From the IMG/VR virus record IMGVR_UViG_3300047446_000091, positions 1 to 41,410 of that record: 41,410 nt of DNA; one strand, written 5' to 3'. Made by a program: the position numbers and the translations under genes. The notes under the pieces are model-generated. The model saw only the letters and a program-made list of their open reading frames with translations, was not told the origin of the DNA and ran no database searches. Positions within the stretch are counted from its first letter, which is position 1. Each line of letters starts with the position of its first letter. This document shows positions 1 through 41,410 of the stretch, piece after piece. The stretch is from a virus.

Positions 1-127
1 CCCATGGCGACTCGCTCGCGGAAACCACCCAGGTTCTGTGACCGGGCATCCCACTTGAGCGCGTAGCCGTAAAACTGGAAGGTGTTCCCCTCGGAGCGCA
101 CCTCAAATTCCGTCGGCACGGACCGAC
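1..127. repeat. Terminal direct repeat, left copy (circular-contig overlap)
   Basis: Bases 1-127 are identical to bases 41284-41410. The overlap length equals a common maximum assembler k-mer, and the overlap falls inside the prohead protease gene, which becomes intact only when the ends are joined. I therefore read it as an assembly overlap of a circular or circularly permuted molecule of 41,283 bp, not as a packaged terminal repeat. Confidence 0.95.
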
Positions 128-134
128 GTTCCAT
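1..134 (-). CDS. Prohead protease, 5' end (continues at right edge of window)
   Basis: This is the first part of the HK97-type prohead protease gene split by the linear representation. The ATG at 134-132 begins MERRSVPTEF, 11 nt after the portal stop codon, and the frame continues through base 1 into the right end of the window. Without the join the gene at the right end has no proper start. The fused product is 225 residues; see the entry at 40740-41410 for function. Confidence 0.9.
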   Translation of the reverse strand, partial: MERRSVPTEFEVRSEGNTFQFYGYALKWDARSQNLGGFRERVAM

Positions 135-145
135 CGACACTAGGC

Positions 146-1420
146 CTAACCCCCTTGCTTTGGATCGGGGGCATTCGGGTCCGGCGGAGGCGCGAGAGCA
201 GCCGGAACGGGTGCAGGCGCAACCGCCGGTTTCTTCTCAGCGCCGACCTCAAGGAGGTTTGCCGGGACGTAGAACTTTTGGCCCCACTTTTTGGGAAGCG
301 GTTCCATGTCCTCAAGGGCGCGCACCTCGTCGGCGCTCAGGAAACCGTTAGATATCGCCTGTGCATAGGCGTGATAGCGGTCCAGCGTCTTAGCGCGTAG
401 TCGCGCGTCCACGTTGAAGCGGATGTACTGCTGACCAGCGAGGAGGAATGTCGAAACGCTCTGCTCGATGCGCGTAAGCCACGGCATGAGCGTCTGATCA
501 ACGAAGAACTTGTTCTGCTCCTCGATGCCGCTCCCCCACGTGCTCGTGACCTGCGAGTCGACGAGGTAAGCGGGAATGCGGTACAGGAGCGCAATCTCTG
601 TCTTCTGGAAGCGGCGCGTTTCGAGGAACTGCGCCTGCTCCGGAGTCAGCGTGATGGGCCGGAACTGCGCACCGCCGGTAAGCACACCGATCGAGTGAGA
701 GTTCTTTACACCCGCGTGAGTCTTGCGGAACATCTCCCGCAGTAGCTTTGCCTCGTCGGGACGAGGTGATCCGGGATGCTCGATGACACCCGCCATGGTC
801 GTACCCTGATCGAAGAACCGAGCGCCATACTCCTCGGCCGTCAGACCTAGGCCGATAGCCTCGCGCGCTACGTCGATAGGCGATACACCCCGGCTGGACC
901 CCGGAACGGTGAATGCCGGAATGTGCAGGATCGTAGAACGGTCCTGCATCTTTTCCATGCCGGTAACCGTGTAGAGGTTGTCCCCTAGGGGCCCCTCGAC
1001 GATATGCACGTCCTGAGGATGCAGGCAGTACAACGCCACCACATCGCCCCGGTCATTCCGGTCCGTGTAGATGAACGCGTTGCCATCCGTCAAGAGCGAG
1101 ACGATAACCCGATGCCAGAACTCAAACGAGGTTTGATAGAGGTTCGGCTGACGAATCCAGCGAGGCGAACGAGTCGAATCGAAATTCTGCCGACGGCCGT
1201 TCATCTTCGTGTAGTGGTCGACCGGAAGCGAGGCGATCGCGTCGGAGATCAGAGAGATACACGAATAGACAGCGATCATCTGTAGCGCAGACTTGCGGCT
1301 GACTCGACGGCCGGAATTTGTGCGGGTACCGAAGCTAGTGAACTCCGTTTCCCATGCCTTAGCGGGCGAGCTAGCCAGCACGCTACGCACCTCGTCGCCA
1401 ATGCGCGAGAATATGCTCAC
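146..1420 (-). CDS. Portal protein (HK97-type)
   Basis: A 424-residue portal protein. Portals of this family form the dodecameric ring at the capsid vertex through which DNA enters and leaves, and to which terminase docks. The length, the position between large terminase and prohead protease, and family-typical stretches (an N-terminal SALQMIAVYSCISLISD helix, SLLTDGNAFIY near residue 110, an LYRIPAYLV segment near residue 285) support the call. The tail, from about residue 395, is Ala/Pro-rich and probably disordered. The GTG start overlaps the stop of the preceding small gene (GTGA), which implies translational coupling. Confidence 0.93.
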   Translation of the reverse strand: MSIFSRIGDEVRSVLASSPAKAWETEFTSFGTRTNSGRRVSRKSALQMIAVYSCISLISDAIASLPVDHYTKMNGRRQNFDSTRSPRWIRQPNLYQTSFEFWHRVIVSLLTDGNAFIYTDRNDRGDVVALYCLHPQDVHIVEGPLGDNLYTVTGMEKMQDRSTILHIPAFTVPGSSRGVSPIDVAREAIGLGLTAEEYGARFFDQGTTMAGVIEHPGSPRPDEAKLLREMFRKTHAGVKNSHSIGVLTGGAQFRPITLTPEQAQFLETRRFQKTEIALLYRIPAYLVDSQVTSTWGSGIEEQNKFFVDQTLMPWLTRIEQSVSTFLLAGQQYIRFNVDARLRAKTLDRYHAYAQAISNGFLSADEVRALEDMEPLPKKWGQKFYVPANLLEVGAEKKPAVAPAPVPAALAPPPDPNAPDPKQGG

Positions 1421-1608
1421 CGCCGACCCCCGTCCAGAACCTTGCCGATCAGGCCAAGCGAGATACCGGCGACGACATGCCCCAGGGGGCGCGAAACGTC
1501 GTACGCGGCAGTCACGCCAAACCCGAACGCTGAAAGCTGCAAAGCGTTGGGTGCCAAAGCGGAAACGGTGCTGACGAGGGAGCGGCTGAACTTAGTCAGC
1601 CGTTCCAA
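1417..1608 (-). CDS. Small putative membrane protein between terminase and portal
   Basis: A 63-residue protein starting at TTG with AAGGAG 5 nt upstream. It has a polar N-terminus and two weakly hydrophobic stretches (around residues 23-36 and 42-57), so it may be membrane-associated. I do not recognise the family. It lies between large terminase and portal and overlaps the portal start by 4 nt, so it is a packaging-operon member of unknown role. Confidence 0.6.
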   Translation of the reverse strand: MERLTKFSRSLVSTVSALAPNALQLSAFGFGVTAAYDVSRPLGHVVAGISLGLIGKVLDGGRR

Positions 1609-1617
1609 TGTGACTCC

Positions 1618-3354
1618 TTAGTCGTCGTCCGGGAAGTAACGCGCTTCCCTATCGCGCTGAGATGCTGGAGTGAGGAGCGCCTCAAGGTCGGCGTCGGAGT
1701 GTTCGTCGTTGAAATTGACGAACGTCACGAAAGCCTGTTCCTCGTCCGGCAACGCCGTCAGGAAAAACGCGTTAGCCAGCGCGGCGATACCGTCGATCTT
1801 TTCGCCGGAGCGCGCCTTGCTGGGCCGGATCAAACCGTCACCCGTGATGTCTAGCTCGACGTTGTCCGCCATCCAGCGGAGTACCGGGTGTCCCCCGTGC
1901 TTGAGGTCGACAGCCGCTAGGGCCGATTCGATTTTCTTGCACGGATCGTTGAGCCGGGCGGCAGACTGCGGAACCTTGACGGCCGTAAGGCCTTGTCCCT
2001 CAAGCTCGTTGACAAGCTGCGTGGCGTTCCACGGGTCGTAGCCGAAAAACTTGATTTGGAAGTCCTCAGCGTCCCGGGCGATGTGCCGGAAGATGGCGTT
2101 AAAGTCCGTGGTCGGGCCCTCGGTCACCTTGAGGTGCCCGTCTCGCTCCCACACCTCGAACGAGCTACGCATGTTGCTGCGTCGCTCAACAGCGGGACGA
2201 GGTACCCAAAACTGCGGTAGCACTGTCCAGCCGTCCGCCTCAGGATCGGTGGGCGAGCCAGGAAAGAGCAGGACCCAAGCGTTAAAGTCGCCGGTTGCCG
2301 CAAGGTCGATTCCGCCGTAACACGGCCGTCCGCGCAGTGCCTCGCGCGTCACCTTGACCGTGCCGTTCTCATCCCAGAGATGCATGTCCAACCAACGGTT
2401 GGCCTGCGACACCCACTGATTGAGACGGAAGACTCGGAACGAGTTTTGCGCGGTCGGTTTCTGCTTGGCCTCTTGCGCCTCAGCGCGGAGGTTATTGACG
2501 TTCAGGAACGAGCCGAGCGCCGGATTAGCGAGATACCATCCGGTCCCCTTGGGATTCTCAGCCGATGGCGGCTCACCCTCGTCCGTCCAATCCCAATCGT
2601 CAGGGACGTTGCGGGCGAAGACGAAACGGGCGGTATCCATGTTCTGGTCATCGCGCACCCGTAGGCCGTGCTCGTGCTCCTCAAGGGCGAATGCAGCGGT
2701 GCGGTAAGCGGCCGTAGTCGCCGCAATCATGATGGGCTGTTTACGGGTACCGAAACCCTGACGCATGGCATCCCACAGATGCCGGTCTTTCTGCGTTAGC
2801 ACCTCGTCGAACAGCACCATGGACGGGTTCGTACCGAGTGCGCCCGCCGCATCCCCAGGGAGGACCTGATAAAAACTGTTCGTCTTGCGATCAATGATTC
2901 GCTTGCGCGAGTCGATGATCTCTAGTCGCTTGCTGAGGATCGGCGATAGTTCAACCATCCGCTTAGCGGTGCTGTAAACCAATCCAGCCTGATCACGGTC
3001 AGCAGCGACCGAGTAAACCTCAGCCGACTCCTCAAAATCGCCGACGAGGCCGAGTAGCGCGAACGCTGAAAGTAGCTCACTCTTGCCGTTCTTACGGGCC
3101 ATCTCCAGCCAAGCAATGCGGTATTGCCGCACGTGCTCGTTGTACTGGTCGTCCCACATCATCGTGCCGAACAGTGGCTTTACGATCTCTTCTCTTTGCC
3201 ACTCGTCGAGCAAGAACGGCGTACCGGCGTACCGGCCCTTAGTGTGGACGATCAGCCGCTCGATGAACGTAACGGCGTGATCGGCCCTTGCCTCGTCGTA
3301 TCGGAAGAACCCCTCTAGCGGTTCTTCCGGCCCGTATGGCGACACCGGTAGCAA
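1618..3354 (-). CDS. terL: Terminase large subunit
   Basis: A 578-residue packaging motor ATPase/nuclease of the phage Terminase_1 type. The Walker A-like ARKNGKS lies at about residues 86-92 and the Walker B strand MVLFDEV at about 179-185. The C-terminal half has the acidic nuclease-type segments YGGIDLAATGDFNAW and GYDPWN. I chose TTG at 3354 because the right arm of the palindrome at 3361-3380 (GGGAGGT) is a strong ribosome-binding site 6 nt upstream; a TTG at 3369 would start inside the palindrome. Use of the palindrome as Shine-Dalgarno suggests control of terminase synthesis by repressor binding or an mRNA hairpin. Confidence 0.95.
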   Translation of the reverse strand: MLPVSPYGPEEPLEGFFRYDEARADHAVTFIERLIVHTKGRYAGTPFLLDEWQREEIVKPLFGTMMWDDQYNEHVRQYRIAWLEMARKNGKSELLSAFALLGLVGDFEESAEVYSVAADRDQAGLVYSTAKRMVELSPILSKRLEIIDSRKRIIDRKTNSFYQVLPGDAAGALGTNPSMVLFDEVLTQKDRHLWDAMRQGFGTRKQPIMIAATTAAYRTAAFALEEHEHGLRVRDDQNMDTARFVFARNVPDDWDWTDEGEPPSAENPKGTGWYLANPALGSFLNVNNLRAEAQEAKQKPTAQNSFRVFRLNQWVSQANRWLDMHLWDENGTVKVTREALRGRPCYGGIDLAATGDFNAWVLLFPGSPTDPEADGWTVLPQFWVPRPAVERRSNMRSSFEVWERDGHLKVTEGPTTDFNAIFRHIARDAEDFQIKFFGYDPWNATQLVNELEGQGLTAVKVPQSAARLNDPCKKIESALAAVDLKHGGHPVLRWMADNVELDITGDGLIRPSKARSGEKIDGIAALANAFFLTALPDEEQAFVTFVNFNDEHSDADLEALLTPASQRDREARYFPDDD

Positions 3355-3360
3355 GTGAGC

Positions 3361-3380
3361 ACCTCCCAAATTTGGGAGGT
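3361..3380. repeat. Palindrome copy 1 (ahead of terL)
   Basis: Perfect ACCTCCCAAATTTGGGAGGT. It lies after the stop of the 77-residue gene at 3388, and its right arm forms the terL ribosome-binding site. In mRNA the two arms would pair and hide that site. Confidence 0.95.
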
Positions 3381-3387
3381 CACTCCC

Positions 3388-3621
3388 TTACAGTCGCGGA
3401 ACATCCTCGGCGGTTACGACGTCGGTGATGTACTGCACAGAGCGTGTCGGCGTGAACGTCGAGTAGTCGGGGATGTCGACGAGGTCGGCCTCAAAGGCAT
3501 CGGCGAGTGCATGCACCGCCGCATCCGTCCGACCACTACGGTAGGAGTTGCTGTCGAGCGTTATAACAGCGCTCCGGTTTAGCTCGGCCTTGTTCACATA
3601 GACCTGATAGACGTTGCTCAA
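3388..3621 (-). CDS. Hypothetical protein between the terminase subunits
   Basis: A 77-residue acidic protein of unknown function. The TTG start at 3621 is preceded by AGGGGGA. No membrane segment, zinc ligands or known motif is visible; the sequence looks like a small soluble alpha/beta protein. It sits between small and large terminase and is probably co-transcribed with them. Confidence 0.6.
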   Translation of the reverse strand: MSNVYQVYVNKAELNRSAVITLDSNSYRSGRTDAAVHALADAFEADLVDIPDYSTFTPTRSVQYITDVVTAEDVPRL

Positions 3622-3629
3622 ATGTCCCC

Positions 3630-4094
3630 CTAGCTAAGTAGCCTGATCACGTCAGCATCCGCGCCGTCCTCGTCGGTCGGGCTGATAGCCAATCGCGTGC
3701 GGTCGCTCGGCGAGAGGCCGAAACGAGCGCCAAACTTGATCATCAAATCCGCAGCGTCACGCATGATCTGCGCGGCGGGATTCTTGACGAGGTTGCCGTC
3801 ACGTCCGTTGACGAGTGGCCCATGTTCAGCCATGGCAACGCGTGCGGCCTCAAAGATCCCCCACGCTGAGCAGTAGGCGACGAGGTATGCGCGGTCAACC
3901 TTGGTCACTAGACCTAGTCGGGCTAGCTCAGGGACGATCCTGCGCCACTCAGCGCGACCCTCACCCTTGAGAGTGACGGGGGGTTCCGGGATATCAGCCG
4001 AGGGTCGAGGCTCAGCGCCGTTGAGGGCTCGCTTGCCAGGGTTACCGGCAAGCGCCTTGAGCGCAGTTGGCTTAGGCGGTGGTCCACTGCCCAT
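3630..4094 (-). CDS. terS: Terminase small subunit (P27 family)
   Basis: A 154-residue DNA-recognition subunit of terminase. The N-terminal signature PPPKPTALKALAGNPGKR followed by LNGAEPRP is typical of the P27/Terminase_4 family, and the rest is helical. ATG at 4094 has GGGGGTG just upstream; an in-frame GTG at 4100 is also possible. It lies just downstream of three 10-bp iterons (4149-4178) that could be its binding site, and upstream of terL. Confidence 0.9.
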   Translation of the reverse strand: MGSGPPPKPTALKALAGNPGKRALNGAEPRPSADIPEPPVTLKGEGRAEWRRIVPELARLGLVTKVDRAYLVAYCSAWGIFEAARVAMAEHGPLVNGRDGNLVKNPAAQIMRDAADLMIKFGARFGLSPSDRTRLAISPTDEDGADADVIRLLS

Positions 4095-4495
4095 TTTCAC
4101 CCCCGGGGGAAACTAGATTCCGTGCTCCGTGCGTGCTCATGCTGGAAGATGCGCAGAGATGCGCGAAAATGCGCGGCGAATCGCTGACCTTGAGGTTTCC
4201 CACGAGTTCGGGCGAACCTGCGCGCGTTTAATCCGAGGGGAAGGCGGGGGTGCCAGAAGGGGAGCCGTTCAAGTTTCGACCTCCCCCTACCCCCCAGGAT
4301 GGCCCCCATACCCCTCTGACGGCGCCTCTGAGCGCCTCACAGAGCGAGCGAGGGTCCCAGGTAGGGGCCGATGCTGGCAGGCGCGCACAGGGCCTCTCAG
4401 GGCTTCCGGCCTCAGCGGGCTCGGACGATCAGCAGGTCATCGAGCCGAGGGTGTCACCCTGTGTCGATGCGACTCGCAGACTCAGTGACATACCG
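4095..4495. other. Non-coding region upstream of terS, candidate cos/pac region
   Basis: About 400 bp without a convincing gene on either strand; short open frames here lack ribosome-binding sites and phage-like composition. It contains three 10-bp direct repeats at 4149-4178, then C-rich tracts (about 4268-4315) and G/C-skewed stretches. In HK97-like actinophages the packaging site usually lies next to the HNH and terminase genes, so this is the best candidate region. No exact cut site can be read from sequence alone. Confidence 0.5.
4149..4178. repeat. Three 10-bp direct repeats (ATGCGC iterons) upstream of terS
   Basis: ATGCGC occurs at 4149, 4159 and 4169, spaced exactly 10 bp (one helical turn): ATGCGCAGAG, ATGCGCGAAA, ATGCGCGGCG. 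Regularly phased repeats beside terS are expected of a terminase small-subunit binding site; the function is inferred. Confidence 0.6.
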
Positions 4496-4810
4496 TTACC
4501 GGTTGCCTCGCCTGCTGTTGCATGAGCGACACAACACCCTGACGTTGCCAGGCTCGTTGGTCCCACCTCGACTCAGCGGCGTGATGTGGTCGCCGGTTAG
4601 GTCATCGGTCCGACCGCACCACGAACAGTAAGGCTGACGCTCGATGGCCTCAGCCCTTGCCTTACGCCACGCCCAGTCATACCGGCCAGCGGTACGCGTG
4701 CTCTTACTGGCATACCGCCGGGCACCCGGTGCACCCGCTACACAGAGGGGGCACCCTTCCGTACCGAGGGGGTATAGCCGCTTGTGTCTAGGACACATAT
4801 TGAAAGGCAC
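4496..4810 (-). CDS. HNH endonuclease (packaging-associated)
   Basis: A 104-residue HNH nuclease. It shows the metal-binding pair CSWC, the core GDHITPLSRGG and a second pair CRSCNSRRG, the complete beta-beta-alpha-metal HNH motif, and an additional N-terminal CPRH/CPLC cluster. Start GTG at 4810 with a GGGGGG ribosome-binding site. HNH proteins beside terminase are required, with terL, for cos cleavage in several HK97-like phages; that role is inferred here from position. It is divergent from the endonuclease VII-like gene at 4846. Confidence 0.92.
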   Translation of the reverse strand: MPFNMCPRHKRLYPLGTEGCPLCVAGAPGARRYASKSTRTAGRYDWAWRKARAEAIERQPYCSWCGRTDDLTGDHITPLSRGGTNEPGNVRVLCRSCNSRRGNR

Positions 4811-4831
4811 GGGTACCCCCCTTGACAGTGG

Positions 4832-4837
4832 TACAAT
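4832..4837 (+). promoter_or_regulatory. Extended -10 promoter for the plus-strand nuclease gene
   Basis: TGGTACAAT (extended -10) ends 8 nt before the ATG at 4846, so the transcript would start at or just before the start codon. There is no Shine-Dalgarno sequence upstream of that ATG, which fits a leaderless mRNA, a common arrangement in actinobacteria. A TTGACA lies only 4 bp upstream of the -10 and cannot be its -35 box. Confidence 0.4.
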
Positions 4838-4845
4838 GCCCGGTT

Positions 4846-5223
4846 ATGGAAACCAAGGAATGTTCGGTATGCGGTAAGGGCAAACCACTCAGTGATTTCA
4901 GCGGACGGCATCGAACATGCCGGGCTTGCCGAACCGCAGGGAAACGGGATGCCGACGCTAAGCGCACCGCCGAGGATCCGCATTGGCGACGTGACCAGAA
5001 GATCGCAGCGCACGCCCGGAAGCTAGGCGTCACGGTCGATGAGTTCCTAGCGCTGCGGCAACAGCCGTGCGGAGTGTGCAGCAAGGAAGGGGAGGTGTTG
5101 AGCCCGTATACCGGGAACGGCGAAACGCTCCTCGGCTGGATTTGCAAGGGCTGCAACCGTGGGCTAGGAATCCTCGGCCACGATCCGACGCGCCTTGAGC
5201 GAGCGTTGCACATGTGGAACTGA
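4846..5223 (+). CDS. Recombination endonuclease VII-like protein
   Basis: A 125-residue zinc-binding nuclease and the only convincing plus-strand gene. An N-terminal CSVCGKGKPLSDF with CRACR forms a four-Cys zinc site. The second half has CGVCSKEG and, after an ICKGCNRGLG segment, GHDP, matching the endonuclease VII fold that resolves branched DNA before packaging. The ATG at 4846 is needed to keep the first Cys pair and has no ribosome-binding site, so it is probably leaderless. The stop overlaps palindrome copy 2, where transcription converges with the tRNA. Confidence 0.85.
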   Translation: METKECSVCGKGKPLSDFSGRHRTCRACRTAGKRDADAKRTAEDPHWRRDQKIAAHARKLGVTVDEFLALRQQPCGVCSKEGEVLSPYTGNGETLLGWICKGCNRGLGILGHDPTRLERALHMWN

Positions 5224-5242
5224 CCTCCCAAATTTGGGAGGT
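5223..5242. repeat. Palindrome copy 2 (convergent junction)
   Basis: Perfect copy overlapping the last base of the endonuclease VII stop codon and just beyond the 3' end of the minus-strand tRNA. It is placed to act as a bidirectional terminator or roadblock. Confidence 0.95.
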
Positions 5243-5248
5243 GCTAAG

Positions 5249-5322
5249 TAGTCACTGAGGGATTCGAACCCATCACTGAACGGTGCCTAAGACCGTCGCC
5301 TCTACCGTTGGGCTAAGTGACC
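5249..5322 (-). tRNA. tRNA, anticodon UAG (reads CUA, leucine) with short variable loop
   Basis: A cloverleaf can be drawn: acceptor GGTCACT/AGTGACT (one G-U pair), D stem GCCC/AGGC, anticodon stem ACGGT/ACCGT with 7-nt loop CTTAGGC, T loop TTCGAAT, discriminator A, and no encoded CCA. The T stem has only three good pairs. The anticodon UAG would read CUA, rare in high-GC hosts. A leucine tRNA normally carries a long variable arm, and this one does not, so the charged amino acid is uncertain. Confidence 0.8.
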
Positions 5323-5446
5323 TTGTCCCGCATCGCTCAGAACCATGGGCCGGAGAGATAGCCGCTTGGGAGCGATGCGGGGTGAGGGAAGGGGCCTCAG
5401 ACCGCCGCTTATGTTTGCGCGGGATTCCCGCCCCTCACTGACCATT

Positions 5447-5463
5447 AGAGAGGGAGGCTCTAT
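5447..5463 (-). promoter_or_regulatory. Early 17-bp element, degenerate copy (upstream of tRNA)
   Basis: Minus-strand ATAGAGCCTCCCTCTCT matches the CTAGAGACGCCCTCTCA element at 12 of 17 positions and is followed by AATGGTCAGTGA, similar to the conserved downstream extension. It lies just downstream of element A, as the 24870 copy lies next to element B. Confidence 0.5.
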
Positions 5464-5483
5464 CCCTCGGCCAGCGGGGCGCA

Positions 5484-5577
5484 TGATGATATTCCGAAAC
5501 GGACCTCGTTTTCTGTTTCCCTTAAGACTCTCTATAGGGAATGTGAAAACACATCTAGAATCGTCATTCCATCATCA
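5484..5577. other. Structured element A (paired with element B)
   Basis: A 94-bp element bounded by inverted repeats TGATGAT/ATCATCA. It shares with 24888-24978 a core that runs GTTTT, GTTTC, CTTAAG, then CTAT.GGGA, and a right part ATCTA.AA.CGTCAT. The outer arms and an inner hairpin (ATGTG/CACAT here, GATAC/GTATC in B) differ between copies but remain paired. This argues for a selected DNA or RNA structure. Function unknown. Confidence 0.6.
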
Positions 5578-5647
5578 ATCGCAGGTCAGACGCACCGCGC
5601 CGAACGCCACGGAGCGGCCCTCGTCATGCCGAATGTAACGGAAACGC

Positions 5648-5685
5648 AAAAACCCCCGGCCGGATTGCTCCGATCGGGGGTCTTT
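5648..5685 (-). terminator. Intrinsic terminator after integrase
   Basis: On the minus strand a GACCCCCGATCGG / CCGGCCGGGGGT stem is followed by TTTTTG, 58 bp past the integrase stop. It is a canonical rho-independent terminator. Confidence 0.85.
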
Positions 5686-5742
5686 ATGTGGTACAGGTCA
5701 CATCAGATGCTCAGTAGCGTTGTGTAATCACTTGGTTACTGG

Positions 5743-7425
5743 CTAGACGCGCTCGCCCGTGGTCACCCAGTCATAGTCAACGCGCTGCTCAATGGGGGTC
5801 CGATCGCCTCGACCTTTGGCGGGTGCCACGTACACAGCCTTGAGCGCGCTCCGCAGCAACATGCGCCGATCGCTCAGAGAGGTGTGCTCGCCGCTGAACG
5901 CCTCCCGTAGTAGCTCGCCGTCCATGAGGGCCCCCAGGTTGCCACCCTCGCTCAGCGCCTCAATCTTGGCGTTCATCGTGTCGATGGTGGCGCGCTGCCG
6001 TTCGCTGAGTTCCTCGTATCGCTCCTCGGTCATCTTCCCGTGGATGTAGTAGTCATCCTCCAACTTCTGTACGCGTTCCTGAGCTGCTTTCAGCGCCGCA
6101 CGGGCATGTTCCCGCTCGACCTGCGTTTCAGGGTCCGCGTAGGCCAGCCAGCGGCGTGCGATGTCGTGTAGGACGGTGTCGTCGGGCTCTAGCGCCGTGA
6201 CGTGTCGCACCCACGCTTCGCAGACGGCGAACTCAAGCCGGGGGCCGAGGGTAGTGGTCCCCTTGCAAAACGCCGGTCCTTTGCTGGCCCATGTGGCGCA
6301 CCGGTAGTAGCCGCGATGGTGGCGCATCCACCCGTTGCAGAGACCGCATTTCACAATGCTGGTGAGCAGGTATTCAGCCGCGCGCCGTCCGCGCATTGCT
6401 CCGCTGTTCGCGTCACCCTCGGAGGTGCGTTCGGCGAAACCTGCTTTGATCGCGTACCACTCCCCGGGGGTGACTACTCCCTCTCCGCACTGGACTGCGT
6501 TGCCTTTTGCGTCGAGCAGAGGCTCATGGGTGGACTTCCATTTACCTGTGGGATTCCCGTGCTCGTCCTGAACTCTTTCGGTCAACGGCACCATTCCGCC
6601 CCATAGAGGGCTCTGCACAATTCGGCTTACCGAGGATGCGGTGAATAGCGCGCCGGTGCGCAGTCGGTGTCCCTCGGCGTTCATCTGCTTTGCGGCGGAA
6701 TTCCCCGAGAGTTTCTCGCCCGGCTTGCCTTCCTCGGTGACCCATTTGCCAAGCAGCAAATCGGCGAGTCGGCGGGCACTCTGGTATTCGGTGGGATGGT
6801 GGGCGACCAGTCCGCTTGCCTTTCCGTCGGCGAGCCTTGGGCTTGCCAGCCCGAACGGCGGCAGTCCAGTTCCGCGCCGTCCCTCGTGCCGGTGTGCGGC
6901 TAGGCCGGTGTTCACGCGGAGGGCGATGTCTTTGGCTTCCTCGCGTGCCCGTTCGCTGAGGATGGCAAAGACAATTCGGGCGCCTTGTTGCCGACTGTCG
7001 AGCCCCTCGGTGACGCTCACGAGGCCAGCGCGCCGACGGTCGAACTCGTCGAGCATGCGGCCCACCGCACCCATGCCTCGCCGGTCGAACCGGTCGGTCT
7101 TCCAGAACGCGAGGGTCTTGGACTTGCCGTCGAAAACGGCTTGCGTGGCTTTCTCGAACTCCGGGCGCCGGACGTAGAGCTTGGATGCCGACAGTTGCTC
7201 GAACCAGACGTGGCGGATCTGGTAGCCGTCCGGCCAGCGGTGGCGGCAGATGTCGCGGAGGTGCTGCCGCATGGTGGCGAGATCCTCGCGCTTCTTGCTG
7301 CGGCGCAAGTACGCTTCTACCAGCCGCTCGGGGGGTGCCGTCGCTGGCGTGAGCAGGCCTAGCGCGGCTAGCTCCTCATCCTCGAACCCAAGTGCCTTGA
7401 GCCCCTGGTAGTCGGCGCGTTGCAT
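5743..7425 (-). CDS. int: Large serine integrase
   Basis: A 560-residue large serine recombinase. The catalytic-domain start AYLRRSKK places the nucleophile at Ser43, followed by FWKTDRFDRRG and the helix-E-type RIVFAILSERAREE. The recombinase DNA-binding domain spans about 170-310. A zinc ribbon (CGLC, then YYRC and FC) lies near 395-425, and a coiled coil near 470-540. ATG at 7425 has GGGGAGGAA immediately upstream. A candidate attP lies 34 bp upstream, and a phiC31 gp3-like RDF is encoded at 22620. The N-terminus is about 30 residues longer than in most relatives. This enzyme would integrate the phage at a chromosomal attB. Confidence 0.95.
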   Translation of the reverse strand: MQRADYQGLKALGFEDEELAALGLLTPATAPPERLVEAYLRRSKKREDLATMRQHLRDICRHRWPDGYQIRHVWFEQLSASKLYVRRPEFEKATQAVFDGKSKTLAFWKTDRFDRRGMGAVGRMLDEFDRRRAGLVSVTEGLDSRQQGARIVFAILSERAREEAKDIALRVNTGLAAHRHEGRRGTGLPPFGLASPRLADGKASGLVAHHPTEYQSARRLADLLLGKWVTEEGKPGEKLSGNSAAKQMNAEGHRLRTGALFTASSVSRIVQSPLWGGMVPLTERVQDEHGNPTGKWKSTHEPLLDAKGNAVQCGEGVVTPGEWYAIKAGFAERTSEGDANSGAMRGRRAAEYLLTSIVKCGLCNGWMRHHRGYYRCATWASKGPAFCKGTTTLGPRLEFAVCEAWVRHVTALEPDDTVLHDIARRWLAYADPETQVEREHARAALKAAQERVQKLEDDYYIHGKMTEERYEELSERQRATIDTMNAKIEALSEGGNLGALMDGELLREAFSGEHTSLSDRRMLLRSALKAVYVAPAKGRGDRTPIEQRVDYDWVTTGERV

Positions 7426-7458
7426 GGTTCCTCCCCTGGTCAGACGTGCTGTAGAGAG

Positions 7459-7510
7459 ACTACCCCTTTTCATCACGGATTTCGAAGAAACCATGATGCA
7501 AGGGGGTAGT
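7459..7510. other. Candidate attP (attachment site)
   Basis: A 52-bp imperfect inverted repeat just upstream of int. ACTACCCC at 7459-7466 pairs with GGGGTAGT at 7503-7510, and CATCA at 7471-7475 pairs with TGATG at 7494-7498, all about one centre at 7484/7485. The central dinucleotide on the plus strand is GA, which is non-palindromic as directional serine integrases need. Size, symmetry and position match attP sites of this class. Confidence 0.7.
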
Positions 7511-7526
7511 TGTCGGCGGGCAGCAG

Positions 7527-7561
7527 AAAGCCCCGACGGGCGGGGATCCCGATCGGGGCTT
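7527..7561 (-). terminator. Intrinsic terminator upstream of int (second of tandem pair)
   Basis: Minus-strand AAGCCCCGA...TCGGGGCTTT hairpin. With the next hairpin it insulates int and attP from transcription of the accessory genes. Confidence 0.7.
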
Positions 7562-7574
7562 ACGGTGTGCTGCA

Positions 7575-7606
7575 AGCCCCGGGGTGTCATGGGGCACCCC
7601 GGGGCT
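7575..7606 (-). terminator. Strong hairpin terminator after the 68-residue gene
   Basis: Stem AGCCCCGGGGTG / CACCCCGGGGCT with an 8-nt loop, 10 bp past the stop codon at 7616. The following T-tract is poor (CTT), but the stem is perfect over 12 bp. Confidence 0.65.
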
Positions 7607-7615
7607 CCCTTCTGT

Positions 7616-7822
7616 TCAACCTGCTGTTATGGGCTTGCCGATCCTCGCGAGCCGGTAGGCGCCATAGAGCCCTCGGCCCAGACTGCAACCCTCGTTAGGC
7701 CCGGCGGCGCGTACGCAGATGTGACACGGCGCGGCACCCTCTTGCAAGGGCTTGACGTGCTCGATGTACGCCGCCCATGCCGCTGTGTATCCCTCGTTCG
7801 GCATGGTGGGTCCGGCGTTCAC
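7616..7822 (-). CDS. Hypothetical protein with CHIC motif
   Basis: A 68-residue protein of unknown function with an APCHICVRAAGP segment near the middle and one further Cys (NEGC), a possible small metal site. The GTG start at 7822 overlaps the TGA of the preceding gene (GTGA), so the two are translationally coupled. Last gene of the accessory run before integrase; followed by two terminator hairpins. Confidence 0.65.
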   Translation of the reverse strand: MNAGPTMPNEGYTAAWAAYIEHVKPLQEGAAPCHICVRAAGPNEGCSLGRGLYGAYRLARIGKPITAG

Positions 7823-8001
7823 GCTGCCTCCCCGCCCGGGATGATCTGCCCGGGGAGCGCCGACCATTCTTGGCCACCACCATCGGGGCGGAGCATGGCT
7901 TGCCCGCACCACTCCCCCATGAACCGGCCGGTCTTTCCGGTCGCTGTGTCGAGCACTAGGGCGCCGACATCGGGGAGTTTGATGACCAGGAATTCGCTCA
8001 T
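7819..8001 (-). CDS. Hypothetical small protein
   Basis: A 60-residue protein beginning MSEFLVIKLPDVGALVLDTATG and rich in glycine; it looks like a small beta-structured protein. No known family is recognised. ATG at 8001, with GGGGCAGG about 10 nt upstream. Coupled to the next gene by a 4-nt overlap. Confidence 0.6.
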   Translation of the reverse strand: MSEFLVIKLPDVGALVLDTATGKTGRFMGEWCGQAMLRPDGGGQEWSALPGQIIPGGEAA

Positions 8002-8149
8002 GCGGCACCTGCCCCGAGCACGCAAAAAGCCCACCGACCTTGATCAAATGTCACTTGCTCCGGGCCGGTGAGCTCGGATGCAGCGACATTCTCAGCGCTT
8101 TCACGCTGTCCGCTGACTGGCATTTTCGGTTGTCCTAACTAGACGTCAG

Positions 8150-8168
8150 GTCCGGTCCGTTACCGGAC
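8150..8168. other. 7-bp perfect hairpin GTCCGGT/ACCGGAC
   Basis: Stem GTCCGGT/ACCGGAC with a 5-nt loop, directly downstream of the stop of the 72-residue gene. It could be a weak terminator or an operator; there is no T-tract. Confidence 0.45.
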
Positions 8169-8181
8169 TAGTTGAATCAGG

Positions 8182-8400
8182 CTACTCCCCCACCACGTAG
8201 GTTGTACGCCCTACAACCACGGTTGATGCGCCGTCCCTGATCTCTCGGGCGGCGCGTTCGAATTCCTCGGCGCGTTCCTTGTTCTCCCGCGCTACGCGCT
8301 CCCACATCGCCGCCCGGCCCTCCAATTTGGCCAGCAACTCCGCCGTGTCGCTGAAAGTCTTGATCTTGGGCGGGCTGATTACGTCCATCTCGTCATCCAT
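8182..8400 (-). CDS. Hypothetical coiled-coil protein
   Basis: A 72-residue protein with a long charged helix (about residues 18-56, heptad-like, rich in Glu, Arg and Ala) and a short beta C-terminus STVVVGRTTYVVGE. ATG at 8400; an in-frame ATG at 8388 is an alternative. Function unknown. The 130 bp to the next gene upstream hold several GC-rich hairpins but no gene. Confidence 0.6.
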   Translation of the reverse strand: MDDEMDVISPPKIKTFSDTAELLAKLEGRAAMWERVARENKERAEEFERAAREIRDGASTVVVGRTTYVVGE

Positions 8401-8530
8401 ACCAGGGAGCCTACCGGGCGCCCAACGGGCCCTGTGCGCCCCTCTGTGGCCCCGTAGCGGCCTCTACGGGTTCCACTCCCCAACACCCCTCGCGGAGCCC
8501 CTGAGGGCCCCTGTAGCCCCTCGGCGGGGC

Positions 8531-9136
8531 CTATGCCACCTCGCCCGACGGGAGTCCGTACAGATCAGGCAACGCGTCCTCGTGCGGCACATCCTCCTTG
8601 TCTCGGACGTGCGGTATCTGCTCCGGAATCGCGTCCAGCGGGCGGACGGTGCTCCGCAGGTCGATACCCAAGCGCGGGAGCCCCTGGGTCACCTCGCCTA
8701 GGACGGCGCGCGCATACCGACTGAGGCCGCTCAGCGTGTAGCCCGGGAACGTGGGCGCTGAGGGGTTGGCACTCGATGACTTACTCCAGACGATCCAGGG
8801 TTCGGGCTCGGCCTCGTACTGGCCGTGCAAGGGGTTCCACGCCCATGCGTACTGGCCGAGCAAGCGACCCGTGAACAGACCACGGGCCATGATGCGAAAC
8901 CGGGGGGACGAGGACGCGCGTACGAGCATCGTTGCGACCCACGGGCCGTACGACAGCAGGACACGTTCTAGCTCGTGGCGGGTGTGGACCACCTCGACGG
9001 CATGCGGCGCACACCCATCGAGAGGCATCCAGTGCCAATTGTTGGTGACTGTCATCGGCGACGAAACTTGCACGTGGAGGCCGATGGTTGGCACGTATGC
9101 CGGAACGCGAATTCCGGCTTTCAGCAGAGTGCGCAT
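8531..9136 (-). CDS. Hypothetical protein, accessory region
   Basis: A 201-residue protein of unknown function. No catalytic motif, signal peptide or membrane helix is obvious. It is rich in Trp and aromatic residues in the middle (YAWAWNPLHGQY, EPEPWIVW), and the acidic C-terminus looks flexible. ATG at 9136 is chosen for the GGTAGGGG upstream; an in-frame GTG at 9220 would add an oddly Cys-rich leader. It is driven by the promoter at 9341-9368, about 200 bp upstream, so the mRNA has a long leader. Confidence 0.6.
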   Translation of the reverse strand: MRTLLKAGIRVPAYVPTIGLHVQVSSPMTVTNNWHWMPLDGCAPHAVEVVHTRHELERVLLSYGPWVATMLVRASSSPRFRIMARGLFTGRLLGQYAWAWNPLHGQYEAEPEPWIVWSKSSSANPSAPTFPGYTLSGLSRYARAVLGEVTQGLPRLGIDLRSTVRPLDAIPEQIPHVRDKEDVPHEDALPDLYGLPSGEVA

Positions 9137-9368
9137 GGGGACGCCCCTACCTTTCAGATCAAACCCACGGTGGGTAAAGCAACAGTAAGCGGAGTACATG
9201 AGTCCGTTACCGACGTTCACACAGCCTTCACACAGGTGCGAGCGGGCGTATGCGCAGGTCAGAGCATTAGCAACGCCGTTTATAAAGTTTTCAGCAAAGT
9301 TCCTGTCGGCTGATCGACATTCGGCATTGCCGAACCGTGTTTGTTACTGAGCGGTAGCTTAAATGCAA
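9137..9368 (-). promoter_or_regulatory. Promoter and long leader of the 201-residue gene
   Basis: TTGCAT (9363-9368) and TAACAA (9341-9346), spaced 16 bp, lie 8 bp beyond palindrome copy 3. About 200 nt of leader with no convincing gene follows; it includes a TTCGGCAATGCCGAA inverted repeat near 9320. Confidence 0.5.
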
Positions 9369-9376
9369 AAAAGAGC

Positions 9377-9396
9377 ACCTCCCAAATTTGGGAGGT
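9377..9396 (-). terminator. Palindrome copy 3, with terminator form
   Basis: A perfect copy whose arms extend to GAGC...GCTC (9373-9400), giving a 28-bp perfect palindrome. On the minus strand it is followed directly by TTTTTT, so in RNA it is a textbook intrinsic terminator for the gene ending at 9411, while as DNA it abuts the next promoter. Confidence 0.85.
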
Positions 9397-9410
9397 GCTC
9401 CTCGCAGCCC

Positions 9411-9908
9411 CTAGGCCACCCGTACGAACCTGAACTTCCCGGTGCCTACCGCCTGCACTCCGGTCGGCGTCCATCCGGCCCTCGTCCACTTGCACAGGTT
9501 CGAGACTCGCCGAACCATGTTCCGCTTACCCGGTACCTGCTCCTCACCGGCCCACAGCCAGTAGAACGAGGCGACCGGCTCGCCGTCCTCAAGGACGGTC
9601 ACAGGCTCGTTGTAGGACGTCTGCTGAACAGCCTTCCAAGCATCCTCCTTCGTGGCGTACTCCGTTACGACAAGCTTTCCGTTGGTCGAGCGACCGATGG
9701 CCCGGCGACCTCCCGCAGCGTCGATAGGGTCGTACGCGATCGTGTAGGTGGGCATCTTCGTGGCCTCTCCGTGGAATGCAACCCAGCACCGCGCGGCGCT
9801 GGTTGCCATCTCCGCAGTGTAGTAAGCGGGAGTGACGAACAGCACGGCGTCACCGGCGCTCACCCGCGCGGAGTGCTTGCCGTTTGTCTCGGTTGCCGTG
9901 ATGTTCAT
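9411..9908 (-). CDS. Hypothetical protein, accessory region
   Basis: A 165-residue protein starting at ATG 9908 with AAGGGGAG upstream. The N-terminal part (to about residue 52) and the remainder (from MPTYTIAYDPIDAAGG) look like two modules, and an internal ATG at 9753 preceded by GGAGAGG could give a shorter form. The middle resembles a small alpha/beta fold; the C-terminus is basic and aromatic. No family recognised. It has its own palindrome-linked promoter and ends at the terminator-form palindrome. Confidence 0.6.
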   Translation of the reverse strand: MNITATETNGKHSARVSAGDAVLFVTPAYYTAEMATSAARCWVAFHGEATKMPTYTIAYDPIDAAGGRRAIGRSTNGKLVVTEYATKEDAWKAVQQTSYNEPVTVLEDGEPVASFYWLWAGEEQVPGKRNMVRRVSNLCKWTRAGWTPTGVQAVGTGKFRFVRVA

Positions 9909-9946
9909 TGCCGCTCCCCTTGCTGCGTTCCTTGCTGACAAGGAAG

Positions 9947-9975
9947 ACGTTAGGGCATGGCGCAGCCACACGCAA
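9947..9975 (-). promoter_or_regulatory. Palindrome-linked promoter for gene 9908
   Basis: TTGCGT (9970-9975), 17-bp spacer, TAACGT (9947-9952), starting 3 bp after palindrome copy 4. The ATG lies 38 bp beyond the -10 box. Confidence 0.65.
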
Positions 9976-9978
9976 GCC

Positions 9979-9998
9979 ACCTCCCAAATTTGGTAGGT
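9979..9998. repeat. Palindrome copy 4 (variant half-site)
   Basis: ACCTCCCAAATTTGGTAGGT: one half-site has GGT in place of GGG. It lies just after the 10018 stop and abuts the promoter of gene 9908. Confidence 0.95.
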
Positions 9999-10017
9999 GA
10001 TTCCCGTGTGGCTTAGC

Positions 10018-10182
10018 TCACTCCCCCTCGATCACCTCAAGGTGGTGCTCATCCGCCTCGACCGGCACCCCTCGATCGGTCTCAACAAGCCAGCGCCCGG
10101 GGCCGATCTTGCGTACGGGCTTGCCGTTGTAGTCGTACTCCCAGTTGTGCACGCGGACACCGGGTCTGAGTTCCTCGTTCAA
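10018..10182 (-). CDS. Small hypothetical protein
   Basis: A 54-residue protein. TTG at 10182 is favoured because AAGGAGAGG lies just upstream; a longer frame to 10239 lacks such a site. The sequence (RPGVRVHNWEYDYNGKP...PGRWLVETDRG) reads as a small SH3/KOW-like beta barrel, as in many small phage proteins, ending in an acidic tail. Function unknown. Confidence 0.6.
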   Translation of the reverse strand: MNEELRPGVRVHNWEYDYNGKPVRKIGPGRWLVETDRGVPVEADEHHLEVIEGE

Positions 10183-10257
10183 AAGCCTCTCCTTGCCGTT
10201 CTGAGCGCCAAACGGGCCCGGGGTGGACCGTGTACCCACCCCGAACCTGCAAGACCC

Positions 10258-10518
10258 TCAGAGAGCCGCAGTCTTCCACTTCTCTATCTGCGCGTCGAAC
10301 AGCGCGTCAGCCTCAGCGCGCGGGAGGTCACGGAACTCAGTCGCCGTGACGGTTACCTTGGCCGAGCGGAACTCGGAGAGGGTGATACGGACACGGACGG
10401 CGCCCGACTTGAGCGATCGGCGGGTGATCTGCGCGCTGAGGTCCCGGACGGTAAAGGCACCCCGGTTGGCAGAGACAACGGCGGTCGCGGTGACGTAGGT
10501 GACGGTCGCGGCGTTCAT
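10258..10518 (-). CDS. Small hypothetical protein
   Basis: An 86-residue protein with alternating beta-type sequence (TVTYVTATAVVS, AVRVRITLSEFRSAKVTVTATEF) and a short C-terminal helix. ATG at 10518 has GAGGGAGT upstream. No family recognised. It has its own palindrome-linked promoter, and a terminator separates it from the gene upstream. Confidence 0.6.
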   Translation of the reverse strand: MNAATVTYVTATAVVSANRGAFTVRDLSAQITRRSLKSGAVRVRITLSEFRSAKVTVTATEFRDLPRAEADALFDAQIEKWKTAAL

Positions 10519-10561
10519 GGTGACTCCCTCGGTTAGGGCCGGTGTTCCGGCCGATGTGCAG

Positions 10562-10591
10562 ATCTAAGCACGGCTCCACTCCCCCGCGCAA
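10562..10591 (-). promoter_or_regulatory. Palindrome-linked promoter for gene 10518
   Basis: TTGCGC (10586-10591), 18-bp spacer ending CCGTGC, TTAGAT (10562-10567). It begins 3 bp after palindrome copy 5, and the spacer end is shared with the promoter at 10875. Confidence 0.65.
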
Positions 10592-10594
10592 CCC

Positions 10595-10614
10595 ACCTCC
10601 CAAATTTGGGAGGT
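10595..10614. repeat. Palindrome copy 5
   Basis: Perfect copy lying between the terminator at 10627-10654 and the promoter at 10562-10591. Confidence 0.95.
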
Positions 10615-10626
10615 GCTCCGGACAGC

Positions 10627-10654
10627 AAAAAACCCCCGGGGTGACCGGGGGTTC
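10627..10654 (-). terminator. Intrinsic terminator after gene 10659
   Basis: Minus-strand AACCCCCGG/CCGGGGGTT stem followed by TTTTTGC, a few bases after the stop codon. Confidence 0.85.
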
Positions 10655-10658
10655 TCTG

Positions 10659-10844
10659 TCAGTCCTCGTAGTGCATTTTCACTCGCGCATTGGGCCGGAG
10701 TTCCACGCCCCCGTACCCGAGAGGGATCCAAACCGTTTCCTCGTCCGCGCTCGGCCTCCCCGCGAGGTAGGCGAGTCCGCCGAACTCCAGCCACTCCCCC
10801 GCCTTGATGTTCTTCGCTGCCTTGGTCTTGGGTCGTGCGTTCAC
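10659..10844 (-). CDS. Small hypothetical protein
   Basis: A 61-residue protein starting at GTG 10844 with GGAG upstream. A basic N-terminus (NARPKTKAAKNIKAG) is followed by beta-rich sequence ending HYED. Extending it further upstream would run through the promoter and palindrome, so the short form is preferred. Function unknown. It is a self-contained unit: palindrome, promoter, gene, terminator. Confidence 0.6.
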   Translation of the reverse strand: MNARPKTKAAKNIKAGEWLEFGGLAYLAGRPSADEETVWIPLGYGGVELRPNARVKMHYED

Positions 10845-10874
10845 TGTCTTGCTCCGTTCGTTCGGTGTGCCACC

Positions 10875-10904
10875 AGTAAAGCACGGTGCCGCGCCCCCAT
10901 ACAA
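10875..10904 (-). promoter_or_regulatory. Palindrome-linked promoter for gene 10844
   Basis: TTGTAT (10899-10904), 18-bp spacer, TTTACT (10875-10880), 3 bp after palindrome copy 6. It resembles the 10562 promoter over most of its length, suggesting that the unit was duplicated. Confidence 0.65.
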
Positions 10905-10907
10905 CCC

Positions 10908-10927
10908 ACCTCCCAAATTTGGGAGGT
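10908..10927. repeat. Palindrome copy 6
   Basis: Perfect copy between the terminator of the 81-residue gene and the promoter of gene 10844. Confidence 0.95.
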
Positions 10928-10936
10928 GACACGCAA

Positions 10937-10963
10937 GAAACCCCCCGCCGAAGCGAGGGGTTC
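10937..10963 (-). terminator. Intrinsic terminator after gene 10969
   Basis: Minus-strand AACCCCTCGC TTCG GCGGGGGGTTTC hairpin with a stable tetraloop, 5 bp past the stop. Confidence 0.85.
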
Positions 10964-10968
10964 CCTGG

Positions 10969-11214
10969 TTACTTGCTGGCGTCCTTTCCGATCAGTTGAC
11001 TCAGCATCTCGATGATCTGAGCTTGACCGGTCTTAAGTTCCTTTACGTCCGTCCTCAGGTCAGTGAGCTGAGCATGTACGGCCGTTCGGAACGAATCGAG
11101 TGAGGTGAGAACCTGCGCTGTGTTCATCGCGTTTACCGCCTCTATGTGGCCAACCTTCCGGTCGACCGCATCCACGCGCTGAGTCAGTGCCGCAAGTTCG
11201 TCGTGCTCGCTCAT
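10969..11214 (-). CDS. Small coiled-coil protein
   Basis: An 81-residue protein that is almost entirely heptad-patterned helix (DELAALTQRVDAVDRKVGHIEAV...LTDLRTDVKELKTGQAQIIEMLSQLI). ATG at 11214 with GAGAGG upstream. No membrane segment. Function unknown; it could oligomerise or be a small tail or regulatory partner. Confidence 0.65.
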   Translation of the reverse strand: MSEHDELAALTQRVDAVDRKVGHIEAVNAMNTAQVLTSLDSFRTAVHAQLTDLRTDVKELKTGQAQIIEMLSQLIGKDASK

Positions 11215-11261
11215 TTGGCGCCTCTCTGGAGTTGTTGTTACGAGAGAACCATACCACAAGA

Positions 11262-11519
11262 TCAAGACGAGGTGAGCTTGCGCGCCTCGATCTTGCGAGT
11301 CATGCACGCCTTGAAACTCGCCTCCCGCTCCTCTAGCGGGATTTCCTGGACGCTACCGGCGATGAGGGAGAACAGTTGGACGACATCCGTGTGACGGAAC
11401 TTGAGGGTCTTGCCGATGCCGCCCATGGTGGTGATGTCGATCTCAAACGTGTACGTGTCGCCATCCTTGACGGCCCGCACGTCGTCGGCCCACTTGACGT
11501 TTTCCTGATGACGGATCAT
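11262..11519 (-). CDS. Small hypothetical protein
   Basis: An 85-residue protein starting MIRHQENVKWADDVRAVKDGDTYTF. ATG at 11519 has GGGAGGGGCGGG upstream. Beta-type N-terminal half, helical basic C-terminus. No recognised family. Its promoter region holds palindrome copy 7, but the -35/-10 boxes there are weak. Confidence 0.6.
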   Translation of the reverse strand: MIRHQENVKWADDVRAVKDGDTYTFEIDITTMGGIGKTLKFRHTDVVQLFSLIAGSVQEIPLEEREASFKACMTRKIEARKLTSS

Positions 11520-11565
11520 TCCCGCCCCTCCCTTGTCCAAAAACGATGTGGCCACCATACACACC

Positions 11566-11585
11566 ACCTCCCAAATTTGGGAGGT
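11566..11585. repeat. Palindrome copy 7
   Basis: Perfect copy 47 bp upstream of the ATG at 11519. A GTGTAT follows at the spacing of the -35 boxes in the sister promoters, but the -10 is poor. Confidence 0.95.
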
Positions 11586-11663
11586 CCTCAGTGTGGTGCG
11601 CGTCACATTACAGAGCGTCGCCGCCGGCATTTCGGAGAGTGATAATCGCAGGTCAGAGGGCAT

Positions 11664-11694
11664 AAAAACACCCCCGGCGGGTACCGGGGGTGTT
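11664..11694 (-). terminator. Intrinsic terminator after dCMP deaminase
   Basis: Minus-strand AACACCCCCGGTACC / GGGGGTGTTTTTA hairpin just beyond the stop at 11697. Confidence 0.85.
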
Positions 11695-11696
11695 CC

Positions 11697-12167
11697 TCAT
11701 GGACGCTCGTACTCTGTGATGGGTGTCACAACCCGCTGAATGCCGCACGCCCGTATCAGCGTCCAGCACCCCGGGCACGGCTCGCGGGTCACGTACAGGG
11801 TCGCGCCGACTAGCTCAGCGTGCGGAGTGTGCCGAATGGCATTGCGTTCGGCGTGATCGGCCACGCAGTTCGCATAGTCGCTGTCCGGCTCGACCGCATC
11901 CGGGCATGGCCACCCCTTACCGCATAGGCAGTTATGCAGCCCCACCAGGTTAGGCAACGGCATGCGCGTGTGCTTTCCGCGCGGGCACGCACCCGCTGAG
12001 GCACAACCGGGCACGCCCGGCGGGGCACCGTTGTAACCAGTCCCCCGCACCTCGTTGGCACCGTTCACGAGGACGGCACCAACTTGAGCCCGGGTGCAGT
12101 CGGCGCGAGTCGCTGCCCATGCCGCACCGGCGAGAAAGTACGCGTCCCAGGTTGGGCGGTCGGTCAA
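11697..12167 (-). CDS. dCMP deaminase-like protein
   Basis: A 156-residue cytidine/deoxycytidylate deaminase-family enzyme. The zinc-binding and proton-transfer motif HAE is at 105-107 and PCPGC at 130-134, with the usual GAVLVNG strand near residue 30. An insertion with extra Cys residues (GCASAGACPRG, NCLCGKGWPC) between strands is typical of phage dCMP deaminases. It would convert dCMP to dUMP, the substrate of ThyX encoded at 12696, so the two supply dTMP for phage DNA synthesis. Confidence 0.92.
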   Translation of the reverse strand: MTDRPTWDAYFLAGAAWAATRADCTRAQVGAVLVNGANEVRGTGYNGAPPGVPGCASAGACPRGKHTRMPLPNLVGLHNCLCGKGWPCPDAVEPDSDYANCVADHAERNAIRHTPHAELVGATLYVTREPCPGCWTLIRACGIQRVVTPITEYERP

Positions 12168-12175
12168 CGGCTCCC

Positions 12176-12382
12176 CTAGAAGTAAGTGATCCGGCGCTTA
12201 CGGGCCTCAGCGTCGACGAGGGCCGCTAGCGCATAGAACGCGTCGAGTTGCTCAGCGTCATAGCCTCGTTCGTGCTCAAGTTCCGCGTGCCGGTCTTTGT
12301 CTCGCCATTCGGCGACCATATCGATGAGCACGGAAACCTGATCGCGCGTCAAGGGCTTAAAGGGATTTACGCTCACGCTCAC
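12176..12382 (-). CDS. Small hypothetical protein
   Basis: A 68-residue, mostly helical acidic protein (DQVSVLIDMVAEWRDKDRHAELEH...). GTG at 12382 lies within the 3' end of the upstream gene and follows AAAGGTGC; GTG at 12376 is also possible. Function unknown; probably translationally coupled to its neighbour. Confidence 0.55.
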   Translation of the reverse strand: MSVSVNPFKPLTRDQVSVLIDMVAEWRDKDRHAELEHERGYDAEQLDAFYALAALVDAEARKRRITYF

Positions 12383-12692
12383 GCACCTTTCGGATGAGTC
12401 GCTCAACGGCGTCTCGATCATTCGCGCCCGGCTTGTACTGCTCACGCAACCACTTGCGTGCCTCAGCGGCGAATGCCGCAGCGTCGGTTATCGGATTCAA
12501 ACCCTCAACGCTGTGCACGTCCTCAAACGGCGACGGGCAGGAACACCCGCTATCGGTCTGCCAGAAAAGGGCCCCGTCCTCGTCACGCTGCCATACGGCC
12601 AACATGTAGAACGCATACGAGCCTGCCGTGTCGACGTCACCAATGATCGTGAGGCCGAACTTTTCTGGGTTGTAGTAGACGTCATCGAGCAT
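12357..12692 (-). CDS. Hypothetical protein
   Basis: A 111-residue protein starting at ATG 12692 with GGAGG upstream. The N-terminal two thirds are beta-type with a central GCSC pair; a basic helix (REQYKPGANDRDAVERLIRKVRERERK) closes the protein. No family recognised. It directly follows thyX, with 3 bp between them. Confidence 0.6.
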   Translation of the reverse strand: MLDDVYYNPEKFGLTIIGDVDTAGSYAFYMLAVWQRDEDGALFWQTDSGCSCPSPFEDVHSVEGLNPITDAAAFAAEARKWLREQYKPGANDRDAVERLIRKVRERERKSL

Positions 12693-12695
12693 AGG

Positions 12696-13394
12696 TCAGC
12701 CTCCGTAAGGTTCGGTCGGAATGTCTTGCACGCTTCCCGGGGCGAGTCGCCTCAGGTTGCCGAGGATGAGCCCGGCGAACTCTCGTATCTCAGCGTCAGC
12801 CGCTACGTGCCAACGCTTGCCGAGCACATCGCGCCATGCGCGCAGGTTGCCGGTAACGATCATGTCGACCGGGGCGGCGTTGGGCAGTACGGCGCGAGCC
12901 GCTTCCCGCGCAGCCTTACGACTTAGACCCCTCCCCCGCAGCGTCTCGACGTAGTCCTCATACGCCTTGACGGCACGGTCATACTCGCGCTCAAGGTGCT
13001 CAGCCATTCCGGGCACCTCGGCGACCGCCGGAGGAATCACGGGCCGCGTAGCGCTGTAGTCGACGTAGCGCTGTGACACGACCGAGAAACTCAAGTGCCG
13101 ATGCCTCGTCAACTCCGTTAGGAGCGCCCGACTTACGCCCCGGACGAGGAACGTCACGGACGCATGTTCCATGACGCTGAAATGCCCTTGAGCGATGATG
13201 TTTGCGAGGTAGTCAGGGTTAGCGGCGGTCGCCGCATTCTTCCGGCCGAAGGACTTGTAACAGATGCGTCCCGCAGCCTCCCCGAGCGCGTCAAGGTCGG
13301 TCGCTTGCTCCTCGCCCTCGAACACCTCGTACCCGTAGGCCCTACGCATCACGTACTCATTGACGAGCGTTGCAGCTAGCACATCGACGTGCAA
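12696..13394 (-). CDS. thyX: FAD-dependent thymidylate synthase
   Basis: A 232-residue ThyX. The signature [13 protein letters not shown] (97-109) is the ThyX motif RHRxxSxxxxSxR that binds dUMP and FAD, and [13 protein letters not shown] before it is family-typical. It makes dTMP from dUMP using folate and NADPH and works with the dCMP deaminase downstream. ATG at 13394 lies 24 bp beyond palindrome copy 8, so its expression may be set by read-through or repressor release there. Confidence 0.95.
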
Positions 13395-13417
13395 AGTCTC
13401 TCCCCTACCAAGGAAGC

Positions 13418-13437
13418 ACCTCCCAAATTTGGGAGGT
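13418..13437. repeat. Palindrome copy 8 (extended arms)
   Basis: Perfect copy with arms extended by GGAAGC/GCTTCC. It lies between the stop of the transglycosylase-like gene and thyX and forms a long hairpin in mRNA. Confidence 0.95.
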
Positions 13438-13449
13438 GCTTCCCGTTGA

Positions 13450-14052
13450 TCAGTACCAGTGCGGCGAGCGCGAAAGCCAGGCAGCGTAAGCCTTGGCAGG
13501 TGACCCGTAGTTCCGGGCTATGTAGTCGAGCATCCAAGTGAGTTGCCCGCCGATCGGCGTACCGACCCCGTTCGGCAACTTGCTACAGGGCAGCGCTTGA
13601 GGTAGCCCGCACGCCCCGGACGAGGGGTTGACGGCGCGGGAGTTCCATCCCGCCTCCCCCATTTCCAGCGCGTTGAACGCCGACCACTGTCCGCCCCATC
13701 CACGCTGCGCAAGCATTGCCTTGGCTAGTGCCTTGGCTGCAATGGGCCGCACGTCCAGCGGTCGGGAGGTGCTCCTCGTCGCACGTGGCGTTGCCCGCTT
13801 GGTTGCGGTCGGCGTTGCCCTCGGCTTGCGGGTGGGTTTCACCTTGTGGCGAACCTTGCGCTTGGCCTTTGTGCTCGGCGGCGAGGAGGGGCTAGGGCTC
13901 GCACTGCGCGTCAGGGGCGCTGAGGGGGCCACAGAGGGCCCAGCATCCGAGGGTGCGGCGAGGAGACTCACCCCAACCGCTCCGGCCGTCACGAGGGCCG
14001 TGAGGCCCGTTGCAAGGGCCGTCGGGACGAGGTGCCACGTACGGAAGCTCAC
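13450..14052 (-). CDS. Secreted or anchored transglycosylase-like protein
   Basis: A 200-residue protein with an N-terminal hydrophobic segment (about 10-34, [25 protein letters not shown]), a long Ser/Pro/Lys/Thr-rich linker (about 35-105), and a C-terminal domain with [34 protein letters not shown], matching lytic-transglycosylase-like domains of actinobacterial cell-wall enzymes. It is likely exported or membrane-anchored and acts on peptidoglycan. It is encoded among early genes, far from the endolysin, so a role in wall passage or superinfection effects is possible. The GTG start overlaps the upstream stop. Confidence 0.8.
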
Positions 14053-14396
14053 AGTCCATCACCCGCTAGGAAGCGCGCGAGGATGACTACGTCCTCTGCC
14101 TCGTGCTCCGCGCCGGTCAGCAGTCCGCGAGCGACCCGCCAAATGTCGGCGCGATCGGCGATGTACTCCGTATCGCTACGCTCGGCGGCAGGCTCACTCA
14201 GTTCGGTAACGGTGCCGTTACCTGTGATGTCGTCCGCCTCATCCGCAAGGGTGATCAAGATACGTGCTAGATCACGCGCGGAGGATGCGTCGAGGAACGC
14301 TGTTTCCATGCCGAAGATGAGCCGTAGCTCGCCGTCGTTGTCGAGGATGACGGAGAGGCGCCCGAGGGGACGCTCAAGATCTGATCTCTTAGACAC
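14049..14396 (-). CDS. Hypothetical protein
   Basis: A 115-residue protein starting MSKRSDLERPLGRLSVILDNDGELRLIFG. The first half reads as a beta sheet followed by the helix SSARDLARILITLADEADDI; the second half is a helical acidic segment. No family recognised. Its TGA overlaps the start of the transglycosylase-like gene. Confidence 0.6.
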   Translation of the reverse strand: MSKRSDLERPLGRLSVILDNDGELRLIFGMETAFLDASSARDLARILITLADEADDITGNGTVTELSEPAAERSDTEYIADRADIWRVARGLLTGAEHEAEDVVILARFLAGDGL

Positions 14397-14406
14397 TCAG
14401 CGGCCC

Positions 14407-14676
14407 CTATCGGTGAAAAGACGGGGTCGACCCGTAAGCGGGTGTGCGGATAGCGGACGAGGAATGCAGCGCGCTCGTTACCTGCACCGCATCCGCATTG
14501 CGAATCAGCCACTCACCGAGCGCCTTGGCTTCGGTCGGGGTCATCTTGGCCCGGTCGCCCACAACGGCGAGGGAGACATGTCCCGGCTCGCGGTCGTTGT
14601 GCCAGGCAAGCACCCGCCCACCCTTTTCGGCCGTTAGTTCAGCCTTGACCTCTCGCGTTTCCTTGAGGTTCGTCAT
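14407..14676 (-). CDS. Hypothetical protein
   Basis: An 89-residue protein. ATG at 14676 with AGGA upstream; an in-frame ATG at 14694 overlaps the end of the preceding gene. Beta-type core (RVLAWHNDREPGHVSLAVVG) and helix (TPTEAKALGEWLIRNADAVQ), with a flexible tail. It resembles the beta-then-helix layout of the 115-residue neighbour, so the two may be distant paralogues. Function unknown. Confidence 0.6.
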   Translation of the reverse strand: MTNLKETREVKAELTAEKGGRVLAWHNDREPGHVSLAVVGDRAKMTPTEAKALGEWLIRNADAVQVTSALHSSSAIRTPAYGSTPSFHR

Positions 14677-14680
14677 CTTC

Positions 14681-14845
14681 CTAATCCCACCCATGTTCGT
14701 TCGCCTCGTCGTCGTGTTCGTCGAGCAAGCGGGAGAGGCTGAGGCTTTCCAGCGCCTCAAGCCTCTCCGCTGATTCCCTCACCCCGAGCGTCGGGTGCGC
14801 ACCGGAGTCAATCTCGTCAAGCGCGGGCATAAACCGCTTGCCCAT
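14681..14845 (-). CDS. Small hypothetical protein
   Basis: A 54-residue acidic protein beginning MGKRFMPALDEID and ending in a Leu/Glu-rich helix and DEHDDEANEHGWD. ATG at 14845; the ribosome-binding site is weak. The open frame continues upstream, overlapping the end of the previous gene in another frame (WWLRPRFRKPA), without a start codon. Function unknown. Confidence 0.5.
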   Translation of the reverse strand: MGKRFMPALDEIDSGAHPTLGVRESAERLEALESLSLSRLLDEHDDEANEHGWD

Positions 14846-14876
14846 GTCAGGCTCGCTTTCCGGTCCCGCCGCTGGT

Positions 14877-15053
14877 TTACGAAAGCGCGGTCTCAGCCAC
14901 CACGAGAGCGGCGATCAGTGGACCGGCCTCCGCGAGGCTCTTACGAACCGTGGCGGTGACCTCGTCGTTGCGGTTGTAGTGGATGAACTCAACGGTGTCC
15001 GCGTCGGTGCGGATGTACTGGATACGGCCACCGCCGGGAAGGGTGTAAGTCAT
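14877..15053 (-). CDS. Small hypothetical protein
   Basis: A 58-residue protein beginning MTYTLPGGGRIQYIRTDADT. ATG at 15053 with AGGAGAAA upstream. A short beta hairpin region is followed by the helix TVRKSLAEAGPLIAALVVAETA. Function unknown. First gene downstream of the tRNA at 15086. Confidence 0.6.
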   Translation of the reverse strand: MTYTLPGGGRIQYIRTDADTVEFIHYNRNDEVTATVRKSLAEAGPLIAALVVAETALS

Positions 15054-15085
15054 TTCTGTTTCTCCTCTGATTTGGTGGTGCGGAG

Positions 15086-15160
15086 CGCCCCGGGCGGGAT
15101 TCGAACCCGCAGCCTCCCCCTTGAATGGCGGGGGTGTTCTGCCGCTTGAACTACCGGGGC
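15086..15160 (-). tRNA. tRNA with 9-nt anticodon loop (identity uncertain)
   Basis: A clear cloverleaf: acceptor GCCCCGG/CCGGGGC, D stem GTTC/GAAC, anticodon stem CCCCC/GGGGG, variable loop AGGCT, T stem GCGGG/CCCGC with loop TTCGAAT, discriminator G, no CCA. The anticodon loop is GCCATTCAA, 9 nt in place of 7. Aligning the last seven bases to tRNA-Glu would give anticodon TTC; a centred reading gives ATT. It may be a frameshift-competent or decayed tRNA. Confidence 0.8.
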
Positions 15161-15172
15161 GGTACTTAGGTG

Positions 15173-15189
15173 TGAGAGGGCGTCTCTAG
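15173..15189 (-). promoter_or_regulatory. Early 17-bp element (upstream of tRNA)
   Basis: Minus-strand CTAGAGACGCCCTCTCA, exact, followed by CACCTAAGTACC. Its TAG is the stop codon of the 113-residue gene. The tRNA 5' end lies 13 bp downstream. Confidence 0.7.
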
Positions 15190-15527
15190 CGCGCCTCGTA
15201 GCCCGCTATCCGGCCGTCGGCGTAGTGCACGAACACTTCCGGCGTGTCCTTGCCCAGCGAGAGCCGGTATTCCTCGTCCACGGGCTCGCCGTAGATGATC
15301 GGTGTGTCGGTGCCCGAGTGCGCCCACGCCCGGTACCAGCGGTCGCCGCAGCAACTGCAATCCGGTCCGTAGTCGTCGGCGCCGTCGAAGTAGAGGCCGA
15401 TCCGTCCGGCACGGTCGTTGGCCTCGTCCTCGTTGCGCGCCTCAACGATCACGTGCCGCCCGATACCGCGCGACGCGTCATAGTCGAAACCGCCGCCGCT
15501 GTTGTTTTGGTTGAACTCGAAGAACAC
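15186..15527 (-). CDS. Conserved actinophage protein with CSCC-GDRW motif
   Basis: A 113-residue acidic protein beginning MFFEFNQNNSGGGFDYD, with GPDCSCCGDRWYRAW near the middle. The N-terminal FEFNQNNSGG and CxCCGxRW are, as I recall, shared by a small family found widely in actinobacteriophages; function unknown. GTG at 15527 has GAGGAGAA upstream. The early 17-bp element lies 38 bp before the start. Confidence 0.7.
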   Translation of the reverse strand: MFFEFNQNNSGGGFDYDASRGIGRHVIVEARNEDEANDRAGRIGLYFDGADDYGPDCSCCGDRWYRAWAHSGTDTPIIYGEPVDEEYRLSLGKDTPEVFVHYADGRIAGYEAR

Positions 15528-15564
15528 TGAATTTCTCCTCTGTGCGGGTGTCTCTGATTTGGTC

Positions 15565-15581
15565 TGAGAGGGCGTCTCTAG
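15565..15581 (-). promoter_or_regulatory. Early 17-bp element (upstream of gene 15527)
   Basis: Exact CTAGAGACGCCCTCTCA followed by GACCAAATCAGA; the start codon is 38 nt downstream. Confidence 0.7.
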
Positions 15582-15584
15582 CCC

Positions 15585-15692
15585 CTAGCGGGAGTAAATG
15601 CCGAGGGACTGAAACAGGAGTGTCAGCACGAACACGACCGTGCCTAGGCCCGTGAACCACACCCAATGGGCCACCCACCACGGGTCACGCAT
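15585..15692 (-). CDS. Tiny single-pass membrane protein
   Basis: A 35-residue protein MRDPWWVAHWVWFTGLGTVV... with one hydrophobic helix (about residues 6-32). ATG at 15692 lies within the last codons of the sigma-like gene (AATGCGTGA), so it is translationally coupled. Function unknown. Confidence 0.6.
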   Translation of the reverse strand: MRDPWWVAHWVWFTGLGTVVFVLTLLFQSLGIYSR

Positions 15693-16488
15693 TGAGGAGC
15701 GCCTCACCCTTGTTGCGGAGCGTCTCCAGCGCTTGCGCCCGGGTGTTGCCGACCGTGCTACGGGTGATCCCCAGGTACGCGGCAATCTCGTTGTCGTCCT
15801 CAAAGAACGGCACGGGGTCAATGCCGTACGTTGCCTTGAGAATGAACCGGCGCCGCTCGGAGGTGAGCGCGAGGAGCGCGTGAGCGAGATCCTTGTTCCT
15901 CTGACGCTGCCCGGCGGCTACGTCGGAAGCCTCGACGAGGTCCTCAGGCACCCCGTAGCCGTACGGGTCGGCGATCAGGTCCCCCAGGGTCGCCGCTCCC
16001 CCGTCGGTGTCCTCAGCGGGCATATCGAGGCTCGCAGCGCCCTCCCAAGCGAGGCGGGTAGCGCGGGCAAGCTCGGGGCTCAAACGGCGCTTCTCGCCGG
16101 ACACAGTGCACAGACGCTCAGCGGCTCGCACGTCGCCCTCAGCGATGCTCAGGCAGCGCGTGAACGTCTTCATTGCTTCGTGCCCGACCCCGGGGCGAGT
16201 GACACGGCGCATCTCGTCGTCAAGGGCGCCGGATATCGAGCGGTAGAGGTAGGTGGTGAAGACGGCACCGTTGCGGCCCTCGTAGTCCCGTACGGCCTCC
16301 CACACGGTCAGCCGGGCGTGCTGCTCCATGTCCTCGACGAGGTCAAGGCGGGAAGCCTTACGGCAAGCGTCGTACGAGAGTTTCTTAACCATGCCCTCGG
16401 TGCCGTCGATGATCGTGCGGCAAGCCGTCGCGTCGTTGTTCTTCGCGTTGATGACGTCGTCGGCGGTGATCGTGGGGTAGCTCGACAT
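15685..16488 (-). CDS. Phage RNA polymerase sigma factor (sigma-70 family)
   Basis: A 267-residue sigma-like protein. Residues about 30-97 (DLVEDMEQHARLTVWEAV, then a DYEGRNGAVFTTYLYRSIS-type segment) match sigma region 2, which binds core RNA polymerase and the -10 element. Residues about 203-262, with the helix-turn-helix DNEIAAYLGITRSTVGNTRAQAL, match region 4. The linker is long and acidic. It would redirect host polymerase to phage promoters. Its own gene has an exact early 17-bp element 39 nt before the start, so that element may be its target. Confidence 0.85.
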   Translation of the reverse strand: MSSYPTITADDVINAKNNDATACRTIIDGTEGMVKKLSYDACRKASRLDLVEDMEQHARLTVWEAVRDYEGRNGAVFTTYLYRSISGALDDEMRRVTRPGVGHEAMKTFTRCLSIAEGDVRAAERLCTVSGEKRRLSPELARATRLAWEGAASLDMPAEDTDGGAATLGDLIADPYGYGVPEDLVEASDVAAGQRQRNKDLAHALLALTSERRRFILKATYGIDPVPFFEDDNEIAAYLGITRSTVGNTRAQALETLRNKGEALLNA

Positions 16489-16885
16489 GTGCTCTGTTCC
16501 TTCCGGGGGACCTCGTTACTGAGGTCTGAGAGGGCGTCTCTAGCCCGGAAGGGGGCGCAAGTGGTGACGTGCGTCACACGAGGATTTGGCCGAGGGCGTG
16601 ACGGATCACGCGCCTAGGTTCCTTCCGGGTGGTGCACGGCGATTCCGCTTGCGCATCGGCATGTCGTCGTGTTCAGCACTACACACCCAGTTCGGTAGGT
16701 GGTGCTAGTGCGGTTGTTAGGTGCTGTGGAGACCGAGTTGAGGTCGTAAAGGATGTGTGAGATGCACGTACCGATACGTGACTCATCCCCTGGCATGACG
16801 TCAGGTGTCGTGAGTGACTCGACAGTTACGCGGCGGTAGCCAGAACCGAAAAAGGTGAGCGATTCTCATGTTTTTGCTCAACTCG
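16489..16885. other. Non-coding regulatory region upstream of the sigma factor gene
   Basis: About 400 bp without a convincing gene. It contains the early element at 16527-16543 and a near-palindrome GTGACGTGCGTCAC around 16563-16576. A hairpin GGCGTGA/TCACGC lies near 16592-16612, and CACGTATCGGTACGTG near 16770. A 60-codon frame at 16614-16796 lacks a ribosome-binding site. The density of inverted repeats suggests operators or a leader RNA. Confidence 0.55.
16527..16543 (-). promoter_or_regulatory. Early 17-bp element (upstream of sigma factor)
   Basis: Exact CTAGAGACGCCCTCTCA followed by GACCTCAGTAAC; start codon 39 nt downstream. Here no upstream gene ends in the motif, so it is not simply a stop-codon context. 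Confidence 0.75.
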
Positions 16886-17173
16886 CTACGCGGAGGCCCA
16901 TCGAATGTGACCCACATCACCTCCCAAATTTGGGAGGTGCCCCCTCAGCCACTCCATAGGGTCACGGTCTGACTTGCTTTGGTTACACGCCGTGCAACTT
17001 GGCCAGCAATTGCCGAGGGTGTCCTCTCCCCCACGGGCCAGCGGCACGAAATGATCAACCTGCGTCCATGGCGCCCCGCAGTAGATGCACGCCCATGCGT
17101 CCGCATCTGCCCACATTGCGTACAGTTCGGGACGTGAGGGGGTCACGCGCTCGCGCGGTCGCCGGTAGAACAC
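16886..17173 (-). CDS. HNH endonuclease
   Basis: A 95-residue HNH nuclease with CIYCG, VDHFVPLARGGED and CTACNQSK motifs. GTG at 17173 has CGAGGGGG upstream and lies just after the DNA polymerase stop. Palindrome copy 9 is inside its 3' coding end and is translated as HLPNLGG, so the operator-like repeat contributes to the protein's C-terminal tail. It could be a free-standing homing-type nuclease or a replication accessory. Confidence 0.88.
   Translation of the reverse strand: MFYRRPRERVTPSRPELYAMWADADAWACIYCGAPWTQVDHFVPLARGGEDTLGNCWPSCTACNQSKSDRDPMEWLRGHLPNLGGDVGHIRWASA
16919..16938. repeat. Palindrome copy 9 (inside a coding end)
   Basis: Perfect copy within the last codons of the HNH gene (encodes HLPNLGG). 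It is the only copy wholly inside a gene. Confidence 0.95.
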
Positions 17174-17190
17174 GTGACCCCCTCGGCTGC

Positions 17191-19038
17191 TCAGTAGTCG
17201 GCCCCGTACAGGGATCCCCAAGAACGGCCGCCGATCTCCGCCTCAGCGTCGATGGGCACTCCCCCGAGATGCATGCGCATGCAGCGCTCAATCTCGCGCG
17301 CATACTCGCTCGCCTCGTTGCGCGGCACACTCGCAAGCAACTCGTCGTGAATCGGCAAGCGGAGGTAGGGAGTTAGCCCGGCCTCGTCGCAGTTGATGAG
17401 TGCTTGTCCGAGCACATCACGCGCCGCAGACTGCACCTGATAGTTGGTCACGGCGTATGCCCGGTCCCGGTCCAGCGGGAGGTGTCGACCCGTCACGGTC
17501 ACGGTGACCATGCCGTTGGCTCGCGCTTCCCGCTGGTGACGATTGGCGAACCGCTTAATCTCCGGGTACGCCCGGTCATACGCGGCTAGGGCCCGTACAA
17601 CCTCGTCATACGGTGCACCGGTCTGACGGGAGATCGTCTGCGCCCCACCGCCGTACACCTTGCCGAACGCAATCCCCTTGGAGATCTTGCGGTGTTGCTT
17701 GGTAAACCCGGGGCCGAACACGAGGCCAGCGGTGAAGTCGTGCAAGTCACGTCCGGCGCGAATCGCTTCCTTCATACGTGTGACATCTGCGAGCGCTGCC
17801 AACACACGTAGCTCGACGGCCGCAAAGTCAGTCGACACCATGACGTGACCCTCGTCGGCGAGTAGCGCACGGCGGATCATGTGGTCAGACGAGGGCAGCG
17901 TTTGCAGAGCGAGCCCGGAGATAGACATGCGTCCCGTGCGCGCCTGCATGGTGTTGATCATGGGATGCACGCGCCCGTTGGTGTCGACCGTCTCAAGGAA
18001 CGTGTCGGCGTACGCGGAACGCCACTTGCCCGCACGCTTGGCCCTAACTACTGCCTCAGCCAACGGGTTTGGAGCACGTAGGCCCGTCCGCTCCCACTGC
18101 ATCGACATGTCGGCGAGCGACAGCAAGACAGCCTTGTCAACCTTGACGTTGCCCGACGCAGTCCGCTCAGTGAGGGTCTCCCCCATGGCGCCGAGCGCCT
18201 CAGCCACTTGGGCCGTGCTGTTGACGTTGGCTACGCCGTAGGTCGCCGCCACGTGCTCGAAATGCTCTGCCTCGTCGCGCAGGTGGCCGCGCAACCCGCG
18301 TGTGTACGCCTCGTCGAGCACGAGGCCTGTACGCATCATGAGAGAGCAGATACGGGCTAGCTCATGCTCGTACTGGACTAGCTCGGGTCGCACACCTCGG
18401 CGCTCAAGTTCAGCACTCAGGGCCACGTCGATGCGCGAGCCGAGGATGACGTCAAGTCCCGCATAGAGGTTGTAAGTTGGGTGGTCCAGCGGGATACCCG
18501 CCCACCCGGTTGCCTTGGTCAAACCCAGGGACCGGAATACCGCCGTGAGGTCGCCCTGAGTGTCCGGCGACGAGGGGTCAATGTAGTAAGCGCTGAGGGG
18601 CTTGAGGCCCGTTCCGATGCCACCCTCTTGCGGTTGCCGGGGGTCGACGAGGGACGCTTTCAGCTTTGTGTCTGTCGTGCGAGGTGCGAGCGACTCAAGG
18701 GGGATCCCGGCGTGTTCGTCCAACACGAGCCAGTCAAACGGCGCGTTGTGGATGAGCACATGATCGAGGATGCGCAGTGCCCAACGAGCAGCGTTGACGA
18801 ACGCTCCCCCGCGCTCCCAATGGATGACCCATGCAGTGTCCCGGTCGCCGAACTGCACGGTGCGCAAACGGTATCCGGGACTGTAGATGTTGAGCCCGGT
18901 TGTCTCGGTGTCGACCGCTACCGGTCCGCGCTCGTTGGCCTCAGTAAGCCAGTCCTTGAACGCGAACAAGTCGTCGAGCGTCTCGGGTATGAGCACCTCG
19001 ACGACGTCACCCGCGACGGCATGCCTGTAAACCCTCAT
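17191..19038 (-). CDS. DNA polymerase, family A
   Basis: A 615-residue DNA polymerase I-type replicase. The 3'-5' exonuclease motif DTETTG is at 43-48, followed by HNAPFDWL near 97. Polymerase motif A TDFAAVELR is near 403, the O-helix motif R450-K454-F458-Y462-G, and motif C HDEL at 564-567. There is no 5' nuclease domain, typical of phage replicases. ATG at 19038 with AAGGGGAG upstream. Transcription from the primase gene reaches it through palindrome copy 10, which lies 34 bp before the start. Confidence 0.95.
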   Translation of the reverse strand: MRVYRHAVAGDVVEVLIPETLDDLFAFKDWLTEANERGPVAVDTETTGLNIYSPGYRLRTVQFGDRDTAWVIHWERGGAFVNAARWALRILDHVLIHNAPFDWLVLDEHAGIPLESLAPRTTDTKLKASLVDPRQPQEGGIGTGLKPLSAYYIDPSSPDTQGDLTAVFRSLGLTKATGWAGIPLDHPTYNLYAGLDVILGSRIDVALSAELERRGVRPELVQYEHELARICSLMMRTGLVLDEAYTRGLRGHLRDEAEHFEHVAATYGVANVNSTAQVAEALGAMGETLTERTASGNVKVDKAVLLSLADMSMQWERTGLRAPNPLAEAVVRAKRAGKWRSAYADTFLETVDTNGRVHPMINTMQARTGRMSISGLALQTLPSSDHMIRRALLADEGHVMVSTDFAAVELRVLAALADVTRMKEAIRAGRDLHDFTAGLVFGPGFTKQHRKISKGIAFGKVYGGGAQTISRQTGAPYDEVVRALAAYDRAYPEIKRFANRHQREARANGMVTVTVTGRHLPLDRDRAYAVTNYQVQSAARDVLGQALINCDEAGLTPYLRLPIHDELLASVPRNEASEYAREIERCMRMHLGGVPIDAEAEIGGRSWGSLYGADY

Positions 19039-19071
19039 GTGTCTCCCCTTGCTGCGCAAGCCAAAGGGAGC

Positions 19072-19091
19072 ACCTACCAAATTTGGGAGGT
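19072..19091. repeat. Palindrome copy 10 (variant half-site)
   Basis: ACCTACCAAATTTGGGAGGT, the mirror of the copy-4 variant, with arms extended to GGGAGC/GCTCCC. Lies between primase and polymerase genes. Confidence 0.95.
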
Positions 19092-19111
19092 GCTCCCCGA
19101 CGGGCCGATGA

Positions 19112-21553
19112 CTACTTACCGAGGATCCCGGGACCACTTACCGGGGTCGACGCGTTGGCGATGCGCACCCCGACGAGGGCAATCCCCTTCATGGTCTTCT
19201 TGCGGAACGCCCCTCGCTCTTCCATGGCCGCGTAGAACGTGCGGCGGGTCCACACCTCGCGCTGCTGTAGCCCCTCGGCCTCACACCAGTCCCGGTAAGC
19301 GTTGTACGCCTCGTCACCGTTGAGGGTCGCCTCAGGAACCCGCTCAAGGGTGCCGGGGAAGAACCCGGCGAGTGCATCGCTGGTTTCCTTGTATTCCTGC
19401 ACGGCGCTCTTGATTACGTCCGGATCCTGTAGCCCGTCGGCAAACCACTCGACCGCACCTCGTACGGCCCATGCGGCGATGCCCTCAGACTCAGCCAGTA
19501 GCTTTGCGTCAAGGGCGTGGTCCCGCTCATGGGGCGCAAACCAGCGCTTGAACGGGATCATCTTGACGCGTCGCCACAGACCCTCGTCTTGACCCCGGAA
19601 ACGAGGCTTGTGGTTGGTCGCGAGCATGAGGAGAAAGGACGGCTTGAACTCAAAGAACTCTTGCCGAAGGAACCGAGCGCTGATCATGTCCTTACCGGTG
19701 ACCCGCTTGAGGATTGCCTCGCTCATCGGCTTGCCGCTTTCACCCTCGGAAGCCATGACGAGGCGAGCACCTCGCAGCGCCGCAATGTCGTTGGGGATAC
19801 CGCCCGACGACTTTTCCTCGAACGTGGCAAAGCCCGTGGTCTTACTGATCGTGCGGAACACAGCGGTGAGGGTGTCAGTGAGGACACTCTTGCCGTTGGC
19901 ACCCTTCCCCCACAGGACACAGAAAGCTTGTTCCGTGACGTGGCCGGTGATGCCGTAGCCGACGAGTCGGCGCATGTAGTCGGTGAGTTCGGGATTCTCG
20001 GGGAAGATCTCAGACAGGAACGATTCCCAACGGGCGCACGTCGCATCCGCGCGGTAGTCGATGTCTAGGGCGTACGTGAGCATGTCTTCCTTGGCATGTG
20101 GCGCGAGCGTCCCCGTGCGCAGGTCGACCGTTCCGTTGCGGAAACTCAGCAGGTCGGGGCGAGCGTCGAACGCCGACGCGTCGACATGCACCGTGGGCAC
20201 CGAGCGCAGCTCAGTCATGAGGGCATCAATGCGAGTCGTCATGGTGAAACCGCGCGCCTTTTGAGTCTCCCCCGCGAGCACGAGGGCAGCGCCCATGCGA
20301 TGTATTTCCTGCCTGATCTTGACCTCAGACCGCTCCCATGTCCGGCCGTTCCACACGTAGTAGCCCAGCCCGGGGGCGTACTTGATACGGCCGTCCGACC
20401 ATGCGACGAGGGCGTGAGCGTTCATCGCGTCAGACTCGCCGTAGCGGTTAATGAGACCAGCGAGAATGCGAGCCGCTTCCGTACCTTGGTCCCGGCTCAC
20501 TACGTCGGCGCCGGTCAAGTCCGTGAGTTCAGCGGATACCGCCTCTGCCGCAGCTTCGGCCGAATCCTGCACGGGTCCCGCCGACTTGACGGCACGGTGC
20601 AGCGCGAGAGGGAAGGAATGAGGGTCTCGCTCACGCCACTTAGTGAGGTCATCCTTGGGGGTCGGAATCGGCAACGCGTAGACCTTGAGGCCATGCTCGG
20701 CGAGACCCTTGGCAAGCATGCGGTTGAATCGCTGCCCGGCCTCGTCGTTGTCGCCGCACGCGATTACCTGCGAGCCCTTGAGCCCCTCGGCAAGCTCGGC
20801 GATGAGTTCCGGGCTACTGGCGAGACTGGCACCTCGCACGGCAACCGCGTTGTAGCCAACAGAAACCGCTGTGAGCCCGTCTCCGGGCCCCTCAGACACG
20901 AGGGTGACTCCATACCCACCCTCACCCTTGAAAACGCCGTACGGGGCCCACCGATGCCCGTCAGGGTTGCGGAGCGACACCCACCGTCCCGGGCAGTCGC
21001 CGGAAAGGTCGCGCCCCTGTAGTCCGCGTATGACTCCGTCGAAACCGACGAGAGGCACCGTGAGGCGCGGGTACGAGGTGAACGCACGAGACCGGTACGG
21101 GAACCGATGCTTACCGGCGGAGTACTCCCCAGGGTCCACCCCGAGAAACAGTTCGCATGCCGTGTCGGCGTCCAGCCCGAACCGTTCGTCGACGTACGCC
21201 CGTGCCTTTGCCGACCATGTGTTGTCGTAGTCGAGCAGTGCATGCGACGTTTCCTCAACGTACATGCGCAGTGCGGCAGTTGGACCGGGGCCGACGAGGA
21301 CCGGCTTTTCCTTGGCTACCGTGAGCCCCTCCCCCGTCACGTCGAACATGTCCGGCCACGTCAGGTTTGCAGCCTTGACCACGTCATCGGACTTACAGCC
21401 CGAACGGCAGGTGAGGCGAACCTTGTTGTCATCGCCGCGCCATATGCGGAGCGACGGCCGAGAATCAGCGTGCGCCGGACACTGCGCGAGATACCCGCCG
21501 TCCGCTTCCTCCGATACCTGAGTGAAGCGTGCGAGCACATCAGAGAACTGCAT
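19112..21553 (-). CDS. Primase/helicase (CHC2 zinc finger, TOPRIM, SF3 helicase)
   Basis: An 813-residue replication protein. The N-terminal zinc site is CPAH (25-28) with CRSGC (49-53). The TOPRIM domain has SEGPGDG (220-226) and DNDEAG (268-273). A D5-type linker domain follows, then an SF3/P4-type helicase with Walker A GKGANGKS (549-556) and a downstream MLATNHKPRF sensor segment. It would unwind DNA and lay primers for the polymerase encoded next. ATG at 21553 has GGAAAGG upstream, and the early 17-bp element lies 33 nt before it. Confidence 0.95.
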   Translation of the reverse strand: MQFSDVLARFTQVSEEADGGYLAQCPAHADSRPSLRIWRGDDNKVRLTCRSGCKSDDVVKAANLTWPDMFDVTGEGLTVAKEKPVLVGPGPTAALRMYVEETSHALLDYDNTWSAKARAYVDERFGLDADTACELFLGVDPGEYSAGKHRFPYRSRAFTSYPRLTVPLVGFDGVIRGLQGRDLSGDCPGRWVSLRNPDGHRWAPYGVFKGEGGYGVTLVSEGPGDGLTAVSVGYNAVAVRGASLASSPELIAELAEGLKGSQVIACGDNDEAGQRFNRMLAKGLAEHGLKVYALPIPTPKDDLTKWRERDPHSFPLALHRAVKSAGPVQDSAEAAAEAVSAELTDLTGADVVSRDQGTEAARILAGLINRYGESDAMNAHALVAWSDGRIKYAPGLGYYVWNGRTWERSEVKIRQEIHRMGAALVLAGETQKARGFTMTTRIDALMTELRSVPTVHVDASAFDARPDLLSFRNGTVDLRTGTLAPHAKEDMLTYALDIDYRADATCARWESFLSEIFPENPELTDYMRRLVGYGITGHVTEQAFCVLWGKGANGKSVLTDTLTAVFRTISKTTGFATFEEKSSGGIPNDIAALRGARLVMASEGESGKPMSEAILKRVTGKDMISARFLRQEFFEFKPSFLLMLATNHKPRFRGQDEGLWRRVKMIPFKRWFAPHERDHALDAKLLAESEGIAAWAVRGAVEWFADGLQDPDVIKSAVQEYKETSDALAGFFPGTLERVPEATLNGDEAYNAYRDWCEAEGLQQREVWTRRTFYAAMEERGAFRKKTMKGIALVGVRIANASTPVSGPGILGK

Positions 21554-21585
21554 GTGGGTTGACCTTTCCTCTCTTCACTCAGGTA

Positions 21586-21602
21586 TGAGAGGGCGTCTCT
21601 AG
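21586..21602 (-). promoter_or_regulatory. Early 17-bp element (upstream of primase/helicase)
   Basis: Exact CTAGAGACGCCCTCTCA followed by TACCTGAGTGAA; its TAG ends the HNH gene and the primase start is 33 nt downstream. Confidence 0.75.
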
Positions 21603-22021
21603 AACGGCGGGACGTACCCGAACGTCTCAGACCACTCAGCTAGTGTCTTGGCACCCTTGCTGAGGTTGCACGGAGCGCATGCCGGAACGATGTTCGCCTC
21701 AACGTCCGCACCACCCTTGGCAATTGGCTGCACGTGGTCAAGGTGAGTGGCGAACGCGTCGCAGTAGGCACACATGTGCTTCCAGCGGGCGAGGATGGCC
21801 GTACGGGAGTAAGGGACATGCTCGACACCCGCAGCCTCAGCACGGCGCTTGTGGGTTAGCTCATGCCTCTTGTCCGGGGGCAACGAGGCGTAGTAGCTGC
21901 GGCGATGCTGCGCCTGTAGCTTCCGGCGACATGTGGCACATGTGCTTGAGGGTCGCTTGGCCTTACCGGCAAGGAACTGATCGGCGGGCTTTCCCCGCCC
22001 GCATAGCCGACACACCTTCAC
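21599..22021 (-). CDS. HNH endonuclease with N-terminal zinc finger
   Basis: A 140-residue protein. Residues 1-40 carry CRLCGRGKPADQF and CATCRRK, the same type of zinc module seen in the endonuclease VII-like protein. The C-terminal HNH core is CAYCDAFATHLDHVQPIAKGG with CAPCNLSKG. GTG at 22021 has GGGGAGGG upstream and overlaps the stop of the 24-residue gene. It lies ahead of the replication genes and may be a mobile intruder or a replication-linked nicking enzyme. Confidence 0.9.
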   Translation of the reverse strand: MKVCRLCGRGKPADQFLAGKAKRPSSTCATCRRKLQAQHRRSYYASLPPDKRHELTHKRRAEAAGVEHVPYSRTAILARWKHMCAYCDAFATHLDHVQPIAKGGADVEANIVPACAPCNLSKGAKTLAEWSETFGYVPPF

Positions 22022-22092
22022 CGCTTGAGCCCTCCCCACGTCACGTAATACAGTGTCAGCCCACAGAACATGCCAGCGAAGAATGCTGTCAC
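22018..22092 (-). CDS. Tiny membrane protein
   Basis: A 24-residue hydrophobic peptide (VTAFFAGMFCGLTLYYVTWGGLKR) with one transmembrane-type helix and a basic C-terminus. The GTG overlaps the stop of the gene before it, and its stop overlaps the next start (GTGA both times), with AGGTGAGG upstream. Small but well embedded in the operon. Confidence 0.5.
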   Translation of the reverse strand: MTAFFAGMFCGLTLYYVTWGGLKR

Positions 22093-22265
22093 TGAAGCCA
22101 CCTCACCTCTGCGCCACGGCTCACCGCATGCGCTATCGCGTCCACGTATCGGGCCCAATCCGGCCTCGTACGTGCCTCGTTCAGCAACCGCACCGTGTCC
22201 CCCGCACCGAGGGCGCGAACGTCCCCCAATGCCGGTCCGTAGTAGCGGCTGATATGCAGGGTCAC
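22089..22265 (-). CDS. Small hypothetical protein
   Basis: A 58-residue protein starting at GTG 22265 with CGGAGG 5 nt upstream. Sequence TLHISRYYGPALGDVRALGAGDTVRLLNEARTRPDWARYVDAI suggests a short alpha/beta fold. Function unknown. It follows a terminator-like hairpin at 22284-22319. Confidence 0.55.
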   Translation of the reverse strand: MTLHISRYYGPALGDVRALGAGDTVRLLNEARTRPDWARYVDAIAHAVSRGAEVRWLQ

Positions 22266-22283
22266 CAAACCTCCGAAACACAA

Positions 22284-22319
22284 ATGCCCGGCAAGCACCG
22301 AGAGGCACTTGCCGGGCAA
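22284..22319 (-). terminator. Strong hairpin after gene 22339
   Basis: Stem TGCCCGGCAAG / CTTGCCGGGCA extended by an inner TGC pair, followed by TTTG on the minus strand, 20 bp past the stop. Confidence 0.7.
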
Positions 22320-22338
22320 GATTGATGGGCGCTAGCCC

Positions 22339-22617
22339 CTAGTCGACGAACTCAGCGCCCGGCGAGACGAGGCGCACATGTTCAGCGGCGATCCACACAC
22401 CGCGCTGAGTACGCCTCTTGACGAAACCCGACTCGTTGCCGGTTGGCTTCACATACAGCATCGGGCGCAGCCTGCCAGCCTCAACACGGGCCGTGACCCG
22501 CTCGACGAGGGCGTCAGACATGCGCACACGGTTGCCGTTACGGGTCGCGTAGCTGACGAGGTCACCCCGGTACAGCTCATCCCCCGCATAGTCAGTGACA
22601 GTTCCTCGCTTGCCCAT
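22339..22617 (-). CDS. Small hypothetical protein, beta-barrel-like
   Basis: A 92-residue basic protein. MGKRGTVTDYAGDELYRGDLVSYATR and WIAAEHVRLVSP read as an SH3/KOW-like barrel that could bind nucleic acid. It follows the RDF gene closely (2 bp apart). Function unknown. Confidence 0.6.
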   Translation of the reverse strand: MGKRGTVTDYAGDELYRGDLVSYATRNGNRVRMSDALVERVTARVEAGRLRPMLYVKPTGNESGFVKRRTQRGVWIAAEHVRLVSPGAEFVD

Positions 22618-22619
22618 GC

Positions 22620-23318
22620 TCAGCGCTCCTCGGCAATCGCGTCATTCCAGGACTTGAGAACCTTGATTACCGGCTTGCGGTACTCAACGTTCTTACCGGC
22701 CGAGGTGGTGAACTGGACTAGTTCGAGACTCAGCGTGCAGAGCGCCTCTCCCCCGATGCGCTCAAGCTCATCCTCTATCTCGTGCAGCACAGAGACGAGG
22801 TCCCACGAGGTCGAGGTGAACTTGCCGATGCCGAGCTCGTAATCCTCGGCGAGACGGAAAGAGACAGTCGTATTGGGCTGCGGACCACGACCCGCGCGAG
22901 CAGCCGCCTTACGGTCGGCGAGGAGCGGCGGACAACCGCACGGCGTACCACGGTCCTCGTCCGGCGAGAGGAACTCAACACCGTCACACTCATGGATCGG
23001 GCCGGAACGTCCCCAAAGGATCATCCGCGCGTTGATGGCCTTAGTGCCGTCGATGACCACCTGCACGGCGTTCGTGTCGGTGAGCACCTCTAGGAAATCC
23101 TCCTTAGAGGTTTCCCACTCGTCGACCGTGCCGCCCATAAGGAGCGAGATTGCCTTGGCTACCTCAGGGTCACCGGAAGTGACGCGCCAATCCGCAAGCG
23201 ACTGAGGCCGGTTGTTGGCCATGCGACCCGAACGGAACTGAAACGCAACGTCGTTGGCGAACTGTCGACGAGGCTTAGGCTTAGCGTCGGGGTCGGTTTC
23301 GAAAATGCGGACGCCCAT
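22620..23318 (-). CDS. Recombination directionality factor, phiC31 gp3-like
   Basis: A 232-residue protein that I recognise as like phiC31/phiBT1 gp3: start MGVRIFETDPDAKPKPRRQF, then FANDVAFQFRSG, WRVTSGDPEVA, the CDGVEFLSPDEDRGTPCGCPP segment (near 130-150) with conserved cysteines, and YRKPVIKVLKSWNDAIAEE at the end. In phiC31 gp3 binds the serine integrase and switches it to excision. Encoding it with a large serine integrase fits. ATG at 23318 with GAGGT upstream; early element and palindrome copy 11 lie in its leader. Confidence 0.82.
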   Translation of the reverse strand: MGVRIFETDPDAKPKPRRQFANDVAFQFRSGRMANNRPQSLADWRVTSGDPEVAKAISLLMGGTVDEWETSKEDFLEVLTDTNAVQVVIDGTKAINARMILWGRSGPIHECDGVEFLSPDEDRGTPCGCPPLLADRKAAARAGRGPQPNTTVSFRLAEDYELGIGKFTSTSWDLVSVLHEIEDELERIGGEALCTLSLELVQFTTSAGKNVEYRKPVIKVLKSWNDAIAEER

Positions 23319-23372
23319 ACTGTGTGACCTCACTCTGAATGTCTGTGATTGGTGGGAGCGAGCAAGGGGGTG

Positions 23373-23392
23373 ACCTCCCAAATTTGGGAGGT
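23373..23392. repeat. Palindrome copy 11, within a long hairpin
   Basis: Perfect copy flanked by a second inverted pair, GCGAGCAAGGG / CCCTTGCTCGC, so the leader of the RDF gene could fold into a stem of over 20 bp with an internal bulge. Confidence 0.95.
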
Positions 23393-23426
23393 GCTTACCG
23401 GCCCTTGCTCGCCCCGTACTTACATC

Positions 23427-23443
23427 TGAGAGGGGGTCTCTAG
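23427..23443 (-). promoter_or_regulatory. Early 17-bp element, one mismatch (upstream of RDF)
   Basis: CTAGAGACCCCCTCTCA followed by GATGTAAGTACG. Its TAG is the stop of the RNA ligase gene. The RDF start is 109 nt downstream, with palindrome copy 11 between. Confidence 0.7.
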
Positions 23444-23991
23444 CGCGCTTCCCACTTGCCCGCATCGTTCGCGTCAAGGGTCACCTTGAACACGTTGCGA
23501 GTCTGCGTATGAAAGATGCACACACCCTCAGCGTTCGTGAATCCCGGGGCGGCGACGGAACCGAGATCGGCCATTTCGTCGAGCCATTCCGTGATCTTCC
23601 GCTCACTGAACGGGCCCACATACAGCACCGGCACGGGACCCACGGGGACGTCGCCCACGGTCGCGTTAAGCGCTGCATGGGTCGCAGTATTGAAGAGCGA
23701 GAAACGGCGCTCAGAGAGGCCGTAGTTTCGCTGGATACCCCTCCCCCACCATTCGCCGAAGTGGACCCCGGGGCCGAGCAGCATCCCAAGCTCCGCCGCA
23801 TGCTCGTACACCCAGCGGGCAAACCCGTAGTTGTCAGCCTCAGGAGTGATGAGCCGGTTTCGGGACTGCGTCGCAACGGCATAGCCCGCCTCGTCCACGT
23901 GAATGGCAGCGTTGGTGCCGTCGATCTTTTCCGTGATGACGATCTCTCGGAAAAGTCGCTTGGTCTTGGGCCACGGAACGAACTCGGTCAC
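23440..23991 (-). CDS. RNA ligase family protein
   Basis: A 183-residue nucleotidyltransferase of the RNA ligase (Rnl2/DRB0094-like) family. Motif I EKIDGTN (Lys22 as the AMP-accepting residue), SRNR as motif Ia, FGEWWGRGIQRNYG as motif III, EGVCIFH as motif IV and VFKVT as motif V are all present. It lacks a large C-terminal domain. It could reseal cleaved tRNAs or nicked RNA; two tRNAs are encoded here. GTG at 23991 directly follows the nuclease stop. Confidence 0.85.
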   Translation of the reverse strand: MTEFVPWPKTKRLFREIVITEKIDGTNAAIHVDEAGYAVATQSRNRLITPEADNYGFARWVYEHAAELGMLLGPGVHFGEWWGRGIQRNYGLSERRFSLFNTATHAALNATVGDVPVGPVPVLYVGPFSERKITEWLDEMADLGSVAAPGFTNAEGVCIFHTQTRNVFKVTLDANDAGKWEAR

Positions 23992-24831
23992 CTACTTCCC
24001 CCGCCGCTGAGTGCCAGTCACGAACGAGGTCCCGCCCGCAGCAAGCGGCTTACCGATGACGGTCTTACTCGTCTCCCGGTCCCAATCGAATGTTGCCCGC
24101 AGGTGGAGGAACTGCGCGAACACCTCGTCATTGACGAGGACGGGCTTGAATGCCCACTGATCGGCAGTGATGTGCAGCACCGCAGCGCCGTCAAACTCCG
24201 GCATCGGCTCACTCGACCCGTCCGGCGCAACGATGCGGTCGGCGTAGGCGTATGCCGCCATCTGTAGGGCCACGTCCGGGTAGGTGGCCTTAGAGGTCTT
24301 CCAGTCGGCCATGAGGAGCGCGGGAGTGCCCGAACGGTCCGGGGTCGGTTTGTTGTCCTCGTCGAGCCACACGCGGAGGATGGCGTCAAAGGATCCGGCG
24401 TACTTGTGGGTGTCGGACCATGCCACATCCTCAGCGCGGACTAGCTCAGGGTTCACGACCTCAAGGAACTCCGCGAAATGCCGGACGTACGGCGCGAGGT
24501 CGGGGTGAACGCGCCCGATGAGTTCGCCACGGATCATCCGCTCAAACAGATCGTGAGCGGCCGAGCCAACATCAGCGCGCAGCTTGGTATATCGGCGGGC
24601 TGCATTCTTGAGCCAGTCGACGGCACCCTGTCGGTCGCGCTCCGCCATCTGCCCGACGAACGGCAGCGAGTCAACGGCGAGTTCGGCGACCATCTTGGCA
24701 TTCCAGAAAGCCAGGAACGGCTTAGGGAGCATGCCGATTACCGAGGTGACCCCGGGGACCTTCTCGGCCGTTTCGTGGTCGACGTAAAAGCGGGACCCTC
24801 CCCGCATGATGGTTCGGACTGTACCGGCCAT
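23992..24831 (-). CDS. PD-(D/E)XK nuclease (RecB/Cas4-like)
   Basis: A 279-residue nuclease. Motif residues are YAGSFDAIL with the catalytic Asp, LLMADWKTSK (the DWKT strand) and the following QMAAYAYA motif with Gln and Tyr, as in RecB-like exonucleases. Its place between structured element B and the RNA ligase/RDF genes suggests a recombination or DNA-processing role. ATG at 24831 has AAAGGGG upstream; an early element lies 39 nt before the start. Confidence 0.88.
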   Translation of the reverse strand: MAGTVRTIMRGGSRFYVDHETAEKVPGVTSVIGMLPKPFLAFWNAKMVAELAVDSLPFVGQMAERDRQGAVDWLKNAARRYTKLRADVGSAAHDLFERMIRGELIGRVHPDLAPYVRHFAEFLEVVNPELVRAEDVAWSDTHKYAGSFDAILRVWLDEDNKPTPDRSGTPALLMADWKTSKATYPDVALQMAAYAYADRIVAPDGSSEPMPEFDGAAVLHITADQWAFKPVLVNDEVFAQFLHLRATFDWDRETSKTVIGKPLAAGGTSFVTGTQRRGK

Positions 24832-24869
24832 GGAAACCCCTTTGGGTCGTGGTTGCTTACACGACCACT

Positions 24870-24886
24870 TGAGAGGGGTTCTCTAG
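24870..24886 (-). promoter_or_regulatory. Early 17-bp element, two mismatches (upstream of nuclease)
   Basis: CTAGAGAACCCCTCTCA, start codon 39 nt downstream, immediately beside element B. No coding gene ends here. Confidence 0.7.
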
Positions 24887-24887
24887 C

Positions 24888-24978
24888 TGACGGTATGGCG
24901 AATCGAGGGGCTGTTTTGGTTTCTCTTAAGGACTTCTATTGGGATACCTAGATCAGTATCTAAAACGTCATACCGTCA
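24888..24978. other. Structured element B (paired with element A)
   Basis: A 91-bp element bounded by TGACGGTATG/CATACCGTCA, with an inner GATAC/GTATC hairpin and a core similar to 5484-5577 (GTTTT, GTTTC, CTTAAG, CTATTGGGA). Arms differ from those of element A but remain self-complementary. Lies between the terminator of gene 25125 and the nuclease gene. Confidence 0.6.
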
Positions 24979-25061
24979 TCCTCTCCCGCTGAGTCGCTCA
25001 TATGAGCGCCGCCGGCTGCTCATTTGAGCAAAAGCCGTGTGCGGCCGTCTGAGGGCATGAG

Positions 25062-25097
25062 AAAGCCCCGCCGGGCCGAGGGGGCCTAGCGGGGCTG
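25062..25097 (-). terminator. Intrinsic terminator after gene 25125
   Basis: Minus-strand AGCCCCGC / GCGGGGCTTTC hairpin, 28 bp past the stop codon. Confidence 0.8.
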
Positions 25098-25124
25098 TAA
25101 GGCTGCGAGAGGGGCTGTTACGCC

Positions 25125-26153
25125 TCAGTCGGTGCCGATGTGGCCGTGACAGTCGGGGCACCAAATCCCCAGGAATGTCGGGCCGTTCAGCACGGCCTTA
25201 GGGGTCTTGCCGCACAGCGTGACCCGAGCGCCGTCGAGCCACCCATGGGCCCAGAGGTCACCCTCAGCGGCAACCTCCTGAAACGTGTCTGCCTCCCACT
25301 GGAACCCCGGACCCTGGGGGTTGCGTCCACGGGCAACCGCCTCGTCAATCTCCGCCGATGTTTGGTCCCGACCCTGAAACGCCTTTACTTGCTCCCACAC
25401 CTCCGGGGATGCGTCGGGCAGCGTGAGGGGGTTTCGCTTGGCTTCGGCCTCAGCCTCGACGTCACGGTTGTCTCGGAACTGCGGTAGCTCTGAGATCTCA
25501 CCTAGGCGCGCGAGGAACTCTTCCGGGGTCCCCTTCCAGCCGGGCGGCACCTCCCCACGATCGGGCGCGAGCGACGCTTCCAGCCGTGCCGCGCGTTCAG
25601 CGTCGGCGTGTTCCAGAACGGCATCCCCGTGCCGGTGCTCCTCCTCCGTGTAGTGAGTCAGGGACTCCCCCGGCTTACAGCACTCGGCGCAATGCATGCG
25701 GAACGTCGGGGAACACACGAGGTGGCCGCCGATCACTGTCATGGTCCATCGGGGGCGCGTCCGGCCACACCCAACGGTGGTGCACACGGTTGGGGTCTCG
25801 TCGCGCTCCTCGTCCTCACGCGTCTCGGTCCAGCGGAGCCGGTAGGTCTGATCGTCCATCTTCTCTTTGAAGTCCCGGAAGTCCTCACAAGCGCGAGCCG
25901 CTTCCCACACCCGCTCCCATGCCTCGTGCTGCACGTCCCACCGGTCTTGCGGATGCTTGTCCCCCACCCGGGCCGTACCGTCGTACGCCTCTTGAATCTT
26001 GAGCCGTCCGGTCTTGCGGTTGGCCTCGTGCTCGCCACCGACCCAACCGGCGAACACATACCCCGCCGCCTCGTCCGCAGTGAGCACTACCGGCACTCCC
26101 CCAACCGGGCCGGTCACCTCGTACGTGGCTGTTTCGGTCTGCTTCTCGGTCAT
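25125..26153 (-). CDS. Cysteine-rich early protein, unknown function
   Basis: A 342-residue acidic protein. Two possible zinc sites are visible: VCTTVGCGRTR with HCAECC in the middle (about 125-165), and TLCGK with WCPDCHGH at the C-terminus. The C-terminal TLCGK...CxxC arrangement also occurs at the N-terminus of the neighbouring 409-residue protein, so the two share a zinc-ribbon module. The rest is helical and Glu-rich. ATG at 26153 has GGAGGGGAC upstream; a strong hairpin precedes it. Function unknown. Confidence 0.65.
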   Translation of the reverse strand: MTEKQTETATYEVTGPVGGVPVVLTADEAAGYVFAGWVGGEHEANRKTGRLKIQEAYDGTARVGDKHPQDRWDVQHEAWERVWEAARACEDFRDFKEKMDDQTYRLRWTETREDEERDETPTVCTTVGCGRTRPRWTMTVIGGHLVCSPTFRMHCAECCKPGESLTHYTEEEHRHGDAVLEHADAERAARLEASLAPDRGEVPPGWKGTPEEFLARLGEISELPQFRDNRDVEAEAEAKRNPLTLPDASPEVWEQVKAFQGRDQTSAEIDEAVARGRNPQGPGFQWEADTFQEVAAEGDLWAHGWLDGARVTLCGKTPKAVLNGPTFLGIWCPDCHGHIGTD

Positions 26154-26174
26154 GGTGTCCCCTCCTAACGGGAA

Positions 26175-26207
26175 GGGGCCCCCGGGCGATGTGTACCCAG
26201 GGGCCCC
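26175..26207 (-). terminator. Strong hairpin between genes 26222 and 26153
   Basis: Stem GGGGCCCCTGGG / CCCGGGGGCCCC (minus strand) followed by TTCCC. It is likely an attenuating terminator inside the early operon. Confidence 0.65.
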
Positions 26208-26221
26208 GGTCTGACGGTCGG

Positions 26222-27451
26222 TTAGATCAGAGCCTTGCGGAGTTCCTTGAGCTTGTCCTCAAGGTCCTTGATCTCCCCCTCAAGCTTGCTCTTCTCGTCC
26301 TCGTCCTCAATGGTCTCAAGGTACGAGATATCAAACTTGTTGATGAGCTTAGCGAGCCCCGCGACGAAAACCTCAGCCTTCTTTTCCGGCGCGGCATCCT
26401 CGACCTGCTGACCCGTGGTGCGGATGGCCTCACCGTTCCCGCCCTCAGGCTCGGCGACCGCTCCGCCTCCCGCCTCAATGGCGAGCTTGGCCTCAGCGGC
26501 GAGCTTGCCCTTTTCCTGCTGACGCTCCTTCTCGCGCTCAAGGGCAGACTTGGGCGACAGCTTGTAGAACTCAAACACCGCGTCGGACGGCTTAGCGTCG
26601 GGGTGCGCTTCCTTGACCTTGCCGAAGTGCTCGGCATACTCCGCAGGGCTCGCGTCCAGCGCCCGGACGTAGCTCACGAGGACGTCAGACATCTGATACT
26701 GCGTGGCCTTGACCATGGCGGCGACGGCCGCACGTACCTCGTCGTCGGTGCCGTCGAGCTTGCTGCCCGCAGCCTTGTACATGTCGCTAGCGGCGAGCTT
26801 GGCAGCCTGCGTCTGCGCCTTAAGGTCGGGCAACCCGCTCTTGTTCTTGAGCCTCAGCCTCATGTCGAGGATGACCTCAGCGACGCTACGCGCGGTCTGG
26901 CTTGCCTTGGTGTGCGCGGCGACACCCTCACGGATGCGCTCCGCGCCCATGTCCACAAGCTCAGTGAGACCCTCGGCCGTCTTGTAGTCGACCGTTTCGA
27001 GGTTGACGACCTCAGCCTTGGGAGCGGGCTCAACCTCAGCCTTGGGAGCGGGCTCGCCCTTGAGGGCTCCGGTGAGGTTGGCGCGCAGCGCGTTACGCTC
27101 CCCCGCCGGAAGCGAGGCAATCACGGTGTCCGCTTCCTTGCGGAGCGCCTCAGCACCCTCAGCGTCCTCCCCCGCCTCAGCAAGCGCCCGGACAGCCTCA
27201 GTCAGCTTGGCGACGGTCTCACGCTTCTCAGCGGTCGTCGGCTTAGCAGTCTTCTCGGCGGTCACAGTCTCAGTCACAGTCACAGTCTCCTCGTTCTTGG
27301 TACGGACAGCCTCGCACGCCTTGCAAACTGCGGCGGGCTCACCCTCGATGGCCTTACCCTTGCTCGCGTCCTTGCCGCACAGAGTCTTGGACATGTCCTC
27401 GGCCAGAAGGTGTCCGGTCTTGCCAGCGCCGATCTGAACGTAGGTGCTCAT
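26222..27451 (-). CDS. Coiled-coil, zinc-ribbon early protein; candidate repressor by position
   Basis: A 409-residue protein. The N-terminus has GHLLAEDMSKTLCGK and CKACE, a likely zinc ribbon (about 14-47). Then come a Thr/Glu/Lys-rich linker, a helical region with an EPAPKAEV tandem repeat near 135-150, a basic stretch RLRLKNKSGLPDLKAQTQ near 215-235, and a Lys/Glu-rich C-terminal coiled coil. It is the only gene with two tandem palindrome-linked promoters, as expected of an autoregulated immunity gene (the phiC31 repressor gene has operators flanking its promoter). That function is inference; no classical helix-turn-helix is certain. Confidence 0.7.
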   Translation of the reverse strand: MSTYVQIGAGKTGHLLAEDMSKTLCGKDASKGKAIEGEPAAVCKACEAVRTKNEETVTVTETVTAEKTAKPTTAEKRETVAKLTEAVRALAEAGEDAEGAEALRKEADTVIASLPAGERNALRANLTGALKGEPAPKAEVEPAPKAEVVNLETVDYKTAEGLTELVDMGAERIREGVAAHTKASQTARSVAEVILDMRLRLKNKSGLPDLKAQTQAAKLAASDMYKAAGSKLDGTDDEVRAAVAAMVKATQYQMSDVLVSYVRALDASPAEYAEHFGKVKEAHPDAKPSDAVFEFYKLSPKSALEREKERQQEKGKLAAEAKLAIEAGGGAVAEPEGGNGEAIRTTGQQVEDAAPEKKAEVFVAGLAKLINKFDISYLETIEDEDEKSKLEGEIKDLEDKLKELRKALI

Positions 27452-27497
27452 GTTGTGTGCCTCCCCTTGCTGCCCGCCGTTCGGGCTTGCGTTGCCA

Positions 27498-27526
27498 ACT
27501 GTAGTGGTTGCGCCGTTGGTGTGCAA
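27498..27526 (-). promoter_or_regulatory. Palindrome-linked promoter, proximal (gene 27451)
   Basis: TTGCAC (27521-27526), 17-bp spacer, TACAGT (27498-27503), 3 bp after palindrome copy 12. Confidence 0.65.
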
Positions 27527-27529
27527 CTC

Positions 27530-27549
27530 ACCTCCCAAATTTGGGAGGT
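27530..27549. repeat. Palindrome copy 12
   Basis: Perfect copy; proximal of a tandem pair upstream of gene 27451. Confidence 0.95.
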
Positions 27550-27580
27550 CCCCACCCTCGTCGTCGTCACTGGAGAGGCC

Positions 27581-27610
27581 AGACTAGCGGACCGGGCGAG
27601 AGGCTCGCAA
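27581..27610 (-). promoter_or_regulatory. Palindrome-linked promoter, distal (gene 27451)
   Basis: TTGCGA (27605-27610), 18-bp spacer, TAGTCT (27581-27586), 2 bp after palindrome copy 13. It reads through copy 12. Confidence 0.65.
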
Positions 27611-27612
27611 CC

Positions 27613-27632
27613 ACCTCCCAAATTTGGGAGGT
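27613..27632. repeat. Palindrome copy 13
   Basis: Perfect copy; distal of the tandem pair, 83 bp from copy 12 (start to start), about eight helical turns. Confidence 0.95.
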
Positions 27633-27662
27633 CAGATTCACTCGAACGGGTGACGGGAAAGC

Positions 27663-27693
27663 AAAAACCCCCCATCCCGGAGGATGAGGGGTC
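27663..27693 (-). terminator. Intrinsic terminator after dNMP kinase
   Basis: Minus-strand ACCCCTCATCC / GGATGGGGGGT stem followed by TTTTGC; separates the lysis/kinase unit from the early operon. Confidence 0.85.
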
Positions 27694-27700
27694 GTTACGG

Positions 27701-28258
27701 TCACGCGCGGGTGACGAGGTGATCCGCCTTGAGCCACAGCTCATTGATCATGCTGTTGTTGTAGATGATCCGATGGGGCACCCATGTGTTGAGCGCCGTT
27801 TCACTCTCGTGTGCCATTTGGGCTATGCCGGGCCGTACGACCCGCACCGTTTGGAAACCGGCGCCGTCCAGCGTGAGCGCCTCATCGAGATATCGGCAGT
27901 CTGTGACGACTACCGGCTTTCCGGCGGTTTCCCAACGGGCAATCTTGCTCATGGCCACGCCGAGCCAGTAGCCCGGAATTTCCTCGCGTACGGTCTGCCC
28001 GACGTTTTGGAGAATCCGGCGCACTTCCGGGTAGCGGTCCTTTGCGTATTCCCATCCGGTGTCCGCGACGAGGCGAGAAAGCTGTACGGGCGGCATATCG
28101 GGGAACGTGGCTATCAGCGGGTCAATGCGGAGCGCCATTTCCTTGAGCGGGTCGGCGAATGCGACGCGCACATATCCGTGACGCTCGACGAGGCGTGACG
28201 CAATAGTGTCTTTCCCACTACGCGCACGCCCCATGAGTGCGATGTTCGGCAAAACCAT
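27701..28258 (-). CDS. Deoxynucleoside monophosphate kinase-like P-loop protein
   Basis: A 185-residue P-loop kinase. Walker A GRARSGKDT at 10-18, then the substrate region FADPLKEMA near 34-42 and TDCRYLDEA near 120, as in phage dNMP kinases. It would phosphorylate dNMPs for replication, downstream of ThyX and dCMP deaminase in the pathway. ATG at 28258 is preferred for GGAGG 7 nt upstream. A degenerate early element lies 36 nt before the start. Confidence 0.85.
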   Translation of the reverse strand: MVLPNIALMGRARSGKDTIASRLVERHGYVRVAFADPLKEMALRIDPLIATFPDMPPVQLSRLVADTGWEYAKDRYPEVRRILQNVGQTVREEIPGYWLGVAMSKIARWETAGKPVVVTDCRYLDEALTLDGAGFQTVRVVRPGIAQMAHESETALNTWVPHRIIYNNSMINELWLKADHLVTRA

Positions 28259-28293
28259 GTCGGCAACCTCCGAGGTTGGGTGTCCCCCAACGT

Positions 28294-28310
28294 CAGAGAT
28301 GGCCTCTCTA
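28294..28310 (-). promoter_or_regulatory. Early 17-bp element, degenerate copy (upstream of dNMP kinase)
   Basis: GTAGAGAGGCCATCTCT-like match (TAGAGA, GCC, TCTC, then GAC conserved). Its TAG is the stop of the 67-residue gene and it lies 36 nt before the kinase start, the same geometry as the other copies. Confidence 0.45.
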
Positions 28311-28511
28311 CTCGCCGTAAGCGTCGGTCCAGTAGGCATCAGCCGTCTTAGTGTTCTCGACCCGCTGTACGGCCTCACCGGTACCGAGGATCGCCGCAGC
28401 AACGGCGAGTACGGCCTCAGTCGGCACGTCGGGCAGGAAGTGTGCGACCACGGGCAGTAGGGCCACGATCAGGCCATAGATGCGCGCGGGATGCGACTTT
28501 AGGAAGTTCAT
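28308..28511 (-). CDS. Putative holin or lysis membrane protein
   Basis: A 67-residue protein with two hydrophobic helices (about residues 11-26 and 33-45) separated by a short LPDVPTE turn, and a charged C-terminus ending WTDAYGE. Size, topology and place after the endolysin fit a small holin. ATG at 28511 with GAGGAAAA upstream. Confidence 0.7.
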   Translation of the reverse strand: MNFLKSHPARIYGLIVALLPVVAHFLPDVPTEAVLAVAAAILGTGEAVQRVENTKTADAYWTDAYGE

Positions 28512-28604
28512 GTTTTCCTCACTCTGCGTGAAATTTTGACCCCGGAGCCGGCATAGGGCATAGCCGTACGTAATCGGACATCCGGGGGCATACGGTGGTT
28601 ACGC

Positions 28605-28832
28605 TCAGCGAATCAGGGTCACGGCCGCTGAGGCTAGCCCGGCAACGGTCGCGACAGGCAGCGCGTAACGCCACGCCTCAAGCTTGCGCAACCGCTGTTC
28701 GTGGTCATCGAGTTGCTGCGCCACACCCTCACTCGCTTGAGTCAAGCTCCGGACGTCCTCACGTAGCCCAACAATCTCGTCGTAGATCTCCCGAGCAGAG
28801 ATCGTCACCCCTAGGGGGTCTCTCTCGTCCAT
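28605..28832 (-). CDS. Membrane-anchored coiled-coil lysis protein (holin-like)
   Basis: A 75-residue protein: coiled coil (about 10-52, IYDEIVGLREDVRSLTQ...QRLRKLEAW) then a single C-terminal membrane helix (YALPVATVAGLASAAVTLI). This layout is typical of phage lysis-cassette proteins annotated as holin-like or hemolysin XhlA-like. Starts 3 bp after the endolysin stop. Confidence 0.7.
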   Translation of the reverse strand: MDERDPLGVTISAREIYDEIVGLREDVRSLTQASEGVAQQLDDHEQRLRKLEAWRYALPVATVAGLASAAVTLIR

Positions 28833-28835
28833 GAC

Positions 28836-29723
28836 CTAGCCCTTGACTATGAATCCGTGCTTTGCGCCGAGCTTGCCGAGGGAGACCTTGCCGGGGATTC
28901 CGTCGGCGGCAGTACCTCGGTAGCCGAGACACTTTTGCCATTCTCTGTAGGCACCCTGGGTGCGCTTGCCGAACGAGCCATCGACGTACTTGCCATCGAG
29001 GAGCCCCTCAGCCTTGAGCGCCCTCTCTACGACGAGGACGTCAGCCTTGTACGTGGTCCCGCCGTCCGGTAGCCCGGGGTCACGCTTGGACGCAGCGATG
29101 ACGCGCCGCAGTGACACGGACGGCTTAGCCGGGACGGTCGGAGGCTTCGCAACCACCCTCGGCGCTGCCTTGAAGAACGCAGCCTTATCGATCGCCCCGG
29201 GGTCCCAATGGTCATTGCCGGGGATGTTGCTGTGCCCGTAGTGGCCACCCTTGGAAAGCCACACGTCACGAGGACGGTTTCCGTCGCCGTAGTGGTCGGC
29301 GAGATGACCGGCGGGCCACACGTCCGGCACACCCCAACTGCGGATTGCAGCCATGAGCTTGCGGAAGTTGGGACCGGGCTTCCAGTAGCCCGTAAAGGGC
29401 GTCCCAGCGCGCGCGAGCACCTCGATCTGAATGCACACTGCGCCGACACGGTTGGTACGCGTCGCACCATCGTTCTTGAGCGCTCGCGCCGACTCATTCA
29501 GCGGGCCGAACTGCCCAATCCGGTCAGTCGTCGGGTCGTACAGGATGTGCGGCTCATCCGCGCCGCTGATAAGCACCCGCGCGACAGCATCGAACGCAGT
29601 GTTACCGGCGCCCGATTCGGTCGTGTGCCAGACCGCACGAGGCGGCTTACCGGGATAGTCCATGGCCCCACCGATGGAGCCCTTACCTAGGCGCTCAGCG
29701 CCCTCAATCCAAACGGTACTCAA
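28836..29723 (-). CDS. Endolysin, N-acetylmuramoyl-L-alanine amidase with peptidoglycan-binding domain
   Basis: A 295-residue lysin. The N-terminal amidase_2/PGRP domain carries zinc-ligand candidates in AVWHTTESG (His33), GHLADHYGDG and HSNIPGNDHWDPG. A Pro/Lys linker (about 190-205) leads to a C-terminal peptidoglycan-binding repeat (VLVVERALKAEGLLDGKYVDGSFG...TQGAYREWQ). No signal peptide, so export needs the neighbouring membrane proteins. It would cut the amide bond between MurNAc and the stem peptide at lysis. Confidence 0.93.
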   Translation of the reverse strand: MSTVWIEGAERLGKGSIGGAMDYPGKPPRAVWHTTESGAGNTAFDAVARVLISGADEPHILYDPTTDRIGQFGPLNESARALKNDGATRTNRVGAVCIQIEVLARAGTPFTGYWKPGPNFRKLMAAIRSWGVPDVWPAGHLADHYGDGNRPRDVWLSKGGHYGHSNIPGNDHWDPGAIDKAAFFKAAPRVVAKPPTVPAKPSVSLRRVIAASKRDPGLPDGGTTYKADVLVVERALKAEGLLDGKYVDGSFGKRTQGAYREWQKCLGYRGTAADGIPGKVSLGKLGAKHGFIVKG

Positions 29724-29732
29724 GAACTCTCC

Positions 29733-30260
29733 CTATGCGTTGATGAAACGGGCTCGCAGGTACGTGTAATGGGATACGGCGGTATGCAGAGAGACCGAAC
29801 CGGCGTAGTCGTGCAGCCCGCTCAGTTGGACATAGTCACCCGCAACGCACTGCCGCCACCCCTTGAGGTAGACCTGCGTCGAGCTGTTAGGCGTGATCGG
29901 GTTGTACTGCGTGTCAATGTCAGCGCTGGCGTTTAGCTGAATGCGAGCCGCGCGATAGGTGCCGCTTGAGACGTTGGCATACCGCACCTGCCCCTCGAAG
30001 AAATAGAGGCCCGGGGTCACGATCGTTATCCGCCCCGGGGTGCCGGTCGTGTACATCCCGTCGTTGTCGTAATTCTCGGTGTCTAGCGCAATTACCTGCC
30101 ACGTTGCGGCGGTCGTAATCGCGGCAGCGGCCGTCATGTACGCGTACGCCGCTGGCACGGCCTTATAGAAGTTGCCCGGGTCGCGCATGTTGGCGTTCAG
30201 CGTCGCCGCTGTAACGGTCTCTCCGGCGTTCCACGTCTTGAGTGTGGGGATGGTTGCCAA
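29733..30260 (-). CDS. Minor tail protein, C1q/jelly-roll-like receptor-binding candidate
   Basis: A 175-residue protein. TTG at 30260 has GGAGG 4 nt upstream. The start LATIPTLKTWNAGETVTAATLNANMRDPGNF is the standard N-terminus of actinophage minor tail proteins. The remainder (GMYTTGTPGRITIVTPGLYFFEGQVRYA, VYLKGWRQCVAGDYVQLSGLHDYAG) reads as a C1q/TNF-like jelly roll, usually trimeric. Last tail gene before lysis, so it is a probable host-binding spike. Confidence 0.75.
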   Translation of the reverse strand: MATIPTLKTWNAGETVTAATLNANMRDPGNFYKAVPAAYAYMTAAAAITTAATWQVIALDTENYDNDGMYTTGTPGRITIVTPGLYFFEGQVRYANVSSGTYRAARIQLNASADIDTQYNPITPNSSTQVYLKGWRQCVAGDYVQLSGLHDYAGSVSLHTAVSHYTYLRARFINA

Positions 30261-30278
30261 GGTTCCTCCGAGGGGAGC

Positions 30279-30298
30279 ACCTCCCAAATTTGGTAGGT
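30279..30298. repeat. Palindrome copy 14 (variant half-site)
   Basis: ACCTCCCAAATTTGGTAGGT with GGGAGC/GCTCCC extended arms, between tail genes, no promoter visible. Confidence 0.95.
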
Positions 30299-30308
30299 GC
30301 TCCCATGG

Positions 30309-32765
30309 CTAGTAGGCGAGAATCGTGGTCGCGTCGAGGATCCCGTTAGTGACGTCCTCAACTACCCACACGTCAGAGGCGGTTGCAGGCGACAGGGATA
30401 GAGACGTGACCCACTGCGAGGTGCCGCCGTCGACGGAAACAGTCGTGTCGATAGCCTCGACGTAGAACTCATAGGTCGGCGCAGGCGCGCCTACAGGGAG
30501 GTCGGTGAGCTTGACCCGGTCGCCAATCTCGACACCGAGCACAACGGGAAACAGCGCGTTCGTGGCCGATGCGTTGAGGCTCACCTGATCGCACCTGACG
30601 ATAGGTTCCGCGTAGACGTTAAGCAGTGAGTACGCCGCGTCAGTCACGGCCGTGTCGCCGGTGATGCTTAGCTCAAGGCTCTTGCTCTTGCGACCGAACG
30701 CAGCGATGGACGTACTGTCGCGAACCGTGGCCGAAACGCCGCCCGTTCGCGTGTAGTTGACCTCGTTGATGACCTTGTCATCATCCATTTGGAATGAGAG
30801 GCCCGGCTCGTACGGGAGGCCATTGCTCTCCCCCAGGGTGTACCTGATCGGGGCCGACTGTCGGCGCGCCCGGTTGTGATAGGTCAACCGGCCGTCGCCG
30901 TCGATAAACGTGTATCCGGACGCATCCTCGGCCGCCGACTGGATCACCTCAAGGGCAGTAGTCGCAGCCTCCCACGTGGGGGCCAACAACGTGCTGAGGG
31001 AAGGGTCGAGGGACAAGTCACCCTGGAAACCAGCGTACGAGGCGAGCCGGGACAGCCGGTCGGCCTCCCCCTCGGGATAGTCCGCTCCGCCGTTGCTGCC
31101 GAGCTTCCAAAGGTCGGTTATCTCAGTCGTGCTGAGATGCCGGTCCCATATGCCCAAGTGCCCGTAACGGCCGTTCGCGTACTCCGTGTAAATGCCGCCC
31201 GCCTGCTGTCCCGCGAGCGAACTCCACTTCATATCGCGGAGATCAGTCGACCCCCCGGCCGAGTCTGAGTCCATGGACGCGCCGTTTACGAACAGCGTGA
31301 AGCTACCGCTTGAGACCGTGGCGCAGATGAACGAGGGAACGGACGTCGACAAGAACACGCCTCCAGCGGACGAGGCAACAACCGCTGATGTGCCGTCCGC
31401 CCACCCGACCTCACACTCAAGGTCGCCGATGGAAGTCAGCCGGAATGAGACGAGACGACGCGCCGCATCATCCCAAGCCTGAAACAGCGTCACGTAACCG
31501 GAGCTAGGCCGAACCGCGAGCGCCCAAAACGCGACGCTCAACTCTTCCGCGAGAGGGTATGTGCGCCTGCCACTATCGTTGAAGTCAACGACCGTTCCCT
31601 TGTTGCTCGCGATGTTGCCTAGGCTGTAAGCCGTGTCCGCTTCCTTGGCAAGTACGGATGTCGCACCGAACGCGGGAGTGCCTCCCCCGTACTTGGAAGC
31701 GACGAGGGCGCCGGGCATCGAGTCGTCATAGGTGTTTGCAACCTTGGTAGCCCCGGCGGTGTCCGTGAGGGACCAGTACCCGACAGGGAAACTCGCCAAC
31801 ACCGCTTGCTGGTACGGCGTATGCAGCTCGGTCGTGCCGAGCACAGAGAACCCGTCCGTGGCCGATACCTCGCACGTCGGTACGAGGGTGTCCAGTTGCA
31901 CGGACCATTTCTCGATGTAGCCGAAGAAAACGGATCCGCCGGGGGTCCACGCCGATGCCGACGCGCCCGCCTCTAGCTGCACCTCGTCCACAAAGAGACT
32001 CGCGTTATTGTCGCCGCCGGACGTCCCTATTTCGATACCGGCCCATGCAACACCCGCCGGGCATACACCCGTCACGCTGAACGAGACATACGACCCGTTG
32101 ACTAGGGTGATCTGCCCGGTGCTACCGCTGGAGTTGTTGAAAGATCCGTCAGCCTTATACCAGCGGATACGCGCGCGAATCTTGGTAGCAGGCGAGCCCG
32201 TGGCCAGCATCACTTGACCGGACGCAGTGTAGGAAGTGCCGGGCACAACCTTGGCTAGGCCCGTGGGCACATTGACAATCTTGTACCACCATGACCAACC
32301 GGTCGTGTAAGTCTTGGACCTACCGCACCAAAGTGAACTGGCCCAATCCGCCGTGCCATTGTTGCCCATGTTGGCCCGGATAGCACCCGCACCACTCTTG
32401 GCATTCGCCGTCCCCCAAGCGACGGATCCCCCAGCCTGCGACACGGTAAACGCGTCTGTCGAGCGGGTCACGTCGCCGCCGGTAGCCGTGTCCTTCGGCA
32501 GTAGGTTTGCCGTACGGACACGCACGCGCCGACGAGGCACGATGTTGGGGAAGAACGGGGATGTGCTCTTGCCGGGGGTGAACCGGCCGTCGTAGTTGTC
32601 GAGCGTCAGAGCCAGGGTCCCAGCCTCGATGCGGTTCAACTCGTCATTTCGTCCGCGCCGAACCTTGAGATCTGTGACTCGGTCCGTGATGTCTGTCCAC
32701 GTGTACGAGGTGGAAAACGGTCCCCCGTCAAAGGCCACCTCGACCGTAGCCGCTGGAATTGCCAA
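30309..32765 (-). CDS. Minor tail / tail tip protein with carbohydrate-binding modules
   Basis: An 818-residue tail protein. The N-terminus (FDGGPFSTSYTWTDITDRV...RRVRVR, to about 85) and the C-terminus (from about 565, with YHNRARR and EVNYTR near 630-680) are typical of a siphovirus distal tail/tip protein. Inserted are a beta-sandwich ending FVDEVQLEAGASASAWTPGG (about 90-275, CBM-like) and a LamG-type lectin fold (about 325-555, ending GHLGIWDRHLSTTEI). These would bind host cell-wall sugars. TTG at 32765 with AGGAGGTA upstream. Confidence 0.85.
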   Translation of the reverse strand: MAIPAATVEVAFDGGPFSTSYTWTDITDRVTDLKVRRGRNDELNRIEAGTLALTLDNYDGRFTPGKSTSPFFPNIVPRRRVRVRTANLLPKDTATGGDVTRSTDAFTVSQAGGSVAWGTANAKSGAGAIRANMGNNGTADWASSLWCGRSKTYTTGWSWWYKIVNVPTGLAKVVPGTSYTASGQVMLATGSPATKIRARIRWYKADGSFNNSSGSTGQITLVNGSYVSFSVTGVCPAGVAWAGIEIGTSGGDNNASLFVDEVQLEAGASASAWTPGGSVFFGYIEKWSVQLDTLVPTCEVSATDGFSVLGTTELHTPYQQAVLASFPVGYWSLTDTAGATKVANTYDDSMPGALVASKYGGGTPAFGATSVLAKEADTAYSLGNIASNKGTVVDFNDSGRRTYPLAEELSVAFWALAVRPSSGYVTLFQAWDDAARRLVSFRLTSIGDLECEVGWADGTSAVVASSAGGVFLSTSVPSFICATVSSGSFTLFVNGASMDSDSAGGSTDLRDMKWSSLAGQQAGGIYTEYANGRYGHLGIWDRHLSTTEITDLWKLGSNGGADYPEGEADRLSRLASYAGFQGDLSLDPSLSTLLAPTWEAATTALEVIQSAAEDASGYTFIDGDGRLTYHNRARRQSAPIRYTLGESNGLPYEPGLSFQMDDDKVINEVNYTRTGGVSATVRDSTSIAAFGRKSKSLELSITGDTAVTDAAYSLLNVYAEPIVRCDQVSLNASATNALFPVVLGVEIGDRVKLTDLPVGAPAPTYEFYVEAIDTTVSVDGGTSQWVTSLSLSPATASDVWVVEDVTNGILDATTILAY

Positions 32766-32797
32766 CGTAGTACCTCCTGGAACATTAGAGAGGGAGC

Positions 32798-32817
32798 ACC
32801 TACCAAATTTGGGAGGT
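32798..32817. repeat. Palindrome copy 15 (variant half-site)
   Basis: ACCTACCAAATTTGGGAGGT with long arms AGGGAGC/GCTCCCT; between tape measure and tail tip genes. Confidence 0.95.
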
Positions 32818-32828
32818 GCTCCCTCTTA

Positions 32829-35800
32829 CTAGAGGCCCGTACGTCCGCCGTTCCGCTTGCCCGTACGGACAATCTCGTCACGGACGGCACCCGCGATTGC
32901 CTTGGCTAGGTTCTGCTCCGCAGTGACGTTGCCAGCCACGTGCACGTGCACGATCGGCTGAGACGCTGCACGGCCGCCTGAGACGCTCGCAGCCTCGACG
33001 GCACTCCTAGCTAGCCGGTTAGCCGGACGGGTCGCAGCGAGCCGATTGACGGCCGCCTGTACGTCCTCGGCGGTGTCGTCGACGCCGAGCGCAAGACCCC
33101 TACCGACCCATACACCCTGAGTGCGGAACACGCGGCTAGGCGAGTGAATACCTAGCTCCTTGCGGAGCGTCTTGACCATCTTCTTGGCTAGGTTCTCAAT
33201 AGCCTTGGTTAGGGCCGATTCCTTGGACTTGAGCCCGTTGACGAGACCTTGAGCGGCATGGATGCCGGAGTTGTAGTAGTCCCCCGCAACCTTGGCGCCG
33301 AGCGCGTCAGACTGCTTACCAATCTGCGCGTACACGGAGTTGATGGCCTTGACGTCCGCACCGCTGGAGTTCAGCAGCGCATCCGCCATCGGCCCACCCT
33401 GCTCGGGACCGGCCTGCGCAATCTCGTTGATGATGCCGTTACCGAAACCTCGCTTGTGCAGCGTGGCAAGGTTCTGACGGAACTTGACGATTGCGCTAAG
33501 CCTGCCGCGCAACCGGGACAGAATCGCGCTAGGCGAGTTGTCTGCGCCGTCATCGGTAGAGAATGCGTTGGTGAACGCGCCGAACTCACGGGCCTTACTC
33601 GACACGGACGAGGCCATATCGGATTTAGCCTTTTGGAGGTCAGCTAGCTTGGTCTGTGCGCTCTTGAGCTTGGCCGCCACCTTCTCCCGGTCCTTCGCAA
33701 GTGCCATCAGCTTGCGGTTTTCCTTGCTGATGTACTTTTGCAGCGACGAGGCGCGAGCCTTGGAAATACCGCCCGCCCGGAACGCCTTAGTGACTAGGTC
33801 GTGCAGCTTGTTACTCGTCTTCTCGACGCTCTTGGAACCGCCGAGCATACCGACGACGAGACCCCGGACAATCCACTTACCGATGTCCGCCATGACGCGC
33901 GACGGCGACTTAATGCCCATCGCATGCCGGATCGGCCCCGGGATGTGGTCAACGATTGACTTTGCGGCACCGAGCACAGTTCCGAGACTGTTCTTGATGC
34001 CTCGCACTAGACCGGCAATGATGTCCTTACCGATCTGCACAAGCTTGCCAGGCAGAGCGCGGAACGCACCCGTGATCTTCCCGGGAATGCTTCGCGCGAC
34101 CGTAGCGATGCGAGAGGTCATAGAGGAAACGGTCGTCCGCAGCCCGGACCACCCTCGTGACCAGAGTCCGCGAATGAGCGACATGCCACGGCCGATGATC
34201 CCGGAGATTGCGCTAGACCATGTCGACACACCACCTCGGATGAACGAGATAATGCCGGTGAACACAGACCGAATACCGGTCCAGCCCGCACGCCAAAACG
34301 TCGCGATGCGCACCACACCGCCACGCACGGCACCAATGAGACTGCCGTAAATCCACACCTTGATAGCGCCGACAATGAAATTCCAGACACCCACGAGTAT
34401 CTGCTTCACACCGGTCCAAGCCTTGGACCAATTGCCGGTGAAGATGCCGATAAACACGTTCGCGATACCCTGGATAATGGTCAGCGTGCCGCTGATCACA
34501 CCCACGATGCCAGACCAGAGACCCTTGAGGGTGGCAATGACGACCGGGCCGAGGAACTTCCAGAGGAACGCCAGGATCGGCGCAAGGAAGTTGATCGCCG
34601 CGCCGATAGCCTGAGCGACCGTCGCAAAGACTTGGCCGAACTGCGTGATGACCGGCTGCGCCTGCTTAAATGCCCAGACAAGTAGCGGCGCTACGGTCCC
34701 CTTTATGAAACCGGCGAACCGCGATATCTGAGGCATGATCGTGGATATGAGACTGATGACAGCCGGAATGATCACGCCCTGGATGACCGAAACGATCTGC
34801 TTGAACACCGGAATGACAGCCCGGCCAACCATCATGAGCGCCGGTAGGACATCCGCACGGAAGATACCGACCAGTCGCATGATGACAGGCATCAACTGCG
34901 CGAAGTTTTCCCGCATCTTCGGCATGAGAGTGCCTCCGACGTAGTCCGCGACCCTCCGCAGCACCGGCATAACCGTGCCGCCAAACACCGACCGAACCTT
35001 GTCAGCAATCGGGCCGATCACGGTTCCCGCACGCTGGAATGCCGGGACCATGACGCTCGCGAGCCCTTGCACACCGGTTGTGATCTTCGGCAAGACCTGC
35101 TTAATCAGCGGGAAGAACGCAGTCATCATCTTGCCTAGGGCAATCTGCGCCGTATCCTTGAGCGTCGACCACATGCCGGAAACGCTGTTGGCCTGCTCTT
35201 TCATCATGCCGCCGAAGTCTTTATGCATGCCCCTGCGTAGGGCCTTCATAGCGGTATCGGCGCTGATGAGTCCCTTCTCGCCGAGCTTCATGGTCTCGGG
35301 CACGGACTTGTGCAGGTAGTCAGCGAGGTACTGCCAGCCACGCACACCGTTCTCGGTGAGCTGGAGCATTTCCTGTCCCATGACTCGCCCCTTGGCCTTG
35401 ATCTGGCCGAGGGCGAGTAGGACGCGCTGAAGCCTTTCAGGCTCGCCACCAAGAGCGGCGACAGCATCGCCTGCATCCTGCAATGTTGGGATGACTTCCT
35501 TGGCCTTGAATCCCATTGCCATCATGCTTTGCGAGTACTTAATGACGTCCTGCGACGAGAACGGGGTGACCACGGCGAATTGCTGGAGCTTTTGCAGAAA
35601 GTCGGTTGCTTTCTTGGCCGAGCCAAGCATGGTGGTGAAACCGACCTGAGCATTTTCCATCTGAACGGCCGTCTTGGTACCCCAAATGACAGCCGCACCG
35701 GCGGCGACACCGAACCCTAGGGCAGCAGTCTTGCCAAACTGCATGAGGCGCCCCCCGAGCGCCCCCATCCCCCCACCTAGACGACTGGACCGGCGCTCTA

Positions 35801-35900
35801 GGTTCTCGGCATCCCCGGCAACAGCCCTCAGCGCCCGTTGGGCACTAGCGGCGTTACCGACAATGACAACCCGCAGCGTCCGGGATCCACCCTCAGCCAT
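32829..35900 (-). CDS. Tape measure protein
   Basis: A 1023-residue tape measure protein that sets tail length (about 150 nm at roughly 0.15 nm per residue). The N-terminal region (about 75-240, NAQVGFTTMLGSAKKA...VTPFSSQDVIKYSQ...MGQEMLQLTENG) is the conserved TMP domain. A long middle of hydrophobic repeats (VMPVLRR, LPALM..., 'W' rich) resembles phage tail-length scaffolds. The C-terminal part has helical and basic segments. ATG at 35900 overlaps the end of the frameshifted chaperone. Confidence 0.93.
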   Translation of the reverse strand: MAEGGSRTLRVVIVGNAASAQRALRAVAGDAENLERRSSRLGGGMGALGGRLMQFGKTAALGFGVAAGAAVIWGTKTAVQMENAQVGFTTMLGSAKKATDFLQKLQQFAVVTPFSSQDVIKYSQSMMAMGFKAKEVIPTLQDAGDAVAALGGEPERLQRVLLALGQIKAKGRVMGQEMLQLTENGVRGWQYLADYLHKSVPETMKLGEKGLISADTAMKALRRGMHKDFGGMMKEQANSVSGMWSTLKDTAQIALGKMMTAFFPLIKQVLPKITTGVQGLASVMVPAFQRAGTVIGPIADKVRSVFGGTVMPVLRRVADYVGGTLMPKMRENFAQLMPVIMRLVGIFRADVLPALMMVGRAVIPVFKQIVSVIQGVIIPAVISLISTIMPQISRFAGFIKGTVAPLLVWAFKQAQPVITQFGQVFATVAQAIGAAINFLAPILAFLWKFLGPVVIATLKGLWSGIVGVISGTLTIIQGIANVFIGIFTGNWSKAWTGVKQILVGVWNFIVGAIKVWIYGSLIGAVRGGVVRIATFWRAGWTGIRSVFTGIISFIRGGVSTWSSAISGIIGRGMSLIRGLWSRGWSGLRTTVSSMTSRIATVARSIPGKITGAFRALPGKLVQIGKDIIAGLVRGIKNSLGTVLGAAKSIVDHIPGPIRHAMGIKSPSRVMADIGKWIVRGLVVGMLGGSKSVEKTSNKLHDLVTKAFRAGGISKARASSLQKYISKENRKLMALAKDREKVAAKLKSAQTKLADLQKAKSDMASSVSSKAREFGAFTNAFSTDDGADNSPSAILSRLRGRLSAIVKFRQNLATLHKRGFGNGIINEIAQAGPEQGGPMADALLNSSGADVKAINSVYAQIGKQSDALGAKVAGDYYNSGIHAAQGLVNGLKSKESALTKAIENLAKKMVKTLRKELGIHSPSRVFRTQGVWVGRGLALGVDDTAEDVQAAVNRLAATRPANRLARSAVEAASVSGGRAASQPIVHVHVAGNVTAEQNLAKAIAGAVRDEIVRTGKRNGGRTGL

Positions 35901-36359
35901 ACTGTGACTCCCTAGCCGATAGTTCCTCGCTCATGTACGAGGCGAATGCGCGATACTCAGCGGCCGTGAGTCGCCGCACCTCGTCGGGAGTCATGCGGTA
36001 GAAACGGCAGAATGCGGCTCGCTCCCTTAGCCGTTCTGCCCGTCGTCGTTTCCCGACTCGTCATCAACCCCCACTAGCTCAAGCTCGGACACTCGAACGC
36101 GCCGAGCGTCATCGAGGGTGAACTCAGGCTTTTCGATGCGCTGCGTGATCCAAATCAACGCCTTGAGCGCCTTAGTGGTGATCTGCGTCTGCATCTCCGG
36201 ACGGCCCTTTTCGTCAAGGACCTTCTTGCCGTCGGGGCCGATAACAGGCTTGGGCTGTAGGGCGTCATACAGCGCTACGCCGACGGTGTCCTCAAAGTCC
36301 TCAAGGTCGCCGATAGTCAGAACATCGGGGTCAATGCGAAGTGCAACGGTCTCAGCCAT
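35893..36359 (-). CDS. Tail assembly chaperone, long form by -1 ribosomal frameshift
   Basis: Frame 0 from ATG 36359 meets the slippery heptamer GGGAAAC (36048-36054). A -1 shift there continues as RRRAERLRERAAFCRFYRMT through PDEVRRLTAAEYRAFASYM to a TGA at 35893-35895, overlapping the tape measure start. The YRMTPDEV-type segment is typical of the downstream half of actinophage tail chaperones. The G and G-T type products together load onto the tape measure during tail assembly. Confidence 0.9.
36027..36359 (-). CDS. Tail assembly chaperone, short form
   Basis: A 110-residue acidic protein made without frameshifting (MAETVALRIDPDVLTIGDLEDFED ... ESGNDDGQNG). It begins at ATG 36359, overlapping the stop of the HK97 gp10-like gene (ATGGCTGA). 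It is the major product; the long form arises at the slippery site near its end. Confidence 0.9.
   Translation of the reverse strand: MAETVALRIDPDVLTIGDLEDFEDTVGVALYDALQPKPVIGPDGKKVLDEKGRPEMQTQITTKALKALIWITQRIEKPEFTLDDARRVRVSELELVGVDDESGNDDGQNG
36048..36054 (-). promoter_or_regulatory. Slippery site for -1 frameshift (GGGAAAC)
   Basis: G GGA AAC in frame 0, re-pairing as GGG AAA after a -1 slip: a canonical X XXY YYZ heptamer 19 nt before the frame-0 stop. Confidence 0.9.
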
Positions 36360-36819
36360 TTGGAAATGCCTCTCCTGCGATGCGGTCAATAGCCCGCATG
36401 TATTCGTTGATTAGCTCCGGCCCCTTCTCACGAATGGAAGGGTGGAGGAAATAGCCGGGTCCGCCGTCCCAGCTCATGAACTGATTGCCGCGCCATGCGC
36501 GGAAGCCTCGCGCGATCTTCCCCGTGTGGGTGCGCTTGCGTGCGCCGAACTCAGCGCCGAGCGCATAAGGGGCTCGCGCGGATCCGAGACGGACAGCGGC
36601 GTAATTCGCTGTCTTTGTAGCTCTCAGGCTTCGCGCTGCCGCAGCTTGCTGCCGAGACATGCCCATAGCCTTGGACTTGGCAGCATCGGTGAGCTTGTCG
36701 GCAACGTCGTAGTTGGCCTGCTTGACCTCGTCGCGTAGACGTCCATCACCTATCGCGGCGAGTGTGCGGGAGAACTGCGCCAGACCCTCAATGTTGGCTC
36801 CATAGCCCTGCACAGGCAT
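36352..36819 (-). CDS. HK97 gp10-like head-tail joining / tail completion protein
   Basis: A 155-residue basic protein. YGANIEGLAQFSRTLAAIGD, the helix-rich middle and the RAPYALGAEFGA segment with the C-terminal GPGYFLHPSIREKG resemble the HK97 gp10-like family of head-tail connectors. In most relatives this gene precedes the tail tube; here it follows it. ATG at 36819 has GGGGGAGG upstream. Confidence 0.75.
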   Translation of the reverse strand: MPVQGYGANIEGLAQFSRTLAAIGDGRLRDEVKQANYDVADKLTDAAKSKAMGMSRQQAAAARSLRATKTANYAAVRLGSARAPYALGAEFGARKRTHTGKIARGFRAWRGNQFMSWDGGPGYFLHPSIREKGPELINEYMRAIDRIAGEAFPNG

Positions 36820-36840
36820 GACGCAGTCCTCCCCCTAAGC

Positions 36841-36860
36841 ACCTCCCAAATTTGGGAGGT
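36841..36860. repeat. Palindrome copy 16
   Basis: Perfect copy with AGC/GCT extension, after the tail tube stop; no promoter seen. Confidence 0.95.
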
Positions 36861-36865
36861 GCTCA

Positions 36866-37837
36866 TTACGTAAGCGACTTGTACGTGATGGTGACCGGCG
36901 ACGCAGTGCCGTCAGTCATGCAAACTCCGCCAAGCTCAAGGTCGTTGACCTCTCGCCCACCGCTCGAAACCGGACCGGTGTCGAAACGGCCGAACGGGAT
37001 GTCAATCTTGAGCTGCGAGCCGTCCGGCCCGTCCCAAGTGACGGAGATAACGGCCGTAGCACCCGCCGCAGTAGCAGCAGCCACGCGGTTAATCTGCACG
37101 AGGTCGACGAACTCACCCTTGAGGGTGAACTCAAACTTCCGGAGCGCTTCCTCAAGAGGCTCGGACTTGACGCCACCAGTCTTTAGGAAGTACCGGTCAG
37201 TCTTGAGGCCGTTGTCACACTTGAGGCTAAAGTCGGAGATGTTGAACTGCGACCCACCAACGGTGACCGTGCCACCGTTGAACGCCATAACCTTGGTACC
37301 TACCGGGTAGGTCGGGGTCGACAGCGCGAGAGGACCCGCACCCGCACCGATCGACTCGGTCGCAAAGTCAAACGTCATGCCGAGCTGTAGTAGCTCGTCA
37401 ACGGCGTTGGATATCTCCCAATCCTTGACCTTGCCACCCGCATAGGTGAACGGGTGAATGGTGCCGCTGGAGGCAACTCGACCAACCTGCATGGTAAAGC
37501 TCTTGCCGTTGAGGTCGCCAACGGTCGCCGTGTGAACGGTGAAACCGCCTCCGGGGGTGCCGTCGGCAACTAGGCCGAGCATGTGCTTTAGCCAGAAGTT
37601 GTAACCGTCGGACAGCCACTCAAGCTTGACGTCACCCTCGGCGCCCTTAGCGTTGACGGCGAACCTGTCGGATCGCAGCGCTCGACCACCGCCCGCGCGG
37701 ATAGCCTCGCTATCAATGCGCTCGTACTTGCCTTCAATACCCTCGGACCGGTACTCGTAGAACTTGGTCACTGCTACGGCCGTACCGTAGGTCACCTCGT
37801 CGACCGCACCAACGTACTGATCGTGAACTGTCGCCAC
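36866..37837 (-). CDS. Major tail tube protein
   Basis: A 323-residue major tail protein. Start MATVHDQYVGAVDEVTYGTA, tail-tube-like beta strands (VGRVASSGTIHPFTYAGGKVKDWEIS) and its place between the tail terminator group and the chaperone support it. It polymerises into the rings of the tail tube. The GTG start overlaps the stop of the 54-residue gene (TAGTG). Confidence 0.88.
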   Translation of the reverse strand: MATVHDQYVGAVDEVTYGTAVAVTKFYEYRSEGIEGKYERIDSEAIRAGGGRALRSDRFAVNAKGAEGDVKLEWLSDGYNFWLKHMLGLVADGTPGGGFTVHTATVGDLNGKSFTMQVGRVASSGTIHPFTYAGGKVKDWEISNAVDELLQLGMTFDFATESIGAGAGPLALSTPTYPVGTKVMAFNGGTVTVGGSQFNISDFSLKCDNGLKTDRYFLKTGGVKSEPLEEALRKFEFTLKGEFVDLVQINRVAAATAAGATAVISVTWDGPDGSQLKIDIPFGRFDTGPVSSGGREVNDLELGGVCMTDGTASPVTITYKSLT

Positions 37838-38001
37838 TACTTGGCCTCACCCTTCTTTAGCGTGACCTCACGCCATCCCTGACGAATCAGGTTCTCGGCC
37901 GTGACGTCGTCCATTTCGATCGGCTCACCCTTGGTGGCCGTGAGACCGACCGAGGGAACGTCGACCGCCCCAAACGGCCCGTCATAAATCAGCGTCTTCA
38001 C
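37837..38001 (-). CDS. Small structural-operon protein
   Basis: A 54-residue protein (MKTLIYDGPFGAVDVPSVGL...RQGWREVTLKKGEAK). It resembles the small proteins with a KGEPIEMDDVTAENLI pattern found near capsid genes; the 70-residue protein at 39263 has the same layout (MRVKILEHVPGLLDGDPFPAKGAIVELP). GTG at 38001 overlaps the upstream TAG. Function unknown, perhaps head-tail adaptation. Confidence 0.65.
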   Translation of the reverse strand: MKTLIYDGPFGAVDVPSVGLTATKGEPIEMDDVTAENLIRQGWREVTLKKGEAK

Positions 38002-38423
38002 TAAAACCTCGCTTTCACCCGTAGGACGCACTCAAGCTGTCCCTCGTACGCGCCGTCCGTGGGATAGCTCGCTAGTTTCTTCGGCACAAAGTCACTCGTC
38101 ACAACGGACGAGACCCCTAGGGACGGATTGGCCTTGAGGCCGTTCTCGATGCCAGCGGCCATGCGCTGAACTTCCCTCTCAACTTCCTCGGAAGTCCCGG
38201 CGGAAAGCTGACAGTTGATGACGACAGAAACGTTGAACGTTTCCTCACGACTCCGCAGCGTCGCCCACTGCGAGTCATCCCACAGAACCTCGCCGACGAA
38301 CACCCACCGGCGCTCGGGCCCCCTCGTCGGGTATCCCCACGTGATTTGGTATCCGCTGAGTTCCGGCTGAGTCTTGACGAGGTCGCGTAGCGCTGCCTTG
38401 ACGTCAAGTGCATTCGTTGCCAC
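38001..38423 (-). CDS. Tail terminator / tail completion protein
   Basis: A 140-residue protein. The layout (helix KAALRDLVKTQPEL, beta strands TWGYPTRGPERRWVFVGEVLW, then VSVVINCQL and a VEREVQRMAAGIENGLKANPSL helix) matches tail-terminator proteins that cap the tail tube. Position between the connector and the tail tube agrees. Confidence 0.75.
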   Translation of the reverse strand: MATNALDVKAALRDLVKTQPELSGYQITWGYPTRGPERRWVFVGEVLWDDSQWATLRSREETFNVSVVINCQLSAGTSEEVEREVQRMAAGIENGLKANPSLGVSSVVTSDFVPKKLASYPTDGAYEGQLECVLRVKARF

Positions 38424-39253
38424 TACGCCACCCCGAACACGTCGTTAAGGATCCGATACTTGTAGCGATTCAGGATCGCGTCAACGTCCGGGATTCCTGT
38501 CTCATACCCGTTGCGTCCAGCCACGGCGAGAGTGAAGTTCCCACCCTCAGCGGCGACGAACGCCGTAGCGCGATCCGGGATCCCCGAGCGCTCAGCAGTC
38601 AGGAGCGAGCGCAAGCGGAGCAATCCGGCGCGTTTGATGTCGTCGGGCGGGTACGGGACGCCGTACTCAAGCGTGAGGGTGTACGTGACGCCCTCAGTGA
38701 ACGCGTAGGGCGCCTGTAGGACCCCGGATGGACTCAGTACCCATCCGGCGGTTGCCAGGGGCCCTGAGGGGTCGCTCACGGCTTGCACGGCCGTCACATC
38801 GAACAGCGGGACGATCACGGTTTGCGTGCCGTCGCCGTTGAACTGGATTTGCCGCACGCGCTTGGTAAAGCTGCGCCCGGTAATCGTCAGGAACTCATCC
38901 TCGACCACCTCGCGGTAGTGGCGGATGTCTGCGGCGGGAAACCGCACAGCGTCGGCAAGGTCCATGTCGGACGTGCGAGCCTCAGGGATGGCAAACAGGA
39001 AGTTGCCGACCACCTCAAACGCCGCAGTATCGACGGCCGTTGCGCCACCATCCCAAGTCACTGTGTACGCGCCGACGGGCTTAGCGGGAACGGTCACGCC
39101 CCACGTGCCGCCCACGTTGGTTGCCGCGCCGCTGTAGATGCTCGCGCCGGACGCGTCCAGCACGGCCACCGTCACGGCCGAGGGGACCAACACCGTTTCA
39201 TCATCGAGAAATTGGTGTGTGAGGCCGATAGCTCGACCGCTCAGAAACCGCAC
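38423..39253 (-). CDS. Head-tail connector with N-terminal Ig-like domain
   Basis: A 276-residue protein. Residues 1-80 form an Ig-like beta sandwich (VTVAVLDASGASIYSG...GAYTVTWDGG), followed by a gp6-like connector (DADLADAVRFPAADI type segment, DIKRAGLLRLRSLLTAERSGIPDRAT, YKYRILNDVFGVA). The fusion is common in actinophages. GTG start at 39253 with GGGGGC upstream. Confidence 0.78.
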   Translation of the reverse strand: MRFLSGRAIGLTHQFLDDETVLVPSAVTVAVLDASGASIYSGAATNVGGTWGVTVPAKPVGAYTVTWDGGATAVDTAAFEVVGNFLFAIPEARTSDMDLADAVRFPAADIRHYREVVEDEFLTITGRSFTKRVRQIQFNGDGTQTVIVPLFDVTAVQAVSDPSGPLATAGWVLSPSGVLQAPYAFTEGVTYTLTLEYGVPYPPDDIKRAGLLRLRSLLTAERSGIPDRATAFVAAEGGNFTLAVAGRNGYETGIPDVDAILNRYKYRILNDVFGVA

Positions 39254-39262
39254 TGTGCCCCC

Positions 39263-39475
39263 TTAGGCAGTCTTGCGAGCCCGGGTGGTCTTACGGGTCT
39301 CAGTGGTCGCTACAGCGGCCGTCTCGCGCTTCTCAGCGGTCGCCACGGGCTCCGCGCGGTTGTCTCTCACGAGCGACACGGCGAGACCGGCAGGTAGCTC
39401 GACAATGGCGCCCTTAGCGGGGAACGGATCGCCGTCCAGTAGCCCCGGTACATGCTCAAGAATCTTGACTCTCAT
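39263..39475 (-). CDS. Small protein after major capsid
   Basis: A 70-residue protein: a short beta part (MRVKILEHVPGLLDGDPFPAKGAIVELP) and a Thr/Arg/Lys-rich disordered tail. It resembles the 54-residue protein at 37837 in its first half. ATG at 39475 has AGGGGAGGG upstream, after palindrome copy 17. Function unknown. Confidence 0.65.
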   Translation of the reverse strand: MRVKILEHVPGLLDGDPFPAKGAIVELPAGLAVSLVRDNRAEPVATAEKRETAAVATTETRKTTRARKTA

Positions 39476-39497
39476 ATGCCCTCCCCTACAGGGGAGC

Positions 39498-39517
39498 ACC
39501 TCCCAAATTTGGGAGGT
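39498..39517. repeat. Palindrome copy 17
   Basis: Perfect copy with GAGC/GCTC extension between the capsid stop and the next gene. Confidence 0.95.
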
Positions 39518-39537
39518 GCTCTCCCATGAATCCGCGA

Positions 39538-40725
39538 CTACGCGGTGACGGTCAGCGCCTTGACACTCGCGGTGTCGAATAGGTCGCCGGAACCGCGCCA
39601 CGTGACCTTGAACGCCACGACGTCACGGTCAAAGCCGTACTCATCCGAGCGCACAACTCGCAGACCCTTGACCTGACGAATCAGATACTTGGACGGGTCG
39701 CCGTACGCCATGATCTTCGCGCCCGCACCCGTGGTGCCAAAGTTCGGGTCCGTGATGAGCGGCGCACCGAGGAGGGTGTCGGGCCTACCCGCAACTAGCG
39801 ACGGCTGCCACAGGTAGCGGCCGGTCGAGTCCTTGAGCTTGCGCAGTGCGGCAACCGCACCATCGGAAGTCATGAACACAGCGTTCTTGCGGTACGGCAG
39901 TAGTAGCGCGTGCTGTAGGTCGACGAGGTTGTCAGCGGTCACACCGGCAAGGTTTGCGGCGTTAACAGCGCCGGTCGACCGGGTGACCCAGCCCCACGGC
40001 TTAGACGTGCCGTTACCGATCATCAGGTCAGTCATGACGGCATCCGCCACGGCCTCACCAGCGTCCTGCGCGAGGATACCGAGGATGTCCAGGGCCGAGT
40101 CCGAGACAATTTCCTGCGTGGCCTCAACAATGACGCCGTACTTGTACGCGCCGATGTTGGTCTTGGTCCACGCCTCGTCAGACTTGCCGATCGCGACATT
40201 TTCCGTCAGCAGAGCGGCCGTCGGTCGACCGGTCTTGACCGGGTACTCAAGCGTCTCACCGCCGGTCGTGGTCAGCGTGCGCGCGTAAGAGAAAAAGTCC
40301 GAGCGCACGCGCATGGCCTCGATGACCTGCGCCGCAAACGAGGTGGGCTTCGTGTTACCAGCGTTGCCCGCAGTGCCCGAGGTGGCGGTACGGATGTCAA
40401 AGTCAAGACCCTTGACCTCACCCCGACCGAGCGACCGCAGTTCCTCGGCCTCGTCGCGCTCACCGCCGCGAATCTCCGAGTCACCCCGACCGGTCAGAGC
40501 AGCACCGGCACGCGTGGCCAGCGAACGGGCCTCAGTCTCGCGCTCAGCACGCTCGACGTAGTCCCGAGCCTCCGCTTCCTTGACCTGCGCGGCCTTGTCG
40601 GCACGCTCGACGCGCTCACGCTTCTCAGCGTCGGACAGCGTCGCGTCGTCGTTGATGGAACGCAGCTCAGAAACAATCTGCGCCCGCTCCTCTAGCGCAG
40701 CCTGCGCCATCTTCGCGTAATCCAT
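39538..40725 (-). CDS. Major capsid protein (HK97 fold)
   Basis: A 395-residue capsid precursor. Residues 1 to about 105 are a charged coiled coil (delta/scaffold domain removed by the protease). The HK97-fold body follows (SFAAQVIEAMRVRSDFFSYARTLTTTGGETLEYPV, GVIVEATQEIVSDSALDILG, AVFMTSDGAVAALRKLKD, PLITDPNFGT). It forms the icosahedral shell. ATG at 40725; upstream neighbour is the prohead protease, the usual order. Confidence 0.95.
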   Translation of the reverse strand: MDYAKMAQAALEERAQIVSELRSINDDATLSDAEKRERVERADKAAQVKEAEARDYVERAERETEARSLATRAGAALTGRGDSEIRGGERDEAEELRSLGRGEVKGLDFDIRTATSGTAGNAGNTKPTSFAAQVIEAMRVRSDFFSYARTLTTTGGETLEYPVKTGRPTAALLTENVAIGKSDEAWTKTNIGAYKYGVIVEATQEIVSDSALDILGILAQDAGEAVADAVMTDLMIGNGTSKPWGWVTRSTGAVNAANLAGVTADNLVDLQHALLLPYRKNAVFMTSDGAVAALRKLKDSTGRYLWQPSLVAGRPDTLLGAPLITDPNFGTTGAGAKIMAYGDPSKYLIRQVKGLRVVRSDEYGFDRDVVAFKVTWRGSGDLFDTASVKALTVTA

Positions 40726-40739
40726 TTAAGGACCCCTAA

Positions 40740-41410
40740 CTAGGAATTGAGCGGCGACGTAAGGGCCGCGAATGCCGCTACCGGATCGGTAGGCAGCGTG
40801 AATACGGGGACGTACAGGCGCGATTCCGTCGCCTCGTCCTCACCGCGAATGACGGCCCGGATCGCTTCTGGCGAATCCAGCCGGGTAACTGAAATACCGC
40901 GCTGCTCGGCGAGTAGCTCAAGCGCGCGAGACCCGACACCAGAGGTCGAGTCGACGTAAGCGGGATAGGTAACCGGGCTCACGTCAAAGAGGGAGATCTT
41001 GTTCAAGGTGCGGAGCGGAAAGCCGTCATCATCCTCGGCAAAGTCCTGACCATCGGGGCCGGACACCTTGAAGCCAAACGAGGACTGCGAGACGTCGCCA
41101 CGTTCCATGGACGTAGCTAGATCACGCGCATACGTCGTGTCCGGCATGTCAACCTCGTAATGCAGCCCCTCGGTATCCTCGGACAGCCGCAGCGTCCCGG
41201 ACCGATTACGGCCAAGCACAAGGTTCGGATCGTGGTTGTACAGCGCGCGTACGTCGTCCCGCTGAATGCTGTCTGCGGTCGCACCCATGGCGACTCGCTC
41301 GCGGAAACCACCCAGGTTCTGTGACCGGGCATCCCACTTGAGCGCGTAGCCGTAAAACTGGAAGGTGTTCCCCTCGGAGCGCACCTCAAATTCCGTCGGC
41401 ACGGACCGAC
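40740..41410 (-). CDS. Prohead protease (HK97/U35 family), runs off the right edge
   Basis: The main part of a 225-residue protease that cleaves the capsid delta domain. Catalytic candidates are His62 in ALYNHDPNLVLGR and the serine of SQSSFGF (110-116), both family signatures. The frame is open to the right edge; its true ATG is at 134 on the left side of the window, so the coding length includes 1-134 after circular joining. Confidence 0.93.
   Translation of the reverse strand, partial: RSVPTEFEVRSEGNTFQFYGYALKWDARSQNLGGFRERVAMGATADSIQRDDVRALYNHDPNLVLGRNRSGTLRLSEDTEGLHYEVDMPDTTYARDLATSMERGDVSQSSFGFKVSGPDGQDFAEDDDGFPLRTLNKISLFDVSPVTYPAYVDSTSGVGSRALELLAEQRGISVTRLDSPEAIRAVIRGEDEATESRLYVPVFTLPTDPVAAFAALTSPLNS
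41284..41410. repeat. Terminal direct repeat, right copy
   Basis: Exact copy of bases 1-127. One copy should be removed to obtain the 41,283-bp circle. Confidence 0.95.

Follow-up and report, generated by a model that had tools for sequence, protein, structure and literature searches.

The 41,410-base record analysed here over its whole length (the window) has identical 127-base sequences at its two ends, indicating a complete circular-mapping genome of ~41.28 kb. All of the identified genes are on the minus strand and encode portal, terminase, serine integrase, ThyX, sigma factor, Pol I, primase-helicase, exonuclease, an RDF-like gp3, and a phiC31-type repressor, in the same order as in phiC31. 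Among named phages the closest are Streptomyces phages of the phiC31 type (primase identity 64–69%), and the synteny, the replication genes in common with phiC31, and the repressor family (PF25746) place the phage among the phiC31-like phages. The structural genes have diverged from those of phiC31, with a capsid identity of 34%.

Two Copies of a Dyad Element

The genome contains two copies of one ~95-bp dyad element, designated E1 and E2. E1 (coordinates 5483–5577) lies between the integrase gene (5743–7590, minus strand), which is on its 5′ side in the reading direction, and a tRNA-Leu gene, and is found at the corresponding location in phiC31, TG1, Rowa, and other phages. E2 (24887–24979) lies upstream of the RecB-type exonuclease gene, a homologue of phiC31 gp1 (23992–24831, minus strand), which is 3′ of it in the reading direction. 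The core pattern CTTAAGN{1,5}TCTATNGGGA has exactly two matches in the window, both on the plus strand, and none in 100 shuffles. At E1 the core dyad (5520–5541) is CCTTAAGA-ctc-TCTATAGGGAA, with a half-site of about TCTWATRG, and at E2 (24923–24944) it is CTCTTAAG-gact-TCTATTGGGA; in homologous elements TCTWATRG half-sites flank 3–4 bp, and a flanking sequence CTGACCTGGG recurs on the coding strand. An earlier note on this DNA described two related elements with shared strings and with outer arms that differ between the copies yet stay complementary, and both observations hold, as does the proposal that the elements are conserved, since homologous pairs occur across the phiC31-like phages. 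It also placed an early-element copy beside each; E2 is indeed adjoined by an early-element-like repeat (TTGAGAGGGGTTCTCTAGC, about 24868–24886), and the neighbour of E1 (about 5448–5475) is a weaker candidate.

Two other identities were considered for the elements and rejected. An attP site is inconsistent with the presence of two copies and with the lack of linkage to integrase type. The core resembles the T7-like promoter sequence CTATAGGGA; however, a single-subunit RNA polymerase is absent from the 40 ORFs scanned, and the core is a dyad.

The arms of the elements are composed of 6-bp iterons, two or three in each, which face inwards on either side of an AT-rich centre (57% AT between the arms versus 37% for the genome). 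Reading inwards, the order is a 6-bp iteron, a 2-bp spacer, a second iteron, ~20 bp, the core dyad, a further ~20 bp, and the inverted iterons; the period is 8 in most elements and 7 or 9 in some, and phiC31 and TG1 have a third iteron per arm. In E2 the left iterons are CTGACG (24887–24892) and ATGGCG (24895–24900) on the plus strand with the 8-bp period, and the right iterons are CGTCAT at 24966–24971 and again at 24974–24979, each reading ATGACG on the minus strand. The iterons of E1, read directly, are ATGATG on the left (5483–5488, plus strand, in the 8-bp register of the homologues) and, on the right, CGTCAT (5562–5567) and CATCAT (5570–5575), which read ATGACG and ATGATG on the minus strand. 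The window's E1 also has one poor iteron, a degenerate second left copy read directly as ATTCCG (5491–5496, plus strand).

Distribution among Phages and Chromosomes

Two copies are present in all 21 of the isolate phages examined, in one metagenomic phage, and in the window. When the 400 bp before each exonuclease gene was aligned to the rest of its own genome, a second copy was found in phiC31, TG1, BT1, Rowa, Heather, RemusLoopin, Sebastisaurus, Lilbooboo, Vash, Shawty, Shaeky, Sycamore, Samora, Euratis, AbbeyMikolon, and Nesbitt, and also in the Arthrobacter phages Lego and MissSwiss; that of Shady was found by a separate search. Dubu and SASD1 have the pair with arms built differently, in which no clear iteron register was found. 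In the Streptomyces phages the places are constant, one before exonuclease gene 1 and the other after the integrase gene towards the cos end, such that the early region, from exonuclease to integrase, lies between E1 and E2.

A blind scan of 21 genomes, in which each phage's own iteron was sought as two tandem pairs facing inwards, returned exactly two sites in 16 and one in four (the window, Heather, Shaeky, and Shady), whereas MissSwiss gave none; alignment recovered the sites that the scan missed, and no further iteron cluster was found. Where the scan gave two sites, they are separated by 0.35–0.55 of the genome. Pattern scanning located two homologues in IMGVR 3300046529_000252, one in each of two 3300018910 contigs, and near-copies in contigs resembling the window. 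Searching a phage collection with the elements by blastn gave nothing useful because the arms change too fast. Among the matches listed in a first loose scan for the core, most are chance occurrences in AT-rich contigs; a Butyrivibrio match (L126) and two low-GC matches (L123 and L124) lack the arms and were rejected as chance. In 70 Streptomyces genomes the core was found only at one copy that was already known, and it is therefore not a feature of the hosts.

Three Streptomyces chromosomes (L125, L127, and L128) carry a single copy, in each case 3′ of a serine integrase gene. Homologues of gp9a, the phage primase-helicase, and of the exonuclease were not found in these neighbourhoods, so that the element occurs independently of the gp9a gene as well. 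In L125 a capsid gene adjoins the element, and two distant primase relatives are encoded elsewhere in the genome. These elements may belong to prophage remnants or satellites, and they may be borrowed origins.

Iterons Covary with the gp9a Wing

The iterons vary among phages (GTGACG, ATGACG, CTGACG, GTGTAG, GTGCAG, and GGGACG) and are common to E1 and E2 within one phage, with a mean identity of 0.90 versus 0.71 between lineages in sites typed by hand. In the window E1 has the same iterons as E2 even though it is ~13.5 kb from the gp9a gene. Such concerted change of all the iteron copies in a phage would be explained if one protein reads them. The phiC31 early proteins with relatives in 23 of 23 genomes are only gp1, gp3, gp9a, gp11, and the dNMP kinase; the large terminase subunit is also matched in all 23, but with identities of 26–39% in half of them.

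We fetched ~147 further loci by primase similarity, giving a dereplicated set of 82 loci, and called the iterons before the exonuclease gene blind to the primase sequence, with the weakness that the iterons of a dozen known phages were entered by hand. Mutual information was then computed between each iteron base and the 1,684 variable columns of the five shared proteins; the permutation z-scores and Fisher values ignore shared ancestry. For iteron base 4 the gp9a residue K786 ranks first (window numbering throughout), I791 second, and K785 sixth, and for base 1 the first-ranking column is gp9a M788. Residue 786 is K with A at base 4 in 55 cases, R with T in 14, and R with C in four; K is never found with T or C, and all 18 of the T or C iterons are matched by R. 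At residue 788, N accompanies G at base 1 in 31 of 31 cases, M or A accompanies A in 12 of 15, and E accompanies C in three. The exceptions are six gp9a homologues with R786 and A-type iterons, in five of which the wing is altered.

These associations have arisen repeatedly rather than by one inheritance, as on a tree of the helicase part without its C-terminus the TA iteron class requires at least four changes and ATGACG seven (a quick tree, with a careful search unfinished). Neighbours can differ in both iteron and wing, as in L244 (ATGTAG with RVRVS) and L268 (CTGACG with RSKTE), and as in Lego (ATGACG with KRKTM) and MissSwiss (GTGACG with KRKTN), whose primases are 85% identical. The exonuclease gene is nearer to E2 than the gp9a gene is, yet no exonuclease column heads either list, which argues against mere linkage.

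The gp9a gene (19112–21553, minus strand) encodes a protein with Toprim, D5_N, DUF5906 (SF3 helicase), and Pox_D5 domains. The last of these (PF03288) scores 23.4 bits with the C-terminal fragment, above the cut-off of 21.4, and 19.1 bits, slightly under it, with the whole protein. A model of residues 691–813 is of low confidence overall (mean pLDDT 67), rising to about 78–87 over a winged-helix part. The wing (residues 784–790, RKKTMKG; 19184–19204, minus strand), which covaries with the iterons, is modelled as the RKKT strand and the turn that follows, with residues 786 and 788 within it. The best PDB fold matches to the C-terminus are the DNA-binding domains of RFX5 and RFX1, followed by African swine fever virus PrimPol. 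RFX contacts DNA through its wing. A weak resemblance to RFX1 was previously noted for vaccinia D5 (PMC9611036). On the covariation, we are confident that gp9a is the protein that reads the iterons, and the C-terminus of this putative D5_N/SF3 initiator appears to set the iteron specificity.

A Putative Pair of Replication Origins

We propose that E1 and E2 are, very probably, the two replication origins of a phiC31-type phage, or an origin and an origin-like partner site; the evidence thus points to a role that the earlier note suggested testing. Computation shows the conserved pair, the iteron anatomy, the AT-rich centre, the within-phage sharing of iterons, and the wing-iteron covariation; from these we infer physical binding, melting, replication, and cooperation of the two sites. 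The C-terminal winged helix of gp9a would bind the 6-bp iterons, of which each inward-pointing arm has two or three, thereby seating initiator oligomers on both sides of the AT-rich centre (the CTTAAG..TCTATAG dyad). There the duplex would melt and the helicase would be loaded. Priming would come from the same gp9a polypeptide, with the phage Pol I then taking over. Against this, GC skew has no sign change at E1 or E2, although genes running one way confound the skew. Also against it are the chromosomal copies with no gp9a homologue found nearby, the distance of both elements from the gp9a gene, the R786 exceptions, the poor iteron of the window's E1, and the irregular arms of Dubu and SASD1.

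The earlier note read the elements as a conserved RNA or DNA structure maintained by base pairing, slightly favouring a plus-strand RNA, antisense to the genes. The arm changes do stay complementary, and single-strand fold z-scores range from −2.0 to −4.1 overall, the plus strands giving −3.4 and −4.1; for E1, however, folding is equally good on the minus strand. The arms consist of inverted tandem repeats, for which pairing has no need, and their changes follow the residues of a predicted DNA-binding wing. Across 46 elements, 92.6% of cells are complementary at iteron positions versus 67.4% at the 2-bp spacers, figures that are supporting only since the finder scored iterons and so biased them in that direction. 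The inner hairpin (ATGTG/CACAT in one copy and GATAC/GTATC in the other) is not conserved: a hairpin of at least 5 bp between the arms is found in 22 of 76 homologous elements, as against 21.5 expected from shuffles. When the proposed helices are placed on nine homologues, 56–63% of positions pair, weak support relative to shuffles and slides, and helices conserved beyond relatedness were not found. The elements have no match in Rfam, and we consider a structured RNA or cruciform extremely improbable.

Binding of gp9a to both sites for control, for example through copy-number handcuffing, setting of early-region boundaries, or silencing, while replication would start at some other site, would suit the bracketing of the early region in the Streptomyces phages and the presence of two copies, which lends itself to looping; handcuffing is used by iteron replicons. 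Each copy by itself has a complete origin anatomy, though, and with no other iteron cluster in the blind scan an origin elsewhere would have to rely on other signals, so that we judge this arrangement improbable. A recombination, partition, or packaging site for another protein (integrase, the RDF gp3, exonuclease, or terminase) might be suspected from the position of E1, 3′ of the integrase gene and near the cos end, and from the three chromosomal copies that are likewise 3′ of serine integrases. However, of the 23 genomes with a retained pair only 12 gave a match to a phiC31-type integrase, E2 is distant from both the integrase gene and the cos end, columns of gp3 and of the exonuclease rank under the gp9a wing, and the core is absent from the other 69 of the 70 Streptomyces genomes searched; we regard such a site as very unlikely. 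Returning to the paired origins, it is conceivable, though speculative, that two near-opposite origins co-evolve with one initiator through a wing code (residue 786 with base 4 and 788 with base 1), and that the integrase-linked elements of L125, L127, and L128 replicate on phage gp9a through one borrowed origin.

The phiC31 integrase is among the most used integrases. The replication origin is unmarked in the phiC31 record, and we found no description of it in the literature searched, although an earlier mention may exist. Putative origin sites are now placed exactly in phiC31, at 21.7 kb and 40.5 kb, and in some hundred related phages, together with a candidate initiator and its predicted site-reading residues. 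Because the repeats and these residues change together in ~80 related phages, the start sites and the recognition code can now be tested, and the phages provide naturally matched sets of initiator and iterons with which specificity can be examined.

Comparison with Known Systems

Satellite phage P4 has two separate cis-acting sites with short iterons (ori and crr), and its alpha protein is a multifunctional primase, helicase, and origin binder. The elements described here are similar in having two iteron sites and one primase-helicase as their proposed binder, but differ in that the two sites resemble one another, each being a full dyad around an AT-rich centre, and are about half a genome apart.

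PICI origins consist of an AT-rich region flanked by two sets of iterons, an organisation stated to be unshared by other known bacterial replicons (PMC6092414), and in the SaPI Rep and Cch2 proteins the iterons are read by the C-terminus (PMC7581432). The phage elements likewise have two short-iteron sets with an AT-rich region between them, and resemble the SaPI/PICI origins and Rep (a SaPI5-type D5_N primase-helicase; PMC6092414, PMC7581432) in their element-specific iterons and in the predicted role of a self-loading D5-type helicase C-terminus as reader. If this reading is correct, whole phages also use an origin design that had been described as restricted to PICIs. In contrast to SaPI/PICI elements, these are full-length tailed actinobacterial phages with two distant copies per genome and inverted iteron sets, and gp9a has a Toprim (DnaG-like) primase module. 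SaPI origins are immediately downstream of rep, whereas the phage elements are away from gp9a, E2 being about 3.3 kb upstream of its gene and E1 farther off.

The SCCmec protein Cch2, with AAGTG iterons, is like gp9a in placing the C-terminal domain of a D5_N-type helicase on short direct repeats, a binding that is predicted for gp9a; it differs in having three iterons at a single gene-adjacent site and a primase supplied by another protein (PMC7581432). The winged helix of RFX1 on its X-box (1dp7) is similar to the gp9a C-terminus in fold, although RFX1 is a eukaryotic transcription factor and the match (E about 0.01) involves a model of modest confidence.

Genome ends and genes with possible replication roles

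The first 127 bp of the window (1-127) are identical to the last (41284-41410), and the window is therefore a circular contig with a true length of ~41,283 bp. It encodes a gp3-type recombination directionality factor (22620-23477) that is present in all 23 phages of the phiC31-like panel, although no more than 12 of them gave a match to an integrase of the phiC31 type; this retention suggests that the factor has a second role, perhaps in replication.

The primase-helicase gp9a, the proposed reader of the iterons, has a GTGG/STGG insertion in its wing at five loci (L300, L303, L304, L307, and L310), paired with GTGA-type iterons. This variant is an exception to the rule that K786 in the wing accompanies A at iteron base 4, and may mark a different reading mode. 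In the majority of element copies in the phage panel, the box CTGACCTGGG lies on the coding strand immediately outside one arm.

Chromosomal single-copy elements

In a Streptomyces chromosome (L216, the context of L125; 8286-12992), a single iteron element occurs together with genes for a serine integrase and an HK97-type capsid protein, with no gp9a nearby. This locus is a candidate phage satellite that would have borrowed its origin. Small proteins of 95 residues (L127:325-612) and 91 residues (L128:2788-3063) are encoded between a serine integrase and a single iteron element at two other chromosomal loci; neither has a Pfam match, and the L127 protein has the look of a zinc finger.

Repeats and putative operators

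The repeat TGAGAGGGnGTCTCTAGC occurs in the early region at 15158, 15550, 16512, 21571, 23412, and 24868, the last copy directly adjoining the putative origin element E2, and is likely an early promoter or regulatory element. The palindrome ACCTCCCAAATTTGGGAGGT is present in 17-18 mostly intergenic copies across 3359-39525 (e.g. 9375-9404), and probably serves as operator for the repressor of the phiC31 type (PF25746) encoded at 26222-27538, in the manner of the conserved inverted repeats of phiC31.
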